NCBI GenBank assembly: GCA_013138865.1
Contig: WTBY01000015.1
Coordinates: 1 to 64,000, forward strand
Source: Helicobacteraceae bacterium
GTDB taxonomy: Bacteria > Campylobacterota > Campylobacteria > Campylobacterales > Sulfurimonadaceae
Reading direction: 5' to 3'
Length of the DNA: 64,000 nt
Shown: positions 1 to 64,000 of the stretch, piece after piece
Position numbering within the stretch: the first letter of the stretch is position 1
How the letters are laid out: every line of letters begins with the position of its first letter
Program-made: the position numbers and the translations under genes
The notes under the pieces: generated by a model
Database searches by the model: none
Seen by the model: only the letters and a program-made list of their open reading frames with translations
Told to the model about the DNA's origin: nothing

Positions 1-2
1 AT

Positions 3-404
3 TATGTTCGTAAACTTAAAACATGGTCCGATAATGGGGTGGCAGGATTAGCCTTCACAGGATCAGTGGGGGGTGTCGAGGATAAGATGATGTCCATTGC
101 TGGAGCCATTACTCGTAATATGATTAATGTGATGGTACTACCAGTACAAGATTTAATCGCAAGAATTAAAGATGGGCGAGAACCAGATCAAACAGTAATA
201 TTAATCCCCAACTTTTTTATGTCTAAGGGAGCAGGCGGTGATGTACCAGATTGGCAAATATCTCTAGTAGTTGGGTGGTTACTCCACAGATTTGCATCAG
301 GTAAGCAAACTATCCTCTATGCTTCAGACTTAGATGAGTGTGAAACAGTGTATGGTGGTATGGTTAGGTCTCACATTGAGAACCACTATATACAAGTAAG
401 CTAG
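3..404 (+). CDS. Probable helicase loader ATPase (DnaC/IstB-like), C-terminal part
   Basis: The frame is open through the left edge, so about 133 C-terminal residues are visible and the start lies outside; the GTG at 39 is internal. The pattern of a hydrophobic strand (VILIPNFF), then LLHRFASGKQTILYASDL, then a YGG...RSHI segment resembles the end of DnaC/IstB-type AAA+ ATPases, where a Walker B strand is followed by a sensor strand reading 'R..sGKpTI.tSNL'. The next gene is a DnaB-like helicase, the usual partner of such a loader. No Walker A is visible because it would lie upstream. The call rests on this pattern and on context only. Confidence 0.45.
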   Translation, partial: YVRKLKTWSDNGVAGLAFTGSVGGVEDKMMSIAGAITRNMINVMVLPVQDLIARIKDGREPDQTVILIPNFFMSKGAGGDVPDWQISLVVGWLLHRFASGKQTILYASDLDECETVYGGMVRSHIENHYIQVS

Positions 405-440
405 TAGTACCCATAAACAAAAAACAATAAAGGATCTCTT

Positions 441-1712
441 ATGAGCGCAAATCCGGGACGTGCCCTTGTCTCTGCAATTCTACAAGGCGACACCAAAAAA
501 CTACACACGCTAGACCTCCAAGATGAATACTTGAAGGAAACCGATAAAGATGCCTTATCGTATATCAAGCAACATGTGTACTCCCATGGCGTAATACCAG
601 ATTTATCAACCCTCCAAAATCAGGTAGAAATGTTTCAACCCATGGCAGTAGTGGAGCCAGCAAGCTTTTATGTTGAAGAACTAAAGAATCAGTACTTCTA
701 TAGAACCATTAACACAGCTATGAAGAAAGCCCGAGAAGGTATGAAGGGGATAAATACAACTGACCCACAAACCGTAGCATTAGAAGTATTAACCGAAGCA
801 GTACTGCAACTTAAATTTATACAACACGGCAAGAAGCTAGTAGATTTCCGTGATGCTTATGACATGATTAAAGCCGAGTATATTACTACCCAAAAAGGGG
901 TATATGATAACTCTATTATGTTGGGGTGGGAGACACCAGATGCTATGTCCGGAGGATTTAGACCTGGTGATGTCGTAAGTTATGTGGGTAGACCGGGAAT
1001 GGGTAAAACCTTTAGCCTTCTGTACTCAATGCATAATGCATGGTGGGAGCAGGAGAAGTCAGTATTAATGTTATCGATGGAAATGATTCCCTTGCCCCTG
1101 ATACAACGATTAGGTGCAATGCATACTAGGCAATCACTTACTGATTTGAAAGCAGCAGAATACACTACGAAGAAGAAGAACGCAGTGTTTCACCAACTAG
1201 AAGCGGCAAAAGGTCATTCAAAGCCGTGTTGGATAGCTGATGGTAACTTAACAGCTACCGTAGAAGATCTTAAAATCCTATGCCACCAACTAGAACCTGA
1301 TGCAGTGTATGTGGATGGAGCCTACCTACTCAGTCCATCTAGTAAATATAGTAATAAGTGGGATAAGGTAACTGATACGGTAGAGGAGCTTAAACAAGAC
1401 ATTGCCACAGAAATGGGGATCACAACCTTACTAAGCTACCAGTTCAACCGAGAGGCAGCCAAGAAAGCCAAGAAAGCACCCGAAGATATTGGTCTAGAGG
1501 ATATTGGCTTATCCGATGCTATTGGGCAAATAAGTACTATGGTAATGGCACTGTTAGAAAATGATTCCCTAGAAACCGAAAACCAAAGAAAGATGACTAT
1601 TATGAAGGGGAGAAATGGAGAGAGTGGAAGCTTCCCAATAAACTGGGATTTCATGACCATGAATTTTAGTGAAGTGAGCGAAGATGAACAATCCGACCTA
1701 ACATTCATCTAA
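441..1712 (+). CDS. Replicative DNA helicase, DnaB-like
   Basis: A 423-residue DnaB-family replicative helicase, which would unwind the fork as a hexamer on the lagging strand. Walker A is GRPGMGKT at residues 183-190; it is followed by VLMLSMEM (motif H1a-like), a Walker B strand ending AVYVDG near 290, LLSYQFNR, and KGRNGESG near 390 at the arginine-finger position. The N-terminal 120 residues are a poorly conserved helical domain that probably contacts primase. The start has the modest ribosome site AAAGGATCT. It follows the loader-like gene and ends just before a terminator, closing this operon. Confidence 0.9.
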   Translation: MSANPGRALVSAILQGDTKKLHTLDLQDEYLKETDKDALSYIKQHVYSHGVIPDLSTLQNQVEMFQPMAVVEPASFYVEELKNQYFYRTINTAMKKAREGMKGINTTDPQTVALEVLTEAVLQLKFIQHGKKLVDFRDAYDMIKAEYITTQKGVYDNSIMLGWETPDAMSGGFRPGDVVSYVGRPGMGKTFSLLYSMHNAWWEQEKSVLMLSMEMIPLPLIQRLGAMHTRQSLTDLKAAEYTTKKKNAVFHQLEAAKGHSKPCWIADGNLTATVEDLKILCHQLEPDAVYVDGAYLLSPSSKYSNKWDKVTDTVEELKQDIATEMGITTLLSYQFNREAAKKAKKAPEDIGLEDIGLSDAIGQISTMVMALLENDSLETENQRKMTIMKGRNGESGSFPINWDFMTMNFSEVSEDEQSDLTFI

Positions 1713-1734
1713 GTTGTTGATTAGTCTCAAGAGG

Positions 1735-1742
1735 TGTTATAC
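1735..1742 (+). promoter_or_regulatory. Possible extended -10 element (TGTTATACT)
   Basis: TGTTATACT occurs in the gap after the helicase and again at 15511-15519 in another gap. It fits an extended -10 box, but neither copy has a -35 box at normal spacing. It could be a late or weak promoter, or chance. Confidence 0.2.
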
Positions 1743-1793
1743 TGTTTATCAGTGAACATGAGACCCTCACTAATTGCTTTTTGTTTATGTTTG

Positions 1794-1833
1794 TAAAAGT
1801 CCTAATCGGCCACCACTGATTAGGATTTTTTTT
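1794..1833 (+). terminator. Rho-independent terminator after the helicase gene
   Basis: CCTAATC at 1801-1807 pairs with GATTAGG at 1818-1824. The stem extends outward through A-T pairs and is followed by eight T residues (1826-1833). It separates the helicase operon from the promoter at 1846. Confidence 0.85.
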
Positions 1834-1845
1834 GGTTAATACTAT

Positions 1846-1874
1846 TTGACAAACGTATCAAAAACAACTAGACT
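1846..1874 (+). promoter_or_regulatory. Early-type sigma70 promoter, copy 1
   Basis: TTGACA at 1846-1851, a 17 bp spacer and TAGACT at 1869-1874. It is part of an 11-member family that shares TATTTGACAAAC. It drives the genes starting at 1933. Confidence 0.85.
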
Positions 1875-1899
1875 ACACATGTAATCTAAATAAAAACAA

Positions 1900-1913
1900 T
1901 GCACTTAAGTGCA
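1900..1913. repeat. Palindrome TGCACTTAAGTGCA, copy 1
   Basis: A perfect 14 bp palindrome 20 bp before the start codon at 1933, between the promoter and the ribosome-binding site. First of 15 copies of the GCACTTAAGTGC core. Confidence 0.9.
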
Positions 1914-1932
1914 AGGGTGAGGGGATAATACT

Positions 1933-2133
1933 ATGACCAATATAAATATAGTACAAGATGATCTAGAGCACCAAACCCAAATGTGGATTGGAGGACAATT
2001 TATAGTAGGGTATGAGCAGTTTGATGTTGACCCAGAAACACAATCACGATTAGAAGGGATGTTGGAGAAAGCCTTCTTATATGGTGGATATGCTAAAGCA
2101 ACAGAAATAAAAGAAGTATTAAATATAACCTAA
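1933..2133 (+). CDS. Small protein of unknown function
   Basis: 66 residues, no recognised family. It has a GAGGGG ribosome site and is the first gene after promoter 1846 and palindrome copy 1. It is acidic overall, with a Trp/Gly/Tyr-rich middle. It probably belongs to the replication operon that runs on to the primase. Confidence 0.7.
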   Translation: MTNINIVQDDLEHQTQMWIGGQFIVGYEQFDVDPETQSRLEGMLEKAFLYGGYAKATEIKEVLNIT

Positions 2134-2147
2134 ACAGGAGAAGTCTC

Positions 2148-2612
2148 ATGTCAGTAACTATGACTAAAAAGAAAGTAGTGGCATCAAAGTCCCAAACCAT
2201 TAAAGATACTTTGTTTGAAGATCTGCAGGGGATGGTACCCGAACTAGTAAAGGCAACTACTAAAGTAAACGGTATTACTGCCAAACTAAAAATTGCCAAG
2301 CAAGACCAAGCCAAAGCAACCAAACCCTTCCTAGCACATATAGAAGCTATGGAGTTGGATCCTGATGATAAGTTATTGGTAAATGGTGAAGACGATGATA
2401 TTGCGGTATCAAGCGTACCCCACTCAAGACAGGTAATTGATAATAAAGCTATCTTTGATTTGTTGGAAAGTATCCAGCCCAACCTAGCCTATGAACTATT
2501 AAGCTTTAAATTGACAGATATTGATAAGTATCTTAACCCAGTACAGCAGGATCAAGTACTAGAACAAACACATAAGGGCGCACGTAAATTAAGTGTGAAG
2601 CCTCATGCCTAG
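2148..2612 (+). CDS. Protein of unknown function in the replication operon
   Basis: 154 residues starting after AGGAGAAGTCTC. A Lys-rich N-terminus is followed by helical, Lys/Ala/Gln-rich sequence and an acidic patch (GEDDD) in the middle. No family recognised. It lies between the helicase and primase genes, so a helper role in replication is possible but only inferred. Confidence 0.75.
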   Translation: MSVTMTKKKVVASKSQTIKDTLFEDLQGMVPELVKATTKVNGITAKLKIAKQDQAKATKPFLAHIEAMELDPDDKLLVNGEDDDIAVSSVPHSRQVIDNKAIFDLLESIQPNLAYELLSFKLTDIDKYLNPVQQDQVLEQTHKGARKLSVKPHA

Positions 2613-2823
2613 GTGCTTACCTATAGGAAAAATATCTGGTGAAGACTTAAAATCTTACAGTACTATTGTAGGAGATGAATTTTCAGAAGAAGAGTTTTTT
2701 CCAAAAAAGAGTGAAGGTATTAATAACCCTGATTTAGTTATGTATTGGCAAGAAGCGGTAGCCAATAAGAATACCTTCCTAGGGTTTGTGGATTGGTGCT
2801 ACCAACTAAAGGAACACCCTTAA
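2605..2823 (+). CDS. Small protein of unknown function before primase
   Basis: 72 residues overlapping the end of the preceding gene by 8 bp; its stop codon overlaps the primase start (TAATG). Such translational coupling supports a real gene. Acidic centre (DEFSEEEFF) and a Trp-rich C-terminus; no family recognised. Confidence 0.6.
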   Translation: MPRCLPIGKISGEDLKSYSTIVGDEFSEEEFFPKKSEGINNPDLVMYWQEAVANKNTFLGFVDWCYQLKEHP

Positions 2824-3770
2824 TGAGAGAGACTAGAATACAAGACTTCATGAAAACAATAGGAGTCTCTAGTTATAAAAGAGCCGGTGAGTGGGTACAA
2901 GCCTCATGCCCCGTTGCCTTCTGGACACACCAAAAGAAACAAGATAGTAACCCGAGTTGGGGTATTAGTATTCATGACAATGATCTTAGTTGGCATCAGT
3001 GTCAAACATGTGGGCAAAAAGGTAGCCTCTATGATTTAGTATTAGATCTCAAGATGATGCATAAATCCTCAAACAAAGAAGCCGACATAGATTGGAAGAA
3101 GGCTATGGAAATTGCCTTAGAGGACGATGCAGATTCCCTCATAGAGGATTGGGATGAAGAAGATGATACTAAAGAGAAACCAGTAGTAGTATTCCCTAAC
3201 GCATGGGTAGACTCATTTCAAGAAGGACATAATCACCCGTATCTAATGGCTAGAGGAATAACACCAGATATAGCAAAAGAATTAGAAGTGAAATTCGACT
3301 TCCAAAGCCAAAGAGTATGCCTACCCTACAGAGAGAGAAATGGTAATTGTATGGGAATGCAAGGGCGTGATGTAACAGGTCAATCATCATTAAGGTACCT
3401 AAGCTACAGATATAAGAATAGTCACAATATGCAGTACTGGATTGGGGAGGATAAAGTAAGTTGGGATGATCCAGTAATATTATGTGAAGGTCCGTTTGAT
3501 TATATGAAGGGATATTTGATTACTAAGCAGATGTTAGCTTCCCAAACATCATCTATTAACTATAAGAAATTAGATAGATTAAAAGATGCCCCCATGCTTA
3601 TAACCTTATACGACATTGGTACTGGCGGAGATCATGCCAGAGAGAATATAGCAGAGTGGGCTACGAAGAATAATATGCCTATAGTCCAATTAGTACCACC
3701 CGTAGAGTATGGAGATTTAGGAGCTATGCCTCCCGAGGACGTGTTCAATTTGTTAGAGTCTTATATTTGA
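2823..3770 (+). CDS. DNA primase (CHC2-like zinc finger and Toprim)
   Basis: 315 residues from the ATG overlapping the previous stop, with AAAGGA at good spacing; an upstream ATG at 2793 is open but has no ribosome site. The N-terminal zinc finger uses C29, H36, C60 and C63. A Toprim-like core follows, with VILCEGPFDY near 227 (acidic Glu) and LITLYDIGTGGDHA near 265 in place of the usual DxD. It should make RNA primers for the neighbouring DnaB-like helicase. It is shorter than DnaG and lacks a helicase-binding tail. A promoter begins inside its stop codon. Confidence 0.8.
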   Translation: MRETRIQDFMKTIGVSSYKRAGEWVQASCPVAFWTHQKKQDSNPSWGISIHDNDLSWHQCQTCGQKGSLYDLVLDLKMMHKSSNKEADIDWKKAMEIALEDDADSLIEDWDEEDDTKEKPVVVFPNAWVDSFQEGHNHPYLMARGITPDIAKELEVKFDFQSQRVCLPYRERNGNCMGMQGRDVTGQSSLRYLSYRYKNSHNMQYWIGEDKVSWDDPVILCEGPFDYMKGYLITKQMLASQTSSINYKKLDRLKDAPMLITLYDIGTGGDHARENIAEWATKNNMPIVQLVPPVEYGDLGAMPPEDVFNLLESYI

Positions 3771-3795
3771 CAAACCCACCCTTAAAGCGTATAGT
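3767..3795 (+). promoter_or_regulatory. Early-type sigma70 promoter, copy 2
   Basis: TTGACA at 3767-3772, a 17 bp spacer and TATAGT at 3790-3795. The -35 box overlaps the primase stop codon. It drives the single-strand binding protein gene, which needs high expression. Confidence 0.85.
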
Positions 3796-3842
3796 ATTAG
3801 ATGCCGAAAGTGGCAAATATTTAACCAATAAAGGAGCCTACA

Positions 3843-4568
3843 ATGGCTGTTAATAAAACAAGTAAAGCTAAACCATCTTGGATGAAGAAAGGTGCCGAAG
3901 CTAAAGATGCACTAGTAAAGGAAGAAGCACAGGTAGAGCAGAGACAGAGTGAGCAGAATAAGCTATTCCGTTTCTGGATGCCTAACAATTCCCAAACAGC
4001 TATCACATTTTTAGATGGAGACCTAGATGGTGATGGTGTCTTAGATTCATTACTATTCAATGAGCACAATGTATTCATGAATGGTAATTGGCGTAACTGG
4101 TTCGTATGTACCAAAGATGAAGAACCTTGTCCTATTTGTGAAGGTGGTAGTAACCCAGCATTAGTTGGTGTATTTACTATTATTGATCACACAGAATGGA
4201 CAGGAAAAGGTGCTAACGGTAAATTGCATAAAGATGAACGTAAGCTATTCGTAGCGAAACGAAATACTCTTAAACAATTACAAATGATTGCCGCTAAACG
4301 CGGTGGATTAGCCGGATGTACCTTTGATGTTATGCGGTCAGGTGATAACTCACCGGGTTGTGGTAGCGTGTTTGATTTCACAGAAAAATTGGATATGCCC
4401 ACTGTTATCAAACAGTACCCAGATGCTAAAGATGGTGTTGCTGATTATGGGCACGAGATTTCATATAAGACTGCTGACGAGTTACGAGCTTTAGGGTTTG
4501 GATCTATGCCTATTGGCACAGAACCACCAACCCAAGATCAAGCAACTAACTATGATGGCGACTTGTAA
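3843..4568 (+). CDS. Single-stranded DNA-binding protein, T4 gp32-like
   Basis: 241 residues. A Lys-rich N-terminus (a likely cooperativity segment) leads to a core containing FRFWMPNN, then an H...FVCT...CPIC zinc-type cluster around residues 80-100 as in gp32-type proteins, and an acidic C-terminus (NYDGDL) suited to protein partners. It would coat single-stranded DNA in replication and in RecA-driven recombination. It has its own promoter, an AAAGGAG ribosome site and codon use richer in GGT/CGT than its neighbours, consistent with high expression. Confidence 0.8.
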   Translation: MAVNKTSKAKPSWMKKGAEAKDALVKEEAQVEQRQSEQNKLFRFWMPNNSQTAITFLDGDLDGDGVLDSLLFNEHNVFMNGNWRNWFVCTKDEEPCPICEGGSNPALVGVFTIIDHTEWTGKGANGKLHKDERKLFVAKRNTLKQLQMIAAKRGGLAGCTFDVMRSGDNSPGCGSVFDFTEKLDMPTVIKQYPDAKDGVADYGHEISYKTADELRALGFGSMPIGTEPPTQDQATNYDGDL

Positions 4569-4582
4569 GATTTGATGTAAGT

Positions 4583-4610
4583 CCTCCTAGCCTTTGTTCG
4601 GGTTAGGGGG
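4583..4610 (+). other. RNA hairpin between SSB and UvsW-like genes
   Basis: CCTCCTAGCC at 4583-4592 pairs with GGTTAGGGGG at 4601-4610, including two G-U pairs, around an 8-base loop. No T tract follows, so it may attenuate transcription or stabilise the SSB message rather than terminate strongly. Confidence 0.45.
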
Positions 4611-4628
4611 CTGTTACATAGGTATTAT

Positions 4629-5954
4629 ATGAAAATAATAAAACATACAGAGTCACCAGTAGTAACACACTCAGCATCAGTGTACCCATATAGTGACGAT
4701 ATACTAGATAGATTTACTACTCAGTCAAAATACGATACAGATATTAAATTGTATAAAGTAAAGACTAACCCAACCACTGGGAAGAAATGGATTTGGTTGC
4801 CTAGATCCTGTTGTCCTATAGCTGATAATGATAAGAGACGTGACGGGGATCCAGTAAAGTTCGATCTAGACTTCACAGCACAAGATGATGAACAGCAACG
4901 AGTAATAGATGAGGCAATAGAATTACTCCAAGCAGGAGAAAGCTTCATAGTAAAAGCACCTACTGGATTTGGTAAGACGGCTATATCGATGCCAATCATA
5001 GCCGCTATAGGCAGAAAGACATTAATCGTAGTGACTAAGGATGATGTTAAATCTCAGTGGAAGGATGCCTGTAAACAATTCCTAGGGCTAACAGATAAAG
5101 ATATTGGGTACATTTATGGGGACGTATGCCAAGTAGCAGGGAAGAAGGTTGTCATAGCCTCAATTAAATCTATATGTAAAGAAGGCAGATACCCGAAAGG
5201 AACCTTTGATGGGTTCGGATTAATGTTACCGGATGAAGTACACAGATTAGGAGCCGATGAATTTAGTAATGCCGCATGGCAAGTACCAGCAAAATTAAGA
5301 ATGGGATTATCAGCTACCCCAATTAGAAATGACGGTAAAGGTATTGTACTAGCCAGCCATATAGGGCAAGTACGAGTATCCTCAGAAGCCTTCCCAATGA
5401 TACCAAAGATATTAGTGAAGAATAGTCATTGGAAACCACCATATAAGATGAAATTAAGTCCGGGGCGTACGATGCATGCCAATGTAATGATTGCCCAAAA
5501 CATGACACGTAATAGGATGATGGTCGAGTTTATGGTCTCAGCCTATAACAAGAATAGAAATATAGTTTTCTTCTCAGATTTAAAAGATAAGCATTTACCC
5601 GTAATCCAAGATCTATTGATTATGGGAGGGGTAAAACCTACAGACATAGCATTTTATGTAGGAGGGATGAAAGAGGAGGCAAGGAATATAGCAAAGAAGG
5701 CTAGAGTGGTACTAACTACTTACGCCATGTGTTCAGAAGCAACTGATGCTCCATGGTGGGATGTAGGCGTACTTGGTACACCTCGATCAGATGTAGTTCA
5801 AATAGTAGGAAGAATAATTCGGAAGTATAAAGATAAACCTACTCCCGTAATATTCGATGTTGTCGATGTTACCCAACCGTTGTTTGTAGGGTATGCAAAG
5901 AAGAGACAAATGTTCTACAAGAAGATTAAGGCTGAGGTTAAACAAGTATTGTAA
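4629..5954 (+). CDS. DNA helicase, SF2 family (UvsW/T5 D10-like)
   Basis: 441 residues. Walker A is KAPTGFGKT at 109-117, the DEAH-type motif reads PDEVH (DEVH at 202-205), motif III is GLSATP around 227-231, and motif VI QIVGRIIRK is near 395. Known relatives remodel forks and branch-migrate recombination intermediates. It sits between the single-strand binding protein and RecA, which fits recombination-dependent replication. The start codon has no strong ribosome site (TAGGTATTAT), so translation may be modest. Confidence 0.85.
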   Translation: MKIIKHTESPVVTHSASVYPYSDDILDRFTTQSKYDTDIKLYKVKTNPTTGKKWIWLPRSCCPIADNDKRRDGDPVKFDLDFTAQDDEQQRVIDEAIELLQAGESFIVKAPTGFGKTAISMPIIAAIGRKTLIVVTKDDVKSQWKDACKQFLGLTDKDIGYIYGDVCQVAGKKVVIASIKSICKEGRYPKGTFDGFGLMLPDEVHRLGADEFSNAAWQVPAKLRMGLSATPIRNDGKGIVLASHIGQVRVSSEAFPMIPKILVKNSHWKPPYKMKLSPGRTMHANVMIAQNMTRNRMMVEFMVSAYNKNRNIVFFSDLKDKHLPVIQDLLIMGGVKPTDIAFYVGGMKEEARNIAKKARVVLTTYAMCSEATDAPWWDVGVLGTPRSDVVQIVGRIIRKYKDKPTPVIFDVVDVTQPLFVGYAKKRQMFYKKIKAEVKQVL

Positions 5955-5965
5955 AGGTGAGTAAT

Positions 5966-6403
5966 ATGACTAGAGATAAAGATGAAAAAACAGCGTATGA
6001 GAAGTGGCATGATGGGAACAAAGATACCCTAAATAAAACCAGAAAGGATCGATACCATGATGATCCAGACTACCGAAAAAAACAGATTATGGCTGCAAGA
6101 AAATATCGGGCAGAGACTAAGATGCCTAAAGGAGCTATTCGTGGAGTAGTTAGAGGAGACCCTCAAAACTATTACCCACTAAAAGTAGTACTAGAGTGGT
6201 TACAGTATTCAGAAGATGAATTACTACACTTAGAGCACAATAATTTACTCAAGTCCCCTGCTATAGTTGATGGTGAAAGATACTACACCAAGAAACAGGT
6301 AATTATAGTTAAGACGTTAATCAAGAAGATGGATAGTGTAACTATGACCGACAGACAGTGGGGTAAGTGGAAACTTTATTTAAAGGAGAATTGGAATGGC
6401 TGA
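5966..6403 (+). CDS. Putative DNA-binding protein with MerR-like segment
   Basis: 145 residues from the ATG at 5966, which has AAGGTGAG 7 bp upstream; a GTG at 5957 is possible but lacks a ribosome site. The N-terminus is basic, of the type YEKWHDGNKDTLNKTRKDR followed by DDPDYRKK, as often seen ahead of small phage DNA-binding domains. The C-terminal half (YYPLKVVLEWLQYSEDEL ... GERYYTKKQV) resembles a MerR-type winged helix. Function not known; a regulator or nucleic-acid-binding accessory factor is possible. Confidence 0.65.
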   Translation: MTRDKDEKTAYEKWHDGNKDTLNKTRKDRYHDDPDYRKKQIMAARKYRAETKMPKGAIRGVVRGDPQNYYPLKVVLEWLQYSEDELLHLEHNNLLKSPAIVDGERYYTKKQVIIVKTLIKKMDSVTMTDRQWGKWKLYLKENWNG

Positions 6404-6710
6404 AACTAAATCAGAAATCAAACAAGGGAAAGCTTCAATAGATACTACAATGAAAACTGGCAGTGAGGTGGTTAGTGAATCATCCACTGAGGAGGCGGTA
6501 GGAGACCCTAAAGGTTATTCCGAACCAACCTGTAATGTGGGTGTATCGGTGGGCGTGACAAGGAACATGGGTAACTACAATAGTGTAAAGGTACAGGTAT
6601 CCCTAAACATGCCCTGTTACATTGAAGAGATTGACCCAGTATATGAATTTACTAAGGAATGGGTGGATAACAAAGTTGACACAATAGTGGCTGAATTAGA
6701 CGAAGAATAA
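6396..6710 (+). CDS. Protein of unknown function upstream of recA
   Basis: 104 residues with a strong AAAGGAG site, overlapping the preceding gene by 8 bp. The N-terminal 40 residues are Ser/Thr/Glu-rich and probably disordered. The rest (VGVTRNMGNYNSVKVQVSL, then an acidic tail) looks like a conserved small domain often found near phage recombination genes, but I cannot name it. It ends directly at palindrome copy 2. Confidence 0.7.
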   Translation: MAETKSEIKQGKASIDTTMKTGSEVVSESSTEEAVGDPKGYSEPTCNVGVSVGVTRNMGNYNSVKVQVSLNMPCYIEEIDPVYEFTKEWVDNKVDTIVAELDEE

Positions 6711-6724
6711 TGCACTTAAGTGCA
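6711..6724. repeat. Palindrome TGCACTTAAGTGCA, copy 2
   Basis: Begins at the base after the stop codon of the preceding gene, 13 bp before the recA start at 6738. Confidence 0.9.
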
Positions 6725-6737
6725 AAAGGGTATAAAT

Positions 6738-7796
6738 ATGAGCAGTGCTAAAGATGTGGTCTCAGGAATGCAAAAATCCCACGGGGCAGATATAGCCACC
6801 AGAGGCGGAGAAGTAAAAGACATAGAACGATTACCAACAGGACTATTCCCGTTTGACTTGGCATATGGCGGAGGGTTCCCACGAGGGAAGATGTCCATTG
6901 TTTATGGTCCGGAATCATCAGGTAAAACTAACCTGTTCTTACTGACTATTGCTATGGAACAAAGACTCAACCCGTCATCGGAGAATGTGTTTGTTGATGT
7001 AGAGAATAGTTTTGATCCTAAGTGGGCACAGAAGATGGGAGTAGATGTAGAGAAACTAATAGTATTACACCCTTCCTATGCAGAACAGGCAATAGACATG
7101 GTGGATGCCATGATGGATGCTGAAGATGTATCGATTATTTGTGTGGATAGTTTAGCCGCACTCATACCAATTAATGAACAGAACAGTACTGCAGAAAAAG
7201 CACAGGTTGGTGGAGCAAGTGCTTTGATAGGTAAATTAATTAGGAAAGGGGTAGCCAAGCAAGCTAAAAGAAAACAAAGTAATCATTACCCAACCTTATT
7301 GTTTGTAAACCAAGTAAGAACCAAGATCGGTGTAATGTTTGGTAATCCAGAAACAATGCCCGGTGGTAATGCTCATAAGTTTGCATCAGGATTAACGATT
7401 AGAATATATGGTAAGAATTTATTAGATACCGCAGTATCAGCCACCATGCCCATACTGAAAGAAACTAAGTCAGTAGCCCAGAAATGGAAGGTTCCTATCG
7501 TATCTGTGAATTGTGAGTACAAAATGGCAATGATACCCCACAAAGGATTGCAGCCTGGAAAAATAGATGATTGGAATACTTTGTCAGCGTACTTACGAGA
7601 CATGGAACTTCTAGTCAAGAATGGTAAGAAAGGATGGTTACTATTTGGGGAAGAGTTTAAAACTCTAACAGCCTGTAAAGAGGAATGTTACTCAAACCTT
7701 GAAGAACTCAATAAAGTTAAACAACTAGTAATTGATGCCATGATTGAAAAAGTACATGGATTACCGGAGGAGTTTAATAATGGTGTGGAGTCGTAA
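6738..7796 (+). CDS. recA: RecA-like recombinase
   Basis: 352 residues from the ATG at 6738, which follows AAAAGGG; an in-frame GTG at 6720 lies inside the palindrome and is unlikely to be used. Walker A is GPESSGKT near 57-64, Walker B is VSIICVDSLAAL near 140, and the L2/NQVR region (LLFVNQVRTKIG) and the GG-N-A-KF segment match the RecA/UvsX core. It lacks a long RecA C-terminal domain. It would promote strand exchange with the nearby SSB, UvsW-like helicase and resolvases. Confidence 0.92.
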   Translation: MSSAKDVVSGMQKSHGADIATRGGEVKDIERLPTGLFPFDLAYGGGFPRGKMSIVYGPESSGKTNLFLLTIAMEQRLNPSSENVFVDVENSFDPKWAQKMGVDVEKLIVLHPSYAEQAIDMVDAMMDAEDVSIICVDSLAALIPINEQNSTAEKAQVGGASALIGKLIRKGVAKQAKRKQSNHYPTLLFVNQVRTKIGVMFGNPETMPGGNAHKFASGLTIRIYGKNLLDTAVSATMPILKETKSVAQKWKVPIVSVNCEYKMAMIPHKGLQPGKIDDWNTLSAYLRDMELLVKNGKKGWLLFGEEFKTLTACKEECYSNLEELNKVKQLVIDAMIEKVHGLPEEFNNGVES

Positions 7797-8163
7797 ACCA
7801 ACACAAAGAACCAACCCCTTCATAAGTACAAAAGGAGATCATGGTAACAAGTCAGAAAGAAGAATAGCAGATGATCTAGGAGCCAAAACAACACTGGCAA
7901 GTGGAGCATTAGCAGGCAACAAAGGTGATTTTGAGTTAGATACTCAGAGTCACTATAAATTCAAAGGTGAGTGTAAATCTACAGTAAATGAAAGTATCTC
8001 ACTTAAGAAGGCATGGCTGGATAAGATAAGATTGGAAGCATTAGAAACTAATAGAGTACCTATGCTAACCCTATCATTCGTAACACCAGAAGGAAAAGAA
8101 AAACCTAACGGAGACTTCGTAGTAATACCGAAGTATCTATTTGAAGAAATATTTGGAGAGTAA
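7780..8163 (+). CDS. Hjc-like Holliday junction resolvase (PD-(D/E)XK)
   Basis: 127 residues from the ATG at 7780, 17 bp inside recA, with a GAGGAG site; an upstream ATG at 7744 has none. Catalytic residues of the fold are visible: E26 (KSERRIA), D50 (GNKGDF), then E64 and K66 (GECK). The TLASGALAGNKGD stretch matches archaeal/phage Hjc-type resolvases. It would cleave four-way junctions made by the RecA-like protein. A RuvC-like enzyme is also encoded at 9393. Confidence 0.75.
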   Translation: MVWSRKPTQRTNPFISTKGDHGNKSERRIADDLGAKTTLASGALAGNKGDFELDTQSHYKFKGECKSTVNESISLKKAWLDKIRLEALETNRVPMLTLSFVTPEGKEKPNGDFVVIPKYLFEEIFGE

Positions 8164-8164
8164 A

Positions 8165-8476
8165 ATGAGTAATATCAAAGCAGTAGAAGTATACAAAACA
8201 ACAGATGGTAAGGTGTATGAAGATAGACACATTGCAGAAATGGAACAGTTGAAACTAGATAAGGGGGATCGTGTAGAAGAATACTTAACTAGTGTTGGTG
8301 CTGAGGGACAAGCTGCAGCAAGACAAAGGAATACTATTAATAGTTGGTTGGCTTGGGATGCTACAACACCAGAACTAGTAACCCCTACACCTCCAGATGT
8401 TGATATGTCTGACGATGAAGTAGATACCTCAGAAGAAGATGCAGCCCAAGATGCCGAAATGGAAGAAGAAGAGTAA
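8165..8476 (+). CDS. Acidic protein of unknown function
   Basis: 103 residues from the ATG at 8165 (GGAGAG site), two bases after the resolvase stop. The N-terminal half is ordinary; the last 35 residues are Asp/Glu-rich (EEDAAQDAEMEEEE). No family recognised. Its place in the recombination cluster suggests an accessory role, possibly a DNA-mimic tail, but this is inference. Confidence 0.7.
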   Translation: MSNIKAVEVYKTTDGKVYEDRHIAEMEQLKLDKGDRVEEYLTSVGAEGQAAARQRNTINSWLAWDATTPELVTPTPPDVDMSDDEVDTSEEDAAQDAEMEEEE

Positions 8477-8478
8477 AC

Positions 8479-9390
8479 GTGAAGTTTGCTAAAAAGATGA
8501 AAGACTTAATGCCCAAGGAAGGGCTTAAGTTGCATATCCATAGGAAGTTGGCAGGGTATGATAAGCCCCATGATCTAGGTAGAACTCATGCTAGTGATTT
8601 AACTAGTGGTGATACTGAATTTTGTGGGAGAGAGTTTGCCCTACTAGAACTATACAATGTGGAGAGGAAAGATAGGTTTATAGGAACCAGCTTAAGATAC
8701 ACCTTCGACATAGGTAGGATGTTGGAATCTAGAATGCAGAATTACTATGCTAAAGATATAGCAGTAGGTGTCTGGAAGTGTGACCATTGTAGTACTGAAT
8801 CATCATTTGGAAAACACCCCCAAACATGCCAAGTATGTAAGCGGTCAGATTGGAAGTACATTGAACCTAGATTTATGTCTGAAGTATGTGGGGCAAGTGG
8901 TGGTATTGATTTACTAGTATCCTTGCCGGGAGAGAAGAAGCTTAGAGTAGTAGAGATAAAGACTATCGATAAGGATATGTATAAAACACTAGTGGCACCA
9001 TTAGCAGAACACACCCTAAGAACTAACCTTTATTTAAGATTGGTGGAAGAGAGTAACTCACCCTACAAGACTATGGTGAATACCAAAGAAGGCATGGTAT
9101 TTTACATGGTAAAAGGCTTCGGAACCAAAGATACAACCCTAACAGACTTTGCAATAATGGACGCACCATTTAGCCCATTCAAAGAGTTCTTTGTAAAACG
9201 TAATGATGATCATACCGATGCAGTAGTTGAGAAAGCTAAACAACTACATGATTGGAGGAACCAAGTAACAGGCTTACCAGCACGTATATGCAGTACTAAT
9301 GTGTGTAAGCGAGCCAGTAAATGTACTGTTAAGAAATATTGTTGGGCGGCAGGTAATCAGCCCGGTGAGCTAAAATTTAAAGAGGACTAA
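8479..9390 (+). CDS. Cas4/RecB-like nuclease with probable Fe-S cluster
   Basis: 303 residues from a GTG start after GAAGAAGAG. The PD-(D/E)XK core is GGID (D144) followed by VVEIKT (E159, K161). C49 in the N-terminal part and a C-terminal run of four Cys (CSTNVCKRASKC...YC, about 270-290) fit the split Fe-S ligands of Cas4/AddB proteins. An extra CxxC pair (C101, C104, C117, C120) makes an inserted zinc finger. It probably processes DNA ends for recombination; exonuclease polarity cannot be read from sequence. Confidence 0.75.
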   Translation: MKFAKKMKDLMPKEGLKLHIHRKLAGYDKPHDLGRTHASDLTSGDTEFCGREFALLELYNVERKDRFIGTSLRYTFDIGRMLESRMQNYYAKDIAVGVWKCDHCSTESSFGKHPQTCQVCKRSDWKYIEPRFMSEVCGASGGIDLLVSLPGEKKLRVVEIKTIDKDMYKTLVAPLAEHTLRTNLYLRLVEESNSPYKTMVNTKEGMVFYMVKGFGTKDTTLTDFAIMDAPFSPFKEFFVKRNDDHTDAVVEKAKQLHDWRNQVTGLPARICSTNVCKRASKCTVKKYCWAAGNQPGELKFKED

Positions 9391-9392
9391 TC

Positions 9393-9917
9393 ATGAAAGT
9401 TATGGGACTTGATACCAGTACTAAAACTGGTGTGTCAATTATAGAGTTTATAGATGGTGAGATTAACATTACTGCAGAAGAAATAGAGTTTAAAAAGGCA
9501 CGAGGGCTTGATAGATGCTCTATGATTGCAGGGGCTATCATTACTCTAATGGAAGAACATAAGCCGGACATAACGATTATTGAGGGCTATGGGTATGGTA
9601 ATGCACATACCTTAGTCACCCTAGTAGAAATAGGTACAGTAATCAGATACTTCCTTAAGCAATACGAAATGCCCTACATAGACGTAACACCCAATACTTT
9701 GAAGAAGTTTGTTACTGGTAAGGGTAATGCTGGTAAAGAAATGATTATGATGCAAGTGCTTAAGCGTTGGGGGTATGAGAGTGCCACTAATAACATAGCA
9801 GATGCTATAGGGTTAGGCATGTTGGGAGGAGCCTTGTATGGACAACTCACTATGCCAGAAATTAGTATGGGTGCTCTGGATCCAGTAAGACGAGCAGGAA
9901 TACCAACACTAAAGTAA
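9393..9917 (+). CDS. RuvC-like Holliday junction resolvase
   Basis: 174 residues of RNase H fold: D7 in MGLDTSTKTG, E64 in IIEGYGYGN and D137 in NIADAIGLG are in the order and spacing of RuvC acidic residues. RuvC proteins cut Holliday junctions symmetrically; phage versions also trim branched DNA before packaging. The gene starts 2 bp after the nuclease gene and ends exactly at palindrome copy 3. It is the second junction resolvase candidate in this cluster. Confidence 0.8.
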   Translation: MKVMGLDTSTKTGVSIIEFIDGEINITAEEIEFKKARGLDRCSMIAGAIITLMEEHKPDITIIEGYGYGNAHTLVTLVEIGTVIRYFLKQYEMPYIDVTPNTLKKFVTGKGNAGKEMIMMQVLKRWGYESATNNIADAIGLGMLGGALYGQLTMPEISMGALDPVRRAGIPTLK

Positions 9918-9931
9918 TGCACTTAAGTGCA
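9918..9931. repeat. Palindrome TGCACTTAAGTGCA, copy 3
   Basis: Starts at the base after the RuvC-like stop codon and ends 15 bp before the next start at 9947. Confidence 0.9.
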
Positions 9932-9946
9932 TAGGGTGATAAAAAT

Positions 9947-10216
9947 ATGAAAACACTAGAACAACACTATAACCTAGTAAATATTGTAAGAGAAAGATTG
10001 CAAAAAGATATAGTTGATGCAATAGTAGAACCAGTTGTCCAAGAAGAACTCCGTAAGTTTGAGGAAGTAATCAGAGTAAGAATACGGAAGGAAGCCGAGA
10101 AAGTAGCCCTAACGGGGATAGACACTATGGATGACATATTGAGAGCAAGACAAGAATTGATAATATACCTTAAGTGGTCCGATGAAGAAGACAAGTTAGA
10201 AGTCACCAGCACTTAA
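9947..10216 (+). CDS. Helical protein of unknown function
   Basis: 89 residues, almost entirely charged helix, with an AGGGTG site. No family recognised. Its last two codons and TAA stop are provided by palindrome copy 4 (AGC ACT TAA), so the palindrome defines the C-terminus. Confidence 0.65.
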   Translation: MKTLEQHYNLVNIVRERLQKDIVDAIVEPVVQEELRKFEEVIRVRIRKEAEKVALTGIDTMDDILRARQELIIYLKWSDEEDKLEVTST

Positions 10217-10220
10217 GTGC
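10209..10220. repeat. Palindrome GCACTTAAGTGC, copy 4
   Basis: The 12 bp core without the outer T/A pair. It contains the stop codon of the preceding gene and lies 11 bp before the -35 box at 10231. Confidence 0.9.
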
Positions 10221-10230
10221 AAAATAGTAT

Positions 10231-10258
10231 TTGACAAACGCATTAAACCTGATAGACT
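10231..10258 (+). promoter_or_regulatory. Early-type sigma70 promoter, copy 3
   Basis: TTGACA at 10231-10236, a 16 bp spacer and TAGACT at 10253-10258. Spacer and flanks are nearly identical to the copies at 19163 and 36719. Confidence 0.85.
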
Positions 10259-10316
10259 AAACGCATCCCATCAATAAATAACCGATGGATTTATATAAAT
10301 AACTAGGAGAAGCATC

Positions 10317-11198
10317 ATGGCAGTATCACCAACAATGGCAGTATTAAAAGGTGGCAAAGATAAGACAGCCACAGAAGCTACAAAAGAAACTAAGCCGAAG
10401 GTAGCAGCAAAGCCTAAAGCGAAAGCGAAACCTAAAGCTAAGAAAGTAGAAGTACAACAAGACATTATCATGACGATTGTGGCTGAGATTGAAAACCTTA
10501 AGCAAGATCAGGTAGTAACCCTTGGTACAACCTTACTAAACGAAACAGGCTTCAATAACTTCAAGCTTGGTGGTTTATTGGTACGAATCCAAGAAGAAGG
10601 TTGGTGGGATGATGGTGAGTCTGATAACTTCAAAGACTTCATTAACAATGTGTATGGACTAGGCTTCCGTAAAGCATCCTACTTAATGAATATTTACACA
10701 GTAATGGTAGAGTCAGGTGTATTGTGGGAACAGGTTGAATCACTAGGTTGGACTAAACTACGTGAATTAGTAAATATCCTAACACCAGATAATGTTGAAG
10801 AGTGGGTAGAACTTGCTAATGGTATGACTGTTATCCAACTACAAGAACATATCAAAGCTGAGAAAGCTAAGAATAGTCCTGATACTGAGAAGGTTGAAGC
10901 AGAAGTTAAAACTGTAACAACTAAAACCTTCAAGCTACACACAGATCAACTAGAAACAGTTGAGACTGCACTAGAACGTGCAAGAGACGAGGGGGAGACT
11001 GAGTATGATACGGTAGCCCTTGATTATATCTGTATGCGATACCTAAGTAATGATAGTGGTAAGGCTAAAGCAGAAGTAACTGAGAAGTTAGTACCACCCT
11101 CAGCAGAAGTATTTAAAACTTTGGGGGCGGAAGCAGTATTAGAATTATTCGAAGAAGCATTCCCAGATTTTGATATATCAGTAGGTGTACCAGAGTAA
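10317..11198 (+). CDS. Putative DNA-binding protein with Lys/Ala/Pro-rich N-terminus
   Basis: 293 residues with an AGGAGAAG site and its own promoter and terminator. Residues 15-45 are a basic Lys/Ala/Pro repeat like a histone tail. The middle (about 100-180) is a helical domain, FKDFINNVYGLGFRKASYL ... LGWTKLRELVNIL ... NVEEWVELA, similar in feel to helix-turn-helix modules of partition or plasmid regulatory proteins. The C-terminus is acidic. A single-gene, strongly expressed transcription unit next to a palindrome suggests a nucleoid, partition or regulatory protein, but no family can be named with confidence. Confidence 0.6.
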   Translation: MAVSPTMAVLKGGKDKTATEATKETKPKVAAKPKAKAKPKAKKVEVQQDIIMTIVAEIENLKQDQVVTLGTTLLNETGFNNFKLGGLLVRIQEEGWWDDGESDNFKDFINNVYGLGFRKASYLMNIYTVMVESGVLWEQVESLGWTKLRELVNILTPDNVEEWVELANGMTVIQLQEHIKAEKAKNSPDTEKVEAEVKTVTTKTFKLHTDQLETVETALERARDEGETEYDTVALDYICMRYLSNDSGKAKAEVTEKLVPPSAEVFKTLGAEAVLELFEEAFPDFDISVGVPE

Positions 11199-11223
11199 CA
11201 ACTAAGTACTAATACTTAGAACC

Positions 11224-11259
11224 AAAAAACCCCAACGAGTAACTTCCGAGGGGTTTTTT
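11224..11259. terminator. Bidirectional rho-independent terminator
   Basis: AAAAAACCCC at 11224-11233 pairs perfectly with GGGGTTTTTT at 11250-11259 around a 16-base loop. It separates the early unit from the terminase block. Confidence 0.85.
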
Positions 11260-11350
11260 ATATGCATGCTAATGGTGGGAAGAGAAACAGTATTTAACTG
11301 TAAGACAGATTCATGGTATTGTTAGTAACCCCCTGAAAGGACATATAGAT

Positions 11351-11995
11351 ATGGCAGTTATAAAAAGAACAATAAAATCAAAGACTAAGAAGTTTACTGC
11401 TAAAGAAGTAAAATTAATCTCAAACTTCATGAAACTAACTGACAAGCAATTAGAAGAGAAATTACCTGATGCAACACGGTATAAAGTGGGGCAAACATTA
11501 AGTGATAGTGATAGACATGCAAGACTAGTATTAATGCATAGACTCCTGTTACGAAGAGTACCTATGCGAGTGATAGCAGACGAGTTGGGTATTAGTGAAA
11601 GGATGGGGTATAACCTTAAAGCGCAACTAAGGGAATATGCTATATCAGAAATGAATGAAACACGGTGGGAAGGATACATAGCCGACACCATAATGTTTTA
11701 TGAGGAGATGAAAGCCTCCGCACTATTAATAGCCTCAGCAGGATCAAGTAATCAATCAAATAAGATACAGGCACTATTAGCCGCACTTACTTCAGAAAAG
11801 CATAAGCAAGACTTCATGACTCGACTAGGAGTACTAGGAGATCCTCAAGGTATGCAGATAGCACAGAAGTTATACTTACCTGCCCATGACCAAGAGATAG
11901 AACATGATCAAGTAGCTATAGATACCCTCTCGATGATTAGTGCAGAGTTAAAGACTATATCCCCGAGTAATGATCCTATTGAAGCAGAGGGATAA
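11351..11995 (+). CDS. terS: Terminase small subunit (probable)
   Basis: 214 residues. A helix-turn-helix is visible at about 74-98 (PMRVIADELGISERMGYNL) after a basic N-terminus; the C-terminal half is helical, as expected for an oligomerising small terminase. Its position directly before the large terminase, with a 3 bp gap, makes packaging-site recognition the best call. An AAAGG site precedes the start. The 150 bp upstream contain only the terminator and no TTGACA promoter. Confidence 0.75.
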   Translation: MAVIKRTIKSKTKKFTAKEVKLISNFMKLTDKQLEEKLPDATRYKVGQTLSDSDRHARLVLMHRLLLRRVPMRVIADELGISERMGYNLKAQLREYAISEMNETRWEGYIADTIMFYEEMKASALLIASAGSSNQSNKIQALLAALTSEKHKQDFMTRLGVLGDPQGMQIAQKLYLPAHDQEIEHDQVAIDTLSMISAELKTISPSNDPIEAEG

Positions 11996-11998
11996 CTC

Positions 11999-13858
11999 TT
12001 GTCTGGGACGACTAAATTAGAGGCATTTGCACTCCAAACAATCAAAACCACCAGCCAGCAGTTAGCCGAAGATCCTAATAATCCATGGGTGAGAGCTTTG
12101 AACCTTGCTGCAGTAGATCGTGATTGGTATTTACTCAAGTTATTAGTAGGGTTAAAACGCTACCCAGTAGAACCAGAAGTATTTCTATTTCACGAAGACT
12201 ACTTGGGTGTGCCCGAGGAAGAGATATTCCCCGAGATAGTTAGACACTACACGGCAACGTGTACTGGATCTATGACCAATCTAACCCCAGACTATACCGA
12301 GGTAGTTTTGACGGGTGGTATCGGTACTGGGAAGACCACGCTAGCCCTATACATAGTAGCTTACCAATTATATTTATTGTCATGCTTCATTAACCCCCAG
12401 AAATCACTTGGGCAAGATAGTATGTCTGAGATTGTGATGATCTTCCAATCATTACAAGGTAAGAAAGCCAAAGACGTACCGTATGCCAGATTTAGAACTT
12501 TAGTATCTAAGTCACCATATTTCACGTCAGTATTCAAATATAGGACCGACATAGAGAGCGAGTTACGCTTCCCTCATAGAATAACCGTAAAGCCTGTTAG
12601 TGGTGATGCCGAAGGTACCATTGGTGAGAACGTAATAGGTGGATTTATAGATGAGGTAAACTTCATGGACGTTACCCAAGCCTCAAAGAGAAGTAATAGT
12701 GGGGGGGAGTATGACCAAGCCAAAGAGATCTATAACAGTATTAGTAGACGTAGAGAGTCTCGTTTTATGGAGAATGGAGTTACTCCGGGATTATTATGCT
12801 TAGGTTCCTCAAAGAATTACCCAGGTGAGTTTACAGATCGAAAAATAGAAGAAGCTAAGACCAACCCTAAGATTTACATATTTGATGAGCGTGTGTGGGA
12901 CATAATGCCTTGGAAGTTTATAGGCACTAAATTTAAAATGTTTATTGGGGATTATATTCGACAACCAAGAATATTAACGGACAAGGAATATGAAGAACTC
13001 CCAATAGAGGATCGTGGGTTAGTAATGCTTATACCTACCGAGTTCAAGAATAAGTTTGAAATAGATCCCCTTAATGCCTTACGAGAGATTGCCGGTGTAG
13101 CCACTAGAGCAACACACCCATTTATACCTAGAACAGATTTGGTGGCAGAAGTATTTGGTAAGGCTAAGAACATATTTACACGAGAAGAAGTAGACTTTGT
13201 AGAAACAGAGCTAGGTCTAGACGTAAATAATTTTATTAATCTAAAAGAGCCACGGTTTGCTCATATAGATTTAGGCGTCACCTCAGATAGTGCAGGCTTA
13301 GTGATTGGGCACGTCAAAGGCTTCAAGAAGATGGTTAGGGATGGAGAGATAACAGAGCACCTACCAGATATTCATATAGATGGAGCTTTAAGGATAAGAC
13401 CACCCAAAGGAGGGGAGATTAACTTTGAGAAGATACGGACTATTATTTACAAGTTACGAGATCTAGGGATGAATATTAAGTGGGTGACACTAGATTCCTT
13501 CCAAAGCGTAGACACCGTTCAACTACTAAGACGAAAAGGGATAATGGTAGGGCTTATACCAAGAACTAATGTTACTCTACCGTATGATTTTACTAAGACG
13601 TGTATCTACGATGGTCGAGTAGCAATCCCTACCCACGAAGTATTACAAACAGAGTTAGTGTCTTTAGAGAAGATTGCCATTAAGAATATAATAGATCACC
13701 CACCTAGAGGGAGTAAGGATGTCTCGGATGCACTATCAGGGGTTATCTATGGATTAACCATGAGAGCAGAGGTGTGGGCACGATGGGGAGTAACTATTGA
13801 TAGAACCCTAGTGAGCCAAATACAAACAGCAGAAGATAAAGTAAGAGCAGAAGCATAA
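11999..13858 (+). CDS. terL: Terminase large subunit
   Basis: 619 residues from a TTG start that follows GAGGG; no nearby ATG preserves the N-terminal helices. The ATPase domain has Walker A GGIGTGKTT near 105-113 and Walker B GGFIDEVNF near 215. The RNase H-like nuclease domain shows FAHIDLGVTSDSAG near 422, WVTLDSF near 495 and DVSDALSG near 580 as acidic motifs. It would drive ATP-dependent DNA packaging and cut concatemers. It is split by about 27 kb from the portal gene, an uncommon arrangement. Confidence 0.9.
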   Translation: MSGTTKLEAFALQTIKTTSQQLAEDPNNPWVRALNLAAVDRDWYLLKLLVGLKRYPVEPEVFLFHEDYLGVPEEEIFPEIVRHYTATCTGSMTNLTPDYTEVVLTGGIGTGKTTLALYIVAYQLYLLSCFINPQKSLGQDSMSEIVMIFQSLQGKKAKDVPYARFRTLVSKSPYFTSVFKYRTDIESELRFPHRITVKPVSGDAEGTIGENVIGGFIDEVNFMDVTQASKRSNSGGEYDQAKEIYNSISRRRESRFMENGVTPGLLCLGSSKNYPGEFTDRKIEEAKTNPKIYIFDERVWDIMPWKFIGTKFKMFIGDYIRQPRILTDKEYEELPIEDRGLVMLIPTEFKNKFEIDPLNALREIAGVATRATHPFIPRTDLVAEVFGKAKNIFTREEVDFVETELGLDVNNFINLKEPRFAHIDLGVTSDSAGLVIGHVKGFKKMVRDGEITEHLPDIHIDGALRIRPPKGGEINFEKIRTIIYKLRDLGMNIKWVTLDSFQSVDTVQLLRRKGIMVGLIPRTNVTLPYDFTKTCIYDGRVAIPTHEVLQTELVSLEKIAIKNIIDHPPRGSKDVSDALSGVIYGLTMRAEVWARWGVTIDRTLVSQIQTAEDKVRAEA

Positions 13859-13862
13859 ACAA

Positions 13863-13876
13863 TGCACTTAAGTGCA
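13863..13876. repeat. Palindrome TGCACTTAAGTGCA, copy 5
   Basis: Lies 4 bp after the terminase stop and 19 bp before the GTG start at 13896. Confidence 0.9.
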
Positions 13877-13895
13877 AGACCTATTGGAGAATATT

Positions 13896-15074
13896 GTGAA
13901 ACAACAACCAGCCACTAAAGATCCACGTAAAGTAGAGTACTTAGAAACTACTACCTTAGATGAAGCCTTTGACCGAACAGAATACTTATTTAAAAATTAT
14001 GATAATGTCTGGTTTGCCTATTCAGGAGGTAAAGACTCTCAAGTATGTTTGGAGGTGGCAGATATAGTACTTAAGCGATTACAAAAAGAAGGTGTACGAC
14101 CGCCAGAAGAAAAGGTAAATGTATACTTCAGAGACGAAGAAGTAATTCCCCCTATTGTGTGGGAGACATGTGCGGATGCCCACCAATCAGGTAGATGGAA
14201 CTTTAGATATTATGCTATACCTATGGCTAGTCGTAAGTTTGTACTAGGAGAGCTAGTACCCTTTACTATGTGGGATCTTAATAGAGAACATATACGTACC
14301 CCACCAGAGTTTGCCATTACAAGTCTTTATGATAAGTTTGGGGAAGTAGTAGACACCAGTGACCTAACCCAAAAGGATATGGATCACCTTATGTTCTATG
14401 ACCTAAAAGGATCAACTGTGCTATGTACTGGGGTTAGAGCAGATGAGTCATTAGCACGATTTGGTGGTGTAATGGCAAACAAGTCAGAAAGATGTTGGCT
14501 AGGAACGTCAGCTAAACAACATATAGCAAAACCAATATATGATTGGACAGAAATAGACATCTTCAAGTTTATGTATGACTACGATATTGAATACTGCAAA
14601 ACATATAACGATTTATTGTGGTCAGGCAGATCTCTACGAGTTAGTTCGTCATTACACGAAATGAACAGTATTCATTTAGATAAACTAAAAGGGATGTACC
14701 CAGAGTACTACCATCAGATTATCCAGATATTCCCAGAAATGGAATCACAAACTAGATATTGGAAAGATTACAACTCAACCGGGGCATTGAAGATGTACGA
14801 CCCGTCATTTGATGGGTTACGTAAATATTGCCATGATAAGGTAGGAGAACAACCAGACTTACTAGCCAAATATCTTCATTATGTTGGAGCATGTGAGAAA
14901 GCCAGAAACAATAAAATTGAAAGACAAGGGCATGCTAAGAATTTGGGAGGGTACCCAATACTGTATGTGTTTAACAACCTGTTAAAGGGTAGCTGGTTTA
15001 AAGACGGAGCTTCTCCAATGAAGGATATGGACATATCACCAGAACATCATGAGTATGAGCGTGGGGGCATATAA
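13896..15074 (+). CDS. IbrA-like PP-loop ATPase (PAPS reductase family)
   Basis: 392 residues from GTG 13896, which has TTGGAG in front; the upstream GTG at 13872 is inside the palindrome. The PP-loop FAYSGGKDSQV lies near residues 40-50. Further signatures are NVYFRDEEV, STVLCTGVRADESLARFGG, and AKPIYDWTEIDIFKFMYDYD, the pattern of the PAPS-reductase-like group that includes IbrA (DUF3440). These enzymes adenylylate or handle sulfur chemistry, but the substrate of this group is not established. It has no Fe-S tail typical of true APS reductases. It is followed by GNAT, HNH-like and ParB-like genes, and the ParB-like one at 16154 corresponds to IbrB. Confidence 0.75.
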   Translation: MKQQPATKDPRKVEYLETTTLDEAFDRTEYLFKNYDNVWFAYSGGKDSQVCLEVADIVLKRLQKEGVRPPEEKVNVYFRDEEVIPPIVWETCADAHQSGRWNFRYYAIPMASRKFVLGELVPFTMWDLNREHIRTPPEFAITSLYDKFGEVVDTSDLTQKDMDHLMFYDLKGSTVLCTGVRADESLARFGGVMANKSERCWLGTSAKQHIAKPIYDWTEIDIFKFMYDYDIEYCKTYNDLLWSGRSLRVSSSLHEMNSIHLDKLKGMYPEYYHQIIQIFPEMESQTRYWKDYNSTGALKMYDPSFDGLRKYCHDKVGEQPDLLAKYLHYVGACEKARNNKIERQGHAKNLGGYPILYVFNNLLKGSWFKDGASPMKDMDISPEHHEYERGGI

Positions 15075-15508
15075 TGTCACAGACACATACTACATCAAGT
15101 GGACTAGAAATCTTGGTGCTAAGGCAGGAGCTAAAGAGTACTAAAAGCTTAAACCAATTAGCCAAAGGTACTGTAGTCACCCTTACGACAGACCCAACTT
15201 GTAAATGGTGGATCGCTATCCATGAATCAAAGGCGGTAGGGGTAGTATGTGCTAAAGATATGGGTAACGGTAAGTATAGAATGAAGTCAGATATTGTTGC
15301 CCCAGAGTATCGGGGTGAAGGTATATACCGCTTACTGAGTGAACAAAGAGAAGAATGGTGTAAGGAACAAGGAGCCACAGAGTTAAATTGTTTTTCTAGT
15401 AGTTATAGTAGAAGCACCTTTGAACATCAGGGTTATATTATTGAAGGTGATGACACCAAAGATAATGTCTTTATGAAGAAACAATTAGACAAACCCACAA
15501 CTGACTGA
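15074..15508 (+). CDS. GNAT-family acetyltransferase-like protein
   Basis: 144 residues; the ATG overlaps the PP-loop stop (TAATG). Motif A reads DIVAPEYRGEGIYRLL, the acetyl-CoA pyrophosphate loop, and the region ending STFEHQGYII fits motif B. The substrate is unknown; GNAT folds in phages modify proteins, small molecules or, in Mu Mom, DNA bases. Tight coupling to the PP-loop gene suggests a shared pathway. Confidence 0.75.
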   Translation: MSQTHTTSSGLEILVLRQELKSTKSLNQLAKGTVVTLTTDPTCKWWIAIHESKAVGVVCAKDMGNGKYRMKSDIVAPEYRGEGIYRLLSEQREEWCKEQGATELNCFSSSYSRSTFEHQGYIIEGDDTKDNVFMKKQLDKPTTD

Positions 15509-15510
15509 CA

Positions 15511-15519
15511 TGTTATACT
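15511..15519 (+). promoter_or_regulatory. Possible extended -10 element (TGTTATACT)
   Basis: The same 9-mer as at 1734-1742, in the 75 bp gap before the HNH-like gene. No -35 box at normal spacing. Weak evidence. Confidence 0.2.
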
Positions 15520-15583
15520 CAGAAATGAAACACCGATAAATAGTCTCAAAACTAAAAAAACAAACATAAGCAAAGGTATTATT

Positions 15584-16144
15584 TTGAAAATAAAAACATC
15601 GTACAATGGTTGGAGTCCCGAAGTAAGAAGTGTAAGAGGGACAGAATTTTATAATATGCTCAGACGTGGGGAAATAGAACAGAAAGGTAAATGTGGTATG
15701 TGTGGCGTACCAGCTAAATTCGCACCCCTACAATTTCACGCAGAAGAATATGGACCGACATGGGAGGATTATTTCTTTCACACATATGAAGTATGTTGCC
15801 ACTGTCATGGTATGATTCACGTAAGGTACAAACATAAGGATGCATGGTGGATCTATTTGAAGGCTATTGCTGAACAAGGACCGCAACAAATATTTACCAA
15901 TATAGGCACATTCTTTACTCAAGTAAAAAGGACAGGCGTGACTCCTATTGTGGGGACGCATGGAAACAAACCACCAGCACCCTTTGTATCAGGAAACTCA
16001 GATATAGATAATATCCCACCTAAACCGTATTATGGTACATATAAAGTGCCTACACTACATGATGAGGATGGGGTAGTAATACCCGATTGGGATTGCCTAA
16101 CAGCAGACCAGAAACTAGAATTTAAGAAAGATACACCACTTTAG
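15584..16144 (+). CDS. HNH-like zinc-binding protein
   Basis: 186 residues from TTG 15584, with AAAGG 7 bp ahead. CGMCG near 37-41, FHAEEYG near 51 and VCCHCHGMIHVRY near 70-82 make a Cys4-type zinc site with a His-rich core resembling HNH endonucleases. The C-terminal 90 residues are Pro/Gly-rich and unrecognised. It lies inside the PP-loop/ParB cluster, so nuclease activity may relate to that system, or it may be a homing-like passenger. Confidence 0.6.
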   Translation: MKIKTSYNGWSPEVRSVRGTEFYNMLRRGEIEQKGKCGMCGVPAKFAPLQFHAEEYGPTWEDYFFHTYEVCCHCHGMIHVRYKHKDAWWIYLKAIAEQGPQQIFTNIGTFFTQVKRTGVTPIVGTHGNKPPAPFVSGNSDIDNIPPKPYYGTYKVPTLHDEDGVVIPDWDCLTADQKLEFKKDTPL

Positions 16145-16153
16145 GAGAGACCT

Positions 16154-16666
16154 TTGAACCAGCCAATAGACAGTATTACATGGGTACATGTTAATGACCT
16201 ATCAAGTAACCTATATAACCCAAACGTATGTTCGGGATTAGAGCATGACTTATTAGCCCACTCATTATTGACTAATGGCTGGATTCAACCTGTATTGGCT
16301 CACAAAGAGACCAACACTATTATCGATGGATTCCATCGGTGGAACCTAACCAGAACTAATACCGAGTTATTTAAAATGACAGACGGCAAGGTTCCAGTAG
16401 CCTTCCTAGATATTAGTGAAGCAGATCGTATGATGCTGACCATACGGATTAACCGTGCCAAGGGCGTACATGTAGCATTTAAGATGCATGACTTGGTATC
16501 CAGCTTAGTAAAAGACCACGAACTTACTGTGAACGAAATTGCTAAAGGTATCGGAGCACCGAAGCACGAGATTGAAACCCTATTACTTGAAGATGTATTT
16601 GAGAAGAAAGATGTAAAAAATACAGCTTATAGTAGAGCATGGAGACCACAACGAAATGCAAGTTAA
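16154..16666 (+). CDS. ParB/sulfiredoxin-fold protein, IbrB-like (paralogue 1)
   Basis: 170 residues from TTG 16154 with an AGGAGAG site. The ParB/Srx core is seen as LLTNGWIQPVLAHKETNTII then DGFHRW, the GxxR phosphate-binding motif. It lacks a clear helix-turn-helix DNA-binding domain of chromosomal ParB. IbrB proteins of this size are found next to IbrA PP-loop proteins, as here (IbrA-like gene at 13896). Likely ATP-binding; exact reaction unknown. Confidence 0.7.
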   Translation: MNQPIDSITWVHVNDLSSNLYNPNVCSGLEHDLLAHSLLTNGWIQPVLAHKETNTIIDGFHRWNLTRTNTELFKMTDGKVPVAFLDISEADRMMLTIRINRAKGVHVAFKMHDLVSSLVKDHELTVNEIAKGIGAPKHEIETLLLEDVFEKKDVKNTAYSRAWRPQRNAS

Positions 16667-17159
16667 ACTAACCCCCCTAGACGAGATATTCCCGTACTAC
16701 CAGAACGCCAAGCCTCATAAGGTAAAGCTAAAGATCTTACAGACTAGTATTAATAAGTTTGGATTTGATCAACCTATTGTGGTGGACGAAGACGGTATAA
16801 TTATTAAAGGTCATGGTAGACGATTAGCATCACTCAACCTAGGTATTAAAGAAGTACCTGTAGTAGTGAAAGAAGGTCTTACTGAAGTACAGAAGAAGAT
16901 CATACGTATTGCTGATAACAAGATATTTGAGAAGTCAGATATTGAAGTATTGAAGGTTAAAGAGGAATTGGAAGCATTAAACTCTCAAGGGGTGGAAGGT
17001 TTAGCTGATTTCTTCAAATTAGACGATTATGGTATTAAGTCCATGGTTAAGGATGCATTAGGAACTTCAGAAAGATCTAAGTCAGGAACCGGATCAGCAG
17101 TGGAAGGTAGTATGGTGTCATGTCCTATATGTGGAAGCGTACATTGGGAGGATGATTAA
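16656..17159 (+). CDS. ParB/sulfiredoxin-fold protein (paralogue 2)
   Basis: 167 residues overlapping paralogue 1 by 11 bp. Core FGFDQPIVVDEDGIIIKGHGRR shows the ParB/Srx nucleotide motif GHGRR near 52. The C-terminus carries a small zinc knuckle, CPICGSVHWEDD. It is clearly related to the next gene (FDQP(I/V)VVD, IIIKGHGR shared) and more distantly to paralogue 1. Confidence 0.75.
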   Translation: MQVKLTPLDEIFPYYQNAKPHKVKLKILQTSINKFGFDQPIVVDEDGIIIKGHGRRLASLNLGIKEVPVVVKEGLTEVQKKIIRIADNKIFEKSDIEVLKVKEELEALNSQGVEGLADFFKLDDYGIKSMVKDALGTSERSKSGTGSAVEGSMVSCPICGSVHWEDD

Positions 17160-17639
17160 ATGAAAATTGTAATGTTAGATCCTAAGAAGTTAGTACCCTA
17201 TAAAAACAATGCCAAGGTACATACGGAACACCAAATAGAAGAGTTAGCTAAAATTATAGCCAGAGACGGGTTTGACCAGCCCGTGGTAGTAGATAAAGAC
17301 CATATCATTATCAAGGGTCATGGTAGAGTACAAGCAAGCCTTAAACTGGAACTGGACGAGATACCTGTAATAGTGCGTGATGACTTATCACCAGCAGATG
17401 CAGCCTTATCTAGAATGGTAGATAATGAATCAGTTGATACTGAGTGGGATGCCATAGCTCTAGAGTTAGAGTTAAATGGTATTAGTGAGTTGGGGGGAGA
17501 TATAGCCGACACATTATTAGACGATATAGACTTCAGCACACTAGGGGATGGAACACTACAGAACGCAATAGCGACTAAGAGTGCTATTGATGAAACTGAA
17601 GTTACCCATAAGTGTGAATCATGCGGATATGAGTGGTAA
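17160..17639 (+). CDS. ParB/sulfiredoxin-fold protein (paralogue 3)
   Basis: 159 residues starting at the base after the paralogue 2 stop. Core DGFDQPVVVDKDHIIIKGHGR, then EIPVIVRDDLSPADA and MVDNESVDTEWD, matches phage ParB-like nuclease-domain proteins. The C-terminal zinc ribbon CESCGYEW parallels that of paralogue 2, so the two arose by duplication. No helix-turn-helix is visible, which argues against a partition function. Confidence 0.75.
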   Translation: MKIVMLDPKKLVPYKNNAKVHTEHQIEELAKIIARDGFDQPVVVDKDHIIIKGHGRVQASLKLELDEIPVIVRDDLSPADAALSRMVDNESVDTEWDAIALELELNGISELGGDIADTLLDDIDFSTLGDGTLQNAIATKSAIDETEVTHKCESCGYEW

Positions 17640-17643
17640 AAAC

Positions 17644-18318
17644 ATGGCTATTAAAAAGACAACCGTTACGACAATAATTACAGCACAGAAACCCTTCTCA
17701 GAACTAACAGATCAGGAAATGTCAGATCCGTTTAATAATATTACCAGTATGGTGGAGAGTAAAGCCAAGACAGTAATCGTAATATTACCTGAAGGGTATG
17801 ATGAAGGTGGTCCGATAGGATACACCCGAGAGATACTAACCATACTAAGAGAAACGTATGAGCATACAGATGTAAGAAAGTGTCCTTGGGAATACTTCGG
17901 CTCAGGAATTAAGGGCGGATCTGTAGCAATTATCGCCTCAACTAAACCATTCGACATGGATACTGTAGAACTAACCCAAACAGTATTTAAAGATTATGTG
18001 GGGGAGGCAGTACGACACTCCCCTAAAGAACAACGCTTGAATGCCCTGTCACGAGGTACCCACCAGCGACATGGGTTAGAGTACTCTCATAACACTGCAT
18101 TACCACCAATAGGCAAGTGGGGAGAATCAAGACTACTAATAGAGGTATTGGTAAGTAAGGACGTAACAGCATATAGAAGACTCACTAGAACAGAGTTGGG
18201 TATGTTGTATGGGCTAGATATTGCCAATGATCCTAAAGATGTGAAACACCTTATACCCGTAGTAGTGGTGGGTACTATAATCGATGCCGTAGTTAAGGCT
18301 CATAACTTAAGCACTTAA
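17644..18318 (+). CDS. Protein of unknown function after the ParB cluster
   Basis: 224 residues from ATG 17644; ATG 17629 is an alternative and neither has a strong ribosome site. Alternating strands and helices (KTVIVILPEGYDEGG, GGSVAIIASTKPF, LIPVVVVGTIIDAVV) suggest a globular alpha/beta fold. No family recognised. Its stop TAA comes from palindrome copy 6 (AGC ACT TAA), just as in the gene at 9947. Confidence 0.65.
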   Translation: MAIKKTTVTTIITAQKPFSELTDQEMSDPFNNITSMVESKAKTVIVILPEGYDEGGPIGYTREILTILRETYEHTDVRKCPWEYFGSGIKGGSVAIIASTKPFDMDTVELTQTVFKDYVGEAVRHSPKEQRLNALSRGTHQRHGLEYSHNTALPPIGKWGESRLLIEVLVSKDVTAYRRLTRTELGMLYGLDIANDPKDVKHLIPVVVVGTIIDAVVKAHNLST

Positions 18319-18322
18319 GTGC
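18311..18322. repeat. Palindrome GCACTTAAGTGC, copy 6
   Basis: Contains the stop codon of the preceding gene and lies 18 bp before the GTG start at 18341. Confidence 0.9.
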
Positions 18323-18340
18323 AGAAATCAGGAGTATAGT

Positions 18341-18640
18341 GTGGAAGATATAACACCTATGGGCGCAGGATCTAAACCAGTAGATGAAGGCGAACACTAC
18401 CGGTTTGAATATAGTAGACCACTATCAGCATTAGAAAGAGCGTCTGGGGTAGTTACTGTAAAGCTGGATCCATTTAGAATATCCAAAGTCTACGGAGACC
18501 TACCAGCAGATCAATTCACTATTTTAAAGAAAGTGCTAATACCGGGAAGACGGGGTAGAAAGTCTACTGTAGAAGATTGGGATGATATTATATGTGCGGC
18601 TGAACGAGCCAAAGAAATGCTCCTAGAAGATAATAGTTAA
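18341..18640 (+). CDS. Protein of unknown function
   Basis: 99 residues from GTG with a GGAG site. Middle segment VTVKLDPFRISKVYGDLP and a basic patch (PGRRGRKS) near 72; no family recognised. It follows palindrome copy 6 and remains in the terminase transcription block. Confidence 0.65.
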   Translation: MEDITPMGAGSKPVDEGEHYRFEYSRPLSALERASGVVTVKLDPFRISKVYGDLPADQFTILKKVLIPGRRGRKSTVEDWDDIICAAERAKEMLLEDNS

Positions 18641-18641
18641 T

Positions 18642-18863
18642 ATGATAGCAATAACAAACATATCTGGGACTGACAGCCTTACAGGAGTACAGAAGTATCA
18701 ATTAAGGATCAATGCTCAAGTAATATGTGAGTTTGAACATGACCGTACTCCAGAAGGATTAGCCACCTGCCTTCGAGATGCAGCAGATGCAGTAGAAAAG
18801 CATAGAGCGATAGTGAGTGATTTAACATTGGCAAACATACTAGACAGACTAGGAGAACTATAG
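18642..18863 (+). CDS. Small protein of unknown function
   Basis: 73 residues, a beta-rich N-terminus and a helical C-terminus (CLRDAADAVEKH). It starts 1 bp after the previous gene, and its stop overlaps the next start. No family recognised. Confidence 0.6.
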   Translation: MIAITNISGTDSLTGVQKYQLRINAQVICEFEHDRTPEGLATCLRDAADAVEKHRAIVSDLTLANILDRLGEL

Positions 18864-19120
18864 TGAGTATAGAAGAAGGACAAGCAGTATCATCAGAAGC
18901 AGGTAAGGGTAGTGAAACACGACCTACCGATATGAAAGCCTATGGCAAGAATCACGATAGTATTCTAGGTAAAATAGCAGAACATACCCCCTATTGTTAC
19001 TCATGTGATAAGAAGTTAGATGGTATAAGTGGACGAGACTACCAACCCCACAACAGATCTTGTAAGTTTAGTGAGGATAAGACAGAATCCCCCCCAAACC
19101 TGTTCAATGTGAACGTCTAA
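18863..19120 (+). CDS. Small zinc-binding protein
   Basis: 85 residues from a GTG overlapping the previous stop, with AGGAG. YCYSCDKK and HNRSC form a likely C2HC zinc site; the ends look disordered. It is the last gene before the terminator at 19126, so it closes the terminase/ParB block. Confidence 0.6.
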   Translation: MSIEEGQAVSSEAGKGSETRPTDMKAYGKNHDSILGKIAEHTPYCYSCDKKLDGISGRDYQPHNRSCKFSEDKTESPPNLFNVNV

Positions 19121-19125
19121 GTACT

Positions 19126-19148
19126 AAGCCCTAGAGATAGGGTTTTTT
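19126..19148 (+). terminator. Rho-independent terminator ending the terminase/ParB block
   Basis: A CCCTA-GAGA-TAGGG hairpin, extended by G-T and A-T pairs, followed by TTTTTT. The next promoter begins 15 bp downstream. Confidence 0.85.
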
Positions 19149-19162
19149 ATTGACGAATATAT

Positions 19163-19190
19163 TTGACAAACGCATTAAACCTGTTAGACT
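19163..19190 (+). promoter_or_regulatory. Early-type sigma70 promoter, copy 4
   Basis: TTGACA at 19163-19168, a 16 bp spacer, TAGACT at 19185-19190. It starts the long run of small early genes. Confidence 0.85.
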
Positions 19191-19210
19191 AAGTGTAAGA
19201 AATAAATAAA

Positions 19211-19221
19211 AAAGGAACTTA
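19211..19221 (+). promoter_or_regulatory. Repeated ribosome-binding leader AAAGGAACTTA, copy 1
   Basis: The same 11-mer precedes starts at 22771, 25554 and 29527, each time downstream of a TTGACA promoter. It holds a GGA core that could bind CsrA. Confidence 0.7.
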
Positions 19222-19223
19222 AA

Positions 19224-19421
19224 ATGCAAGCTATTATGAAACCTCGGGAGTTATGTCAACAAGGTCAGAGTGACAAATCATATAGAGGGACACCTGATAA
19301 TAACTTAGTACACGATAAGGATTATATGTTTGGGTACAACTCCACAGAATATACACCAGAAACACACAGCCAGAAAGCATCGAACTTCGGCTTCGGAACT
19401 AAACCTTGGGGAGACAACTAA
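19224..19421 (+). CDS. Small protein of unknown function
   Basis: 65 residues, hydrophilic, Asn/Tyr/Gly-rich and probably disordered. It is the first gene of the operon from promoter 19163. No family recognised. Confidence 0.6.
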   Translation: MQAIMKPRELCQQGQSDKSYRGTPDNNLVHDKDYMFGYNSTEYTPETHSQKASNFGFGTKPWGDN

Positions 19422-19618
19422 TGTCAGAAGAACTAATCCTACCGCACATCGATATTCAATTATTAGATGACAATATGGAAGATCTGCACTACCAAGTAGA
19501 ACGTGCCAGAAACACAGCACATAGCTATGGTGAGAGTGAGGGAGTAGAGACTCTGAACTACCTCCTCACCCTGCTAGAGATTATGTCAGACCAAGTAACT
19601 GATATGAGGGTGGGGTAA
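19421..19618 (+). CDS. Small helical protein of unknown function
   Basis: 65 residues from ATG 19421, which overlaps the previous stop and has GGGGAGA ahead. Helical, acidic, with a Leu pattern (LNYLLTLLEIM) that could dimerise. Its stop overlaps the next ATG. Confidence 0.6.
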   Translation: MSEELILPHIDIQLLDDNMEDLHYQVERARNTAHSYGESEGVETLNYLLTLLEIMSDQVTDMRVG

Positions 19619-19842
19619 TGAGTACCGGTGCAGATTATAAACACCTGTTTGCTTATAAGCATACTAGTAGTGGAGCAGTAGCCTTAGTAATACAACATGA
19701 TGATAGAAAACTATGTTGGCGTTACAGAGGCTGGGACTTCACTATAGACAGACCATTCAGAGACTTCCAGAACATAGATCAATTTGCTGAGTGGGTAGAG
19801 CGGATCAACCCAGACGATATTATCAAGGAGTATGTATCATGA
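19618..19842 (+). CDS. Small protein of unknown function
   Basis: 74 residues; start and stop both overlap neighbours (TAATG, ATGA). A beta-rich centre (GAVALVIQHDDRKLCWRYRGW) is followed by a helix. No family recognised. Confidence 0.6.
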   Translation: MSTGADYKHLFAYKHTSSGAVALVIQHDDRKLCWRYRGWDFTIDRPFRDFQNIDQFAEWVERINPDDIIKEYVS

Positions 19843-20219
19843 CTAAATCCTATGTGACCATTATAGATAGAGTATGTATTGTTTGTGGTACCCAGTACTC
19901 AACCAATGAACTAGCACTAGACAAGCACCTACGTGCTAAGTATGAACAGCATACGTTAGGGGGGTGGGGAGCATGCGACACCCATCAAAAGTTAGCAGAT
20001 GATGAGTATGTAGCATTAGTAGAATCAGAACCACCTATGTATGGTAATAAAACAGTACCACCAGAAGATGCTGTACGGTTGGGACGAATAGTACACATAA
20101 AAAAGAATATCTTTGAAGAAATGTTTGACACCAAACTATCAACAGATAGATTCCCAGTATGTTTTGTAGAAGCTGAACTAGTAGACCATATTGAAAAGCT
20201 TCAAGGAGCAATGGCATGA
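19839..20219 (+). CDS. Small zinc-binding protein of unknown function
   Basis: 126 residues from ATG 19839 with an AAGGAG site; the longer frame from 19791 lies inside the previous gene. CIVCG near 14-18 and CDTH near 46-49 make a likely zinc site; the rest is an alpha/beta domain without a known family. Confidence 0.65.
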   Translation: MTKSYVTIIDRVCIVCGTQYSTNELALDKHLRAKYEQHTLGGWGACDTHQKLADDEYVALVESEPPMYGNKTVPPEDAVRLGRIVHIKKNIFEEMFDTKLSTDRFPVCFVEAELVDHIEKLQGAMA

Positions 20220-20389
20220 GCATAGAAGTGAAAATTGATAAGACAGACTTTGGAACCTTCCACCTAAGAATACTGCACAACGGACTAGAGCAGAACACCA
20301 ATGAGTATAGTTTGCATACCTTAGATAAGATAGCTAACGCTATTAAGGATCAGATTGAAATAGAAATGTCTAACCCACGGAGTAGATGA
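20216..20389 (+). CDS. Very small protein of unknown function
   Basis: 57 residues, starting 4 bp inside the previous gene with AAGGAGC upstream and ending in an overlap with the next start. Beta-then-helix pattern (VKIDKTDFGTFHLRIL, then IANAIKDQIEIEM). The ribosome site and tight coupling support a real gene. Confidence 0.6.
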   Translation: MSIEVKIDKTDFGTFHLRILHNGLEQNTNEYSLHTLDKIANAIKDQIEIEMSNPRSR

Positions 20390-20640
20390 TGACAGCACCT
20401 AAACCTAAGTGGGCACATAAAGCCACAACAGAAGAAGTTAAACCTTCTGACGAGGTGTGGACTATGAAGGATGGTACTAAGATAGAGGTAAAGGATATGG
20501 AAGAGAGCCATGCCAAGAACTGTCTTAGAATGTTGATCAGAAAGATTACTAAATTCAATCAAGCAAAACAGCACTTAAGTGCAATAGACCATGATGCCAT
20601 ACTGATGGACATCTACTCAGATAAATGGGGAGATAAGTAA
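20386..20640 (+). CDS. Small protein of unknown function
   Basis: 84 residues; two adjacent ATGs (20386 and 20389), the second better spaced from GGAG. Basic helical C-terminal half. Palindrome copy 7 lies inside and encodes His-Leu-Ser-Ala. No family recognised. Confidence 0.6.
   Translation: MMTAPKPKWAHKATTEEVKPSDEVWTMKDGTKIEVKDMEESHAKNCLRMLIRKITKFNQAKQHLSAIDHDAILMDIYSDKWGDK
20571..20582. repeat. Palindrome GCACTTAAGTGC, copy 7 (inside a gene)
   Basis: Lies within the coding region 20386-20640, in the frame that reads CAC TTA AGT GC, the same frame as in copies 10 and 12. Confidence 0.9.
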
Positions 20641-20846
20641 TGTTTACTATATTTGATAAGATTATCCATGGGAAGACAGGGGGGGAATATACAGTAGTAG
20701 CTATACCACAAGAATATAAAAGGTTGGAATATAACAATGAAACCTACTACGAGTATTATGACCAAGAAAATGGGATGTTCTACCTCAGATGTAAATCAGA
20801 AATGGAGGACGGTAGGTTCAAACTACAGGAGATAAGTAATGACTAA
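20640..20846 (+). CDS. Small protein, possibly DUF1653-like
   Basis: 68 residues overlapping the previous stop (TAATG). The pattern GGEYTVVAIPQ ... YYEYYDQENGMFYLR resembles the small beta-barrel DUF1653 family, which begins with a 'G..Y.V...A' strand. The match is short and uncertain. Confidence 0.5.
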   Translation: MFTIFDKIIHGKTGGEYTVVAIPQEYKRLEYNNETYYEYYDQENGMFYLRCKSEMEDGRFKLQEISND

Positions 20847-21189
20847 ACCAACAGCAGAAGAACTACAAACAAAAACTAACCAAGAGCTTAATGAGTTGGT
20901 GGCGGTCGCTCAGGGTTGGTACAAAGACCAAGAGCAGTTTTATTCTGTAGAACAATGGTATTCCAGCGAAAGAATACGTGTTGTTAGTGTTAAACATTAC
21001 CAACCGACAGAGCCAACAGAGCAAGGTGAAAGCCAATGCTGGAAGTTGATGGTTAAGTGCAAAATGACTATCACATACTTAGACGTAGGAGCTGAAGTCT
21101 TAGTCTACGGTATCTGCAAGTTTTACGACAAAGACCCCCAACGTGCTGCCGTTATTGCAGCTATACTTTACTTACAGGAGCAAGAGTGA
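20839..21189 (+). CDS. Protein of unknown function in a foreign-looking segment
   Basis: 116 residues. A helical N-terminus (KPTAEELQTKTNQELNELVA) precedes a beta-rich core; the layout resembles small early proteins of enterobacterial and Vibrio phages. Codon use shifts here to GTT/GGT/TTT-rich sequence, unlike the AGTA/CTA-rich neighbours, up to about 22693. Confidence 0.6.
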   Translation: MTKPTAEELQTKTNQELNELVAVAQGWYKDQEQFYSVEQWYSSERIRVVSVKHYQPTEPTEQGESQCWKLMVKCKMTITYLDVGAEVLVYGICKFYDKDPQRAAVIAAILYLQEQE

Positions 21190-21353
21190 TGAAACATTGT
21201 ACTTTTATGTTTTGGTTTAATACGGTGCTACTTCTGGGTTCATCAACTTTAGCCCTAAATGGAGTAGACCTGCTAACTATATCTGCTGCATTACTAGTGA
21301 ATGTAAATATATGGTTTGCTGTTTCTATAATCCTAGAGGAGAAAACAAAATGA
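21189..21353 (+). CDS. Small membrane protein
   Basis: 54 residues with two hydrophobic stretches (FMFWFNTVLLLGSSTLAL and ISAALLVNVNIWFAVSII) and a short charged tail. Its ATG overlaps the previous stop and its stop overlaps the next start. A small inner-membrane protein, function unknown. Confidence 0.6.
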   Translation: MKHCTFMFWFNTVLLLGSSTLALNGVDLLTISAALLVNVNIWFAVSIILEEKTK

Positions 21354-21790
21354 CAAATAAATGGAAAGATGGGTTGCCTCCTGTTGGTGAGGTTTGTGAG
21401 GTGCTATCCAGTGGTAAGTGGAGAGAAACCACTATTGTTGGCGTGTATGAAGGTAAGGTTATTTTTACAACACCTTTTAACGCGAACAAGCACATTGATT
21501 GGCACCCTAATGGAGTTAAGTCTTATGAGTTCAGGACTATCAAATCACAAGCTGATACTGAACGTGAAGAGGCTATTGAAGAGATGTGCATAGGCGTACT
21601 TAACGATAAGTCTCTAAATGTGCGAGGGGATTGTGAAACTCTTTACGATGCTGGTTATCACAATGGCGTTAAGGTGGGCGAGGAAGTTAGTAGGGAGGAT
21701 TTAACACTGTTTATTAAAAGTACGGTAGGTCTTGAGTACCTACAAGATGAATTGTTAGCTCACTTCCACATAGCCAGAAAGGTGAAGTGA
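21350..21790 (+). CDS. Protein of unknown function
   Basis: 146 residues from ATG 21350 with an AGAGGAG site, inside the segment of different codon use. The N-terminal half (LPPVGEVCEVL, then KVIFTTPF, then W) resembles small phage beta-barrel proteins; the C-terminal half is helical. No family named. Confidence 0.6.
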   Translation: MTNKWKDGLPPVGEVCEVLSSGKWRETTIVGVYEGKVIFTTPFNANKHIDWHPNGVKSYEFRTIKSQADTEREEAIEEMCIGVLNDKSLNVRGDCETLYDAGYHNGVKVGEEVSREDLTLFIKSTVGLEYLQDELLAHFHIARKVK

Positions 21791-21791
21791 T

Positions 21792-22025
21792 ATGGATACA
21801 GTGTCAGCTAGATTAGATATTGAAATGTTTGTCGATTGCCCGGAGTGTGAACACATGATTGACCTTTTAAGTGAAAGGGATACAGACGAATATGACCATA
21901 ACGAAGAAGGCTATCTTTTGCGTCAGATGTTCCCAAGCAACGGTAGTCATGACGATTTTGAGTGTAAAAAGGTCACTTGCTCTCAATGTAAATGTACTTT
22001 TAACGTAAAGGGCTTGGAGTGGTAG
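21792..22025 (+). CDS. Small zinc-ribbon protein
   Basis: 77 residues: CPECEH near 16-21 and CSQCKC near 63-68 form a four-Cys zinc ribbon with an acidic middle. Function unknown; such proteins often bind nucleic acid or host RNA polymerase. Confidence 0.6.
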   Translation: MDTVSARLDIEMFVDCPECEHMIDLLSERDTDEYDHNEEGYLLRQMFPSNGSHDDFECKKVTCSQCKCTFNVKGLEW

Positions 22026-22027
22026 TC

Positions 22028-22693
22028 ATGAATAACAAACTAATAATTAACGGAATAGATTGGAATGATCCTCGTATGGTCAGGGTGAAGTGTGTTTTTA
22101 ACCATGAGGCTAATAACAGCAAAGACAATACTGACTATGTAGGTGAGTTTAGATTTTTCAATAAAGGTGAACCCGACTACCCTTATGAAGATTCGGTAGG
22201 GATGCAGTTTAGCCAATGCCGATTAGCCCAAGGTGAAAAGACACCTTATGAAGGTAAAGGACAGCCTGTTCCTGATGGTGTTATGGTTGAAGCGTGGGGC
22301 TATAAAAACGGACGACAGTACTACCGTTCCAGAAGATGTGCTGAGAATACAGTGTGGAACCTAGTCGATGAATATCAAATCCAAGAACAGCCACCAGAAG
22401 AGAAACAATCTCGAACAACAATCCCAGAAGGTACAGTTAGAGTTGTCAATGCTGTAACAGGTGAAGAGACTAAGCTATCTAAGTCGTTATTAGTTATAAA
22501 TGAAATAACATTTAAGCCTATTGAGGTAGGGTTGCTAGGCAGAGCCATTGCTAGACTTAAAAATGAATTAACAAAACTGTATATGATAAAGGCTGACTTA
22601 GAGATGGTTAGTTGGTCCGACCCAAACTTCCTAAAGAAGCTCTACCTAGAAATAGAAGATATAGAATCTTTAATCAAGGAGCTTGATGGTTAG
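22028..22693 (+). CDS. Protein of unknown function
   Basis: 221 residues from ATG 22028 with GGAG upstream. N-terminal beta-rich domain with Trp and Tyr (GIDWNDPRMVRVKCVF), a Pro/Glu/Gln linker near 120, then a helical C-terminus. Last gene of the segment with different codon use; the next promoter starts 12 bp later. Confidence 0.6.
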   Translation: MNNKLIINGIDWNDPRMVRVKCVFNHEANNSKDNTDYVGEFRFFNKGEPDYPYEDSVGMQFSQCRLAQGEKTPYEGKGQPVPDGVMVEAWGYKNGRQYYRSRRCAENTVWNLVDEYQIQEQPPEEKQSRTTIPEGTVRVVNAVTGEETKLSKSLLVINEITFKPIEVGLLGRAIARLKNELTKLYMIKADLEMVSWSDPNFLKKLYLEIEDIESLIKELDG

Positions 22694-22705
22694 AGGCATT
22701 ATTAT

Positions 22706-22733
22706 TTGACAAACGTATTTAATCGGGTAGACT
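22706..22733 (+). promoter_or_regulatory. Early-type sigma70 promoter, copy 5
   Basis: TTGACA at 22706-22711, a 16 bp spacer, TAGACT at 22728-22733. Confidence 0.85.
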
Positions 22734-22756
22734 ATGCTTGTACATTAAATAAAACA

Positions 22757-22767
22757 AAAGGAACTTA
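22757..22767 (+). promoter_or_regulatory. Repeated ribosome-binding leader AAAGGAACTTA, copy 2
   Basis: Directly precedes the ATG at 22771; same 11-mer as at 19211. Confidence 0.7.
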
Positions 22768-22770
22768 AAA

Positions 22771-23034
22771 ATGGCTAAATTATCTATAATCCAGAAACGC
22801 CAGATAATGAGAATGCTCGATAACGTCTGGGTAGTTAAAGGGGACGACTTTAGAGCTATGCATGGATCACCCCTCCCACAAAATCTATTGTGTGATTTAG
22901 TAATCACGACATACCAACAAGTTGAACCTCTTAACGAACTAGCCCGAGGAGCCATAGAAACATTAGGTCGGATGGGCGATATGAGTAGACTAGAAATTGC
23001 GTATGAAACATTTACTGAACAGGAGTATTCATAA
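22771..23034 (+). CDS. Small protein of unknown function
   Basis: 87 residues, mostly helical, basic N-terminus (KLSIIQKRQIMRML). First gene after promoter 22706. Its stop overlaps the next ATG. No family recognised. Confidence 0.6.
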   Translation: MAKLSIIQKRQIMRMLDNVWVVKGDDFRAMHGSPLPQNLLCDLVITTYQQVEPLNELARGAIETLGRMGDMSRLEIAYETFTEQEYS

Positions 23035-23414
23035 TGAATTATTTGACTCATTATGTACAAGCAAAACAAACAGCCTTATTTATAAAGACAAGAGCCTTCT
23101 TTGCCTTCTCAAACGAGCAGCTACATGCCCGTGAGGAGGAAGGTGTGGAGTATGTATCCATGGGGGCTGGAATGGTATGTCCTAAGTCTAATGCTAAAGA
23201 ATTATATGAAGGTTTAAAACTCATTACTGTAGAAGGTATTAAAGAGGATATAGCAGAGAATGGTATTGATGCTATAATCGAAAGAGAGCTTAGTAATCAT
23301 GAAGCCTATTATGTGGGTAACATAGAAGATACGGTAGAAGCACTGGAAGATTACGGTGTCACACCAGAACAAGTACTAAGCGTTTATAACGGTACCCGAG
23401 ATAACCATGAATGA
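23034..23414 (+). CDS. Conserved phage protein of the FFAFS...NHEAYY type (DUF7659-like)
   Basis: 126 residues. The sequence FFAFSNEQL, then GAGMVCPKSNA, then ELSNHEAYYVGN and DYGVTPEQVLSVY recalls a small family common in phages of diverse hosts. No function is known. Coupled on both sides by overlapping start and stop codons. Confidence 0.6.
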   Translation: MNYLTHYVQAKQTALFIKTRAFFAFSNEQLHAREEEGVEYVSMGAGMVCPKSNAKELYEGLKLITVEGIKEDIAENGIDAIIERELSNHEAYYVGNIEDTVEALEDYGVTPEQVLSVYNGTRDNHE

Positions 23415-23986
23415 ATGATATAGAAATTAATGATCTAGTAATGATGGAAGTTATGGCAGTTATGAAAACTGAATCCTCCCTAAAGAGATCTAGGAATGGA
23501 ATAATCCAGACACTATTACCCAAAGCTGATATGTATGAAATAGTCTCAGCAATACAGGAATTACTAGAACAAGGTTTCCTTAAGAGTGCGGGTGAGAGTC
23601 TGTATATACTGGGAGATAACATTTATAGTATGGAAGGCTACGACCCATTCAAACTAGCAAGCCTAGAACCTAGAAGTAGAATTGAGGTTGAACCTAAAGC
23701 CCCACCACAGCCTAAAAAGGCTAAACCCTCACCATCACCCAAGAAGAAGATTAAACCAGCTAAAACAGAGCCTAAACCTGCACCACACCCACAGTATGGG
23801 AAGTCTACCTATGATCTAGAGTTTGATGCACTAGAAAAGAGATTAAACACTAAAAATATAGAGATTGAAGATCTAGACATTAAGATTAAAATGTTAAAAC
23901 GATTGTCCTTACTACTCGATGATAGTATTGCCGAGCTACTAGAAGAAGTGGTTAAAGATTTAAGTAAAATAGAACGCCAACAGTAA
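23411..23986 (+). CDS. Modular protein: winged-helix-like domain, Pro/Lys linker, coiled coil
   Basis: 191 residues. Residues 1-75 look like a small winged helix (SRNGIIQTLLP ... AIQELLEQGFLKSAGESLYIL). Residues about 95-130 are a Pro/Lys/Ala linker, and 140-190 form a coiled coil. The layout suits a DNA-binding dimer. Palindrome copy 8 starts 2 bp after the stop. Confidence 0.6.
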   Translation: MNDIEINDLVMMEVMAVMKTESSLKRSRNGIIQTLLPKADMYEIVSAIQELLEQGFLKSAGESLYILGDNIYSMEGYDPFKLASLEPRSRIEVEPKAPPQPKKAKPSPSPKKKIKPAKTEPKPAPHPQYGKSTYDLEFDALEKRLNTKNIEIEDLDIKIKMLKRLSLLLDDSIAELLEEVVKDLSKIERQQ

Positions 23987-23987
23987 C

Positions 23988-23999
23988 GCACTTAAGTGC
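23988..23999. repeat. Palindrome GCACTTAAGTGC, copy 8
   Basis: Between two genes, 14 bp before the ATG at 24014. Confidence 0.9.
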
Positions 24000-24013
24000 A
24001 GGGAGAGGGTCTC

Positions 24014-24292
24014 ATGCCTAAACAAGATACAGCCTTCAAGAATTACATGAAGCGAAAAAAGAAAGAAGTGTTTGTATACAACCACCAGTTTGGTTGCCCG
24101 ATGATAGATCACCCAGTACCAATCAATGAGTGTATCTGTGATTGCTATGAGTACTCAATATTCCAAGCCGGATATAAGGCAGGAAAGGATACTGATACCC
24201 TAGCAGACTTCCAAGACACACTAGATATGGAAGATGAATCAGATCACCACTATTCACTAGTGATAGATCAGCATATAAAGGACAATGACTAA
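24014..24292 (+). CDS. Small Cys-containing protein of unknown function
   Basis: 92 residues from ATG 24014 with GGGAGAGGG ahead. Basic N-terminus, then FGCPMIDH and ECICDCYEY, which could bind metal, and an acidic tail. Ends in an overlap with the next start. Confidence 0.6.
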   Translation: MPKQDTAFKNYMKRKKKEVFVYNHQFGCPMIDHPVPINECICDCYEYSIFQAGYKAGKDTDTLADFQDTLDMEDESDHHYSLVIDQHIKDND

Positions 24293-24504
24293 TGTGGCAA
24301 AGAATAAAGCAATACTTCTGTAACCATGATTGGACATGTAATCATGTAGAAGGAATACCCCCAGCAAAACACCAACTAAATACGACCCAAGGTTTTTGGG
24401 AATACGCCACTATGTACTGCTCTAAGTGTGGGCAGATTAGTGATTTAAGCAGAAAGAAACTACCAAAGGAAAAGCAACATGTCAGACACATCAACGACCT
24501 ATAA
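24292..24504 (+). CDS. Small zinc-binding protein
   Basis: 70 residues. CNHDWTC near 10-16 and CSKCG near 43-47 with adjacent His give a likely zinc site, as in many phage proteins that begin 'W..I...FC.H.W'. Overlaps the next gene by 26 bp. Confidence 0.6.
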   Translation: MWQRIKQYFCNHDWTCNHVEGIPPAKHQLNTTQGFWEYATMYCSKCGQISDLSRKKLPKEKQHVRHINDL

Positions 24505-24724
24505 CGCCACCGTATTTAAAAAGAAATCAGGGCACTACCTAGTCATAAATAAAAACATAGACGGAACCAAATCTATAGGTACGAGTACTAAGTTGGGGGT
24601 AGCTACTATTAACCCAGACCTAAGAAACATACCAAGAGAAGAACGACAGCAACTACTCACTGAATATGACATGGTACATGTAAAAGTAACTACTTCAGTA
24701 ATAGAAGCAGAAGATCCAGCTTAA
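24479..24724 (+). CDS. Small protein of unknown function
   Basis: 81 residues starting inside the previous gene with AAAGGAAAAG upstream. Beta-rich (GHYLVINKNIDGTKSIG). No family recognised. Last gene before promoter 24737. Confidence 0.6.
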   Translation: MSDTSTTYNATVFKKKSGHYLVINKNIDGTKSIGTSTKLGVATINPDLRNIPREERQQLLTEYDMVHVKVTTSVIEAEDPA

Positions 24725-24736
24725 GGATCAATATAT

Positions 24737-24764
24737 TTGACAAACTCATTTAATCTGGTAGGAT
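24737..24764 (+). promoter_or_regulatory. Early-type sigma70 promoter, copy 6
   Basis: TTGACA at 24737-24742, a 16 bp spacer, TAGGAT at 24759-24764. Confidence 0.8.
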
Positions 24765-24795
24765 ATAAGGGCAATAAATATTCAAGGAGAGATGT

Positions 24796-25473
24796 ATGGA
24801 TACCGATACCACTACTAAAGTAAAAACTAACCCAGATGTAGATCTGCAATCATGGGTAATGATAATAAGAGACATACCTGTAGCGGATGAACATAAACCA
24901 CTAGTACTGGGGATCTACTTAGCTAGACCTAGAAAATACTTTTTTGAGTACGAGCTAACCAATCAAGGGTATTACTACCACACAGACTATCAAGAATTTA
25001 TTGCATCCTATAAAACTAGCAGAGGACACAGAGATAAGAAATTATTTCTCAATAGGCACTCAGCCCTAAGATCAGCTTACAGGTATATGGTAGGAGACAG
25101 ATCTAAGTTGGATGAAGGAATAGAAGAGTACTTAGACGAACTAAATGAAAAAGGTCTCCTACCAAAGATAGAACCACAAATGACTATATTTAGTGAGAAT
25201 GGTGAAGTAGATGTACAAAGACACGAATATGCCCTTATAGATAAAGAAAGACTAGCAGAATACAGAAGCTTTATTGGGAAGGAATACTCAGTCAGCTTCT
25301 TTGACGGTAAGGAAGAAGGTAACAAAGATTTTGATGATAAGATGTTTTACTTAAGAACCCGTGGGTTAGATCAAAATAAAGCTATTGAGCTAATGATGGG
25401 AGACATCACTTCCCAGCAAGTATGTTACCTAAAACCACACCCAGAACTAGCCAGTAGTATGGGGATGGTTTAA
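24796..25473 (+). CDS. Protein of unknown function, single-gene early unit
   Basis: 225 residues with an AAGGAGAG site, promoter 24737 ahead and promoter 25485 after. Rich in Tyr and charged residues; the middle (KYFFEYELTNQGYYYHTDY) and the C-terminal FYLRTRGLDQNKAIELMMGDI are the most distinctive parts. The latter recalls a short SufB motif but nothing else does. A strongly expressed early protein with no assigned role. Confidence 0.65.
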   Translation: MDTDTTTKVKTNPDVDLQSWVMIIRDIPVADEHKPLVLGIYLARPRKYFFEYELTNQGYYYHTDYQEFIASYKTSRGHRDKKLFLNRHSALRSAYRYMVGDRSKLDEGIEEYLDELNEKGLLPKIEPQMTIFSENGEVDVQRHEYALIDKERLAEYRSFIGKEYSVSFFDGKEEGNKDFDDKMFYLRTRGLDQNKAIELMMGDITSQQVCYLKPHPELASSMGMV

Positions 25474-25484
25474 GATAAATATAT

Positions 25485-25512
25485 TTGACAAACGCAATTA
25501 ATCTGGTAGACT
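25485..25512 (+). promoter_or_regulatory. Early-type sigma70 promoter, copy 7
   Basis: TTGACA at 25485-25490, a 16 bp spacer, TAGACT at 25507-25512. Confidence 0.85.
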
Positions 25513-25540
25513 ATACGTGTACTAAAAATAAAAAGCAATA

Positions 25541-25551
25541 AAAGGAACTTA
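25541..25551 (+). promoter_or_regulatory. Repeated ribosome-binding leader AAAGGAACTTA, copy 3
   Basis: Immediately before the ATG at 25554. Confidence 0.7.
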
Positions 25552-25553
25552 CA

Positions 25554-25778
25554 ATGAATGTCTCAAAAGTATCATATAATGAGTTGAACTCAAAAACAAC
25601 AGAAGAACTTAAGGTAATCTACCACCATAGAATGGAGTTACTGGACGAGTTGAATGACGATAAACTGAATGATGTATCCATCGAAGATCAGGTAACTATT
25701 GTCCACAACTATATGCAGATTAAAACCATCTGTCTTATGAAGGGTATATCTACCTGCACTGCCGGATATTTGGTGTAA
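25554..25778 (+). CDS. Small helical protein of unknown function
   Basis: 74 residues, helical, with a Cys pair near the C-terminus (CLMKGISTC). First gene after promoter 25485; it starts an operon that includes csrA and the Dam-like methylase. Confidence 0.6.
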   Translation: MNVSKVSYNELNSKTTEELKVIYHHRMELLDELNDDKLNDVSIEDQVTIVHNYMQIKTICLMKGISTCTAGYLV

Positions 25779-25780
25779 GC

Positions 25781-26092
25781 ATGGCACCTAAACCTAAAAC
25801 TTATGAGTGGGGCGGTGAACTTCTCACCGTAAAGCAGTTAGCCAAGATCAGAAGCATTACTAAAGAGCATATGGCTAACTTAATTAAGAGACATGGGCTA
25901 TCAGAAGCCATGACTATGGAACTGTCTAGAATGGCAGGGGTTCCCAAAGGGCACAATCACGTACCCCCCGATAAAAGAGAAGCCCCTAGTGAGTACCGAG
26001 AAGACCTCCAATTAGAACGAACTATCCAAGCTAGACTAGATCAAGGTTGGGACGTAGATAAGATAGCTTCTGTATATGGGACTAGATCATAA
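25781..26092 (+). CDS. Helix-turn-helix-like protein (tandem paralogue A)
   Basis: 103 residues. YEWGGELLTVKQLAKIRSIT then HMANLIKRHGLSEAM matches the next gene (W.GG..T..(Q/E)LA.IR.IT...M..LI.RHGL..AM). The first 55 residues look like a helix-turn-helix found in phage regulators and homing-type proteins; the C-terminus holds a second helical piece (QGWDVDKIASVYG). The stop overlaps the paralogue start. Confidence 0.6.
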   Translation: MAPKPKTYEWGGELLTVKQLAKIRSITKEHMANLIKRHGLSEAMTMELSRMAGVPKGHNHVPPDKREAPSEYREDLQLERTIQARLDQGWDVDKIASVYGTRS

Positions 26093-26424
26093 TGGCTAGA
26101 CATGCAGTAGTGCATCATTGGAGTGGGGGAGATCACACTACCAGAGAACTAGCCTCTATTAGAGGTATCACCTATAAGTATATGGAGATACTCATTAGAA
26201 GGCATGGATTAGAACAAGCCATGGTGTACCAATTAACTGCTAGGGCAGGAGTACCCCAAACAAGAATGGATCCTGCTAAAGAAGACAAAGTAATGAATAC
26301 GGCTTCAAGAGAGGATTCTATAGAGTTGCAAAGGAACAAGACTGTACTACTCAGGCTAAAACAGAACTGGACAGTACAAGAAATATTAGTCAAATATGGA
26401 AGGAGACACGCTAATGGTATTTAA
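26092..26424 (+). CDS. Helix-turn-helix-like protein (tandem paralogue B)
   Basis: 110 residues, paralogous to the preceding gene over the whole length (HHWSGGDHTTRELASIRGIT, LIRRHGLEQAM, and QNWTVQEILVKYG at the end). The pair may form a heterodimer or bind different sites. No family named. Confidence 0.6.
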   Translation: MARHAVVHHWSGGDHTTRELASIRGITYKYMEILIRRHGLEQAMVYQLTARAGVPQTRMDPAKEDKVMNTASREDSIELQRNKTVLLRLKQNWTVQEILVKYGRRHANGI

Positions 26425-26692
26425 GAAATTTGAAGGGTGTTATCACGTTGATGAAGGGTACCGATACACCATCACAGCACCCGAAGGAACTACCTTAGAA
26501 CAAGCACAAGAAATTATGGGTATAGCCATTAACACTGGAACAGAGATAACAAGATCTGTACTAGATATGGTGGTGGTAGAACTATCTACAAGTGGACAAC
26601 AAGAGTTGGCACAGATAGCAAGGAACTTCGTGGTAAGGGCTGAGGTAGTCCACCGAGAAGCACTATTAATTGAACTAAGCAATAAGGAATAA
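26414..26692 (+). CDS. Protein of unknown function upstream of csrA
   Basis: 92 residues from ATG 26414, 11 bp inside the previous gene, with AAGGAGA. A strand-helix-strand-helix pattern ([20 protein letters not shown]). No family recognised. Four bp before the csrA start. Confidence 0.6.
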
Positions 26693-26696
26693 TCTC

Positions 26697-26870
26697 ATGT
26701 TGATTTTAACAAGAACAGTAGGAACCTCAGTAATCATTGGGGACGATGTAATCACTGTTACAGTATTAGGTATTAATAAAAACCAAGTACGGTTAGGTAT
26801 CGAGGCACCGAAGGATGTATCAGTTCATCGTGAAGAAATCTACCAGCGTATCCAAGACGAGAAGAAATAA
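26697..26870 (+). CDS. csrA: Carbon storage regulator CsrA
   Basis: 57 residues, essentially a full Csr[16 protein letters not shown] at the start, [20 protein letters not shown] in the middle and [13 protein letters not shown] at the end. RNA-contact residues are kept: R6 in LTR, and R45 in HREE (R44 of the E. coli protein, shifted by one). CsrA dimers bind GGA in mRNA leaders and block or activate translation. The gene sits in the operon from promoter 25485, and its stop overlaps the next ATG. It is nearest in type to gammaproteobacterial host proteins, which suggests capture from the host. It could redirect host carbon metabolism or control phage messages. Confidence 0.95.
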
Positions 26871-27238
26871 TGGCACCTGACTACATGACTATATATCTAC
26901 AGCCAGAATGTTGTGCTGGTGACGAGGGGAGACTATGGTGCCCTGATAATATAGCCGAATGTGATGAAGGTGTACCTTGGACTGAATATACTAATGCTCA
27001 AAATAGTACCTCATGGGTAAGTGTTAAAACAAGACTACCAGAAGAGTCTGGGATCTATATCGCAGGTAGTAGTGATCCAGATAGACTACCAACCACCGAT
27101 TTGCTCGATTGTATATATCGATACAACAAAGAAGCAAAAGCGGGTGAGTCTAAATGGCAACACTCCAGTGGATTCTACGATAATGGGATCACTCATTGGA
27201 TGGAGAAACCTAAACCCCCAGTAGAGGATAAGTCATGA
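26870..27238 (+). CDS. DUF551-like protein
   Basis: 122 residues. The C-terminal part SWVSVKTRLPEESGIYIA ... GITHWMEKPKPP is the signature of DUF551, a domain common in phages of enterobacteria and vibrios with unknown function. The N-terminal 50 residues add a Cys-rich stretch (PECCAG, WCPDN, ECDEG). Start overlaps the csrA stop. Confidence 0.75.
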   Translation: MAPDYMTIYLQPECCAGDEGRLWCPDNIAECDEGVPWTEYTNAQNSTSWVSVKTRLPEESGIYIAGSSDPDRLPTTDLLDCIYRYNKEAKAGESKWQHSSGFYDNGITHWMEKPKPPVEDKS

Positions 27239-27474
27239 CCACTATAGACCTGTACATCTTCTCAGTAGTAACACTTTACCTAGTATTTTACATAATGTTT
27301 ACGTGGGTAGAACCGTACACTAAATATGACCGAGACAAGGTATTGATGTTAGGGTTCTTATTCTGTGTAATCTACCCACTAGTACTGGTAATCGCAGGAC
27401 TAGCACTACTAACAGAGAGAGGGCTGTTTAATATATTCACTAAAGAACGTAAATGGTTTTGGGAGAAAGATTAA
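27235..27474 (+). CDS. Small membrane protein with two transmembrane segments
   Basis: 79 residues. Hydrophobic segments near 5-25 (YIFSVVTLYLVFYIMFTW) and 36-60 (VLMLGFLFCVIYPLVLVIAG), then a basic/aromatic tail. Overlaps both neighbours by 1-4 bp. A holin-like role is conceivable but its place among early genes argues against it. Confidence 0.65.
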   Translation: MTTIDLYIFSVVTLYLVFYIMFTWVEPYTKYDRDKVLMLGFLFCVIYPLVLVIAGLALLTERGLFNIFTKERKWFWEKD

Positions 27475-27653
27475 TGGCGGGTAAGCAACACTATACTTGT
27501 CCAAGATGTGGGCAAGGAGGGTCTGGATCTAAGAACCCCAAGAAGCCGTATTTATGCCATAGTAAAATATGTGACTACACCACCAAGATGGAACCAAGCC
27601 ATAACGGTAAAATTATAGGAGAAGATGATGGGCACACTAGAATTACTGCATAG
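27474..27653 (+). CDS. Small zinc-ribbon protein
   Basis: 59 residues from ATG 27474 with a GGGAGA site. CPRCGQGG near 9-16 and CHSKIC near 28-33 form a zinc ribbon. Overlaps the next gene. Confidence 0.6.
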   Translation: MAGKQHYTCPRCGQGGSGSKNPKKPYLCHSKICDYTTKMEPSHNGKIIGEDDGHTRITA

Positions 27654-27906
27654 ACTACAAAGTAAACACGAAGAGTTGGAATTGGTTGTACAAAACCACA
27701 AGCAAAAAGAACAAGACCACCAGCTTGCACTTAAGTGCATACAGGGAGCATTAACTAATCTGTATGTAGATATGGAATTGTTAAAGTCAGGACAATGGGT
27801 ACCCGATAAAGATAGTGCTGAGGCTAGCCAAGATAATGTACTATACATAGCTGAGAAGTTAGGATTAGATCTCACCACCACTGAACTTCAGGAGAAAGAA
27901 AAATGA
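27628..27906 (+). CDS. Coiled-coil protein of unknown function
   Basis: 92 residues from the second of two ATGs (27625/27628), after AGGAGAAG. The first 55 residues are a coiled coil. Palindrome copy 9 lies inside and encodes Ala-Leu-Lys-Cys, a different frame from the other coding copies. Confidence 0.6.
   Translation: MGTLELLHRLQSKHEELELVVQNHKQKEQDHQLALKCIQGALTNLYVDMELLKSGQWVPDKDSAEASQDNVLYIAEKLGLDLTTTELQEKEK
27726..27739. repeat. Palindrome TGCACTTAAGTGCA, copy 9 (inside a gene)
   Basis: Inside the coiled-coil gene, read GCA CTT AAG TGC. Confidence 0.9.
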
Positions 27907-28079
27907 AAGCAGGCGATAGACTAGCACCACTAGGAAACTCAGACCATTGTGTGATACTGGAGGCACCCAGACCACCAGCTAAATGGCGGGTACGGTATGA
28001 TAGTGGTAGAGAGCGGTTATGGTCAAAGTCTCACCTGAAGAAGTACTACATGCTAGAGGATGAGTCTAATGCCAAATGA
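27903..28079 (+). CDS. Very small basic protein
   Basis: 58 residues, starting 4 bp inside the previous gene and overlapping the methylase start by 11 bp. It looks like a small beta-barrel (KAGDRLAPLGNSDHCVIL, then KWRVRYDSGRERLW), as in DUF-type beta-barrel proteins that bind nucleic acid. Function unknown. Confidence 0.55.
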   Translation: MKAGDRLAPLGNSDHCVILEAPRPPAKWRVRYDSGRERLWSKSHLKKYYMLEDESNAK

Positions 28080-28563
28080 TGAATGGAGAACCCCCTCTAG
28101 GTACATAGAGTCAGCTAGAAAGGTACTTGGTAAGATCGATGTAGATCCAGCCTCTAATGATGATGCCCAGAATATTGTATTAGCAGGAACCTATTACTCT
28201 AAACACGGAAAGGTAGATTGCTTCACAGCACCTTGGACCGGGAGAGTGTGGTTGAACCCTCCCTACAGTAAAGAGTTAGTGGGGAAATTTGTATCAGAAG
28301 CCTGTAGACAATACTCCATGGGTATAGTAACTGAAGCGGTAGTACTGACTAACAATACTCCAGACACAAAATGGTTTGCAGGAACATTAGCCTTAACAGC
28401 CACAGCCTTCTGCTTTGTATCCCCCCGAATACAGTTCATACCACCAGCCGGAACTAAAAGAAGTAGTAATAGTAAGGGGCAGGTCTTTAGCTATTTAGGT
28501 AAGGATCCTAGTAAGTTTATCGCAGAGTTCAAACAGTATGGAATGTGTGTAATTCCAATATAG
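28069..28563 (+). CDS. Phage DNA N6-adenine methyltransferase (Dam-like)
   Basis: 164 residues from ATG 28069 with GAGGA upstream. The N-terminal NDEWRTP and DVDPASND, then VWLNPPYS (NPPY at 63-66) and the long AVVLTNNTPDTKWF stretch identify the phage Dam-like family. It methylates adenine, probably in GATC, using S-adenosylmethionine. GATC sites are frequent in this window, so self-protection from host restriction is the likely role. Confidence 0.85.
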   Translation: MPNDEWRTPSRYIESARKVLGKIDVDPASNDDAQNIVLAGTYYSKHGKVDCFTAPWTGRVWLNPPYSKELVGKFVSEACRQYSMGIVTEAVVLTNNTPDTKWFAGTLALTATAFCFVSPRIQFIPPAGTKRSSNSKGQVFSYLGKDPSKFIAEFKQYGMCVIPI

Positions 28564-28572
28564 GTGATCAGC

Positions 28573-28737
28573 ATGGATATGACAGGAAAGTACTGTAAGT
28601 TTAGTGACAATGGCGTTAAGTGGGACTATGGTATTTGTAAGAGAGAACTACCCCAATCCGATGGTCGAGTATTCTATGTTGGAGAGGGTGGTATCATATA
28701 CCAGTACTGTGAATTGGTCACAGAAAAGGATAATTAA
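28573..28737 (+). CDS. Very small Cys-rich protein
   Basis: 54 residues, with paired Cys (YCKFSDNG, YGICKREL) and an aromatic beta-rich C-terminal half. It fills the gap between the methylase and the GTG at 28738 exactly. Ribosome site is weak (TAGGTGATCAGC). Confidence 0.5.
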   Translation: MDMTGKYCKFSDNGVKWDYGICKRELPQSDGRVFYVGEGGIIYQYCELVTEKDN

Positions 28738-29085
28738 GTGTCAGAAAGTCTAGAGGTAGTCTTACGAGAAGCCCAGATAACTATCGTTGAATGTATGAGC
28801 TATATCATGAGAGACAGTATTCTCACCCCAGAATCTAGAAACATTATTATGGAAGAAAAGCGTATTGAGTTGGGAAGAGTAACCTCCCAGCTTAATAGGC
28901 TAAAAGAAGCCAATGCTCTAATTAAACGGTGTGACTTCTGCTCAACCATATTAGTACCCTACATAAGTGGGGGCGGGGGCGATAATTGGGGATCTTATAA
29001 GTGGTGCCCAGCATGTGACCAAGAAACATCGTGGAGTCTGGACAAAGGACAGAAACCCGTATTCGCAAAACCAGAGGAGAAGTAA
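28738..29085 (+). CDS. Zinc-binding protein of unknown function
   Basis: 115 residues from GTG. The N-terminal 65 residues are helical (coiled-coil-like); CDFCS near 62-66 and CPACDQE near 86-92 form a zinc ribbon around a Gly-rich loop (SGGGGDNWGS). No family recognised. Confidence 0.6.
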   Translation: MSESLEVVLREAQITIVECMSYIMRDSILTPESRNIIMEEKRIELGRVTSQLNRLKEANALIKRCDFCSTILVPYISGGGGDNWGSYKWCPACDQETSWSLDKGQKPVFAKPEEK

Positions 29086-29433
29086 ATGGCATCACCCTTA
29101 AAGAACGAACGAGCAATAGATAAACTAATGGGCATGGTTAGAAACATGTCTAAGAGATTAGTCCAGTTAGAAGAAAGTGATACACTGAAAACTAACCAGA
29201 TAGAGAATCTAATATTCAAACAGAAGGAATTAATCCTACAGCATAATGCCCACACCACACACATAGAAGAAGTAGATAAAATGATTAGAGATAACTTCTC
29301 AGGTGTAGCAACGGAAACTATCAAGCAGATACTGGAGGCGGGGTTGGTGGCAGAGGAGGTACGTGACGAGGTATCACCCGAGGATACGGAAGGAAGATTA
29401 TTAATCTCCAAATTGCAACAACACAGAATGTAG
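29086..29433 (+). CDS. Coiled-coil protein of unknown function
   Basis: 115 residues immediately after the preceding stop with GAGGAGAAG. Long coiled coil over residues 10-70; acidic, possibly disordered C-terminus. Ends the operon before promoter 29445. Confidence 0.6.
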   Translation: MASPLKNERAIDKLMGMVRNMSKRLVQLEESDTLKTNQIENLIFKQKELILQHNAHTTHIEEVDKMIRDNFSGVATETIKQILEAGLVAEEVRDEVSPEDTEGRLLISKLQQHRM

Positions 29434-29444
29434 TTAAAATATAT

Positions 29445-29472
29445 TTGACAAACTATAAGTAATATATAAGTA
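29445..29472 (+). promoter_or_regulatory. Early-type sigma70 promoter, copy 8
   Basis: TTGACA at 29445-29450 in the usual TATTTGACAAAC context; the -10 is unclear (TAAGTA at 16 bp, or a neighbouring AT-rich hexamer). Weaker member of the family. Confidence 0.65.
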
Positions 29473-29511
29473 TATGTGTAAGGCTAAATTATTAGTCAGG
29501 TATAAACTAAA

Positions 29512-29522
29512 AAAGGAACTTA
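29512..29522 (+). promoter_or_regulatory. Repeated ribosome-binding leader AAAGGAACTTA, copy 4
   Basis: Precedes the ATG at 29527 by 4 bp. Confidence 0.7.
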
Positions 29523-29526
29523 CCAA

Positions 29527-29715
29527 ATGAGTAGTAGAGAACGACACCTAACCATGATCGATGAATGTTTCGACCATGAAGATAGACTATCCAATGAAGA
29601 CAATAAATTTCTAGATACAGTCTATGAAAGTGTGGCGGCAAATGATGATTTATCAATCTTCAGTGCCGGTAAGTTATTAGATCTGCATGAGAAATATGTA
29701 GGTGTAGAGGACTAA
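29527..29715 (+). CDS. Small acidic protein of unknown function
   Basis: 62 residues, helical and acidic. First gene after promoter 29445. No family recognised. Confidence 0.6.
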   Translation: MSSRERHLTMIDECFDHEDRLSNEDNKFLDTVYESVAANDDLSIFSAGKLLDLHEKYVGVED

Positions 29716-29736
29716 CTCAGTAACAAGGAGAACACC

Positions 29737-29907
29737 ATGAGAGTATTACTAAAAGATATGTGGATCCCAGCCCCCCTATATTGGGCGGCACCTAGACTAT
29801 CATTATTTGTGACCCTAGTAATACTGATCATGGCTCCGACATTGTTTGTACTAGGCTTTGCCACAGGATTATATGGGGCATTAGTTTTGGGGATCAGACA
29901 ACACTAA
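29737..29907 (+). CDS. Small membrane protein
   Basis: 56 residues with an AAGGAG site. A single long hydrophobic stretch, LFVTLVILIMAPTLFVLGF, continuing as a Gly/Ala-rich helix; probably two closely spaced membrane passes. Function unknown. Confidence 0.6.
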   Translation: MRVLLKDMWIPAPLYWAAPRLSLFVTLVILIMAPTLFVLGFATGLYGALVLGIRQH

Positions 29908-29914
29908 TAACAAA

Positions 29915-29927
29915 CCCACGGAGGGTA
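29915..29927 (+). promoter_or_regulatory. Repeated ribosome-binding leader CCCACGGAGGGTA, copy 1
   Basis: The same 13-mer occurs at 31060, 34867 and 36764, always just before a start codon. It contains ACGGAGG, similar to the ACGGA core bound by CsrA. This copy has no promoter directly upstream. Confidence 0.75.
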
Positions 29928-29932
29928 TGATT

Positions 29933-30175
29933 ATGAATATTGTATTTACAGGACCGGCAACAGTTAATGGCGAGAGAGTAGTAAGATCGCTCCTAGAAGA
30001 GATTGCTAGAGAGAATGGGCACTATGTCCAACCATCAGTAGATAGATCTACCCATTGCGTAGTAGCCAGTAGTGCAGACTTTATGAGCAGAAAGGGTAAG
30101 AAATTACGGGATGCTGATGAGTATGGAGTAACAGTAATATCACCGGACACCTTCCTAGAAAAATACACCCACTAA
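29933..30175 (+). CDS. Stand-alone BRCT domain protein
   Basis: 80 residues from ATG 29933, 7 bp from GGAGGG as in the sister leaders (ATG 29927 is too close). IVFTGPATVNGERVVRSLL, THCVVASSADFMSRKGKKL and DEYGVTVISPDTFLEKY give the order of BRCT strands and helices seen at the C-terminus of NAD-dependent DNA ligases. BRCT domains bind DNA ends or phosphopeptides. A domain alone, with no ligase nearby, is unusual. Confidence 0.75.
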   Translation: MNIVFTGPATVNGERVVRSLLEEIARENGHYVQPSVDRSTHCVVASSADFMSRKGKKLRDADEYGVTVISPDTFLEKYTH

Positions 30176-30187
30176 AAAAGGATAGTC

Positions 30188-30388
30188 ATGAAGAATATAA
30201 ATCTCCTATTTGAGGAAGATGGAATATCTGTAGTTAATATTGTAGGTGACGGAACCTATAAGGCAGATAAGACAGCACTATTTATAGGTACTCACATGCA
30301 TATGAGTACCACAGGATTAAATGATCACAGACTTCTGGTATTAGCTGAAGATATAGTAGAAGAAAAGAAATTGGAGAATGCCGCATGA
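30188..30388 (+). CDS. Small protein of unknown function
   Basis: 66 residues with an AAAAGGA site. Beta-rich, with HMHMSTTG in the middle. Overlaps the next start by 4 bp. No family recognised. Confidence 0.6.
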   Translation: MKNINLLFEEDGISVVNIVGDGTYKADKTALFIGTHMHMSTTGLNDHRLLVLAEDIVEEKKLENAA

Positions 30389-30483
30389 ATAATTGGTGGG
30401 GACTAGTACTAGTCTGTATTTTAGTATGTATTGGTGTAGGCATAGACTTACACTGCCAATCAAAGACTAAGGATAATGGATAA
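30385..30483 (+). CDS. Tiny membrane peptide
   Basis: 32 residues: WWGLVLVCILVCIGVGIDL is one membrane span, followed by a short polar tail. Start and stop overlap both neighbours, which supports translation; a TTGGAG ribosome site lies upstream. Confidence 0.5.
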   Translation: MNNWWGLVLVCILVCIGVGIDLHCQSKTKDNG

Positions 30484-30863
30484 TGGAAGGACTACCACTC
30501 CTATGCCCGTACTGCAAAGGGTTCGCACAGTTAGTTGATAGCAAGGTAATTTATAAGCGGGGAGGGTATGGCATGATGTATTTATGTAAACCTTGTAATG
30601 CTTATGTGGGGTGCCATGGAGACACTAATATGCCTAAAGGTACCCTAGCAAACAAAGAGCTAAGAGAATCCCGTAAAACAGCACATGCTTTCTTTGATAA
30701 GATCTGGAAAGACAAACATCTAACCAGACACCAATCCTACAAGTGGTTGGCTAAGTCCCTGAATATCCAAGCACATAAGTGCCACATAGGTAGTTTTGGT
30801 GTAGAGGATTGCTCAAGAGTAGTTAAACTAGCTAAGACTAGACTAATAGAGTTGGAGGCTTAA
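30483..30863 (+). CDS. DUF3268-family zinc-finger protein
   Basis: 126 residues. CPYCKG near 8-13 and CKPCNAYVGCHGDTNMPKG near 35-53 are the DUF3268 zinc-finger signature, followed by ELRESRKTAHAFFDKIWK and a C-terminal helical part that ends with CSRVV. The family is widespread in phages and prophages with unknown role. Confidence 0.75.
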   Translation: MEGLPLLCPYCKGFAQLVDSKVIYKRGGYGMMYLCKPCNAYVGCHGDTNMPKGTLANKELRESRKTAHAFFDKIWKDKHLTRHQSYKWLAKSLNIQAHKCHIGSFGVEDCSRVVKLAKTRLIELEA

Positions 30864-31004
30864 ATGCCAGAAGACACAAAATTCTGTATGTCCTGCAGAA
30901 AGCAAAAACCAAAGGACGACTTCCAAACGAAAGTAATATTTAATACGTCAGGTCAGAAACAGAAACGGTCTAGATGCACCACATGCTGGAGTAAAAGACG
31001 GTAA
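30864..31004 (+). CDS. Tiny zinc-ribbon protein
   Basis: 46 residues starting at the base after the previous stop. CMSCRKQKPKDDF and CTTCWSKRR form a four-Cys ribbon of the type that precedes HNH or helix-turn-helix domains in phages. Basic, so it may bind nucleic acid. Confidence 0.6.
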   Translation: MPEDTKFCMSCRKQKPKDDFQTKVIFNTSGQKQKRSRCTTCWSKRR

Positions 31005-31010
31005 TATTAT

Positions 31011-31038
31011 TTGACAAACGAGAGTACTATGTTAGTAT
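31011..31038 (+). promoter_or_regulatory. Early-type sigma70 promoter, copy 9
   Basis: TTGACA at 31011-31016, a 16 bp spacer, TAGTAT at 31033-31038. Drives the PPDK-like gene. Confidence 0.85.
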
Positions 31039-31059
31039 AACGGTGTACCTTAAATAAAA

Positions 31060-31072
31060 CCCACGGAGGGTA
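31060..31072 (+). promoter_or_regulatory. Repeated ribosome-binding leader CCCACGGAGGGTA, copy 2
   Basis: Five bases before the PPDK-like ATG at 31078. Confidence 0.75.
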
Positions 31073-31077
31073 GTACT

Positions 31078-33216
31078 ATGGCACATATCTTCGGATATAC
31101 CACAATGGCACAAACCAATACAGATACAGCTACAGTAGAGTTACTGGGAGGTAAGGGCTTAGGTTTAATCAATATGTCTATTCAGGGATTACCCGTCCCG
31201 ACAGGATTTGTTATCACAACAGATGTATGCAATACCTACCGTAAGAAGGAAAGCCTAGAAGCTAAAAATAACTACATTAGTCAACTAGTACAGACGCAAG
31301 TAATGCCATTGTATGAACAAATGTCTAATGAGTTAGGATATGCCCCTCTAGTATCAGTAAGGTCTGGGGCGCGAGTATCAATGCCGGGAATGATGGACAC
31401 CATACTTAATGTAGGATTGTCCGACACTACTATGCCCTACTGGAGAAAACACTTAGGAGTGATACCCGCCCTAGATAGCCAGAGACGGTTTATTCAAATG
31501 TATGGTGAGATTGTATTAGGGATTAGCCCTAGCATATTTGCTAATAAGTTAGACTTTGCTAAAGACAGTCAGGGGGTTAAGACAGACCAAGAACTATCAG
31601 CTAAATCACTACAATCTGTAATAGAGGCATACTTAGGTGTGTACCATCAACTTGGGGAGCAACTACCCCAGACTATATCAGAACAATTTGAAGGGGCTGT
31701 TAAGGCTGTATTTGATAGTTGGGACAATCCAAGAGCCAAGCATTATAGAAAGATGAATGGGTACTCCGATGAGTGGGGAACAGCAGTAACTATTCAAATG
31801 ATGGTGTTTGGTAATATGAATGATCAATCCTGCTCAGGAGTATTATTTACCAGAGACCCTTCAAATGGGAACAATGCAATCCTAGGAGAGTTCTTAGTGA
31901 ATGCACAAGGTGAAGATGTAGTGGCAGGAATCAGAACACCAGAACCACTAGAAGCAATGAACCAGTGGAATCCAGAGGTTCATGCGGAGTTACTAACCAC
32001 TGCCATTAATATGGAAACCACAGCCCTAGATATGCAGGACATGGAGTTCACAATACAAAGTGGAAAGCTATATATCCTCCAAACCAGAAATGGTAAAAGA
32101 ACCCCGAAAGCAGCTTTCAAGATAGCATACGACATGTATCAAGATAAGTTTATTACCAAGACTGAACTGAAGAAAAGAGTTACAGGTAATATGTATGAAG
32201 GGTTAGCAGGAACCAAGTTAGCACCCTCAGCAGAAAGTATTACCCCAGATGCTATTGGCTTACCAGCAGGGGGAGGGGTAGTTAAAGGAGCCATAGCCTT
32301 CTCAAATGATAAGGCAGTTGAATTATCTAAGAAGGGCAATGTAATCTTAGTAGCAAAAGAAACTACTCCAGATGATATTGTTGGGATGGAGGCGGCTGTA
32401 GGCATACTTACCAGTACAGGTGGAGTTACCAGCCATGCCGCAGTGGTTGCCAGAGGAATGGATACCGTATGTGTAGTGGGGTGCCAATCAATTAATGTTA
32501 AACCAGAAGACGGACTATACTTCACAAAAGATGATAGTCCGATACCTACCCTAGTAGCGGAGGGAGATATTATTACTATCGATGGAAGTACTGGGGCAAT
32601 ATGGCACAAGAACTTAGACCTAATAGAGGGTGAGACCTCAATGGAAGCAGAAGCAATTATAGACCTACTACTAAATAATAAAGATGTTGCCTATATAACC
32701 ACCACCCCAGAGGAAGGTAAGAAGTACACATGGCTGGAACCAACCCTCAATGACGAGGAAATGATGCAGCACTTAAGTGCCATGGTGGAACACAACACAG
32801 TTATAGTCGATTTGGATGATGTAATGAATCAACTAGATGAATATGATAGACAATACTACCACCTGCTAGATCCGACCTTAATGGCTATGTCCGTCTTAAA
32901 AGCTAGATTGACCCGCAAGATTGAGTTACTTGCCGAGTTCCCCCATAAGGATAAGGTGATCCTAAAAGTACCTAAATGGGGCAGTGGTATTGTAGGATCC
33001 GACTCAGGATACGAGGTTATAAGTGAAGCCGGAACCGTACAAGATATGATGAAGGGCGGGGCAGTAACTATAACAGAGCACTTCATTAAACAAGTGTTGG
33101 GAAGTAAAGCTGTGTACACACAACTAGTTAAGGTGATGAAAGACCAAGGCATAGAGATATTGAAAATGCCAAAACCTAAAGTGAAGGAGGTAGCCGTATA
33201 TGAACTGCTCGGGTAG
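31078..33216 (+). CDS. Pyruvate phosphate dikinase-like protein lacking the PEP domain
   Basis: 712 residues. The ATP-grasp domain is clear: LLGGKGLGL near 23, SVRSGARVSMPGMMDTIL near 93-110, VFGNMNDQSCSGVLFTRDP near 244 and NAQGEDVVAGIRTPEP near 275. The phosphohistidine domain has GGVTSHAAVVARGM with the catalytic His at 453, matching His455 of Clostridium PPDK. The normal C-terminal TIM barrel (about 340 residues with a CGE-type catalytic motif) is absent; after residue about 530 there are 180 unrelated residues. So it may take phosphate from ATP onto His453 but hand it to an unknown acceptor instead of pyruvate. It has its own promoter and leader, and tyrosine-phosphatase-like genes follow. 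The frame is intact, which argues against a pseudogene. Confidence 0.85.
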   Translation: MAHIFGYTTMAQTNTDTATVELLGGKGLGLINMSIQGLPVPTGFVITTDVCNTYRKKESLEAKNNYISQLVQTQVMPLYEQMSNELGYAPLVSVRSGARVSMPGMMDTILNVGLSDTTMPYWRKHLGVIPALDSQRRFIQMYGEIVLGISPSIFANKLDFAKDSQGVKTDQELSAKSLQSVIEAYLGVYHQLGEQLPQTISEQFEGAVKAVFDSWDNPRAKHYRKMNGYSDEWGTAVTIQMMVFGNMNDQSCSGVLFTRDPSNGNNAILGEFLVNAQGEDVVAGIRTPEPLEAMNQWNPEVHAELLTTAINMETTALDMQDMEFTIQSGKLYILQTRNGKRTPKAAFKIAYDMYQDKFITKTELKKRVTGNMYEGLAGTKLAPSAESITPDAIGLPAGGGVVKGAIAFSNDKAVELSKKGNVILVAKETTPDDIVGMEAAVGILTSTGGVTSHAAVVARGMDTVCVVGCQSINVKPEDGLYFTKDDSPIPTLVAEGDIITIDGSTGAIWHKNLDLIEGETSMEAEAIIDLLLNNKDVAYITTTPEEGKKYTWLEPTLNDEEMMQHLSAMVEHNTVIVDLDDVMNQLDEYDRQYYHLLDPTLMAMSVLKARLTRKIELLAEFPHKDKVILKVPKWGSGIVGSDSGYEVISEAGTVQDMMKGGAVTITEHFIKQVLGSKAVYTQLVKVMKDQGIEILKMPKPKVKEVAVYELLG
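32769..32780. repeat. Palindrome GCACTTAAGTGC, copy 10 (inside a gene)
   Basis: Inside the PPDK-like gene, in its non-conserved C-terminal part, read CAC TTA AGT GC (His-Leu-Ser-Ala). Confidence 0.9.
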
Positions 33217-33248
33217 ACTACGGGGGTGTATATTTAAGGATACGCTCC

Positions 33249-33653
33249 ATGAAGACCAGATACCCATGCCCCAAATGTGGGGGGATAGCAGTGCTTGTCA
33301 TAGAAGATAGAGAAGTAATACATCAGTGCCTATGTGGTATTAGGAAAGTGGTGGAGGAGGTGAAGGATGGTATGGTTATATATCGAAGTGATAAGCCCAG
33401 TACCAGCACTCTACCCATGGCAGGAACTAAGTTATCTAAATGTTTGGGCATGCTCTACGCTAACGAACCAGCCACTACACAAACCATAGCAGAGAAAACG
33501 AAGCAGACCTCCAGCAACACAGCTTCACAGCTAACAGTACTACAGGCTAAAGGTTTCGCATTAAGAACCCATGTAAACAAGGGTGTAGCCGGAGGGAGTA
33601 CATGGGAAGTAACACCACTAGCTAGAAGAATAATAAACGGAGAAAGAATATGA
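33249..33653 (+). CDS. Zinc-ribbon and winged-helix protein
   Basis: 134 residues. N-terminal CPKCGG near 7-12 and CLCG near 27-30 form a ribbon. Residues 60-130 (TTQTIAEKTKQTSSNTASQLTVLQAKGF ... WEVTPLARRI) look like a MarR/ArsR-style winged helix. Probably a nucleic-acid-binding regulator; target unknown. The upstream 32 bp contain AAGGATA but no promoter, so it is read with the PPDK-like gene. Confidence 0.6.
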   Translation: MKTRYPCPKCGGIAVLVIEDREVIHQCLCGIRKVVEEVKDGMVIYRSDKPSTSTLPMAGTKLSKCLGMLYANEPATTQTIAEKTKQTSSNTASQLTVLQAKGFALRTHVNKGVAGGSTWEVTPLARRIINGERI

Positions 33654-33955
33654 CCCGAGTAACAACACTGGTATTAGGTATAGAAGAAGGCAAGAGTTTT
33701 TATGCCCAAGATACAAAGATAGTAATATCAAAGATTAAAAGCCCGACCGTGTATGAAGTGGAAGTGCAAGGACCGATCACTAAGCAATTTGTAGTAACAG
33801 ATAGAAGCTTAGTAACAGTAAGTACTAACCCACTAGTTCAATTAGGAGTTGGTAAGAATCAAACCAAGTCCACAGCCAGAGTCCTAATCTCAGCACCAGA
33901 AAATGTTAAGCTACTGAGAGAAGAATTATACGAGGAAGGAAGTAATGGTGGTTAA
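33650..33955 (+). CDS. Possible divergent CsrA-like protein
   Basis: 101 residues. TLVLGIEEGKSFYAQDTKIVI has the spacing of the first CsrA strands (LILTR.vGe...IGd...I.V), and the C-terminal ARVLISAPENVKLLREELYEE resembles the CsrA ending V.LGI.AP.dV.VhREEiY. Between them is an insertion of about 45 residues. The Arg-Glu-Glu at the RNA-contact position is kept, but the N-terminal Arg of LTR is not. Structural comparison would be needed, as this is motif-level evidence. Confidence 0.45.
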   Translation: MTRVTTLVLGIEEGKSFYAQDTKIVISKIKSPTVYEVEVQGPITKQFVVTDRSLVTVSTNPLVQLGVGKNQTKSTARVLISAPENVKLLREELYEEGSNGG

Positions 33956-34418
33956 ACACCCGAAGAAACAGGAACTGTACATCACCGATAATGCCTTCGA
34001 TGATTACATGGGTTTGTATCCTGCCGGTACTATGTTAGGATTAAAAGACCTGTTAAAAACCATGGCACCAATTACACACCCTATGGGAGATAAACGTAAT
34101 GGTGACGTGGTATTCAGAGTAATAGGAACCCATCTAAGAAGCGTCTCCCATATAGATGATAAGGTTTCAGCATACGAGTTAAAACTCCTATGTGGTACAT
34201 GTGGTGGTAGAGGGATGTTAGTCTTTTATGACGAGTGCCCACTATGTAGTACAACTGGTTGCCCCTCTTGTGAGAAGGGTCTAGTTAAAGTAAGAAGAAA
34301 GTGTCCAGATAAATTATGTGGATCTAAACAAACAAACAAAGGTAATAGACATGCCAAGCATCAAATTCAAAACAAGCAAAATGGTAGGCATCATTCACGG
34401 AGGACCGTACAGAAATAA
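33945..34418 (+). CDS. Protein with DnaJ-like Cys-rich zinc domain
   Basis: 157 residues with an AGGAAGGAAG site. The N-terminal 85 residues form an unknown domain; CGTCGGRGML, CPLCSTTGCPSCEKG and CPDKLCG (about 83-125) look like DnaJ-type CxxCxGxG zinc modules. The last 35 residues are basic and overlap the phosphatase gene by 68 bp, so their exact end may be flexible. Confidence 0.6.
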   Translation: MVVKHPKKQELYITDNAFDDYMGLYPAGTMLGLKDLLKTMAPITHPMGDKRNGDVVFRVIGTHLRSVSHIDDKVSAYELKLLCGTCGGRGMLVFYDECPLCSTTGCPSCEKGLVKVRRKCPDKLCGSKQTNKGNRHAKHQIQNKQNGRHHSRRTVQK

Positions 34419-34797
34419 ACCTAAGAAGATGTTCGGGGTAAAAATGGCGAAAGAGATTGATCGTCCATGTGATGTAGATATTCCAACTGAAGATTTCTCA
34501 GTACCAGATAAAAAAGTAATGGCATGGGGACTATTCCACGCCTACCGAGGAATCAAGAAGCATGGGGTTATTTACGCAGGCTGTATGGGCGGTATAGGTC
34601 GCACAGGATTATTCATGGCGTTAATGTTAAGACTAGCCTATGAAGCCAGAACATCAGATACCTCAGATAGAACCGATGAGCATATCGGCTACCTAAGAGA
34701 GCATTACCACCCACACTCAGTAGAGACCCCCGAGCAAAGAGAGTACGTCCGAAACTTCAACTTGTTTTGGTTAAAGCTAGCAGTACGATTCTTATAG
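34351..34797 (+). CDS. Tyrosine/dual-specificity phosphatase-like protein (PTP 1)
   Basis: 148 residues from ATG 34351 with AAAGG upstream, overlapping the previous gene. The P-loop YAGCMGGIGRTG has the CX5R signature, C78 and R84, with the following Thr-Gly and an upstream Asp-rich segment (DVDIPTEDFSVPDKK) that could hold the general acid. It would remove phosphate from protein or nucleotide substrates. Paralogous P-loop to the gene at 35937. Its stop overlaps palindrome copy 11. Confidence 0.7.
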   Translation: MPSIKFKTSKMVGIIHGGPYRNKPKKMFGVKMAKEIDRPCDVDIPTEDFSVPDKKVMAWGLFHAYRGIKKHGVIYAGCMGGIGRTGLFMALMLRLAYEARTSDTSDRTDEHIGYLREHYHPHSVETPEQREYVRNFNLFWLKLAVRFL

Positions 34798-34808
34798 CAC
34801 TTAAGTGC
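34797..34808. repeat. Palindrome GCACTTAAGTGC, copy 11
   Basis: Begins at the last base of the phosphatase stop codon, 13 bp before the promoter at 34822. Confidence 0.9.
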
Positions 34809-34821
34809 AGTGATATATTAT

Positions 34822-34849
34822 TTGACAAACGCTATAAAACTGTTAGAAT
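34822..34849 (+). promoter_or_regulatory. Early-type sigma70 promoter, copy 10
   Basis: TTGACA at 34822-34827, a 16 bp spacer, TAGAAT at 34844-34849, one of the two best -10 boxes in the family. Confidence 0.85.
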
Positions 34850-34866
34850 AGTTGTTAGATGTTAAA

Positions 34867-34879
34867 CCCACGGAGGGTA
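34867..34879 (+). promoter_or_regulatory. Repeated ribosome-binding leader CCCACGGAGGGTA, copy 3
   Basis: Overlaps the first of two ATGs (34879, 34882) of the next gene. Confidence 0.75.
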
Positions 34880-34881
34880 TG

Positions 34882-35919
34882 ATGAATCACCAGATAAAGT
34901 ATTTAGATCAAGTAAAGAAGAAACCTTTTTTCAGCAAGATAAATATATCCGACATACCTTTAGGTAATGTGGTTGATACCATGGTTAAAGCAGAAAGTGG
35001 ATTAGGTACGAAGTCTCCTGATGCAGAAGCCTTAGCATTTTACTTAATGAATCACGCCTATATGTTAAGCAGTGCAGACTTAACCAATTATGAGCCAACA
35101 GGTAAGCATGTACAGATAATCGATACCTACTTAACAGAAGGAACCCGAATATTCCAAAGATTGTTTTACTATATGTTATTAATCTGTACTAGAGAGAGCC
35201 GACATGTACATAGTAGTAACAATCTAATGGGCGATGTGCTAACCAAATATGGGAGCGACATACACTCCTTCTTAGATATGATTAGAGGTGGTGGATCTAG
35301 TAGTGCTGCCAATAAGCTAAGAATTAGTCCTCCCAAAGTGACCCTAGGAGAATACACCGACTACCTAGAATGGATGTTTTATAACGGAAGCTTCTCAGGA
35401 GGGTATGGCGGTAGTGCTTGGGGTGATGTGGCTAAATGTTTAAACAATTATGTACAAGGTAATATTTCAGCAGAAGTAATGGTAGATACTGGCTTCACCT
35501 TAGCCCATAACAATGGACCGATATTTAATAAAGGTATGTTGTATACAGGGTACTCTAATGAGTTTGGGGTGTTGCTTGACGTACAACGTGCAGGGCAGAT
35601 GCCAAGACTAGTACATGAGCAACTTATACTGTCTCATGCCTATATAGCTAGCCTAGTACCACTACCAGTAGAAGTCTCAAAGATCTACACTGAAGCTGTG
35701 ATGATCCATAAAGATAGTTTTAAGGGAATAATGGATTGGGAGGAAGTGCATAACCTGGGAGCCTTAAATAATCTAAACTCCTACAAAGCCAAATTCAAAA
35801 AATTTCACCCAACTATGGTAGTGACTACTGAGGCATATAAGGATTCCACGCAGTACTATTATGTAACACCAACTACTAAAGTAAAAACCTTAACAAGAAA
35901 ACAATTACTACTAGGATAA
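34882..35919 (+). CDS. Protein of unknown function between the two phosphatases
   Basis: 345 residues from the second ATG, better spaced from GGAGG. An N-terminal helical domain is followed by a Gly/Ser-rich loop (RGGGSSSAANK), GGYGGSAWGDVAKCL, and TGFTLAHNNGPIFNKGMLY, a segment with His, Asn and Lys that looks catalytic. No family can be named. Its own strong promoter and its place between two CX5R phosphatases suggest it is a partner or a target in the same pathway. Confidence 0.65.
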   Translation: MNHQIKYLDQVKKKPFFSKINISDIPLGNVVDTMVKAESGLGTKSPDAEALAFYLMNHAYMLSSADLTNYEPTGKHVQIIDTYLTEGTRIFQRLFYYMLLICTRESRHVHSSNNLMGDVLTKYGSDIHSFLDMIRGGGSSSAANKLRISPPKVTLGEYTDYLEWMFYNGSFSGGYGGSAWGDVAKCLNNYVQGNISAEVMVDTGFTLAHNNGPIFNKGMLYTGYSNEFGVLLDVQRAGQMPRLVHEQLILSHAYIASLVPLPVEVSKIYTEAVMIHKDSFKGIMDWEEVHNLGALNNLNSYKAKFKKFHPTMVVTTEAYKDSTQYYYVTPTTKVKTLTRKQLLLG

Positions 35920-35936
35920 ATCCAAGGAGAAGTCTC

Positions 35937-36710
35937 ATGAATAACAGTAAATTCGGTATAGTGATGGTCGGGGATATAGATGCACACCCTAGAGTAGAAC
36001 CCTTCAAGCAAAGTGTTAGCCCAAAGAAGAAGGCACCAAAGAAGTCACAGACCACTAAACAGCGGATAAGCAACCACAAGACCACTCAGGGGGGTGGATT
36101 TAAGCGGTGTTGGGAGACACACCCACCCCTACCTATTAAGGTAAAAGATAAAACCTATTACATAGAAGGTGGTAGCTGCCACCACCAGCCTAAAGATGTA
36201 GATATATTCATTGGTTTAGATTGGGGAATGACAGACTCAGAAATGAGTTACCCATGGAGTGATGGAGTAGCCTTCAAATTCACCATTAAAGATATGAGTG
36301 TTCCCGACAATATCACTGAGTTTAAATACCTATTAAACTATTTGGAGAATAGTCTGAAAGAGGGTAAGCGGATATATATTGGTTGTATAGGGGGGCACGG
36401 CAGAACAGGATTAGTATTCTCAGCATTAGTCCAACAGATGACAGGTAATGTATCCAGTACCAGCTACGTGAGAAGTAACTATTGCAAGAAAGCAGTGGAA
36501 TCTAACGAACAAGAATCATGGCTGCACCACCACTTTGGAATAACGAAAGACGGGGGATCTAAAAATAAAGGACGAAACTCCACAAAAATGAGTAATGCTG
36601 GAGGTTATTGGGGTAACAGTACCAAGCCAACTAAGGCTGTAACAAAAACAGTTAAACCAGTAAGAACACCACTAAGCATCCATAGCCCAAAGACCAAGAT
36701 TCTCAATTAG
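35937..36710 (+). CDS. Tyrosine/dual-specificity phosphatase-like protein (PTP 2)
   Basis: 257 residues with an AAGGAGAAG site. A basic N-terminus (about 25-55) leads into a phosphatase-like core: VDIFIGLDWGMTD, then RIYIGCIGGHGRTGLVF with CX5R at C150 and R156. The C-terminal 60 residues are Lys/Thr/Ser-rich and probably disordered. It shares the unusual CxGGxGRTGL loop with the protein at 34351. Substrate unknown. Confidence 0.7.
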   Translation: MNNSKFGIVMVGDIDAHPRVEPFKQSVSPKKKAPKKSQTTKQRISNHKTTQGGGFKRCWETHPPLPIKVKDKTYYIEGGSCHHQPKDVDIFIGLDWGMTDSEMSYPWSDGVAFKFTIKDMSVPDNITEFKYLLNYLENSLKEGKRIYIGCIGGHGRTGLVFSALVQQMTGNVSSTSYVRSNYCKKAVESNEQESWLHHHFGITKDGGSKNKGRNSTKMSNAGGYWGNSTKPTKAVTKTVKPVRTPLSIHSPKTKILN

Positions 36711-36718
36711 ATCTTTAT

Positions 36719-36746
36719 TTGACAAACGCATTAAACCTGTTAGAAT
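36719..36746 (+). promoter_or_regulatory. Early-type sigma70 promoter, copy 11
   Basis: TTGACA at 36719-36724, a 16 bp spacer, TAGAAT at 36741-36746. Last copy in the window; none lies in the virion module. Confidence 0.85.
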
Positions 36747-36763
36747 AGTATGTGTAATCAAAG

Positions 36764-36776
36764 CCCACGGAGGGTA
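36764..36776 (+). promoter_or_regulatory. Repeated ribosome-binding leader CCCACGGAGGGTA, copy 4
   Basis: Five bases before the ATG at 36782. Confidence 0.75.
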
Positions 36777-36781
36777 AAGAA

Positions 36782-37603
36782 ATGGCAGTTAAGATAGACC
36801 ACACTTCAGTAATGAAAAAATTACCACTAAGCAGTACCTCAAACTTGGCACTGGAATCAGGAGACCTACTCGTTGAAGTTAAACCTACCAGCATTAAGAT
36901 AAATCATGTGAAAGGTCAGGTTTGGGAAGAGCAAGTTATACCACTTAGTAAAGGTGTCTTGACATTATTATCTAGTAATAGTCTAGGTAAACTTAGCCAA
37001 GGACATATAGCCCACTTAATAGATACCGCTATAACTAAATTGTTATCCTATAATGGTGGAGCCGCATCACTAAAGACAGGAAACCTTAAAGTACAAGGCA
37101 CCCTAACTGGAACAAGTAAGACCTCAACACTAGAAACCTTACAGAAGCAAGCAATTATAGATATACCCCCACCAGTTAAGACCCACCCAGCACACCAAGC
37201 GGCTAAAGAGTCGTTAGCTAACATGAAGGCGGTTACGGGAGAACCACAAGAAATACCCCTAAAAAAGGTACAGCTAAAAGACGCTAATATTATGTACCAG
37301 CCAGTAGAAGGAACCTCTTCAGGAAGTACCTATTATTATATAGCCGCGTCAGATAGCTTAAAGGTAGGTATTAGGCTAGTAGGAGGAAAGTTAAGCTTCC
37401 GAGTGGAAGGAGACTTGCATACTAATGCAGCCAACTTGGAAGCGGCAGGGATGATAATGTCAAACTCTCATGCCTCCGTACACTTAGAAGTGGGTACCAA
37501 GCAAATGGCTAGAAGAACTGTGGGAGCCATACTCACTGATCTAGGTGTTGTGTACATAACCCCTATACCAGAGATAGATCCTCTGTATAACAAAGGAGCA
37601 TAA
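36782..37603 (+). CDS. Protein of unknown function before the polymerase genes
   Basis: 273 residues. The N-terminal 80 residues are beta-rich, the middle is Thr/Ser/Lys-rich, and the C-terminal part (GIRLVGGKLSFRVEGDLH ... HLEVGTKQMARRTVG) resembles the C-terminal region of the protein at 37829 (a FRV-type strand). No family recognised. First gene of the operon ending in DNA polymerase. Confidence 0.6.
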   Translation: MAVKIDHTSVMKKLPLSSTSNLALESGDLLVEVKPTSIKINHVKGQVWEEQVIPLSKGVLTLLSSNSLGKLSQGHIAHLIDTAITKLLSYNGGAASLKTGNLKVQGTLTGTSKTSTLETLQKQAIIDIPPPVKTHPAHQAAKESLANMKAVTGEPQEIPLKKVQLKDANIMYQPVEGTSSGSTYYYIAASDSLKVGIRLVGGKLSFRVEGDLHTNAANLEAAGMIMSNSHASVHLEVGTKQMARRTVGAILTDLGVVYITPIPEIDPLYNKGA

Positions 37604-37604
37604 C

Positions 37605-37829
37605 GTGATAGATACTAAAGTGGTAGAGGGATTGCATGCTGGTGATGTGATAGAAGCCGGAACATTATTTGGAGCACTAACATCAGAACCTATATGCTGG
37701 GAAGTAGTCAAGAAAGTAACCCCTACAAGGCTGCACTTAAGTGCATCATGGGAGGGAGTATTTATGGGTATGTACGATATGCACTTAGAGGGTGGTAAAG
37801 AAGAAACCCTAATACTGAGGAGGCTATAA
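37605..37829 (+). CDS. Small protein of unknown function
   Basis: 74 residues from GTG, one base after the previous stop. Beta-barrel-like pattern (GLHAGDVIEAGTLFGAL, WEVVKKVTPTRLHLSA). Palindrome copy 12 lies inside. Stop overlaps the next ATG. Confidence 0.6.
   Translation: MIDTKVVEGLHAGDVIEAGTLFGALTSEPICWEVVKKVTPTRLHLSASWEGVFMGMYDMHLEGGKEETLILRRL
37732..37745. repeat. Palindrome TGCACTTAAGTGCA, copy 12 (inside a gene)
   Basis: In the gene 37605-37829, read CTG CAC TTA AGT GCA (Leu-His-Leu-Ser-Ala). Confidence 0.9.
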
Positions 37830-38245
37830 TGGAGAACCCACACATAAGAGCCTATTGTGAAAGATTGGCAGACACACTACAAGCGGAAGTAGAGTATGGT
37901 GTTAATGCTAAAGGGTACTGGGAAATTAATGGCAGTATGATCTTTAGAGTTCAAGGGCTACCCGTAGTAGCTAGTATTGGTATTGTGGGAGGCAAATTCT
38001 TTCCAGTAGCAAAAGTACTTAAAGCCTTAGCTCATGTAGGAGGTAACTTATACCTCCAAGTAACCGTAGAAGAGAGTGACACATACATTGACGTAGTGGA
38101 TGCTAAAAAATTAGGATACACCCCTCCAGAAGAATTAGCAGATTACGACAACTGCACCCTACAAAAAGCAACACAGAAGTTCAAATCAGGTATAGTTAAG
38201 AAATACAAACAATCCAAGAACTCAGGGGAATGGTCTCAATGCTAA
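37829..38245 (+). CDS. Protein of unknown function
   Basis: 138 residues overlapping the previous stop and the polymerase start. Beta-rich centre (GSMIFRVQGLPVVASIGIVGG) and a basic C-terminus (KFKSGIVKKYKQSK). May help the polymerase, by position only. Confidence 0.6.
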   Translation: MENPHIRAYCERLADTLQAEVEYGVNAKGYWEINGSMIFRVQGLPVVASIGIVGGKFFPVAKVLKALAHVGGNLYLQVTVEESDTYIDVVDAKKLGYTPPEELADYDNCTLQKATQKFKSGIVKKYKQSKNSGEWSQC

Positions 38246-40578
38246 AGATATGGACAGGTGCCAAACTAGGCGATATAAAGAAAACAGTAAACCCCGCAGT
38301 AAAAGCACAACCAGAGGATATGGAGTACAAGGTATTCCCCCTCAATACAGAATTTCCACCACCACTATCCAAAGGTGATGTATGTTTGGCACAGGGTTCT
38401 AAAGCCTTAGCCAAGATACAAGAAATGGGGTTAGTACCCAAAGGTAGAACCGTAACGTCACTTAGAAGTACAGAGATACCATACCAAGACGGTATACTAC
38501 TCATTACCTATGATCCGGGGATTGCCATGATTGACTATGGTAAGTACGTGGATATGCAAATAGATATATCGCTTGCATGTAGGGCAGTAATAACAGGCAC
38601 CATCAAACCCAAAATAGGCAACTACAGGTGGGTAACAGACTTCTCCAGCATCTTAGACACCATTAATACCCAACACCACAAGACAGGAAAGTTAGTGCCT
38701 GTATCCATGGATTTAGAGACCGTAGGCTTAAACGAATATGATGAAGAAGCGTGGATAGTAAGTATTAGTCTTACAGTATCTGTAGGCACAGCCGATGTAG
38801 TCTATTTCACAGGAGTAGATGATCAACCTAAGAAAGGAAGTACTCTATGGAATCAAATATCGGAAGTACTAAATAGTACCAAGGCTCTAACTAGAGGAGC
38901 CAATGGTAAGTATGATAGACGATGGATGAAGAAGAAGTGGGGTATGGATAATAGTAACTATAAATTCGATACCACTTTAGTGGGGAGCCTACTAGACGAG
39001 AATAGAAGCAATAGTTTAAATACTCATGCCAAGATCTACACAACCATGGGTGGTTATGATGATGAATTTAATAAGTCTCATAATAAGGGAGCCATGCAAG
39101 AGATACCCAAGGACAGTTTATTGCCTTATGCTGGTGGCGATACTGATGCCACTCAAAGAGTAGCTAATGCCATGCGCAACCTATTACTACAAGATCAAGC
39201 CTTAACTAGATTTTATGTAGAACTACTCCACCCCGCAAGCATATGTTTACAGGAAATGGAGGAGGAAGGGATCATCATAAATGTAGACTATTACATGAAG
39301 CTACAACATGACCTGACCATAGAACTTCAGTCAGTAGAAAAACAAGCCATATCCATGATGCCTAGACGGTTGCAGATTAAACACCAAGGTAATACTAAAC
39401 TCACCAGAGCCGCATTAATAAAAGACTACATGTTTGGTAAACAAGGCTTGAACTTAGTACCACTAAAAGTAACAGAAAAGACAGGACAACCTAGTACAGC
39501 CAAAGAACATTTATTAATGTTTTCAGAATACCCAGAAGTAAGCGAGTTCCTTAAACTTTACCAAGAGTACTCAACTCTATCAAAGACATTAGGAACCTAT
39601 ATCACAGGATTCTTGAAACACTTGCACCCAGACGGTAGATTTCACCCTACAGCTATAATGTATAAAGGGGATTATGGCGGTACAGGGGATAGCGGTACTG
39701 TGACAGGTAGGTTAGCCTTTAAAGCACCAGCAGTACAAACCATACCTAAACACAGTAAGTATGCCGGAGCCTTACGTGTGGGCTATGAGGCACCAGAAGG
39801 ATGTAAGGTCGTTAATCTAGATTACTCGCAAGGGGAGTTAAAGATTACCGCATGTTTGGCAAATGAACCAACCATGATAGAACTGTACAAGCAGGGAGTA
39901 GACCTTCATATGGTTACAGGTGGTCAGCTAAATGGCTACAACAGAGAAGATATGGAGATCATGAAGGTAGAAGATCCTAAAATGTACAAAGCCATGAGAC
40001 AAGGTGGCAAGGCAGGAAACTTCGGACTAATCTATGGTATGGGAGCCAATGGCTATAGGATATATGCCAAGGATACTTATGGGGTAGAAATGACTGATCA
40101 AGAAGCCCATAATCAGCGAGAAGCCTTCTTTGAATTATATCCGGGATTAATAGTTTGGCATAAAACATACCAAGCCCATGCTAGAAGATGGGGGCAAGTA
40201 AGATCTCCACTAGGAAGAGTAAGACATTTGCCACTAATCAATAGTCCAGATAGAATGGCATCATCAAAGGCAGAGAGACAAGCCATTAATAGTCCAGTAC
40301 AGGCAACCCTGTCAGACTTAACTATGTACACGCTAGTGGAGTTTAGAAAGAAGTATGGTAATCCTGATGGGTGTAAGTTTTGTTTAACTACCCATGACAG
40401 TTTAACCGCCTACATGAAGGATGATGAAGTTGATACATGGCTACCGCGAGTAGCACACATCATGGAGAACCTACCACTGGAAAAAGTGTTTGGATGGAAG
40501 CCTCAAATACCCTTTACCGTGGATGCAGAAGTGGGCACCAACTTTGATAATGTTGTAGAAGTTGACAGATGTTGGTAG
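38239..40578 (+). CDS. DNA polymerase, family A
   Basis: 779 residues from ATG 38239 (AGGGGA nine bases ahead); ATG 38230 is too close to it. The 3'-5' exonuclease domain shows MDLETVGLNEYDEEAW near 154 (DxE), ANGKYDRRW near 218 and GGDTDATQRV near 295. The polymerase domain has motif A NLDYSQGELK near 527, motif B RQGGKAGNFGLIYG near 586 and motif C TTHDSL near 718. The O-helix residue is Phe. It would replicate phage DNA with the helicase and primase of the first 4 kb. Last gene before the virion module. Confidence 0.92.
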   Translation: MLKIWTGAKLGDIKKTVNPAVKAQPEDMEYKVFPLNTEFPPPLSKGDVCLAQGSKALAKIQEMGLVPKGRTVTSLRSTEIPYQDGILLITYDPGIAMIDYGKYVDMQIDISLACRAVITGTIKPKIGNYRWVTDFSSILDTINTQHHKTGKLVPVSMDLETVGLNEYDEEAWIVSISLTVSVGTADVVYFTGVDDQPKKGSTLWNQISEVLNSTKALTRGANGKYDRRWMKKKWGMDNSNYKFDTTLVGSLLDENRSNSLNTHAKIYTTMGGYDDEFNKSHNKGAMQEIPKDSLLPYAGGDTDATQRVANAMRNLLLQDQALTRFYVELLHPASICLQEMEEEGIIINVDYYMKLQHDLTIELQSVEKQAISMMPRRLQIKHQGNTKLTRAALIKDYMFGKQGLNLVPLKVTEKTGQPSTAKEHLLMFSEYPEVSEFLKLYQEYSTLSKTLGTYITGFLKHLHPDGRFHPTAIMYKGDYGGTGDSGTVTGRLAFKAPAVQTIPKHSKYAGALRVGYEAPEGCKVVNLDYSQGELKITACLANEPTMIELYKQGVDLHMVTGGQLNGYNREDMEIMKVEDPKMYKAMRQGGKAGNFGLIYGMGANGYRIYAKDTYGVEMTDQEAHNQREAFFELYPGLIVWHKTYQAHARRWGQVRSPLGRVRHLPLINSPDRMASSKAERQAINSPVQATLSDLTMYTLVEFRKKYGNPDGCKFCLTTHDSLTAYMKDDEVDTWLPRVAHIMENLPLEKVFGWKPQIPFTVDAEVGTNFDNVVEVDRCW

Positions 40579-40638
40579 AAGAGAATCACCTGAACGAGTA
40601 CTATTAAGAATGTCGATAAATAATACGGAGAAGCTGGT

Positions 40639-42471
40639 ATGGCTACCCAAGATAAAGATATAGATCTAAAGGCATCTAGCCTGACAGTAATAGAGAAGGT
40701 AGAGGAAATATCCTCAAACAGCGTACTAGCCTCAAATGCTATGTCTGAAGAAGATGAATTCTCAGATCTATATTACACCGTTAAGAATGGCGAAGGGGCA
40801 ATCATCCAGCCACCGTATGACCAGAAGCGATTAATGAGATTAGTAGTAGAGAATAATACACTATCCCAGTGTGTTACCGCCTACGAAGTAAACATTGATG
40901 TAACAGGCTACACCATTGAATCTGATGATAATACCTCAGAGTCCAATGAAGAAAATGTAGAAATAGGTCACCTAGAAGACTTCTTTAAAGAAAGCTATAT
41001 AGGGGAATCCTTCACTAGCCAACGTAGAAAGGTTAGACGGGATATTGAAGGTAGTGGTAATGGTTATATGGAAGTTATCCGTAATGCTGCAGATGCAATA
41101 GTATTTACTAAGCATGTGGCTACCCAGACTATGCGTATCTGTCGATTAGGCAACCCAATACCAGTTAAGAAGAAAGTCACTAGAGCAGGCAAAGAGGTAG
41201 AGGTGACAGTACTGGTACGAGAACGTGCCTATGCCCAATCTATTTCAGGCAAGCTCGTGTATTTTAAAGAGTTTGGATCTACCCGAGACATAAACCGTAA
41301 TACTGGGGAATGGTCTCAGCATGGGTCACGACTACCAGCAGATAAGCGTGGTACAGAGATCATCCACTTTACAGCTATTAAAGATGTAGACTCCCCTTAT
41401 GGTGTACCACGATGGATTAACCAAGTACCCTCAGTATTAGGATCACGTAAAGCAGAAGAATTGAATCTAGATTTCTTTGAGTTTGGGGGAATACCACCTT
41501 TGCTAATGATGATCCAAGGTGGTCAGATGGCAGAGGACTCTAAGAAAGAACTCAACAAGATAATGAACAAGGGTGTTAAGGAAAGTTTACGTGCAGCCAT
41601 ATTAGAAATCCACTCCACATCAGGTAGTATCGATGGAAATAGTTCAGCTAAAGTAGATGTAGAGAAGTTTGGATCAGAGCAGAAAAGCGACTCCATGTAT
41701 GAGAATTATGATGACCGATGCGAGAAACGTGTCAGATCAAGCTTTCGACTACCCCCTATGTTCCTAGGTAAGGCAGAGGACTACAGTTATGCCACAGCCT
41801 TCGCCAGTTACACAGTAGCAGAAACCCAAGTATTTAATCCTGAACGTAAAGAATTTGATGAAGTTATTAATAATACTTTGCTCAAAGGTATGGGGGTTGT
41901 TGGACTGACCTACCGATCATTACCGCTATCAGTGAATGATGCCACTATGCAATTAATGGGTTTGGATAAGGTAGCCGATAAGATTTCACCAGAAGATTTA
42001 ATTGAAGCTGTTAATGAAATTGTAAACCTCAATCTTAAGTTTGATAAACAAACAGCTACCGATGCTAAGGCACGAGAAGAAGAAGATAGAGTCAATGTTC
42101 TTGAAGGTAGAAACATTGATAATGATATTAAGCAAGGTAATACAGAACCAGCACCAGAGGGAGAATCTACCCCCGTACAAGGGGCAACTCCCAATAAAGG
42201 CGGGACTATCCCCGTAGCTAAAGCTGACACTATGGAGTTATTGGATCTGGCTAATGATTGGGTTAGATTACTATCAGATGAAAATCCTAATACTTCATTG
42301 CTACGAGCCACCACGGAAAGAATAAATACTCTTAGTAAAGAAGATAGATCTAACATTGATAGAATGATTGCCACTAAAATGTACACCAACCCAGACAGAG
42401 ACTTCGATGGTGCGGCAGACATTTGTGGTGTTACCCTAGATATATTATCTAAAGATAAAGAGAGTGCCTAA
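40639..42471 (+). CDS. Portal protein
   Basis: 610 residues with an ACGGAGAAG site. YYTVKNGEGAIIQPPYDQKRL near 35, LEDFFKE, RRDIEGSGNGYMEVIRN near 133 and FRLPPMFLGKAEDYSYATAFAS near 370 match portal proteins of the PBSX/phage-portal type. It forms the DNA gate at one capsid vertex, working with terminase. The C-terminal 120 residues are helical and partly disordered. First gene of the structural block; no TTGACA promoter is seen in the 60 bp before it. Confidence 0.85.
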   Translation: MATQDKDIDLKASSLTVIEKVEEISSNSVLASNAMSEEDEFSDLYYTVKNGEGAIIQPPYDQKRLMRLVVENNTLSQCVTAYEVNIDVTGYTIESDDNTSESNEENVEIGHLEDFFKESYIGESFTSQRRKVRRDIEGSGNGYMEVIRNAADAIVFTKHVATQTMRICRLGNPIPVKKKVTRAGKEVEVTVLVRERAYAQSISGKLVYFKEFGSTRDINRNTGEWSQHGSRLPADKRGTEIIHFTAIKDVDSPYGVPRWINQVPSVLGSRKAEELNLDFFEFGGIPPLLMMIQGGQMAEDSKKELNKIMNKGVKESLRAAILEIHSTSGSIDGNSSAKVDVEKFGSEQKSDSMYENYDDRCEKRVRSSFRLPPMFLGKAEDYSYATAFASYTVAETQVFNPERKEFDEVINNTLLKGMGVVGLTYRSLPLSVNDATMQLMGLDKVADKISPEDLIEAVNEIVNLNLKFDKQTATDAKAREEEDRVNVLEGRNIDNDIKQGNTEPAPEGESTPVQGATPNKGGTIPVAKADTMELLDLANDWVRLLSDENPNTSLLRATTERINTLSKEDRSNIDRMIATKMYTNPDRDFDGAADICGVTLDILSKDKESA

Positions 42472-44084
42472 TGGCTAAAGTTGATCTGTTCCTATCACTA
42501 GAAGAAAGTCTGTCAAACAAATTAGGACCGAAATGGGCTAAGACAGCAAAGTGGTTATCAGGTCAGTTAATAAAGGCTATCAAGGATGATGACCTTGCCA
42601 AAGTGGATAAGCTATTATCTGCTGTGAAAACAGAGAACCTTTACAAAGGTGAGCACGAATATTTAAAGCAAATATCATTATCGGCATTACTACTGGGAGC
42701 CACTCAGGTAACACCGGATGCTAAAAATACGCACATAGCTAAACTAGGTAAAGTACCACCTATTATCGCCCCAGCCCTAAAGCAGATGAAGGCATTAATG
42801 GGTGAGGCAGATAAGGCTGTAAGGAAAGAACTAGAGCGTACCGTACAGAAAGCACTAGCCCAGAGAGATAAGGTTGAAAAAGCGGATATAGTAAAAACCT
42901 TAGATGAAATAGTTAGACAAGGTGCAGATCAAGCAGGAAAAGGCATGATTAACATTACTGCCTCACTACATACTTCAAGACTATCAGCCTATGGCTTCCT
43001 AGCAGAAGCAGATGCTACCGGACTAACTAGATACGCTATTACTGAACAACTAGATAATCGTATCTGCCCAGTATGTAGAACCATGCATGGTAAAACATTT
43101 GATGTGCCCCAAGCATTTGAGCGACTAGATAGAGTCCTACAAGTGGATGATCCAGAGGAGTTAAAAGTTATAGCCCCATGGGTCAAACAGAACCAAGACA
43201 ATATTTCCAGAATACAGAATATGACCGAGAGTGATCTAGTTGGTGCAGGAATGAGTACCCCGCCATATCATCCGGGGTGTAGAGGGTTACTGGTTAAAAC
43301 AGAAAATGTGCCCGCCCTAACAGTACCAGTACCATTAGCACCTCTAAGCAGAGTGCCTAATATTTCAGTACCTAGAACTACCTATAAAGACATACGTAAT
43401 CAGAAGGCTAATATAAAGCTAGAGGGTACCCTTAAACAGAATGAAGTGGAAGAAGCTTGGAACAAAATGTTTCCGGGCGTAACTCCAGATATTGTGTCTA
43501 AAGAATTATCTGATATGTCTAGTATTCTAGGGGACAAAGTAGTAGGAACATTTGAAGCCAGAATAAACCCAGTACTAACCTTAAGATCTAAGTCCAAGGA
43601 TTTACGTACTGAGATGGTTAGAACCCTGCGACATACTAATAGAGGACTACACGTATCACACGACCTCCTAAAAATGCCAGAAGGATCTCAGGGGAGGGGT
43701 GCAGCAAAAGAACTACTCAGCACCCAAATGGCTATGTATGAGAAGCTAGGAGTTAAGTCTATTACCTTAGAGGCTAACATTGATGTGGGCGGATACGCAT
43801 GGGCTAAATATGGCTTCACCCCCTACACAGCAGAGTGGGTACAACTGAAGAGTAGATTAAAAGGTGTTTGGGAGTATATGGATGTACCAGATAGTGTTAA
43901 GGCATCGTTAGCTAAGATAATGTTAAGTGAGGATCCTAAAGCTATATGGGCATTGGCTGATATAACCCACCCATACCGAGATACCACCGTAGGAAAATAC
44001 CTCCTACTTAAGAAGGCATGGATTGGTGGTATAGATTTAAGTGATACAGAATCAATGAATAGATTTAAAGCATATACGAGGTAA
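42471..44084 (+). CDS. Head morphogenesis protein (MuF/SPP1 gp7-like) fused to GNAT domain
   Basis: 537 residues overlapping the portal stop. The middle holds the MuF signature: LTRYAITEQLDNRICPVCRTMHGK near 183-205 and PPYHPGCRGLL near 263-273. Residues about 385-455 then form a GNAT-like module: LHVSHDLLKMPEGSQGRGAAKELL (the acetyl-CoA loop) followed by GGYAWAKYGFTPY. MuF proteins sit inside the head near the portal and are known to carry effector domains at the C-terminus. The GNAT may be injected with DNA, or modify virion proteins. Confidence 0.75.
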   Translation: MAKVDLFLSLEESLSNKLGPKWAKTAKWLSGQLIKAIKDDDLAKVDKLLSAVKTENLYKGEHEYLKQISLSALLLGATQVTPDAKNTHIAKLGKVPPIIAPALKQMKALMGEADKAVRKELERTVQKALAQRDKVEKADIVKTLDEIVRQGADQAGKGMINITASLHTSRLSAYGFLAEADATGLTRYAITEQLDNRICPVCRTMHGKTFDVPQAFERLDRVLQVDDPEELKVIAPWVKQNQDNISRIQNMTESDLVGAGMSTPPYHPGCRGLLVKTENVPALTVPVPLAPLSRVPNISVPRTTYKDIRNQKANIKLEGTLKQNEVEEAWNKMFPGVTPDIVSKELSDMSSILGDKVVGTFEARINPVLTLRSKSKDLRTEMVRTLRHTNRGLHVSHDLLKMPEGSQGRGAAKELLSTQMAMYEKLGVKSITLEANIDVGGYAWAKYGFTPYTAEWVQLKSRLKGVWEYMDVPDSVKASLAKIMLSEDPKAIWALADITHPYRDTTVGKYLLLKKAWIGGIDLSDTESMNRFKAYTR

Positions 44085-44089
44085 TAGCT

Positions 44090-44269
44090 ATGTCAGGTAA
44101 TGAGTTATTTTATATAGATGAAGATGGAGACAAACAGGATGAGTCTTTACATGAAGATATTCTAAATGATTTAAGTGATAGTGCCGCACAAGAAATACAG
44201 GTACTAGCAGTTAAGAGAGGAATGTCTCTAGGAATGACAGAGCAGCAAGCAAGAGAACTCTACTTATAG
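44090..44269 (+). CDS. Small acidic protein in the head module
   Basis: 59 residues, 5 bp after the MuF-GNAT gene. The acidic N-terminal half (YIDEDGDKQDESL) and helical C-terminal half (VKRGMSLGMTEQQAREL) are unlike known families. The ribosome site is weak (GAGGTAATAGC). Confidence 0.5.
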   Translation: MSGNELFYIDEDGDKQDESLHEDILNDLSDSAAQEIQVLAVKRGMSLGMTEQQARELYL

Positions 44270-44391
44270 TACTTTGCTCGCCAGACTAGAAACTGTAAGA
44301 GTAACAAGAACTTAAACCCTCCCCACAAATAAAAACCCAAGCGCCCCCACCACTACCATCACCTTAAATTTAAAACTGCCCAACAGTAATA

Positions 44392-44405
44392 TGCACTTAA
44401 GTGCA
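44392..44405. repeat. Palindrome TGCACTTAAGTGCA, copy 13
   Basis: In the 181 bp gap before the protease gene (44270-44450), which otherwise shows no gene, clear promoter or terminator. Confidence 0.9.
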
Positions 44406-44450
44406 AAGATGGGCTTGCACTACTAGACTAAAGCCTCTAATCTGACACCC

Positions 44451-45029
44451 ATGCGAGTACTTAAATACGACAATGAAAAACAAATTGTGTACGGAGAGAT
44501 TTATGCTCCGGGAGTACCCGATGCCCATGGGGATTTCATGACGGAAGACACCATTATTGATATGGCTCACAATTTCCTAGCTAATAACCGTGTTGAAAAG
44601 ATTGATGTAAATCATGACCACAATCAAATAAGCGCAGTAGTAGTTGAATCATTTATAGCACGTAAGAACGACCCAGACTTCATAGAAGGTTCTTGGGTTA
44701 CTGGCGTAAAAGTAAATGATCAGGATACGTGGAACAAGATCAAGAAAGGAGAACTTAACGGTTTCTCTTTAGATGGTAAAGCCCTCGGCTCTATGAAAGA
44801 AATAGAGATAGAAATCCCAGAGAGTGTGGAAGGACGTACCACAAAATCAGAAGAAGACAATCATGAGCATACCTTTACAGTCAAGTTTGACGAGGAAGGT
44901 AATTTCATGGGCGGAGGCACTGATGAAGTGAATGGTCATAGCCATAAAATCACGAAAGGGACAGTAACTGAGAGTGTTGAAGGACATAATCACAGGTTTT
45001 CATTTGTAGAGGTACTAACCAATGGCTAG
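44451..45029 (+). CDS. Prohead protease, XkdF-like
   Basis: 192 residues. IVYGEIYAPGVPDAHGDFM near 12-30, VNHDH near 54-58 (His), SWVTGVKV near 81 and NGFSLDG near 103-109 (Ser) match the serine prohead protease group that includes PBSX XkdF. The C-terminal 60 residues add three His-rich motifs (NHEHTF, NGHSHKI, EGHNHRF). It would cut scaffold and capsid N-termini during head maturation. No ribosome site precedes the only plausible ATG, so translation may be weak or coupled. Confidence 0.75.
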   Translation: MRVLKYDNEKQIVYGEIYAPGVPDAHGDFMTEDTIIDMAHNFLANNRVEKIDVNHDHNQISAVVVESFIARKNDPDFIEGSWVTGVKVNDQDTWNKIKKGELNGFSLDGKALGSMKEIEIEIPESVEGRTTKSEEDNHEHTFTVKFDEEGNFMGGGTDEVNGHSHKITKGTVTESVEGHNHRFSFVEVLTNG

Positions 45030-46332
45030 ACGTAAGATTAAAATTTTAGCTAAACAGCTAGAAAGCGTTGACGTTGAGTTTATCTCACTGGTAGCCCGTG
45101 GTGCGAATCGCATTCCGTTCCGTTTTACAAAGTCTGCAGGAGACGATGATATGAGTATTGACCTAGGTAAATTATTCTTACTTAAGAAAGCTGACAAGAA
45201 CCCAGAAGTAGTTGGTTTCGCAGTTGCTAAGGAAGAAGACAAAGAAGCAGTAATGGCTATGGCTACAGGCATGGATCTTAGTGTACCAGTAGAGTCAGTT
45301 GAAGATGGTATTCAACTAATGAAGACTGAAGACTATGACTCCCATGATGATATTACTGTAATTAAATTAGATGATAGTGTGGCAATGCTAGTAGCTAATA
45401 TTAAGAAGGGTTTGAGTTCAATCCCAGATGACAATAGCTTCACAGTAAATATTGCTAAAGCAGGCTTTGCACCAAGCATGGGTATTGCCACTGACATTTT
45501 AATGTCAACTATGTACACAATCCTTCGTGAAGAAGGTGGTCGTAATGATACAGTAACTAAGATTACAAAATCATTAGAAGACTACAAAACGTATGTTGTT
45601 GCAATGGCTAACGCTGTACCAGAACAAGCATTCAAAATGGAATCTGAGTTTGTAGAAAAAAGCCTCCTTAATAAAGAAGGTAAAACTAACCCTAATGCTG
45701 AGGGCGATAAAGTGCCAGGTGCTGAAGGTAAAGTTATTGATGGTGAGGGTAAAGAAGTGGACGCACCTACAGCAGATGAACCAGTAGATGAAGGTACTGC
45801 TATTGTTGATGATGAAGCGGCTGACTTAGCGGCATCTCAAGCAGCATCAGATCAGGCACAAGCAGATGCAACACCAGAAGGTGATGTACCAGCGGCTCCT
45901 GAAGCACCGGCAGATGATGCACCAGAACTACAGGATCCAGCAACACCAGCCGTAGAAGGTGATGTTGTAAAAGATGTATCGGTTGCAGATACTGCACCGA
46001 AGGCTCAAACTTTAGACATGGAAGCATTATTAAAAGGTTTGGGCACAATGATTGACGATAAGTTAGAAGGAATAACCTCTACTTTGAAGTCAGACATTGC
46101 AACAATTTCTGATAAAGTAACGGCTATTGAAGAATCAGGTACTGAACTTGGTGACCGCTTAGTTAAAGCTGAACAGAAAGCTACGGACGCACAGGAAGCC
46201 ATGCAAGGCACAATGTTGGATGGGGCAGGTCAAACTGACTTATCTACTACAGCAGTAACTCGTACTCAGAAATCTGAGAACGATGGTGGGTTGTTTGATA
46301 CAGCCTTCGGATTTCAAGGGTTTGAGCAATAA
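45022..46332 (+). CDS. Scaffold-like head assembly protein
   Basis: 436 residues overlapping the protease by 8 bp. The N-terminal part (EFISLVARGANRIPFRFTKS) is like the end of XkdF-type proteins. Residues 220-330 are an acidic Ala/Pro/Asp/Glu-rich stretch, and the C-terminus is a coiled coil (TLKSDIATISDKVTAIEES). Scaffold proteins have this make-up and are removed by the protease. High-expression codons (GGT, CGT, GAA). Confidence 0.7.
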   Translation: MARRKIKILAKQLESVDVEFISLVARGANRIPFRFTKSAGDDDMSIDLGKLFLLKKADKNPEVVGFAVAKEEDKEAVMAMATGMDLSVPVESVEDGIQLMKTEDYDSHDDITVIKLDDSVAMLVANIKKGLSSIPDDNSFTVNIAKAGFAPSMGIATDILMSTMYTILREEGGRNDTVTKITKSLEDYKTYVVAMANAVPEQAFKMESEFVEKSLLNKEGKTNPNAEGDKVPGAEGKVIDGEGKEVDAPTADEPVDEGTAIVDDEAADLAASQAASDQAQADATPEGDVPAAPEAPADDAPELQDPATPAVEGDVVKDVSVADTAPKAQTLDMEALLKGLGTMIDDKLEGITSTLKSDIATISDKVTAIEESGTELGDRLVKAEQKATDAQEAMQGTMLDGAGQTDLSTTAVTRTQKSENDGGLFDTAFGFQGFEQ

Positions 46333-46375
46333 GAAATTTGCCAACTAGTATTTTTATTTAGACAGGAGAAGAACA

Positions 46376-47368
46376 ATGAGTTCTAACAACGAAATTATCC
46401 AGAAGGCGGATTTTGCATTAGCTGACCTTGCTTCTGGCGGTGCTTTAAACGAAGAACAGTCTAGCTCGTTCATTCGTAAGCTTATCAGCCAACCAACACT
46501 ATTGAATGGTGTTCGTACAGTGACGATGAATTCACCACAACGCCAAATCAATAAAATTGGTTTTGGTAAGCGTATCCTTCGTAAGGGTACATCAGGTGTT
46601 GCATTAGATACTGCAGCAGTTGACGGTGCATTCAATGCTACTGCAGAAGCAACAGCACGAGCTAAACCAACAACTAGTCAAGTACTATTAAGTACTAATG
46701 AAGTGTTGGCAGAAATTCGTATCCCATACGATGTTATCGAAGATAATATTGAACGTGGTAATATCAATGCTGCTGGTGCAAACTCTAGTGCGCAACCTAT
46801 CCAAGGTGGCTTGAAAGATACAATCATCAGCATGATCGCTGAACGTGCGGCTCTTGATTTAGAAGAGTTAGCAATCAACGGTGATACTGCTGTAGTTGGC
46901 TCAGACCCATACTTAGGTATGGTAGACGGTTTCCTAACGCAATCTACATCTAATGTAGTAGCGGCAGGTGGTCCGGCAACTCGTACTATGTTCAAGAATG
47001 GTTTAAAAACTATGCCTGACCAGTACTTACGTAACCGTTCTGCAATGCGTCACTATGTATCTCATGACAACGAGATTGAGTACCGCGATACATTAGCACA
47101 ACGCGAAACTGCTGGCGGTGATGGTCTTATCCAAGGCTACGCTCCAGTATATGCATTTGGTGTTCCAGTAGAACCTGTAGCATTAATGCCTGAAGCGCAA
47201 GGTATCTTCACATTCCCTCAAAACATGATCTTTGGTATCCAACGCCAGATCAGTATTGAAGTGGACAAGATTATTACTGAACGTGTGTTCGTTATCGTAT
47301 TAACAGCTCGCATCGACTTCAAAGTTGAAGAAGAAGAAGCGATTGTTAAGTACAACGGTATCGCGTAA
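46376..47368 (+). CDS. Major capsid protein
   Basis: 330 residues with an AGGAGAAG site and the strongest codon bias in the window. Position after protease and scaffold, length, and the pattern VLLSTNEVLAEIRIPYDVIEDNIERGN, MIAERAALDLEELAINGD, RNRSAMRHYVSHDN and a final FKVEEEEAIVKYNGIA fit an HK97-fold capsid protein. A UUCG terminator follows directly. Confidence 0.85.
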   Translation: MSSNNEIIQKADFALADLASGGALNEEQSSSFIRKLISQPTLLNGVRTVTMNSPQRQINKIGFGKRILRKGTSGVALDTAAVDGAFNATAEATARAKPTTSQVLLSTNEVLAEIRIPYDVIEDNIERGNINAAGANSSAQPIQGGLKDTIISMIAERAALDLEELAINGDTAVVGSDPYLGMVDGFLTQSTSNVVAAGGPATRTMFKNGLKTMPDQYLRNRSAMRHYVSHDNEIEYRDTLAQRETAGGDGLIQGYAPVYAFGVPVEPVALMPEAQGIFTFPQNMIFGIQRQISIEVDKIITERVFVIVLTARIDFKVEEEEAIVKYNGIA

Positions 47369-47383
47369 TAACGATTCTCGGGG

Positions 47384-47412
47384 GGTGAGGGCTTCGGCTC
47401 TCATCTTTTTTT
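47384..47412 (+). terminator. Rho-independent terminator after capsid gene (UUCG hairpin)
   Basis: GGTGAGGGC pairs with GCTCTCATC across a TTCG tetraloop (47393-47396), then seven T residues. It probably allows a high capsid level relative to genes downstream. Confidence 0.9.
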
Positions 47413-47434
47413 GAACTAGGTTAGGAGAATTGTA

Positions 47435-47686
47435 ATGACCGAGTTAATGAGTAAAGCTAAAGGTGTAACACATGTTGTTACAGCGGCAGACGTAACAGCT
47501 ACAGAAGTAGTGTTCCGTGCGCAAGATATGAAGCCTAATGGTTACATGGTTGTTGTACGTGATGCGGCTGGTGCTGCAAAAGCTTGGGACGGTGCAGTAA
47601 CTATTGCAGACGGACTAATCACTGTAGACAACAGCGGTGCAACAGACTTTGCTGCCACAGATGTAATATCATTGTTAGCATGGTAA
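47435..47686 (+). CDS. Small head protein (possible decoration or fibre protein)
   Basis: 83 residues between two terminators, with an AGGAGAATT site and biased codons. Beta-rich, Ala/Val/Thr/Asp-rich (VVTAADVTATEVVF, AVTIADGLITVDNSG). Position right after the capsid gene and strong expression suggest a decoration protein; no motif proves it. Confidence 0.55.
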   Translation: MTELMSKAKGVTHVVTAADVTATEVVFRAQDMKPNGYMVVVRDAAGAAKAWDGAVTIADGLITVDNSGATDFAATDVISLLAW

Positions 47687-47721
47687 AGATCTAACTCCTT
47701 ACGGAATTTAGAACTATTTAT

Positions 47722-47756
47722 GAAAAAGGGTGGGTGCATTTGCATCTACCCTTTTT
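47722..47756. terminator. Strong rho-independent terminator
   Basis: AAAAAGGGT pairs with ACCCTTTTT, with an inner stem extending to a short ATTT loop (G-U pairs included), and a T tract follows. Second terminator within 350 bp. The following 57 bp before 47814 hold only a GAAGGA ribosome site. Confidence 0.85.
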
Positions 47757-47813
47757 TGTATCTACAATTAGGACTGCAAAACCCCCCGAAACTAAACACG
47801 AAGGAATATAATC

Positions 47814-48020
47814 ATGGTTACAGTACAATTAGTGAGAGCCGCACGATACAATAATGCAAGTGTTACCTACCTACGAGGTGTACCTATGCAGGTGAGTGAT
47901 AAGTTAGCTAAGACATTACTAGCTGAAACAGACCAGCGTGACGTACCTTACTTCAAAACAGTAGAAACTACTGAAGAAGAAGAAACTGGTGCCCAAGGTG
48001 ACTCAGTAGTAAGCGTTTAG
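47814..48020 (+). CDS. Small protein of unknown function in the head module
   Basis: 68 residues. VTVQLVRAARYNNASVTYLRGVPMQVSD then an acidic tail resembles small phage proteins in which a strand pair is followed by a residue-rich tail. The stop codon overlaps palindrome copy 14. Confidence 0.55.
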   Translation: MVTVQLVRAARYNNASVTYLRGVPMQVSDKLAKTLLAETDQRDVPYFKTVETTEEEETGAQGDSVVSV

Positions 48021-48031
48021 CACTTAAGTGC
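48020..48031. repeat. Palindrome GCACTTAAGTGC, copy 14
   Basis: Begins at the last base of the previous stop, 20 bp before the ATG at 48052. Confidence 0.9.
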
Positions 48032-48051
48032 ATCGATAAGGGGAAGTCCGT

Positions 48052-48684
48052 ATGACTAAGTTAGTAAAGAATACAGTAGTTAGTTTAGGTTTGGCTGCAT
48101 GTGAGGGTGACGATGCCCAAGCACTATTAGCATCAAGCATTGAATCAGCTACGTATATTATTGCTGGAATACTACGGACTTCACTTGACGCACAAGTGGG
48201 GAATATAAACCTCTACGATATTAAAGAATACTCATCTTTAATGTATGGAGGCACACCTCTTGTATTGAAGCTGACCAATGGATTTATTAATACAGCTACC
48301 AATGCCCTAGTAGTGGAGACATCTCCTTCATGGGAGAATGCTACATGGACAGTAATACCTGTAGAAGGATATATCCTAGAAAAAGAAAAGGGTCATGTAA
48401 AAATACTCAATGATCTGAGCATTGAAGTACGATTCATACGAGTAACGTATGATTCAGGATTTGCTGCCAAAGGTGACGCTCCGGGCAAAGCCTATACAGG
48501 TGTACCAGAATGGGCAATACAAGCCACTAAACTATTAGCAGTACATATGTACTCAGTAACACTAAGAGCCAAGAACTCAGCCAAAACTACAGGTGCTGTA
48601 GGCTTAACAGAAGTACCCCCCGCGGTTAATATTATGCTTGAAGGACACCATAGACTATTAAGTGGTAGTCTCTCACCAGTATGA
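48052..48684 (+). CDS. Head-tail connector-like protein
   Basis: 210 residues with AGGGGAAG ahead. N-terminal helices (DDAQALLASSIESATYIIAGIL) followed by a beta-rich middle (YGGTPLVLKL, ENATWTVIPVEGYILEKEKG) and a helical end match adaptor proteins (HK97 gp6 type). Order before a tail-completion protein supports the call. Confidence 0.6.
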   Translation: MTKLVKNTVVSLGLAACEGDDAQALLASSIESATYIIAGILRTSLDAQVGNINLYDIKEYSSLMYGGTPLVLKLTNGFINTATNALVVETSPSWENATWTVIPVEGYILEKEKGHVKILNDLSIEVRFIRVTYDSGFAAKGDAPGKAYTGVPEWAIQATKLLAVHMYSVTLRAKNSAKTTGAVGLTEVPPAVNIMLEGHHRLLSGSLSPV

Positions 48685-49124
48685 GTACGATAAGCCTACA
48701 GGTTGGACTACTAGGATCTATAGCACAAGTACAAAAGCTATTGCAGGAGACTAGTCCGGCAGTAGAAAAAGTATTGGATACGGCAGAAGCTGTAATACTT
48801 AACAGAATTAGAACAAGATTTCTCGCAGAAGTGGATACAGATGGTAAACCATGGATACCCTCAAAAGCAGGGCAGAAGAGAAGATCTTCCGGAGGCACAG
48901 GAACCTTATTTGCTTCAGGAGCATTATTTCATAGCATACATGCCATACGAGTTAGTACCACAGAACGATCAGTAACCTTCGATCAGACTCAAGCACCTTA
49001 TGGTGTTTACCATATGAGAGGAACTAAGCACTTACCTAAGAGGGAATTTTTGGGAGTGAATAGTTCTGATGTAGCGGCTGTTACTAGCGTATTGACAAAA
49101 GCATTAGAGAGAGGATCATTGTAA
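48681..49124 (+). CDS. Tail completion / virion morphogenesis protein
   Basis: 147 residues overlapping the connector gene by 4 bp. DGKPWIPSKAGQKRRSSGG, TLFASGALFHSIHAI, then AQAPYGVYHMRGTKHLPKREFLG fit the phage virion morphogenesis family (Mu gpG, P2 gpS). It would join heads and tails. Confidence 0.75.
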   Translation: MSTISLQVGLLGSIAQVQKLLQETSPAVEKVLDTAEAVILNRIRTRFLAEVDTDGKPWIPSKAGQKRRSSGGTGTLFASGALFHSIHAIRVSTTERSVTFDQTQAPYGVYHMRGTKHLPKREFLGVNSSDVAAVTSVLTKALERGSL

Positions 49125-49549
49125 TGGCAGACTTAGTACAAGAGTGTATTGATGACATTAAAGCTAAAGTAGAAACAGTCACAGCACTAAAGAATAAAAT
49201 AGCGTTCTATTACCACATAGATGAGATGTTGGATGAGAATAACATCCTTAAATTCCCAGCAGTCGCCATAGTGTATGAGGGAATGAACTCACAGGATAGT
49301 AAGAACAAGGGTCTATCTAATCAGGCAACATTTGGTGTGTACATGATTGGGTGTGCGGGTAAGCCAGCAAAACCAGAATTAGAAACCATCACCCTATTAA
49401 AGAGTTTGAGAGATAGTGTTAAGAACTCTAAGTCACCAACAGCACATGATTGGAACTTTGTAGGCGAGCATATTATCCAACTACCAGTATCTTCAGCATC
49501 AGGAACAGCATACAGGCAGGGATGGATGACTCAGTTAATGATCAGCTAG
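49124..49549 (+). CDS. Tail terminator-like protein
   Basis: 141 residues overlapping the previous gene. The pattern of a helical N-terminus, FPAVAIVYEGMNSQDS, FGVYMIGCAG, and LLKSLRDSVKN agrees with tail terminator or Mu gp37-like proteins in this position. Moderately supported by order. Confidence 0.6.
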   Translation: MADLVQECIDDIKAKVETVTALKNKIAFYYHIDEMLDENNILKFPAVAIVYEGMNSQDSKNKGLSNQATFGVYMIGCAGKPAKPELETITLLKSLRDSVKNSKSPTAHDWNFVGEHIIQLPVSSASGTAYRQGWMTQLMIS

Positions 49550-49620
49550 TGTTGTTATAATTGAGTAGAAGCTATATCCTTAAACCTGAACCCCGTATAA
49601 CCTTGGTAGGAGTACAATTT

Positions 49621-49815
49621 ATGTCTGAAAAAGTTGAAGTTGAGATTGTGATACACGGTCACCAACATGGCGGTTCACTTGTTAAGAAAGGTGAGTCAGT
49701 ATATGTATCACCAGTAATAGCAACATGGATGGAAGATAATGGGGTGGGGCTAGTAAAACAGTCACGCACAGAAACCAAGCCTAGTAAGACATCACGTACT
49801 ACTAACAGTAAATAA
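49621..49815 (+). CDS. Small tail-region protein of unknown function
   Basis: 64 residues from ATG 49621 with TAGGAG 8 bp upstream; an in-frame TTG at 49561 lacks a site. VEVEIVIHGHQHGGSLVKKGESVYVSPVIATWM resembles the small DUF7210-like proteins in tail modules. Basic, Ser/Thr-rich tail. Confidence 0.55.
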   Translation: MSEKVEVEIVIHGHQHGGSLVKKGESVYVSPVIATWMEDNGVGLVKQSRTETKPSKTSRTTNSK

Positions 49816-49835
49816 TCTAATAGGAGCACCTACTA

Positions 49836-50624
49836 ATGGCACAGCATTTAGTAACATCAAATTATTACAGTGGTCAGGGCATCGTAATGATTGCCACTAA
49901 AAACTCTACAACAGGTGAGCCAGAAGGCTTTGTTCCTGTAGGTAACGTAACCGCACTGTCTCTTGAAACGTCAATCACTAAAGATGAGCATAAAGAATCG
50001 ACTTCAGGTTCTCGTGCCGTTGATAAAGTGTTAGCGACTGAAACAAGCATTTCATTCTCAGCCACTATGGAATCATTAAACCAAGAAAACTTGGCTTATG
50101 CTTTACGGGGCACCACTGCAGATATTCCAGCAGGTACACAAACAGTAACATCGTACACAGCACGACTAGGTAAGATCGAGCCATTAGGTCATATCAAAGT
50201 GTCGGCTGTAGTAATTCAAGATGATGCCGATACCAATACCTACGTAGAAGGTGACAACTATCGTTTAGATGCTGACACTGGCTCTATCTACATTATGACT
50301 GCAGCAGAGCAAACAGCAGCATTAGCAGTAAATTCAATCACTGACTTAGACACGCTCCATATTGCCTACAGTTTTGAAGACCAAAAAGTAATGAATGCTT
50401 TAACTGGTGCCGCAGAAGTTCGTTGGGTACGTTTTGAAGGTCTTAATACCGCAGACAGCAATGCTCCTGTAGTAGTAGATATTTTCAAAATGGAAGCTGA
50501 CTTGTTAGCAACACTTGCATTAATCTCAGATGATATTCAGTCTGCAGATTTAACAGGTGCTGTATTGTCTGACTCTACTCGACAATCAGGCTCTAAGCAC
50601 TTCAAGCAAACTAGCTTAACGTAA
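49836..50624 (+). CDS. Major tail tube protein, paralogue 1 (highly expressed)
   Basis: 262 residues with AGGAGC upstream. Shares YYSGQGIVM(I/L)AT, EGF(V/L)P(V/I)GNV, SIYIMTAAEQ and VRFEGLN with the next gene, about half of residues alike. The GGT/CGT/GAA/AAC codon bias equals that of the capsid gene, so this is probably the main tail tube subunit. Confidence 0.75.
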   Translation: MAQHLVTSNYYSGQGIVMIATKNSTTGEPEGFVPVGNVTALSLETSITKDEHKESTSGSRAVDKVLATETSISFSATMESLNQENLAYALRGTTADIPAGTQTVTSYTARLGKIEPLGHIKVSAVVIQDDADTNTYVEGDNYRLDADTGSIYIMTAAEQTAALAVNSITDLDTLHIAYSFEDQKVMNALTGAAEVRWVRFEGLNTADSNAPVVVDIFKMEADLLATLALISDDIQSADLTGAVLSDSTRQSGSKHFKQTSLT

Positions 50625-50634
50625 GGCAAACAGC

Positions 50635-51429
50635 ATGGCAGTTCATAGCGTAGTATCAAAGTACTATTCTGGGCAAGGGATTGTCATGCTAGCCACACGC
50701 GATATTAATGGGGATGCGGAAGGATTCCTCCCCATTGGTAACGTATCAGAGTTAAAAGTATCTACCAGCATAGCAACCCTAGATCACAAGACCACAGAAC
50801 ACGGTACTAGTGGTATAGATAAGAAGCTACAAACAGAGACTGCAGTAAACATCTCTATGGTGTTTGAGTCTATTGATGCAGATAACCTTAAGCTAGGATT
50901 ACAAGGTGACCTAACAATAGTGCCTGCGGGATCAGGAATAGTAGGACCGAATACTACCTCAGTAGCCCTAGGTAGAAGCTATGACATAGGAGCCTTAAAG
51001 GTATCTAATGTTGTAGTTAAGAACTCAGCAGAAAACATTACCTACGAAGAAGGTAAGAACTACACTATCAATGCTAATTCAGGTTCGATATACTACATGA
51101 CAGCGGCTGAACAAGTCCTAGCATCACCTATCACCACTTTAGTGGATGCATCTGAAGTACACATTACTTCATACGACACAGCAGGCTACAAAGAAATACA
51201 CGCATTAACCCAAGACCTAGCCACAAGATGGTTAAGGTTTGAAGGGCTTAATACCGTAGATACAGAAGAACCTGTTATCGTGGATGTGTATAAATTTAGT
51301 ATAGGATCAATAGCAGAGTTATCGTTAATATCAGACGATATAGCTGGTCTTCCAATGGAGGGATCAGTACTACTAGATCCAACCAAATTGACCGGATCAA
51401 AATATTATAGGGTTCGGTCTACAACCTAG
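50635..51429 (+). CDS. Tail tube protein, paralogue 2
   Basis: 264 residues, 10 bp after its paralogue. Same fold by sequence but ordinary codon use, so lower expression; it may form a tube end, a minor ring or an alternative subunit. Its YYSGQGIVMLAT, FLPIGNV and SIYYMTAAEQ segments align directly with paralogue 1. Confidence 0.75.
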   Translation: MAVHSVVSKYYSGQGIVMLATRDINGDAEGFLPIGNVSELKVSTSIATLDHKTTEHGTSGIDKKLQTETAVNISMVFESIDADNLKLGLQGDLTIVPAGSGIVGPNTTSVALGRSYDIGALKVSNVVVKNSAENITYEEGKNYTINANSGSIYYMTAAEQVLASPITTLVDASEVHITSYDTAGYKEIHALTQDLATRWLRFEGLNTVDTEEPVIVDVYKFSIGSIAELSLISDDIAGLPMEGSVLLDPTKLTGSKYYRVRSTT

Positions 51430-51440
51430 AGGTATGTAGT

Positions 51441-51860
51441 ATGAGTTTAGCTGACTTAGTAACCCAGAATGAAGTAGTAACAATCAAAGTCAAAAATAAG
51501 AAAGTAGATGTTGAGGTATACCCCCTAACTATTGGCGATATTGGTTTATTATTGAAAGATTACGGTACCCAAGTAGAATCACTATTTGCCGGAACCACCA
51601 GCACAGCCGCATTACTCCAAAAAGCACCGGAACTAGTAGCCGGGATCATTGCTTACGGAACACGAAACCCAGAAGAAATTGAACACGCGAAACAGCTATC
51701 CTTTGGTAACCAAGTTAAAATACTCAAAGCTATATGGGCACTCACAGAAGTGGAGCCGGAAGAGTTGGGAAACATGGCAAGCCACTTGTTAGAGGGAATA
51801 CTTCAAGTGGCAGGAGCAATCAACACAAGCAAACTAGCAATGGCGGCAGAGAAATCCTAA
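51441..51860 (+). CDS. Tail assembly chaperone G
   Basis: 139 residues, the product read without frameshift. Position just before the tape measure and the slippery GGGAAAC at 51767-51773 mark it as the lambda gpG counterpart: a chaperone that binds the tape measure during tail assembly and is not in the virion. Confidence 0.8.
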   Translation: MSLADLVTQNEVVTIKVKNKKVDVEVYPLTIGDIGLLLKDYGTQVESLFAGTTSTAALLQKAPELVAGIIAYGTRNPEEIEHAKQLSFGNQVKILKAIWALTEVEPEELGNMASHLLEGILQVAGAINTSKLAMAAEKS

Positions 51861-52081
51861 CATGGTTTTCAGAAGTAGTGGAGGCATTAGTATCTAGTGG
51901 GCATACCAGTACCGAGGTGTTACAGTACACAACAAGACAGGCTATCGCGTACCATAGTTTAGCAATACGGAGAGTTAGTAAAGATCGTATGCTAGAAGCT
52001 ACAACTATGAGGGCGGCACACTTAGCCAATGATGATGAGTGGCAAAAGTATATGGGACTTCTAGGCAATGGCAAGTACTGA
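51441..52081 (+). CDS. Tail assembly chaperone GT (-1 frameshift product)
   Basis: A -1 shift at G GGA AAC moves the ribosome to the frame that continues KHGKPLVRG... to ILTWFSEVVEALVSS and stops at 52079-52081, giving about 213 residues. The T part (from residue about 112) has the usual helical content with EWQKYMGLLG at the end. The downstream frame has an ATG at 51734, but no ribosome site. Lambda and most long-tailed phages make GT this way. Confidence 0.8.
51767..51773 (+). promoter_or_regulatory. -1 ribosomal frameshift slippery site GGGAAAC
   Basis: In gene G frame the codons read TTG GGA AAC, so G GGA AAC is a textbook X XXY YYZ heptamer. The shifted frame remains open for 102 codons. 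Confidence 0.85.
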
Positions 52082-55000
52082 TTTAGAGATTGTAATACGG
52101 GCTAAGAATGAAGCCTCCAAAGTATTAGCAGATCTAACAAAGAAACTACAGGACGTAGATCGTGAGCTTAAGAAATTAGGCGGCACTAATACTGATGGTG
52201 TGTCGGAAGATTTAGAGGATGCGGCAGATGCTGCAGAGGATCTACAGGAAGGTCTTGAAGGTGCCTCAGAATCAGCAGAAGAGTTAGCCAACACTTCAGG
52301 CTTAGACGACATATCTGATGATTTGGATGAGGGTGCTGAATCAGCCAAACAACTAGAGAAAGATCTTGATACTGTAGCTAAAGCCGCTGGGGTAATTGGG
52401 GTAGCCATTACCGCGGCATTAGGTCTTAGTATTGCCAAGGCAGGAGAGTTCTCTCAAGCACTAGCAGAAGTATCAACCCTATTAGATACAACTGAAGTTG
52501 ATATGGACGGTGTTGCCAAATCAATTAAAGACCTATCCTCTGAGTTCGGGCAAGATAGACTACTAGCAGTAAAAGCGTACTACGACATCATATCTTCTGG
52601 CGCAACGGCAGGTGTGGACGCTAATACCAAACTAGAACAAGCAATGAAGCTTGCTTTAGGTGGAGCTACCGATGTAGCCACAGCCGCAGATGGTTTAACC
52701 ACGGTATTAAATGCCTATAATTTAGAAACCAGCCAAGCGGCAGAAGTTACTGATGTAATGTTTGCCACCATGAAAGGCGGTAAGACTACCATCCCTGAAT
52801 TGTCAGCATCAATGGCACAAGTAGCACCCTTTGCTGCAGCATTAGGCGTAGACTTTAAAGAAGTATCTGCGGCTATGATTGGTATGACCAAGCAGGGCAC
52901 CAGAACCTCCATAGGCTTCACCCAGTTAAAAGCATTGTTGCAGGGATTAGTACGCCCCACAGAAGGATTAGTAGCAGCCTTCAAAGAGTACTCAGGAACC
53001 ACTGCAGAAAACCTCCTGAGAACGGAAGGGTTAGGTGCGGCAATGGAAGTCTTAAATAAGGCTACCAATGGCAATAAAGGTCAACTGATACAGCTACTGG
53101 GGTCGGTAGAAGCAGTAACCGCGGCAATGCAATTATCAGGAGATAATGCATTTAGAATGGCTGAGGGCATGGCTTCTGTTGCAGCATCTACAGGAGAAGC
53201 AGATAGAGCCGTAGCTAAAATGGCTGAAGACCCAGCACACCAATTATCAACAGCACTAAAAGATATAGGAGATTTAGTTGATGCTATAGGACTAACCTTG
53301 CTCCCAGCATTAGCAGATGTTGCCGTTATATTTGGTGACTTAGCTAAAAGTATGGAGGAGTGGATTAAGGATAATGAGGTACTAGCAGGAATCATAATAG
53401 GTAGTATTGCAGTCTTTGGGTTATTAGCCACAGCTATTGGAGCCTTAAGTTTAGCCTTTGCCGGTGGTAAGGCTGGAATGTTAGCCCTACGCAATATTAT
53501 AAAAAGTGTAGGGGTAGAAGCCTTACTGACATCTACCAAGCTGAATTCAGCATACTCAGCTACAGCCACCTATGGGGCGGTATCAGCTAAATCAGCCGTA
53601 GGTGTAGGGGTATTAACTACAGCCATAAATGTACTGGCTAGAGCCACTCTAGTATTGTCTGCCTTATGGGGAGCCAAGAAAATATTAGATTTAGCAGGAG
53701 CAATGCTAGAAACTAAAAAGTATATGGACATAGCCTCAGACTCAGTAGGGCACCATGAAGATGTACTGAAGGAACTACTAGCTACCAAAGAACAGATATT
53801 AGCTAAAGAGTTAGCATTATCAGAAGGTAACAAGAATCTTAATGATAATAACCTTAAGGATCTAGAGAGCTATGAGAAAGACCTAAGATCTAGGCTAGCA
53901 AAAATACAAGAAGCCAAAGCAGATGCCGTAAGATCTGACGTGCAATTGGAATTATTTGGTGTTAGTTTTGGGGACACCGTATCAGATGCTGATAAAGCTG
54001 AGATAGAAGCGGAGTACCAGACCACACTATCAAGACTTGCTTCAGTAATAAAAGCACAAAGGCAGATCTCAACTACTGAAGCAGTAGTCCAACTAGAAAT
54101 AGCCAATGAGGAAGATTTCGAGCACATAGCAGAAACGGTGGACGCAGTTAGGGAATCGTTAGACACACTTAATGATGCTAATTACTCCACGTCCATATCT
54201 GAATTGGAGAGGCTAGGTAAGGCGGTAGACAAAGCCTTTAGTGGTAGCAGTGTTTTAGACCAACAGCAAGCCCACAGTGAGCTAGTGGCGGCTAAAATTA
54301 TTGCTGAAAGAAGGTATGCTCAAGTAGCTGTATCCATTGCAGAGAGAACAGCTATATCTCAGAAAAACATTATAGAAAGAACTATAACTGATGAGACTGA
54401 AAGGGCAGATGCTATCAAAGGTGTGGTAGAAACTCTTGGTGCAGATAGAATTGCCATTGCCCAAAGAACAGAATCAGCCCTAGCAGGATTACTTCAGACC
54501 TCAGAGGCTAAGTACGAGAAGTACGCAGCTAAAGTTAAATCCCTAGAAGCCTCCATTAATACTGAGGATGATAATTATGAGGGAGAGCAACAAGCTATCC
54601 TTGATAAGAGATTATCTGATTACCAAATATACCAGAACAGAAGAGAACAGCTAGAATCATTAGCTTCTGAAGCCACACGAGCATTAATCAATAAAGATTA
54701 TGATGAGCTAGAAGCTATAGGTAAGAAGCAGAAGGCTCTAGCTAAAGAGATAAGTACTGAAGTAACCAATCCTACTGGTGATGTTGTAATATCCCAGTAC
54801 AAGGCAGAACAAGAGTCTTTAGCACAGTTAAAAATAGGTCATGATAATGTAAACCTAGCTAACAAGAAAAGATTGGAAGATGCTGAACGTGCAGAGAAAG
54901 GTGAATTATCTAACCTAACCTCACTATCAGAAAGGCTAAATACCGTAAAAGATACTATTACAGCCTTACAGAAGGAAACATTAGAGTTAAATATTAATCC

Positions 55001-55637
55001 TAATGTCTCTAATGTTAGATCCACATTAGATAGCTTACTCAATGAATACACCGCAGTTGATATAGGTATTACTGTAGATCGTGAAGGGTTAGCAGAGGAT
55101 ATGCAATTAGCCTTAGATGCTTTAGGAGCAGGAGGAGACCTGTTACTTACACCAGAGATAGTACCCGATTCAAGGGAGATAGATGACAAAATTTCTGAGA
55201 TAGTAACCTCACTGACGAAAGAGTACACCGTAGTAATTAACTACAAAGAAAATAATAAACCTCAGTATATTACTAGGGCACAAGGTGGCGCTGTAGATGG
55301 ATATGCTACTGGGGGTAAAGTTACTGGACCGGGATCTGGAACTAGTGATTCCATTATGGCTATGTTGTCTAATGGTGAGTATGTAATTAGAGCCGCAGCA
55401 GTACAGAAATATGGGTTAAACCTCCTAGACATGATCAATGGTTTAAGCATGCCTAGCAGACCATCCTTTAAGTTTGCCACTGGAGGGTTAGTTGGACCGG
55501 ATACAGTATCTAGCCCTAATGAGGTAGTAGACGTAAATCTAACCTTCAATGCTAATAGCTACGAACTACGAGGATCTAGGGAGGAAGTTAAGAGATTGAC
55601 TACTGCCATGAAGAATATTACTAGAGGGCAATTGTAA
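52068..55637 (+). CDS. Tape measure protein
   Basis: 1189 residues, overlapping the GT stop by 14 bp. An acidic coiled-coil N-terminus (EDAADAAEDLQEGLEG), hydrophobic segments near 105, 440-470 (IIIGSIAVFGLLATAIGAL) and 510-540, long helical repeats near 580-980, and a Gly-rich C-terminal part (AQGGAVDGYATGGKVTGPGSG, then NGEYVIRAAAV) are typical of tape measures. It sets tail length and passes into the host membrane at DNA entry. The length corresponds to a tail of roughly 150-180 nm by the usual helix rule (inference). Confidence 0.9.
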   Translation: MASTDLEIVIRAKNEASKVLADLTKKLQDVDRELKKLGGTNTDGVSEDLEDAADAAEDLQEGLEGASESAEELANTSGLDDISDDLDEGAESAKQLEKDLDTVAKAAGVIGVAITAALGLSIAKAGEFSQALAEVSTLLDTTEVDMDGVAKSIKDLSSEFGQDRLLAVKAYYDIISSGATAGVDANTKLEQAMKLALGGATDVATAADGLTTVLNAYNLETSQAAEVTDVMFATMKGGKTTIPELSASMAQVAPFAAALGVDFKEVSAAMIGMTKQGTRTSIGFTQLKALLQGLVRPTEGLVAAFKEYSGTTAENLLRTEGLGAAMEVLNKATNGNKGQLIQLLGSVEAVTAAMQLSGDNAFRMAEGMASVAASTGEADRAVAKMAEDPAHQLSTALKDIGDLVDAIGLTLLPALADVAVIFGDLAKSMEEWIKDNEVLAGIIIGSIAVFGLLATAIGALSLAFAGGKAGMLALRNIIKSVGVEALLTSTKLNSAYSATATYGAVSAKSAVGVGVLTTAINVLARATLVLSALWGAKKILDLAGAMLETKKYMDIASDSVGHHEDVLKELLATKEQILAKELALSEGNKNLNDNNLKDLESYEKDLRSRLAKIQEAKADAVRSDVQLELFGVSFGDTVSDADKAEIEAEYQTTLSRLASVIKAQRQISTTEAVVQLEIANEEDFEHIAETVDAVRESLDTLNDANYSTSISELERLGKAVDKAFSGSSVLDQQQAHSELVAAKIIAERRYAQVAVSIAERTAISQKNIIERTITDETERADAIKGVVETLGADRIAIAQRTESALAGLLQTSEAKYEKYAAKVKSLEASINTEDDNYEGEQQAILDKRLSDYQIYQNRREQLESLASEATRALINKDYDELEAIGKKQKALAKEISTEVTNPTGDVVISQYKAEQESLAQLKIGHDNVNLANKKRLEDAERAEKGELSNLTSLSERLNTVKDTITALQKETLELNINPNVSNVRSTLDSLLNEYTAVDIGITVDREGLAEDMQLALDALGAGGDLLLTPEIVPDSREIDDKISEIVTSLTKEYTVVINYKENNKPQYITRAQGGAVDGYATGGKVTGPGSGTSDSIMAMLSNGEYVIRAAAVQKYGLNLLDMINGLSMPSRPSFKFATGGLVGPDTVSSPNEVVDVNLTFNANSYELRGSREEVKRLTTAMKNITRGQL

Positions 55638-56020
55638 TGGCTGTAACATTAGGCGGAATAGTTCTACCAGACTCATTAGTATGGGCAGATAGAAATTCTA
55701 TACCCTCAGTAGAGCAAACTAGAATTAGAACTCTAGGAGGGAAGCAACTCATCTATGCAAATGCAATAGTAAGAGGGCAAGATATAACATTGGTAGCCAC
55801 CCAAAATACAGGTTGGATGACACTAGCCCAGATCAATAGTCTACAATCCTTGGCAGAGGTGCCAGGAGCAGAGTATACTTTAGTGTATGGTGGAGCCACA
55901 GAACAAGTAGTATTCAGACATGATCAGGCACCAGCCTTAGACCTATCGCCATTAATAGCTAGAACAGATCCTATAGCGGGAGACTATTACATAGGCACTA
56001 TAAAACTAGTTACAGTGTAA
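55637..56020 (+). CDS. Tail tip protein of unknown type
   Basis: 127 residues overlapping the tape measure stop (TAATG). Beta-rich (VTLGGIVLPDSLVWADR, DITLVATQNTGWM). Distal tail proteins lie in this position, but this one is short. Function assigned by order only. Confidence 0.5.
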   Translation: MAVTLGGIVLPDSLVWADRNSIPSVEQTRIRTLGGKQLIYANAIVRGQDITLVATQNTGWMTLAQINSLQSLAEVPGAEYTLVYGGATEQVVFRHDQAPALDLSPLIARTDPIAGDYYIGTIKLVTV

Positions 56021-56039
56021 CCACTATTGGAGTCATATT

Positions 56040-56396
56040 ATGGAACATCAGAACGGAACCAGACGGGTACTAGAAGCACCAACCCGAGAAACAGTAGGCA
56101 GCCAAATGAGACACCCTACTAGCCCAGAACGATTGGCAGAGCAAGAAGAAGCCAACAGAATACAAGACACACACCTATACCCTTCAAGAGTGGATAGTGG
56201 TGGTCCGTATAACAATGAGCGTAGTAGACGAGGAATAACCATTAGAGATCAACTAGCAATGAATGCTATGTCATCCTTAATCACTAGTGGCGAAACCAAT
56301 GCTGATGAAGTGGCGCGTAAGTCTTACAAGCTTGCTGATGCTATGATAAAACGCATGAGAGATACACGAAATAATCAATTGAACAGAGGCGAATAG
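56040..56396 (+). CDS. Protein of unknown function in the tail module
   Basis: 118 residues. Arg/Glu/Asn-rich, probably helical (TIRDQLAMNAMSSLI, ADEVARKSYKLADAMIKRM) and partly disordered at the N-terminus. No family recognised. Confidence 0.55.
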   Translation: MEHQNGTRRVLEAPTRETVGSQMRHPTSPERLAEQEEANRIQDTHLYPSRVDSGGPYNNERSRRGITIRDQLAMNAMSSLITSGETNADEVARKSYKLADAMIKRMRDTRNNQLNRGE

Positions 56397-56399
56397 GCT

Positions 56400-57401
56400 A
56401 TGAGTATTGAACAAATTGAAATCAAATGGTACAAGGCTCAAGAGTCTAATGATCAACCAACCAATGGTGGACGATTATCCCCTAACGTATCAACTTCAAA
56501 CGTAAAGAATAATGTATGGCCCGATGTACCGGAATCTGAGCGTACTGCAGGTAGTACCAAATATAGAAAGCTATTTATCAAGATAGATGACATAGAAGAT
56601 TTGACCTTACAAGATTCAAAAGTATTTGTGGAACACCACACAGAAGCAGACGATTCAGTAGCTATATTCCCAGCGACACAAACAGATACACAAACAGATT
56701 TATCAGGGACTGAGCGATTGTATGGTTGTGGTCAGTTAGCCGCAGATGTGGCACCAGCCGTAGCCTCTATTACAGTAGCCACGGAAGATGTTTTATACAA
56801 TATGTTTAGAAACGGGGACAAGATCCGTATATCTGATAAGACTGATATTAATGATAATGGTGGGTCAGAGGAATACGTAACAATTAATGGCGTACCTTCC
56901 TACGCAGGAGATGTAGCAACTATTGCTATCACACCAGTATTATCGGCAGCCTATGCCGCAGCTAACACACGAGTATCCAGTGTTATTGAAGTAGGGGATA
57001 TTGGTACAGTGGTAACAGCCGCATCCGTGACTTCAGCTAGTACCGGTGCTTACGATGATACTACCTACCCTATTGCACTAAGTAATGTTGGTTGTATTGA
57101 ACAAGATTGGACATTAACCTTTACTGATGCAACGTCATTTACTGTAAGTGGATCAGTAGTAGGAGCTATCGATACGGGCACAACATCAACACAAACAGTA
57201 CCTGTAAATCCAGACTTCTCACAACCATACTTCACACTAGAAGCGAATGGGTTTTCAGGCGGGTTTTTGGCAGGAGACACCATTACGTTTACAACATCAC
57301 CAGCCGCATACCCAATATGGTATAGACGAGATGTTCCAGCAGCATCAGCCTCGTTAGCAGCTAACTCAGTAACTATTGTTGTAGATGGTGAGTCTACTTA
57401 G
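56400..57401 (+). CDS. Tail structural protein
   Basis: 333 residues. Thr/Ser/Val/Asp-rich, with beta-sandwich-like repeats. The N-terminal region (IKWYKAQESNDQPTNGGRLS ... YRKLFIKI) recalls phage proteins that sit at the tail tip. Ends 10 bp before the next gene. Confidence 0.55.
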   Translation: MSIEQIEIKWYKAQESNDQPTNGGRLSPNVSTSNVKNNVWPDVPESERTAGSTKYRKLFIKIDDIEDLTLQDSKVFVEHHTEADDSVAIFPATQTDTQTDLSGTERLYGCGQLAADVAPAVASITVATEDVLYNMFRNGDKIRISDKTDINDNGGSEEYVTINGVPSYAGDVATIAITPVLSAAYAAANTRVSSVIEVGDIGTVVTAASVTSASTGAYDDTTYPIALSNVGCIEQDWTLTFTDATSFTVSGSVVGAIDTGTTSTQTVPVNPDFSQPYFTLEANGFSGGFLAGDTITFTTSPAAYPIWYRRDVPAASASLAANSVTIVVDGEST

Positions 57402-57411
57402 GGCGTAAGTA

Positions 57412-58332
57412 ATGGGCGAGACCTCAACTAGCATACGATTTTCACCCAAGGAATCCGCAATAGGATCTTTGGGTGGAATGACCTTTAAAACACAACCTAG
57501 ATTACTTACATCACCCTATGATGTAGGTATTAGGCTGTATGCCCCTACACATTACTTACCAAAGGTCACAGCCTCAAGAGGATCAATAAGTAAAGTACTA
57601 TCCTCATCAGAAGATCGAGAGGAGGGACTAACCTTCTCAGGAACGGATAGTGTAAGCCTAGGAACAGTACCGACAGGGAGTGTAAGTGTAACAGCCAAGA
57701 CAAGTGTTTTTGGACTAGAGGGGCTACGCACATCAGTTAATTTTACATACAACCCAGAGACAAATACTATTACAGCATCTAAGCCTTGTTTTTGTATGGT
57801 GATAGTAAAGTATAGTGCCGGATACACCTTGTATGGATATACATACCAAAGAGAAAGACCTGCAGGCATGTTTGGTCTTATCCTAAATGGTGGGACATTG
57901 TTTGCATTTAATGTAACCACTAAGACCACCGCCTCACTAGAGATACCAAATGGAGACTATTCTGTAGAAGCGCCAGATCATGATAAGGTTGAATTATGGC
58001 GAGAGGAGTCGTCAGCAGTCATGACAGAGGACGGGTTATATGAGCAAGCTATAGGGTACCCAGCCACAGACTTCATACCAGCAGACTATATAGGGTACAG
58101 AGTTGAAGTAAAAAGAACTCATGCCATTATGTATGTGGATTCACTAGGAAGAACCAATGAAGATAAATTCTCAGTGCCAATAGGACTACCGTTCCAAACA
58201 GGTAGTACTGGACAGGACGGACTCTACCCAAATATCAAAGTGGTATATGCCAGAGTAAGTGATGATTTACCTACCAGTTTAAGGAATGAAGCCTTAAGGT
58301 ATATTGCCGCTAAACAGGCACAAGAGGATTAA
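57412..58332 (+). CDS. Tail-associated protein of unknown function
   Basis: 306 residues; mixed beta-sheet with several Tyr/Gly-rich stretches (YSAGYTLYGYTYQRERPAGMF). No enzymatic motif. Placed between tail tip genes, so a baseplate or tip subunit is likely. Confidence 0.5.
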   Translation: MGETSTSIRFSPKESAIGSLGGMTFKTQPRLLTSPYDVGIRLYAPTHYLPKVTASRGSISKVLSSSEDREEGLTFSGTDSVSLGTVPTGSVSVTAKTSVFGLEGLRTSVNFTYNPETNTITASKPCFCMVIVKYSAGYTLYGYTYQRERPAGMFGLILNGGTLFAFNVTTKTTASLEIPNGDYSVEAPDHDKVELWREESSAVMTEDGLYEQAIGYPATDFIPADYIGYRVEVKRTHAIMYVDSLGRTNEDKFSVPIGLPFQTGSTGQDGLYPNIKVVYARVSDDLPTSLRNEALRYIAAKQAQED

Positions 58333-58338
58333 CCACAT

Positions 58339-60822
58339 ATGGCATGCTCAGATTCTTTAGGTAAGGAACCAGCAATACAGTCTGGGGCTATAGGAACTTA
58401 TGGACCGTACACACGACCATTTAAGTTTTATGCACCGAGAAGTGTTAGAGGATTCATAGTCACTCCATCGGTATATAACGAAGCCACGGAATTAAATAGA
58501 TATGGGTGGGGACAACCCTTCCAAGCATTTAATGCAGAGGATCCACCTGTATTAGAAGATATACACCCACCATTAGGATCGGATCAAGAAGGGGATCCAG
58601 AAGTAGATTCCCCTAGGGTAAGACTATATTACCCGCGTGAGGATGGATGCCCACAAGTACAACGAGGGATTGACTTGGAAGGGGACACGCCTCTAGGGTG
58701 TATTGATTGGAGAGGAACCACCAATGAAGATGGAGTATGGTTTAAAGGACCGAAGAGTAGGTACGGATATAGTTCGTGGGTACACTACCTACAAGAGTAC
58801 TTTGTTGGAGATGAAACTAACGTAGTATTCAAAGAATTTGGTGCAGTAAACCCCGATAACAGTCAACCTATGTATACCACCCAAGTACCTATGAGAAGTC
58901 GTGTTAGGCACGAGGGGTATGGGAGCTTTCACAAGAACCCAGACGGTGAAACCTACTCCTCATTCACATCAGGGTTCGGAGTAGGTGCGAGTAATGTACC
59001 TGACTACAGTTTGTGGGAACACATATACCAAGACAAAGTGTATTATCAAGGATTACTATTAGCCAAGACCCCTAATCATAGTGATTTAGATCAAGAATCG
59101 ATATACGATGCAGGGCAATCCGCCTCACTACCTGAGCAGATAAAAGGAGCCTGCATTAGATTGGTACCACCCGATATACAGTATTACAGAGACATAGATG
59201 ATATGGCGGCATACCACCAAGCAGTAGCTGCAGGTGGGGAGAAATGGTTGACGGTAGTTACAGACCAATATGACGGAAGAGACATTCGCCTGTCTGGAGC
59301 TAGAGAGGCTACTTTACGAGTATATAACAAGCCCCTAAACATAACGATAGCAACGTCCCAAACACTAGGGGCACTAGACGGGGAGAAATATCCCCTAGAC
59401 ATATATACTGGGGCAGACTACACCAGTAAGGTAGCACTGTATAAATCTGCAGGGACAGAGGCTGAAAAGATACTAGCTAGAAATATAGCCATTAAGTCTT
59501 ACGGTGCGTGGAGATTAGCCCACGAAGAAATATATGATGATGATACCGATGTGTACGGATTAATAAATCCTGGGGTATCCTTAAGGGGCGGTCACCCATG
59601 GATGTTCAATGCCACAGGCACTACCGCCTCCATAGTCGGGGCATACTCACACCCCGAAAATCAGTTAGTAGGAGGGTTCCCTTTAAACCCAGCGTACCAA
59701 CAAGCCCAGAAGGTGACAGACGAGGCTTGGGCAGAGCTTACAGAATACTACGCAGGTTTCGAGGTATATGTTACCTACCCAACACTAGGAACATTAACTC
59801 TAGATAGTAACTCAGTGGAGGGGGGAGTCTCAGTTTCATGGGACACAGCTCTATTAAATAGTAAGCAGACCCATACCGTAACACCTAAAGGAGAAAGCAC
59901 CCTAAGAGAAAGCTTCAATATCATGTCTGTAGACTATAAGGGTAATACTTTAGTTAAGTCCACTGTTACTAGAAAGTACTTTACTAGTAGAGAGACCACC
60001 ATAACAGGGGATCCTAGAAAAGGAACCTTAAGTTATTATCAGACATCAGGTATAGATGAGACAGTAGAATTGCACACATCATTCGGAACATATGATCTAC
60101 ATAATAATGGGGGATCCACCTTTACAATTGATGGTGTCGGGGGTGATGCCGATACAGGGTGGGCAAATTTTAGATGGGATGACGACTTCAAGGATTATAG
60201 GATAGCCATAGATATTCTAGATCTAAGAAATGATATTATAGTCACTCAGTCAGGGGATAATAGTTACACTAAACTAGCAGAGGGATCTGGCACCAAAGCA
60301 GACAGAGTGCATCACGTACATACGGATACAGAGGATTACGCTAAAGTAGCCACAACTACATACAGAGATCTAGATGTATTTACCGATGATTACGTAGAAC
60401 CAGACTACCCTTTCCTAGATCTATCTATGTATGCCTCAGCACCAGAAGATTGGGATCTGGAGGTATTTGTAACACCACCCCTATTAGGTAATTACACGAC
60501 AGCTAACTACGCCTCTATAGCCTATACCTACTCATCGGGGGTATCATTATCAAGGGGTGCTGGTGGTGAGGAGATGATGTGTATCCATATAGGAAGAAAC
60601 TATCAGTATCATGCCGGAGATCCTAGAGCGTTGTATCAAAATGCAACAGAGTTATTTATTACAGCATCAGAGGCAAACCCCGGAGGGTATTCACAGGGAT
60701 CAAAAAGGTTTTATAATTACTCAAGTAAAGCTAAGGAGCACGGAACTACCTTAAGGAGTATACTTAGCCTAGAAGAATATAACGAAGATGAAATATGTCT
60801 ATTACCTATAGACTATGCATAA
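58339..60822 (+). CDS. Large tail protein (tip or fibre)
   Basis: 827 residues, the largest after the tape measure. Tyr/Asp/Gly-rich with many predicted turns; N-terminal part contains YPREDGCPQVQRGIDL and a Trp-rich stretch. The C-terminal region has repeated strands. No domain is identifiable, but size and position fit a tip or receptor-binding component. Confidence 0.55.
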   Translation: MACSDSLGKEPAIQSGAIGTYGPYTRPFKFYAPRSVRGFIVTPSVYNEATELNRYGWGQPFQAFNAEDPPVLEDIHPPLGSDQEGDPEVDSPRVRLYYPREDGCPQVQRGIDLEGDTPLGCIDWRGTTNEDGVWFKGPKSRYGYSSWVHYLQEYFVGDETNVVFKEFGAVNPDNSQPMYTTQVPMRSRVRHEGYGSFHKNPDGETYSSFTSGFGVGASNVPDYSLWEHIYQDKVYYQGLLLAKTPNHSDLDQESIYDAGQSASLPEQIKGACIRLVPPDIQYYRDIDDMAAYHQAVAAGGEKWLTVVTDQYDGRDIRLSGAREATLRVYNKPLNITIATSQTLGALDGEKYPLDIYTGADYTSKVALYKSAGTEAEKILARNIAIKSYGAWRLAHEEIYDDDTDVYGLINPGVSLRGGHPWMFNATGTTASIVGAYSHPENQLVGGFPLNPAYQQAQKVTDEAWAELTEYYAGFEVYVTYPTLGTLTLDSNSVEGGVSVSWDTALLNSKQTHTVTPKGESTLRESFNIMSVDYKGNTLVKSTVTRKYFTSRETTITGDPRKGTLSYYQTSGIDETVELHTSFGTYDLHNNGGSTFTIDGVGGDADTGWANFRWDDDFKDYRIAIDILDLRNDIIVTQSGDNSYTKLAEGSGTKADRVHHVHTDTEDYAKVATTTYRDLDVFTDDYVEPDYPFLDLSMYASAPEDWDLEVFVTPPLLGNYTTANYASIAYTYSSGVSLSRGAGGEEMMCIHIGRNYQYHAGDPRALYQNATELFITASEANPGGYSQGSKRFYNYSSKAKEHGTTLRSILSLEEYNEDEICLLPIDYA

Positions 60823-60847
60823 AAACTAATACGAGGAACACGACACC

Positions 60848-61642
60848 ATGGCTATCAATGTATCTAATCTAGAAATACAACTATCTGGGGGCGCGGCTAA
60901 CTCAGATCAGAATGCTAGTCTTGGTGGTATCATCTCCAATGTTAGAGTACTAGCACAATCAACATCAGGTATTAGTACAGTAACAGGTGTTGTAATAGAT
61001 GATGCTAGCGGTAATGCTCTAGGGGACGGAACCTTATCATTCACCTATAATGGTGGTACAGGTAAAACCTTATCATGGCAGGACTTTGCCGATGGTAGTG
61101 CAGGATCATCTATTGATGTGGATGTTGACGGTACTTATGCAATAGCAAGCTCTGGTGGAGGCTACCTATTCGTAACAGTAACATCAGCCTCATTAGCAGT
61201 AGCAGACCAGAGTGATACCATTACAGTCACCAATGTTACCAATGGTACCTTCGATGATATTAGCTCCTCTGAATCCTTTAATGGGGACACTGAGTATCGT
61301 GGGTTTTATATTAAAAATACCCATGGAATCGACACAGCATTTGGTGTAAAAATTTGGATAGATTCCCAACCAGTAGGAGCCGACTCATTAGCCATTGGAG
61401 TAGATCCAGCAGGGGTAGGTGATGGTAGTACAGGGGGTGTGGCTGTAACTATAGCTAATGAAGGAGTAGCCCCATCAGGAGTAACCTTCACCACTCCGGG
61501 ATCTCAGGGCGCAGGTATATTGATTGGTGACTTATTGCCGGGTCAGTGTGCGGCATACTGGCAACGAAGAGTAATTCCAGCAGAAACAACAGTGAAGACA
61601 CTTAACGATGTAAGTACGTTAGGTTTCTCAGCGTTCTTATAA
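60848..61642 (+). CDS. Tail structural protein, Ser/Thr/Gly-rich
   Basis: 264 residues. Low-complexity beta-sandwich character (LSGGAANSDQNASLGG, VTSASLAVADQSDTITVT). Strand-rich, with GGYLFVTVTS; may be an Ig-like or fibre shaft protein. The stop overlaps the next start. Confidence 0.5.
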   Translation: MAINVSNLEIQLSGGAANSDQNASLGGIISNVRVLAQSTSGISTVTGVVIDDASGNALGDGTLSFTYNGGTGKTLSWQDFADGSAGSSIDVDVDGTYAIASSGGGYLFVTVTSASLAVADQSDTITVTNVTNGTFDDISSSESFNGDTEYRGFYIKNTHGIDTAFGVKIWIDSQPVGADSLAIGVDPAGVGDGSTGGVAVTIANEGVAPSGVTFTTPGSQGAGILIGDLLPGQCAAYWQRRVIPAETTVKTLNDVSTLGFSAFL

Positions 61643-61839
61643 TGACTAGAAAAACTATAGCCTTCTACAAGGAAGAGAATGCCGAACTATTAAAGCAACT
61701 ACACGCTACCGATGATAAGTTACGGAAGTATAAAGCAGTGAAGGGGCTAACCAAATCGATGAATGATACTATGGTGGCTAGGCGTAGAATTGTTGAATTA
61801 GAGCAGCAGGTTAAAAACCTACAAGACAAAAATAACTAA
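61642..61839 (+). CDS. Small coiled-coil protein
   Basis: 65 residues, nearly all coiled coil (ENAELLKQLHATDDKL ... RIVELEQQVKNLQDKNN). Likely a trimerising or adaptor helix in the tail; TAATG overlap with the previous gene. Confidence 0.6.
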   Translation: MTRKTIAFYKEENAELLKQLHATDDKLRKYKAVKGLTKSMNDTMVARRRIVELEQQVKNLQDKNN

Positions 61840-61846
61840 ACAGTAG

Positions 61847-61860
61847 TGCACTTAAGTGCA
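61847..61860. repeat. Palindrome TGCACTTAAGTGCA, copy 15
   Basis: Seven bp after the previous stop and 14 bp before the GTG at 61875. The previous copy is 13.8 kb away, the largest spacing in the window. Confidence 0.9.
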
Positions 61861-61874
61861 TGCGAAGGACTATA

Positions 61875-62891
61875 GTGGCTAAACAATTATTTTCAAATAA
61901 TGCTAGAACAGCAGTTAATGCTCAATTCTCAGTAATAGCCACTAATCTAATATTAGGATCCGGTGAGGATTTTACAGGACCGAACCCAGCCTTTGATGAG
62001 TATGAGTTAGTAACCATCTCGTCTAACGGGCTATATGAGATAGTTAAAGTACTCCAACGAGGAGACTTAATAGCCCAGCACTCGCAAGCCACTCCTTCAG
62101 TACCCATAACTGGAGGTGTATCTACTTACTACCTAGATCTAACAGATGAGTTTGGTGTAGTACATACCATCTCATATTTAAGTCAGAGTAATACTGTGGC
62201 AGTAGTGGTTGCTGGGTTACATACTGCATGGTTGGCAGAAGTAGGATCTCCTTGGGACGCATACACAGTTAATGACAACTCATCCCACCTTGAAGTCATA
62301 AGCACAACAGCAGGAGTACCCTTCACACTAGAAGCCCGAACAACAGGGAATGGTTCTGAAATATTCACAGTAATAACATCTATTCCAGCTATAGCCGGAC
62401 AGGGTAATGTCTCAGTAGTTGAGAGAGCACAAGAAGGAACAGTTGCTAGACAGTGGGAAATAGGATCAATTATCTCTGGGAGAATAACTGCTGGAACTAT
62501 GAGTAGTGTGCGAGATGAGATACAAGCCACAGCAGACGATCTTATAGAGTACCAATCAAGTGCCAAAGACCTATTTTATGACTATGGGGTACAAGGAGCA
62601 GACTTCACCCTAGATATGTCCTTAGCAGAAACTATAAGGGTAGAAGTTACTGCCAACATACAAATAACATTATCTGGGGGATCCAGAGGTGGGGCTAGCA
62701 GACTATGCCTAGTACAAGATTCAACAGGTGGTTGGGATGTAGATTTGGTTAATGTTACACGGTGGCAAGACGGGGCAGTACCAGCTTTAGTTACCTTAGC
62801 CAATAAGATGGATGTTGTGGGTATACTACATATGCCTATTGATGGTGTGTCTGATGTTTATGTTGGTATGGCTTATACGGTAAATCTGTAA
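61875..62891 (+). CDS. Tail protein of unknown function
   Basis: 338 residues from GTG 61875 with AAGGA 7 bp upstream; an ATG at 61860 overlaps the palindrome and has no site. Beta-rich with repeated V/T/S stretches and a helical segment near 215 (VRDEIQATADDLIEYQSS). Overlaps the next start (TAATG). Confidence 0.55.
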   Translation: MAKQLFSNNARTAVNAQFSVIATNLILGSGEDFTGPNPAFDEYELVTISSNGLYEIVKVLQRGDLIAQHSQATPSVPITGGVSTYYLDLTDEFGVVHTISYLSQSNTVAVVVAGLHTAWLAEVGSPWDAYTVNDNSSHLEVISTTAGVPFTLEARTTGNGSEIFTVITSIPAIAGQGNVSVVERAQEGTVARQWEIGSIISGRITAGTMSSVRDEIQATADDLIEYQSSAKDLFYDYGVQGADFTLDMSLAETIRVEVTANIQITLSGGSRGGASRLCLVQDSTGGWDVDLVNVTRWQDGAVPALVTLANKMDVVGILHMPIDGVSDVYVGMAYTVNL

Positions 62892-64000
62892 TGGCAGTTT
62901 ACTCAGCATCAGAAACTATCTTAGCCTCTACAGGTAGAACTATAGTCAAAGATAAAGCTAGAACCCCAAACCTAGCTGGCAACCAAATACACTCTTGCTT
63001 TGATGCATCTATAGGACATAAATCCAAGATGCTAGTGTTGCAATCTGGGGTTGAGTATATAAAAGATGGATCCCCTATACCCAATGACACAGGATCCTCC
63101 AGTGATTATAGATTCGGAATCTATGTATATATATTAACAGCAGGATCTTGGGTATTAGATGAAGTAAGACCTGTAAAGTATGAGGTAAGTAATACCCACT
63201 ATAATGTATTAAGATACCCCAGTAGTATGTGTGCTTATGGAGATTATTTATTAGTATCAGATCGAGCGGCATCAACCTACGTACAGTTAGATGAAGGAAC
63301 TACACACTACACCTTTAGACTACAAGATATGGGTGAGATTTATGTATACAAGATAAACCCCACCACTAATACGTATGAAGTTAGTACGGATCAGCCAGTA
63401 ATATCCTCCCCCATGCAGGCGGCTAACCCTGTGGCTGGAGTAAATGATGACTATAAGGACGTATATGAGATAACATCTAATTACTATTCCTTTGGCACAT
63501 ACCATACCTATGCAACGGATAAGGGAGAGACGTTCGGACAAGGAATGTACATTACCGATAATGGATCTTTAATCGTAAGTGCTAGAAATAATAGGGACAC
63601 AGCCATGTCCTTTACAGCCGCAGCATACACAGGGGAAGGAACTAGTGGTAGGCTATATGGGTTTAGTTATCTTAATGGTGTGTGGACACAGACTGACTAC
63701 CATATATTTGAACCTAATCTTAACGGATCAGTACAGTTTGGCGGGACTCTTGAAGGGTATGGTACTGAGGTACTATTTAATGGTGTGTTAAGTAATCAGG
63801 AAGAATTAGAAAGTATAGGTAACGTAGCCACTATACAAAGCTATACTGGAACCACCTTTAGTACTGTAGGCAGTGTAGCCGCCAGTGTCCTAATAGGAAC
63901 TATCTCACCGTACGAGTATCAGTATAGGGATAGGGATTGGGCTACAGGAGGGGACTCATCAGGTGTAACCATGATGATAATACCTACGTCATCACTAGGA
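62891..64000 (+). CDS. Tail fibre-like protein, 5' part
   Basis: Open through the right edge, so only the first 370 residues are seen. Beta-rich, Tyr/Gly-rich, with TDNGSLIVSARNN and YHTYATDKGETFGQGMYI like the strands of FG-GAP or propeller-type repeats. Start ATG overlaps the previous stop. Most likely receptor-binding or fibre material. Confidence 0.6.
   Translation, partial: MAVYSASETILASTGRTIVKDKARTPNLAGNQIHSCFDASIGHKSKMLVLQSGVEYIKDGSPIPNDTGSSSDYRFGIYVYILTAGSWVLDEVRPVKYEVSNTHYNVLRYPSSMCAYGDYLLVSDRAASTYVQLDEGTTHYTFRLQDMGEIYVYKINPTTNTYEVSTDQPVISSPMQAANPVAGVNDDYKDVYEITSNYYSFGTYHTYATDKGETFGQGMYITDNGSLIVSARNNRDTAMSFTAAAYTGEGTSGRLYGFSYLNGVWTQTDYHIFEPNLNGSVQFGGTLEGYGTEVLFNGVLSNQEELESIGNVATIQSYTGTTFSTVGSVAASVLIGTISPYEYQYRDRDWATGGDSSGVTMMIIPTSSLG

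Follow-up and report, generated by a model that had tools for sequence, protein, structure and literature searches.

Why does one perfect 12-bp palindrome, GCACTTAAGTGC, recur along a stretch of viral DNA, and what might read it? The window, by which we mean the whole 64-kb stretch that was analysed, contains 15 copies without a single mismatch (Table 1), while about 0.003 would be expected from its base composition (40.8% G+C). The number of copies and the claim that chance predicts far fewer than one had both been put forward in a preliminary description of this DNA, and both hold. About half of the starts given there are also right, and about half lie one base early, the 14-mer TGCACTTAAGTGCA having sometimes been counted.

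A palindrome with sharp limits and a preference for gene junctions

When up to two mismatches to GCACTTAAGTGC were allowed, the window yielded 17 matches, compared with 2.25 ± 1.49 in dinucleotide shuffles. As these include just one copy with one mismatch (Table 1) and one with two (19925), the palindrome family is sharply bounded. The base following the 12-mer is A in 14 of the 15 copies, and the base preceding it is T or A, again in 14 of 15. Flanking sequence differs from copy to copy, and since the flanks do not match we regard the palindrome as a site and not as part of a longer repeat.

Eleven of the window copies are found at gene junctions and four within genes, as described before. 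It was also correct that the palindrome takes part in stop codons: its internal TAA is the stop at 10209 and 18311, while at 34797 and 48020 its first base is the last base of the stop codon. The distance to the next start, previously given as usually 13-33 bp, could be narrowed to 15-21 bp for eight junction copies, and three others are further away (47 bp at 44393, 74 bp at 34797 and 97 bp at 10209).

Two more copies lie beyond the window (contig positions 75488 and 87794), which makes 17 exact copies on the circular phage contig, here called C79. On this contig 11 of 18 sites are in short gaps before genes, compared with 2.6 expected, and no other 12-bp palindrome is present twice. The remaining ~2.94 Mb of the 3.03-Mb, 82-contig assembly contain one copy of GCACTTAAGTGC, and 100 related bacterial genomes contain 0-2 copies each. 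The 12-mer is therefore not equally common in the host, a point that had been raised as bearing on a specific function, and an origin as a host motif or by chance was rejected on these counts.

Table 1. Palindrome copies and associated features in the window.
Feature	Position	Strand	Context	Basis
Palindrome copy	1901..1912		~20 bp 3' of predicted start point of promoter 1845; 21 bp 5' of ORF 1933	exact match
Palindrome copy	6712..6723		between g10 and RecA-like gene g11	exact match
Palindrome copy	9919..9930		between RuvC-like g15 and g16	exact match
Palindrome copy	10209..10220		directly 5' of g17 promoter; gives g16 stop codon	exact match
Predicted g17 promoter	10231..10259	+	-35 TTGACA 10231-10236, -10 near 10254-10259; one of 13 TTTGACAAA promoters	
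g17, candidate binding protein, 293 aa	10317..11198	+		homologs, phrog_17202, model
Palindrome copy	13864..13875		just 3' of large terminase gene; same position in relative G100	exact match
Palindrome copy	18311..18322		stop codon of ORF 17581-18318; 19 bp to next start	exact match
Palindrome copy	20571..20582		within ORF 20386-20640	exact match
Palindrome copy	23988..23999		between ORFs 23411-23986 and 24014-24292	exact match
Palindrome copy	27727..27738		within ORF 27625-27906	exact match
One-mismatch copy GCACATAAGTGC	30771..30782		within ORF 30483-30863; possibly a weak site	
Palindrome copy	32769..32780		within PPDK-like gene	exact match
Palindrome copy	34797..34808		13 bp 5' of -35 box (promoter 34821); overlaps stop codon	exact match
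Palindrome copy	37733..37744		within g78; exact copy at matching place in G100 (72567)	exact match
Palindrome copy	44393..44404		upstream of capsid-protease gene g84	exact match
g84, head maturation protease	44451..45029	+		phrog_15223, E 3.6e-74
Palindrome copy	48020..48031		overlaps g88 stop, before g89; same place in G100 (83484)	exact match
Palindrome copy	61848..61859		between g103 and g104	exact match

The contig is a circular phage genome

C79, which includes the window, is 88,179 bp long and has an exact terminal overlap of 127 bp, for which reason we take it to be a complete circle of 88,052 bp. It represents a tailed phage, and almost all of its genes lie on the same strand. Using tblastn to annotated relatives together with protein-family matches, we assigned genes for replication and recombination (DnaB, primase, ssDNA-binding protein, helicase, RecA, Holliday-junction resolvase, exonuclease and RuvC) as well as terminase, a PPDK-like protein, DNA polymerase, portal, protease, capsid and tail genes. 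The portal protein is 44-47% identical to those of Stenotrophomonas phage DLP5, Rhodobacter phage RcZahn and Rhizobium phage RHph_Y1_11. A megablast of the first 25 kb of the window against phages gave no match, neither the portal nor the DNA polymerase, scanned as single sequences, had relatives in viral or genome contigs, and the large ORF 52068-55637 matched one 5-kb contig only.

The host is probably a campylobacterotal bacterium, provided that the contig was correctly binned, because a ParB gene on another contig of the assembly resembles that of Sulfurimonas. With no match to the tyrosine integrase family PF00589 on C79, the idea of an integrating prophage was rejected. The ParA-type ATPase family PF13614 had no match on C79 and eight elsewhere in the assembly. 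As neither a tyrosine integrase nor ParA was found, C79 could be either a phage-plasmid or a lytic phage in the course of replication.

The early half of C79 carries 13 near-identical forward promoters (TATTTGACAAACG with a -10 box like TAGACT, TAGA[CA]T), which are located at window positions 1845, 3766, 10230, 19162, 22705, 24736, 25484, 29444, 31010, 34821 and 36718 and, beyond the window, at contig positions 84048 and 86214. The TTGACAAAC box of these promoters also precedes g17 in many related phages.

Related phages carry sites of the same geometry with other letters

A de novo motif search in each genome revealed that nine other fully read phages or contigs of this lineage (e.g. DLP5, RcZahn, SIO-2 and KarBoss) have a dispersed 14-bp near-palindrome of their own, and the distant RcDurkin and SM1 likewise. 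Most often the arms read TGCA...TGCA with 6 bp between them, which places them ten bases or about one DNA turn from arm to arm, and the core sequence is phage-specific. DLP5 has 27 exact copies of TGCAATCAATTGCA; RcZahn has 27 TGCA-N6-TGCA matches of the form TGCAAT[CT]AA[TC]TGCA; RHph_Y1_11 has 15 copies of GTGCAACAAATTGCAC plus variants; and the site of SIO-2 is TGCACTTAATTGCA. KarBoss carries 26 sites of the form TGCA[CG]TTAATTGCA and SM1 30 of the form TGCAA[AG]CGCTTGCA, while RcDurkin, with the site TGCAATCGATTGCA, has 31 TGCA-N6-TGCA matches and 40 copies of CAATCGATTG. In 18 related viral records TGCA-N6-TGCA occurred 447 times, compared with 14 for the reversed control pattern. The nearest relative, record G100 (g17 58% identical), has 16 exact copies of GCACTTAAGTGC in addition to one-mismatch forms.

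Where g17 homologs have no TGCA sites close by, at least two clades proved to have altered arms, TGAC...GTCA and TGAT...ATCA. Sites of the TGACATTAATGTCA type occur eight times in the 35 kb of locus L034, about every 4-5 kb, and TGATCTTAGTATCA is repeated along the contig of L039/L045; both altered sites are also present upstream of g17. Arms and core change together within a phage. This joint change and the intragenic sites are left unexplained by module boundaries alone, one of the roles proposed at the outset. The preliminary description had also asked whether relatives keep the genes and lose the palindromes; the relatives keep them, with conserved geometry and a phage-specific sequence. 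The orientation of asymmetric sites relative to transcription is mixed among relatives (23:12, 14:4, 10:17 and 12:12). Members of this group differ in lifestyle: RcZahn is reported to be virulent (PMC8601537), DLP5 was isolated as a phagemid with a plasmid lifestyle (PMC5834331, PMC7326821), and VHS1 lysogens keep the phage extrachromosomally (PMC3148565).

Conserved places and even spacing

Matching places by their flanking genes, we found that C79 and G100 share sites before g134, between g2 and g4, before g17, after the terminase gene, within g78, before the protease gene, and between g88 and g89. Over a wider range, scanning with a weight matrix per genome placed a site 28-139 bp ahead of the protease-gene ortholog in all ten genomes. 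No other site is as well conserved, and in C79 g84 is the first gene to follow it. A site ahead of the g17 ortholog was counted automatically in seven of the ten, to which inspection by eye added RcZahn (58281) and RHph (a degenerate TGAAATAAATTGCA). For the g11 ortholog a site at 21-22 bp was found in four of ten genomes, and no other conserved gene in the ten came near the protease gene and g17 in having a conserved preceding site. By arithmetic from site densities, the conservation at the protease gene has a probability of about 1e-8 by chance after correction for 34 genes, or ~1e-4 to 1e-3 once the general preference for gene ends is allowed for.

This general preference was seen in all ten genomes (P 1e-2 to 1e-9, computed on forward-strand genes only), with a large share of sites still inside genes; in DLP5 intragenic sites are numerous. 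A spacing test, which is independent of gene calls, showed that the sites are more evenly spaced than random in six of the ten genomes (DLP5, RcZahn, KarBoss, G101, G103 and G105; P <= 0.0055). The effect was borderline in RHph and SIO-2 (0.035 and 0.045), not significant in C79 (P 0.19) and absent in G100.

The sites accompany g17 and precede its promoter

Homologs of g17 were found in 57 phage records, and alignment of g17 gave 49 viral loci. Among the orthologs are DLP5 gp066, RcZahn gp66 and KarBoss CILADHAE_00052. In the 884 kb around the g17 homologs of these loci, TGCA-N6-TGCA was present 223 times where 11.6 would be expected, while seven other 4-mer palindromic arms averaged 11.9 and other spacings 15.8. 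The association was also approached from the opposite side by a blind search for an exact 14-mer. Site-rich contigs carry g17 (G258 with 37 sites and G269 with 28), which is absent from eight others, 51-298 kb long, whose 1-8 sites amount to background; fragments that are short were regarded as uninformative where they had several sites but lacked g17. The g17 loci L041, L051, L055 and L068 had no clear site. The gene usually adjoins that for a RuvC-type resolvase, and where BLAST fails, in RcDurkin (gp82) and SM1 (gp50), a g17-like gene could be recognised that adjoins RuvC and has a site upstream.

In ten g17 promoters, representing nine distinct phages since L064 is a copy of DLP5, 7-9 bp separate the end of the site from the -35 box, so that the site is centred near -51 and lies on the DNA face used by many regulators. 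The position of the C79 copy directly ahead of the g17 promoter is conserved in distant phages. In G100 (L029) two palindromes stand in tandem, 24 bp apart, 5' of the g17 promoter (40453 and 40477). A site ahead of g17 promoters is the trace that would be expected from autoregulation by a sequence-specific protein; the conserved target of another regulator would look alike, and co-occurrence by itself is not enough to single out g17 from among the conserved proteins of the lineage as the candidate binder.

Predicted features of the g17 protein

The g17 product belongs to PHROG 17202, a family of unknown function, and matched none of the described DNA-binding families. We modelled it with AlphaFold2 on a 44-sequence alignment (pLDDT 80). 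The model has a confident helical domain at 50-186 with an HTH-like pair (105-113/117-133), of which the second helix opens with the near-invariant R118-K119-A120-x-Y122. A C-terminal segment of one beta strand and two helices (201-243; pLDDT 87 when modelled alone) contains an invariant F205-K206 followed by the two helices.

Compared with PDB folds, the full model gave non-significant matches only, e.g. Raf1. In the viral fold library its neighbours were repeatedly ParB-like and DUF3102 phage proteins, with non-significant E values, and g17 is without a ParB_N domain. The neighbours of the tail segment were NikR, ParD, MazE and TCP domains (E >= 1.6, non-significant). Sequence profiles found no ribbon-helix-helix family match for g17; the strand-helix-helix order and these non-significant fold neighbours suggest that the tail may be a ribbon-helix-helix. 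Among the binders proposed beforehand, the 10317-11198 product, i.e. g17, is the one that we favour, while those encoded at 23411-23986 and 25781-26424 had no relatives in the families searched.

What the sites may do

Judged from these sequence comparisons, a phage-made DNA-binding protein that acts across the whole viral genome very probably docks at the palindrome. That the copies are DNA sites for a protein of this kind is strongly supported, and such sites could be either operators or partition sites, two of the roles suggested earlier. On balance, and with modest confidence, we favour a phage-encoded regulator or architectural protein, most likely an autoregulated g17, that binds the double-stranded palindromes genome-wide in the manner of stoperators. 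Such a protein, probably dimeric or paired, would recognise the palindrome at many places in the genome, and g17 and its orthologs would control their own promoter from the site centred near -51. Bound at its sites, most of which stand at the ends of genes and ahead of ribosome-binding sites, it would regulate transcription or block its passage throughout the phage, and the site in front of the capsid protease gene would let it do so where the head/tail operon begins. We infer that g17 binds the sites and that binding limits or shapes transcription; limiting or timing transcription genome-wide is most simply the role of a protein with 17-60 binding places, mostly at gene ends. Several features count against this regulatory reading: g17 resembles no described DNA-binding family and has no significant match among solved structures, the asymmetric sites are mixed in orientation, and a palindrome at -51 lies clear of the promoter, whereas the site of a classical repressor would overlap it. 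The even spacing and the many intragenic sites, as in DLP5, fit a structural role equally well.

Such a structural role would be that of centromere or nucleoid sites, at which a ParB-like phage protein (g17 or another) condenses, protects or partitions a circular extrachromosomal genome. We regard this as the main rival account, possible but rather unlikely. It agrees with the even spacing in six of ten genomes and in L034, with the intragenic sites, with the phagemid state of DLP5 and the extrachromosomal VHS1 lysogens, with the ParB-like neighbours of g17 in the viral fold library, and with C79 being circular and without a tyrosine integrase. However, RcZahn has the sites though it is reported to be virulent, the two ParB_N proteins of C79 (g24 and g25; 167 and 159 aa) are short and consist of ParB_N only, and the strong enrichment before start codons together with the site ahead of the g17 promoter points to gene control. 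A classical ParABS system was rejected, as C79 has no ParA ATPase by PF13614. The regulatory and the centromere or nucleoid reading are compatible and do not exclude each other. Tentatively, and with no great expectation of being right in every part, one may picture the new g17 family nucleating a genome-wide nucleoprotein structure at phage-specific, often evenly spaced 14-bp palindromes; this would silence or time transcription and at the same time organise the chromosome, both in lytic members and in those with extrachromosomal lysogeny, and arms and core would drift from phage to phage like an immunity or incompatibility code.

It is improbable that a different conserved phage regulator binds the sites (e.g. 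g9, g18 or the O-like initiator g133), with g17 as one of its targets. In its favour are the conservation of several proteins across all relatives and the matches of g9 to a 'transcriptional regulator' PHROG and of g133 to a replication initiator with a helix-turn-helix. Yet the genes for g9, g18 and g133 are without a conserved promoter site, which only g17 and the protease gene have, g9 is poorly conserved, and a g17-like gene next to RuvC with a site upstream is found even in RcDurkin and SM1.

An element acting in RNA, as intercistronic hairpins for mRNA processing or translational control, has very little probability in our judgement, and the RNA processing sites proposed at the outset are accordingly disfavoured. 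Many copies do lie 15-21 nt ahead of start codons, and a 5-bp stem closing a UUAA loop is possible in the C79 version. Against this, the fifth, inner pair is A.C, C.U or similar in 12 of 28 sites in RcZahn, 12 of 43 in KarBoss and 23 of 59 in G101, a loss of pairing in roughly a quarter to two fifths of relatives' sites; predicted folding energies are weak; and compensatory changes preserving the stem were not found in relatives, where the inner pair is often mismatched. Because of this broken pair, and because copies also occur 5' of promoters (outside the regulated transcript), inside genes and in both orientations, we read the sites as DNA. Finally, a neutral or selfish repeat, or a motif of chance or host origin, has nothing in favour besides the repeat itself, is at odds with the near absence from host and unrelated viruses, the places conserved between close and distant relatives and the differing flanks, and is for practical purposes refuted by the g17-locus enrichment, the conserved places and the blind contig search.

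Relation to known systems

The stoperators of mycobacteriophage L5 are 13-bp asymmetric sites; a monomer binds them, and their orientation strictly follows that of transcription (PMC9283540). The present sites resemble those of L5 and cluster A in that tens of short sites are spread over the genome, mostly in short gaps before genes, with phage-specific sequence variants and one proposed phage-encoded binder. In contrast, they are 14-bp palindromes, have no fixed orientation and are also intragenic, and at least one member of the lineage (RcZahn) is reported to be virulent. Among the candidate proteins scanned, none matched an L5-repressor-like family.

The SPBRE elements of Bacillus phage SPbeta are likewise dispersed operator-like repeats recognised by a phage regulator, with a sequence and a protein that are probably different from those of the system described here. 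The sites of parS/ParB and the dispersed centromere sites of the phage-plasmid N15 are palindromic and 14-16 bp long. Similarities to these are the length and symmetry of the sites, the ParB-like fold neighbours of g17 and the extrachromosomal lysogens of some members, whereas C79 has no ParA that we found and its sites number in the tens genome-wide instead of forming a cluster or being few. Operators of the CopG-type ribbon-helix-helix proteins contain TGCA subsites, and here too there are two TGCA subsites with arms 10 bp (one DNA turn) apart and a beta-helix-helix tail in g17; unlike CopG-type proteins, g17 has no sequence match to RHH families, and its NikR, ParD and TCP fold matches are non-significant.

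Dispersed phage operators are thus a known kind of element, while the palindrome is undescribed in the papers found and the g17 family is uncharacterised. Palindromes go unmentioned in the RcZahn and DLP3 papers, and six versions of the motif appeared in no phage paper found, subscription journals lying outside the literature covered.

What began as one curious repeat is a lineage-wide system with a named candidate protein, spanning phages of Vibrio, Rhodobacter, Rhizobium, Stenotrophomonas and Pseudomonas and here, probably, of a campylobacterotal host. It bears on whole-genome control in large siphophages with mostly one direction of transcription. As each phage has its own site, the pairs of binder and site form a natural set for studying changes of specificity. 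Several members can be cultured and DLP5 is maintained as a plasmid, which brings tests of the idea within early reach. Should the sites determine immunity or incompatibility, their code would predict which of these phages can share a cell.

Other features of the contig

Two repeated 5' leaders, AAAAGGAACTTA..ATG and CCCACGGAGGGT..ATG, precede genes in the window (19224, 22771, 25554, 29527 and 29933, 31078, 34882, 36782), and CCACGGAGGG-like leaders are also present in RHph_Y1_11 and in the viral loci L033, L050 and L075. A PAPS-reductase/DndC-like protein and the two adjacent short ParB_N-only proteins are encoded at 13896-15074 and 16656-17639, a pairing that resembles the IbrA/IbrB regulators. 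The PPDK-like (pyruvate phosphate dikinase) protein at 31078-33216 is common to the phage lineage, and tyrosine-phosphatase-like proteins are encoded near it (34318-34797 and 35937-36710). A Dam-type adenine methyltransferase gene is found at 28069-28563. Two adjoining paralogs of the major-tail-protein type (DLP5 gp014), at 49836-50624 and 50635-51429, both match one and the same gene of G100.

Follow-up and report, generated by a model that had tools for sequence, protein, structure and literature searches.

The gene at positions 31078..33216 (plus strand) of the window, by which we mean the whole stretch of 64,000 nucleotides analyzed here, encodes a truncated PPDK of 712 residues that probably forms one half of a new phosphate-transfer enzyme consisting of two parts. 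Specifically, we propose, with moderate confidence, that this protein loads phosphate in a two-component His-dikinase whose acceptor component is the product of a nearby gene (hereafter X), with PTP-type phosphatases acting at a later step. We propose this arrangement because X is linked to truncated PPDKs, is absent from full-length PPDKs, and in two viruses is fused to the phosphohistidine domain in place of the PEP/pyruvate barrel. The window is phage-like throughout, and its contig comprises 88,179 bases of an assembly of 3.03 Mb.

The loading half of the truncated PPDK is intact, judging from its residues. Translation from an ATG start yields ATP-grasp and phosphohistidine domains followed by a variable tail, as delineated by Pfam, NCBIfam, and PDB matches. 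Pfam identified PPDK_N (E 9e-51) and the His domain, PEP-utilizers (E 9e-23), and the match to TIGR01828 (560 bits over residues 14-536, against a cut-off of 843) indicates that the protein is PPDK-type. The PPDK of Clostridium symbiosum in the PDB aligned with residues 20-527 only (425 bits), and the PHROG cluster that holds the protein (18609) is labeled ‘kinase’. The ATP-grasp/nucleotide domain (residues 20-345; 31135..32112, plus strand) comprises 43 positions that are invariant among 51 viral homologs, and the swivelling phosphohistidine domain (residues 396-510; 32263..32607, plus strand), which includes the catalytic His453 (codon 32434-32436), comprises eight. Invariant residues include K26, R95, E279, E323, Q335, R337, T451, and H453, while R137, D280, and D321 are kept in 48-50 of the 51 homologs. 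Thus, the residues of the PPDK nucleotide site (K22, R92, E323, Q335, and R337) and the TxH motif of the phosphohistidine domain (T451 and H453) are present and invariant, which bears out a first-pass annotation that had described the ATP-grasp and His catalytic half as intact. That annotation had also taken His453 to match Clostridium numbering, which is close but not exact: the numbering coincides over residues 321-337, but His453 aligns with His455 of C. symbiosum, an offset of two.

What the protein lacks is the barrel that handles PEP and pyruvate. PEP-utilizers_C (PF02896) was not found by Pfam in the 712-residue protein, and a Pfam profile search recovered it from 0 of 19 virus records that carry the cassette and from all four full-length PPDK control contigs (4/4), as well as from one host-genome gene on a contig other than that of the window. 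Residues 511-712 (32608..33213, plus strand) instead form a tail, delimited by an AlphaFold2 model, profiles, and conservation, that is about 130-245 residues long across truncated PPDKs, as compared to ~350 residues for the barrel. AlphaFold2 modeling of the whole protein (pLDDT 91.6) predicts that this tail is a small alpha/beta fold and not a (beta-alpha)8 barrel. The absence of PF02896 here and in all cassette records, together with this predicted fold, upholds the earlier claim that the barrel has been lost.

The tail has no relative in Pfam, and its PDB match is marginal, with none convincing. Alignment of the tail with genuine PPDK C-termini using hhalign was limited to the first ~34 residues, which form the linker helix; the idea that the tail is a divergent barrel was therefore rejected by profile comparison, as the linker helix alone aligns. 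Foldseek comparison of the tail with PPDK yielded long gapped alignments and one weak match to a TIM-barrel enzyme (3fcp; 194 columns), and the tail may be a shrunken remnant of the PPDK barrel. No sign of a PEP/pyruvate site was seen in it. The first-pass annotation had also reasoned that a new acceptor was needed in place of the barrel. An acceptor is indeed required, but its site probably lies outside the last 180 residues: no position of residues 511-712 is invariant (versus 51 in the ATP-grasp and His domains combined), and the tail is absent from both of the natural PPDK-X fusions described below. Conservation thus makes the tail an unlikely seat for a new acceptor site.

The gene for X (34882..35919, plus strand; PHROG 20946) begins 1.7 kb downstream of the truncated PPDK. 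Its open reading frame is also listed from a TTG at 34852, but the placement of the promoter and the leader/Shine-Dalgarno element indicates that translation starts at the ATG at 34882. The model of X is all-alpha (pLDDT 90.8), and 19 positions are invariant in the alignment of its homologs. The fold had no match in the PDB (best E 1.1) and was matched by a handful of viral models; solved structures, Pfam, NCBIfam, and PADLOC yielded nothing convincing and no recognized fold or acceptor site. The proposed role of X as the acceptor component draws on gene linkage and the fusions.

X belongs to a conserved block of genes. The order PPDK-PTP1-X-PTP2-Y-PolA, in some cases followed by a portal gene, was read in 115 viral loci, some of which share contigs. 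Annotated phages that carry the block have Rhodobacter, Rhizobium, Vibrio, and Stenotrophomonas as hosts, and their gene order is ppdK, a PTP, X of ~350 residues, usually a second PTP, Y of ~270 residues, a DNA polymerase, and a portal. A single PTP takes the place of two in six of 94 loci. In the window, the block is closed by a family A DNA polymerase (38230..40578, plus strand), identified from Pfam and context. The first-pass annotation had proposed checking for co-occurrence with phosphatase-like genes in other genomes, and the PTP genes of the block do accompany the truncated PPDK across viral loci.

To quantify co-occurrence, we considered the 45 truncated PPDK matches with at least 8 kb of downstream sequence. 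X was encoded downstream of 43 of these and was fused in one (L077). The remaining match (L067; 757 residues) looks like a frameshifted full-length PPDK, because its start matches that of a protein of 906 residues (L068). X therefore accompanies all 44 genuine truncated PPDKs (43 downstream and one fused) and none of the eight distinct full-length PPDKs from other viral contigs (875-908 residues), which are without any partner gene. X matched 40 phage records, all with the same hosts as the phages that encode truncated PPDKs, and was not matched in plasmids. It was also identified in six genome contigs that look like phage DNA, since the whole block was visible wherever flanking sequence was available. 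Much of this co-occurrence reflects genes that are inherited together, because the block adjoins the DNA polymerase and portal genes in most genomes; the module is a core rather than an accessory component of its phage lineage. We found no paper in the open-licence literature that describes it.

Fusions of X to the His domain provide evidence of a different kind. These were identified in a different phage lineage, on two independent contigs (L077, which is the same as L202, and L203) whose fusion proteins are 56% identical and where open reading frames of 780-793 residues pass from PPDK to X at residue ~495-517, the position at which the barrel would start. The X profile matched the fusions with E-values of 5e-51 and 5e-29, and the fusions retain X residues E115, R117, H118, G186, G187, W190, D212, H219, N220, and K227. 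Downstream of the fusions are one PTP and then a Y-like gene, in the same order as in the block, although similarity to Y is slight, with an E-value of 9e-4 in L203 and recognition by eye in L202. Neither contig contains a portal homolog, and the DNA polymerase is more than 30 kb from the fusion in one contig and was not found in the other. Because gene order is kept in these contigs without a portal and without an adjacent DNA polymerase, the association of PPDK with X is more than shared synteny. Split and fused forms comprised separate groups in a phylogenetic tree with a small outgroup, and the fusions were nearer to full-length PPDKs. This suggests that the split and fused forms may have separate origins; given the small outgroup, we draw no evolutionary history from the tree.

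The two phosphatase genes of the window encode Cys-phosphatases with the signatures GCMGGIGRTG (PTP1; 34318..34797, plus strand) and GCIGGHGRTG (PTP2; 35937..36710, plus strand). The coordinates of PTP1 are those of the longest open reading frame, and its true start may be the ATG at 34351; PTP2 was assigned from Pfam, alignment, and a profile match. The Cys and Arg of the Cx5R loop and the general-acid Asp are invariant in 21 homologs, including the neighbors of the fusions, and the PTP profile matched PTP structures with an E-value of 8e-14. PHROG 17568 holds the PTP1/PTP2 family yet is labeled ‘thymidylate synthase’; its members here are PTP-type phosphatases, and on these motifs the label looks like an annotation error. 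The conserved gene Y (36782..37603, plus strand; PHROG 25950) was assigned from its PHROG and synteny. A gene of vibriophage J26 annotated as a pyruvate decarboxylase (L270:10088-10942) belongs to family Y, and Pfam gave no match for it.

Three genes of the block are preceded by related control elements on the plus strand. A motif scan identified a promoter of the form TTGACA-N16-TAGTAT with a TG element upstream of the truncated PPDK (31011..31038), with members of the same promoter family ahead of X (34822..34849) and Y (36719..36746). The family has 12 matches in the window versus 1.9 expected, which substantiates the promoter that had been noted before the truncated PPDK. It is phage-wide, with sites at 10231, 19163, 22706, 24737, 25485, 31011, 34822, and 36719, all on the plus strand; members begin with TTGACAAAC and have TG and TAG before the start, and TATTTGACAAAC is invariant in seven aligned sites. 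The leader/Shine-Dalgarno element CCCACGGAGGGTA before the truncated PPDK (31060..31072) recurs as exact copies before X (34867..34879) and Y (36764..36776), and no known RNA motif from Rfam was identified in the leader. A fourth exact copy (29915-29927) precedes a gene for a small protein (29927-30175) that appears BRCT-like by eye.

In the two-component His-dikinase that we propose, the ATP-grasp domain would, given its intact residues, move a phosphate from ATP to His453 with release of AMP and PPi or Pi. As gene linkage and the natural fusions suggest, the His domain would then swivel and dock on X, which would bind the acceptor and take the phosphate in the position otherwise held by the PEP/pyruvate barrel. 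The variable tail, which is dispensable once X is fused, may help X to dock or may act as a spacer. One or two PTP-type phosphatases would then remove or move the phosphate, such that phosphorylation would probably serve for activation within a short pathway and would not be its end product. Counting against this model, X has no recognized fold or acceptor site, much of the co-occurrence is joint inheritance, the fusions group in the tree with full-length PPDKs and not with the split form, and a single PTP occurs beside the fusions and in some other loci.

Comparison with characterized systems indicates both a precedent and several differences. The two-component small-molecule dikinases HpeHI, CreHI, and PpsAB (PMC12167813) provide a precedent for splitting and resemble the phage system in having a split His-dikinase with a non-pyruvate acceptor domain, a role proposed here for X. 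The modules would likewise be encoded together on two polypeptides if X, which accompanies every genuine truncated PPDK and is fused in two viruses, is the acceptor module, as we infer. However, their split separates the ATP-grasp domain from the swivel and acceptor domains, whereas the phage split separates the ATP-grasp and swivel domains from X, and neither NCBIfam nor the PDB folds listed relate X to rifampin phosphotransferase or to the rifampin/phenol-binding acceptor domain of two-component dikinases, although a remote similarity is conceivable. Rifampin phosphotransferase (NF041857) shares the ATP-grasp and His domains and has an acceptor other than pyruvate, but its domain order is ATP-grasp, acceptor, and His, as compared to ATP-grasp, His, and tail in the phage protein, which scored 48 bits against a 999-bit cut-off. 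The earlier suggestion that rifampin phosphotransferase is a truncated relative thus did not hold. With PPDK itself (TIGR01828; C. symbiosum 1kbl), the phage protein shares ATP-grasp and His domains that match over residues 20-527, along with the catalytic His and the residues of the nucleotide site. The truncated form differs from PPDK in its missing barrel, its length (about 560-760 versus ~875-910 residues), and its obligate neighbor X.

In this model the acceptor is not pyruvate; the likeliest class is a small molecule or nucleotide used in phage replication. One possible reading, which we advance tentatively, is a phage pathway that has not been described before: a nucleotide or another metabolite of replication would be phosphorylated by the split His-dikinase, whose acceptor fold would be new and all-alpha, and enzymes of the PTP fold would then use this phosphate or take it off.

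Alternatively, the module may make a DNA base hypermodification, in which phosphorylation of a base or nucleotide yields an activated intermediate and the end modification protects phage DNA. The module adjoins a DNA polymerase, and a dCTP deaminase or dUTPase is encoded near ppdK in several phages. Such genes lie upstream of ppdK, adjacent to it or nearby, in vibriophages (L005, L008, and L263), and a dCTP deaminase-dUTPase is encoded elsewhere in the genome of RcZahn (L262:9845-10339). DNA of phage DLP5 was reported to be cut by only four of 36 enzymes (PMC5834331) and that of DLP3 by 0 of 15 (PMC7326821), and both phages carry the block. Known modification genes (PF00303 hydroxymethylase or deazaguanine genes) that could otherwise explain this resistance were almost absent: the thymidylate-synthase-type hydroxymethylase (PF00303) was detected in 0 of 25 cassette phage records, and QueC was absent from DLP5 and its relative Summit and present in only one of 26 records.

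Site counts undermine the inference of modified DNA from the uncut DLP3 digests, because 10 of the 15 enzymes used have no site in Stenotrophomonas phage DLP3 (L264 and L265), leaving only five informative (SmaI, 68 sites; ClaI, 18; EcoRI, 7; NdeI, 4; and XbaI, 1). Sites for PstI, SalI, ApaI, XhoI, and SphI are entirely absent where 19-42 of each are expected, and missing sites may largely explain the reported DLP3 resistance. Ratios of observed to expected 6-bp palindromes were 0.36-0.75 in cassette phages and 0.88 in the window phage (based on short stretches and four control phages), as compared to 0.97, 0.81, and 0.81 in T4, PhiW-14, and SPO1, which have modified DNA. Palindromes are thus avoided mostly more than in these phages, as expected of unprotected DNA, although this is a weak test. 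Moreover, the DLP phages carry a separate sugar module. Hypermodification as the main function, backed at first by the DLP3 and DLP5 reports and weakened by the site and palindrome counts, is no longer the leading reading and is now unlikely.

A sugar module (PIG-L, DegT, and glycosyltransferase) was likewise considered as a core part of the system and rejected, since it is variable (eight and nine of 27 viral records); it was not found on the window contig. Varying sets of genes for a PIG-L deacetylase, epimerase, aminotransferase, methyltransferase, and glycosyltransferase are encoded upstream of ParB and terminase in several related phages (L262, L261, L265, L263, and L004). The window encodes a PAPS-reductase/DndC-like gene (13872-15074), followed (15074-17639) by a GNAT acetyltransferase, an unassigned open reading frame, and ParB-like genes, at the site where some related phages have sugar genes near ParB/terminase.

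A protein-phosphorylation switch, in which a host or phage protein is the target of the dikinase and X and the PTPs reverse the reaction, is also unlikely. Kinase-like and PTP-like genes do adjoin, and the PTPs match protein phosphatases, but PTP-fold enzymes can also act on small molecules. The free-standing His-dikinases with characterized non-pyruvate acceptors named here use small molecules, no protein target is indicated, and the module belongs to the core genes, not the accessory ones. A role in counter-defence, through synthesis or destruction of a signal molecule that host immunity uses, would accommodate a phage-encoded module with phosphatases and no assigned acceptor. It is very unlikely given the fixed position and conservation of the module over the whole phage lineage, unlike typical accessory counter-defence genes, and its proteins have no match in PADLOC-DB.

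Least probable of all, to the point of being nearly discounted, is that the truncated PPDK is a working PPDK and a glycolytic auxiliary metabolic gene that interconverts pyruvate and PEP. The first two PPDK domains are matched in full, and an AlphaFold model of the J26 homolog (ORF98), which was called a PPDK, placed a barrel at 524-691 with PEP docked there (PMC12038007), a reading repeated in other vibriophage papers. Sequence comparison does not support this published reading: PF02896 is in no cassette record and is not matched in J26 ORF98 itself, X and Y account for the J26 neighbors annotated as a ‘membrane protein’ and a ‘pyruvate decarboxylase’, respectively, and the tail falls far below the barrel in length and has no invariant residue.

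The truncated PPDK is routinely annotated as PPDK and has repeatedly been reported as a glycolytic auxiliary metabolic gene. Inferences that phages redirect the carbon flow of their hosts have drawn on this gene, although the portion that would handle pyruvate and PEP is missing from it. X is a concrete candidate for the missing acceptor component, and the natural PPDK-X fusion offers a single polypeptide in which to look for the chemistry. If confirmed, the two-component His-dikinase would represent a new way of splitting dikinases and a new acceptor fold, and would constitute a core phosphoryl-transfer pathway in a widespread siphovirus lineage.
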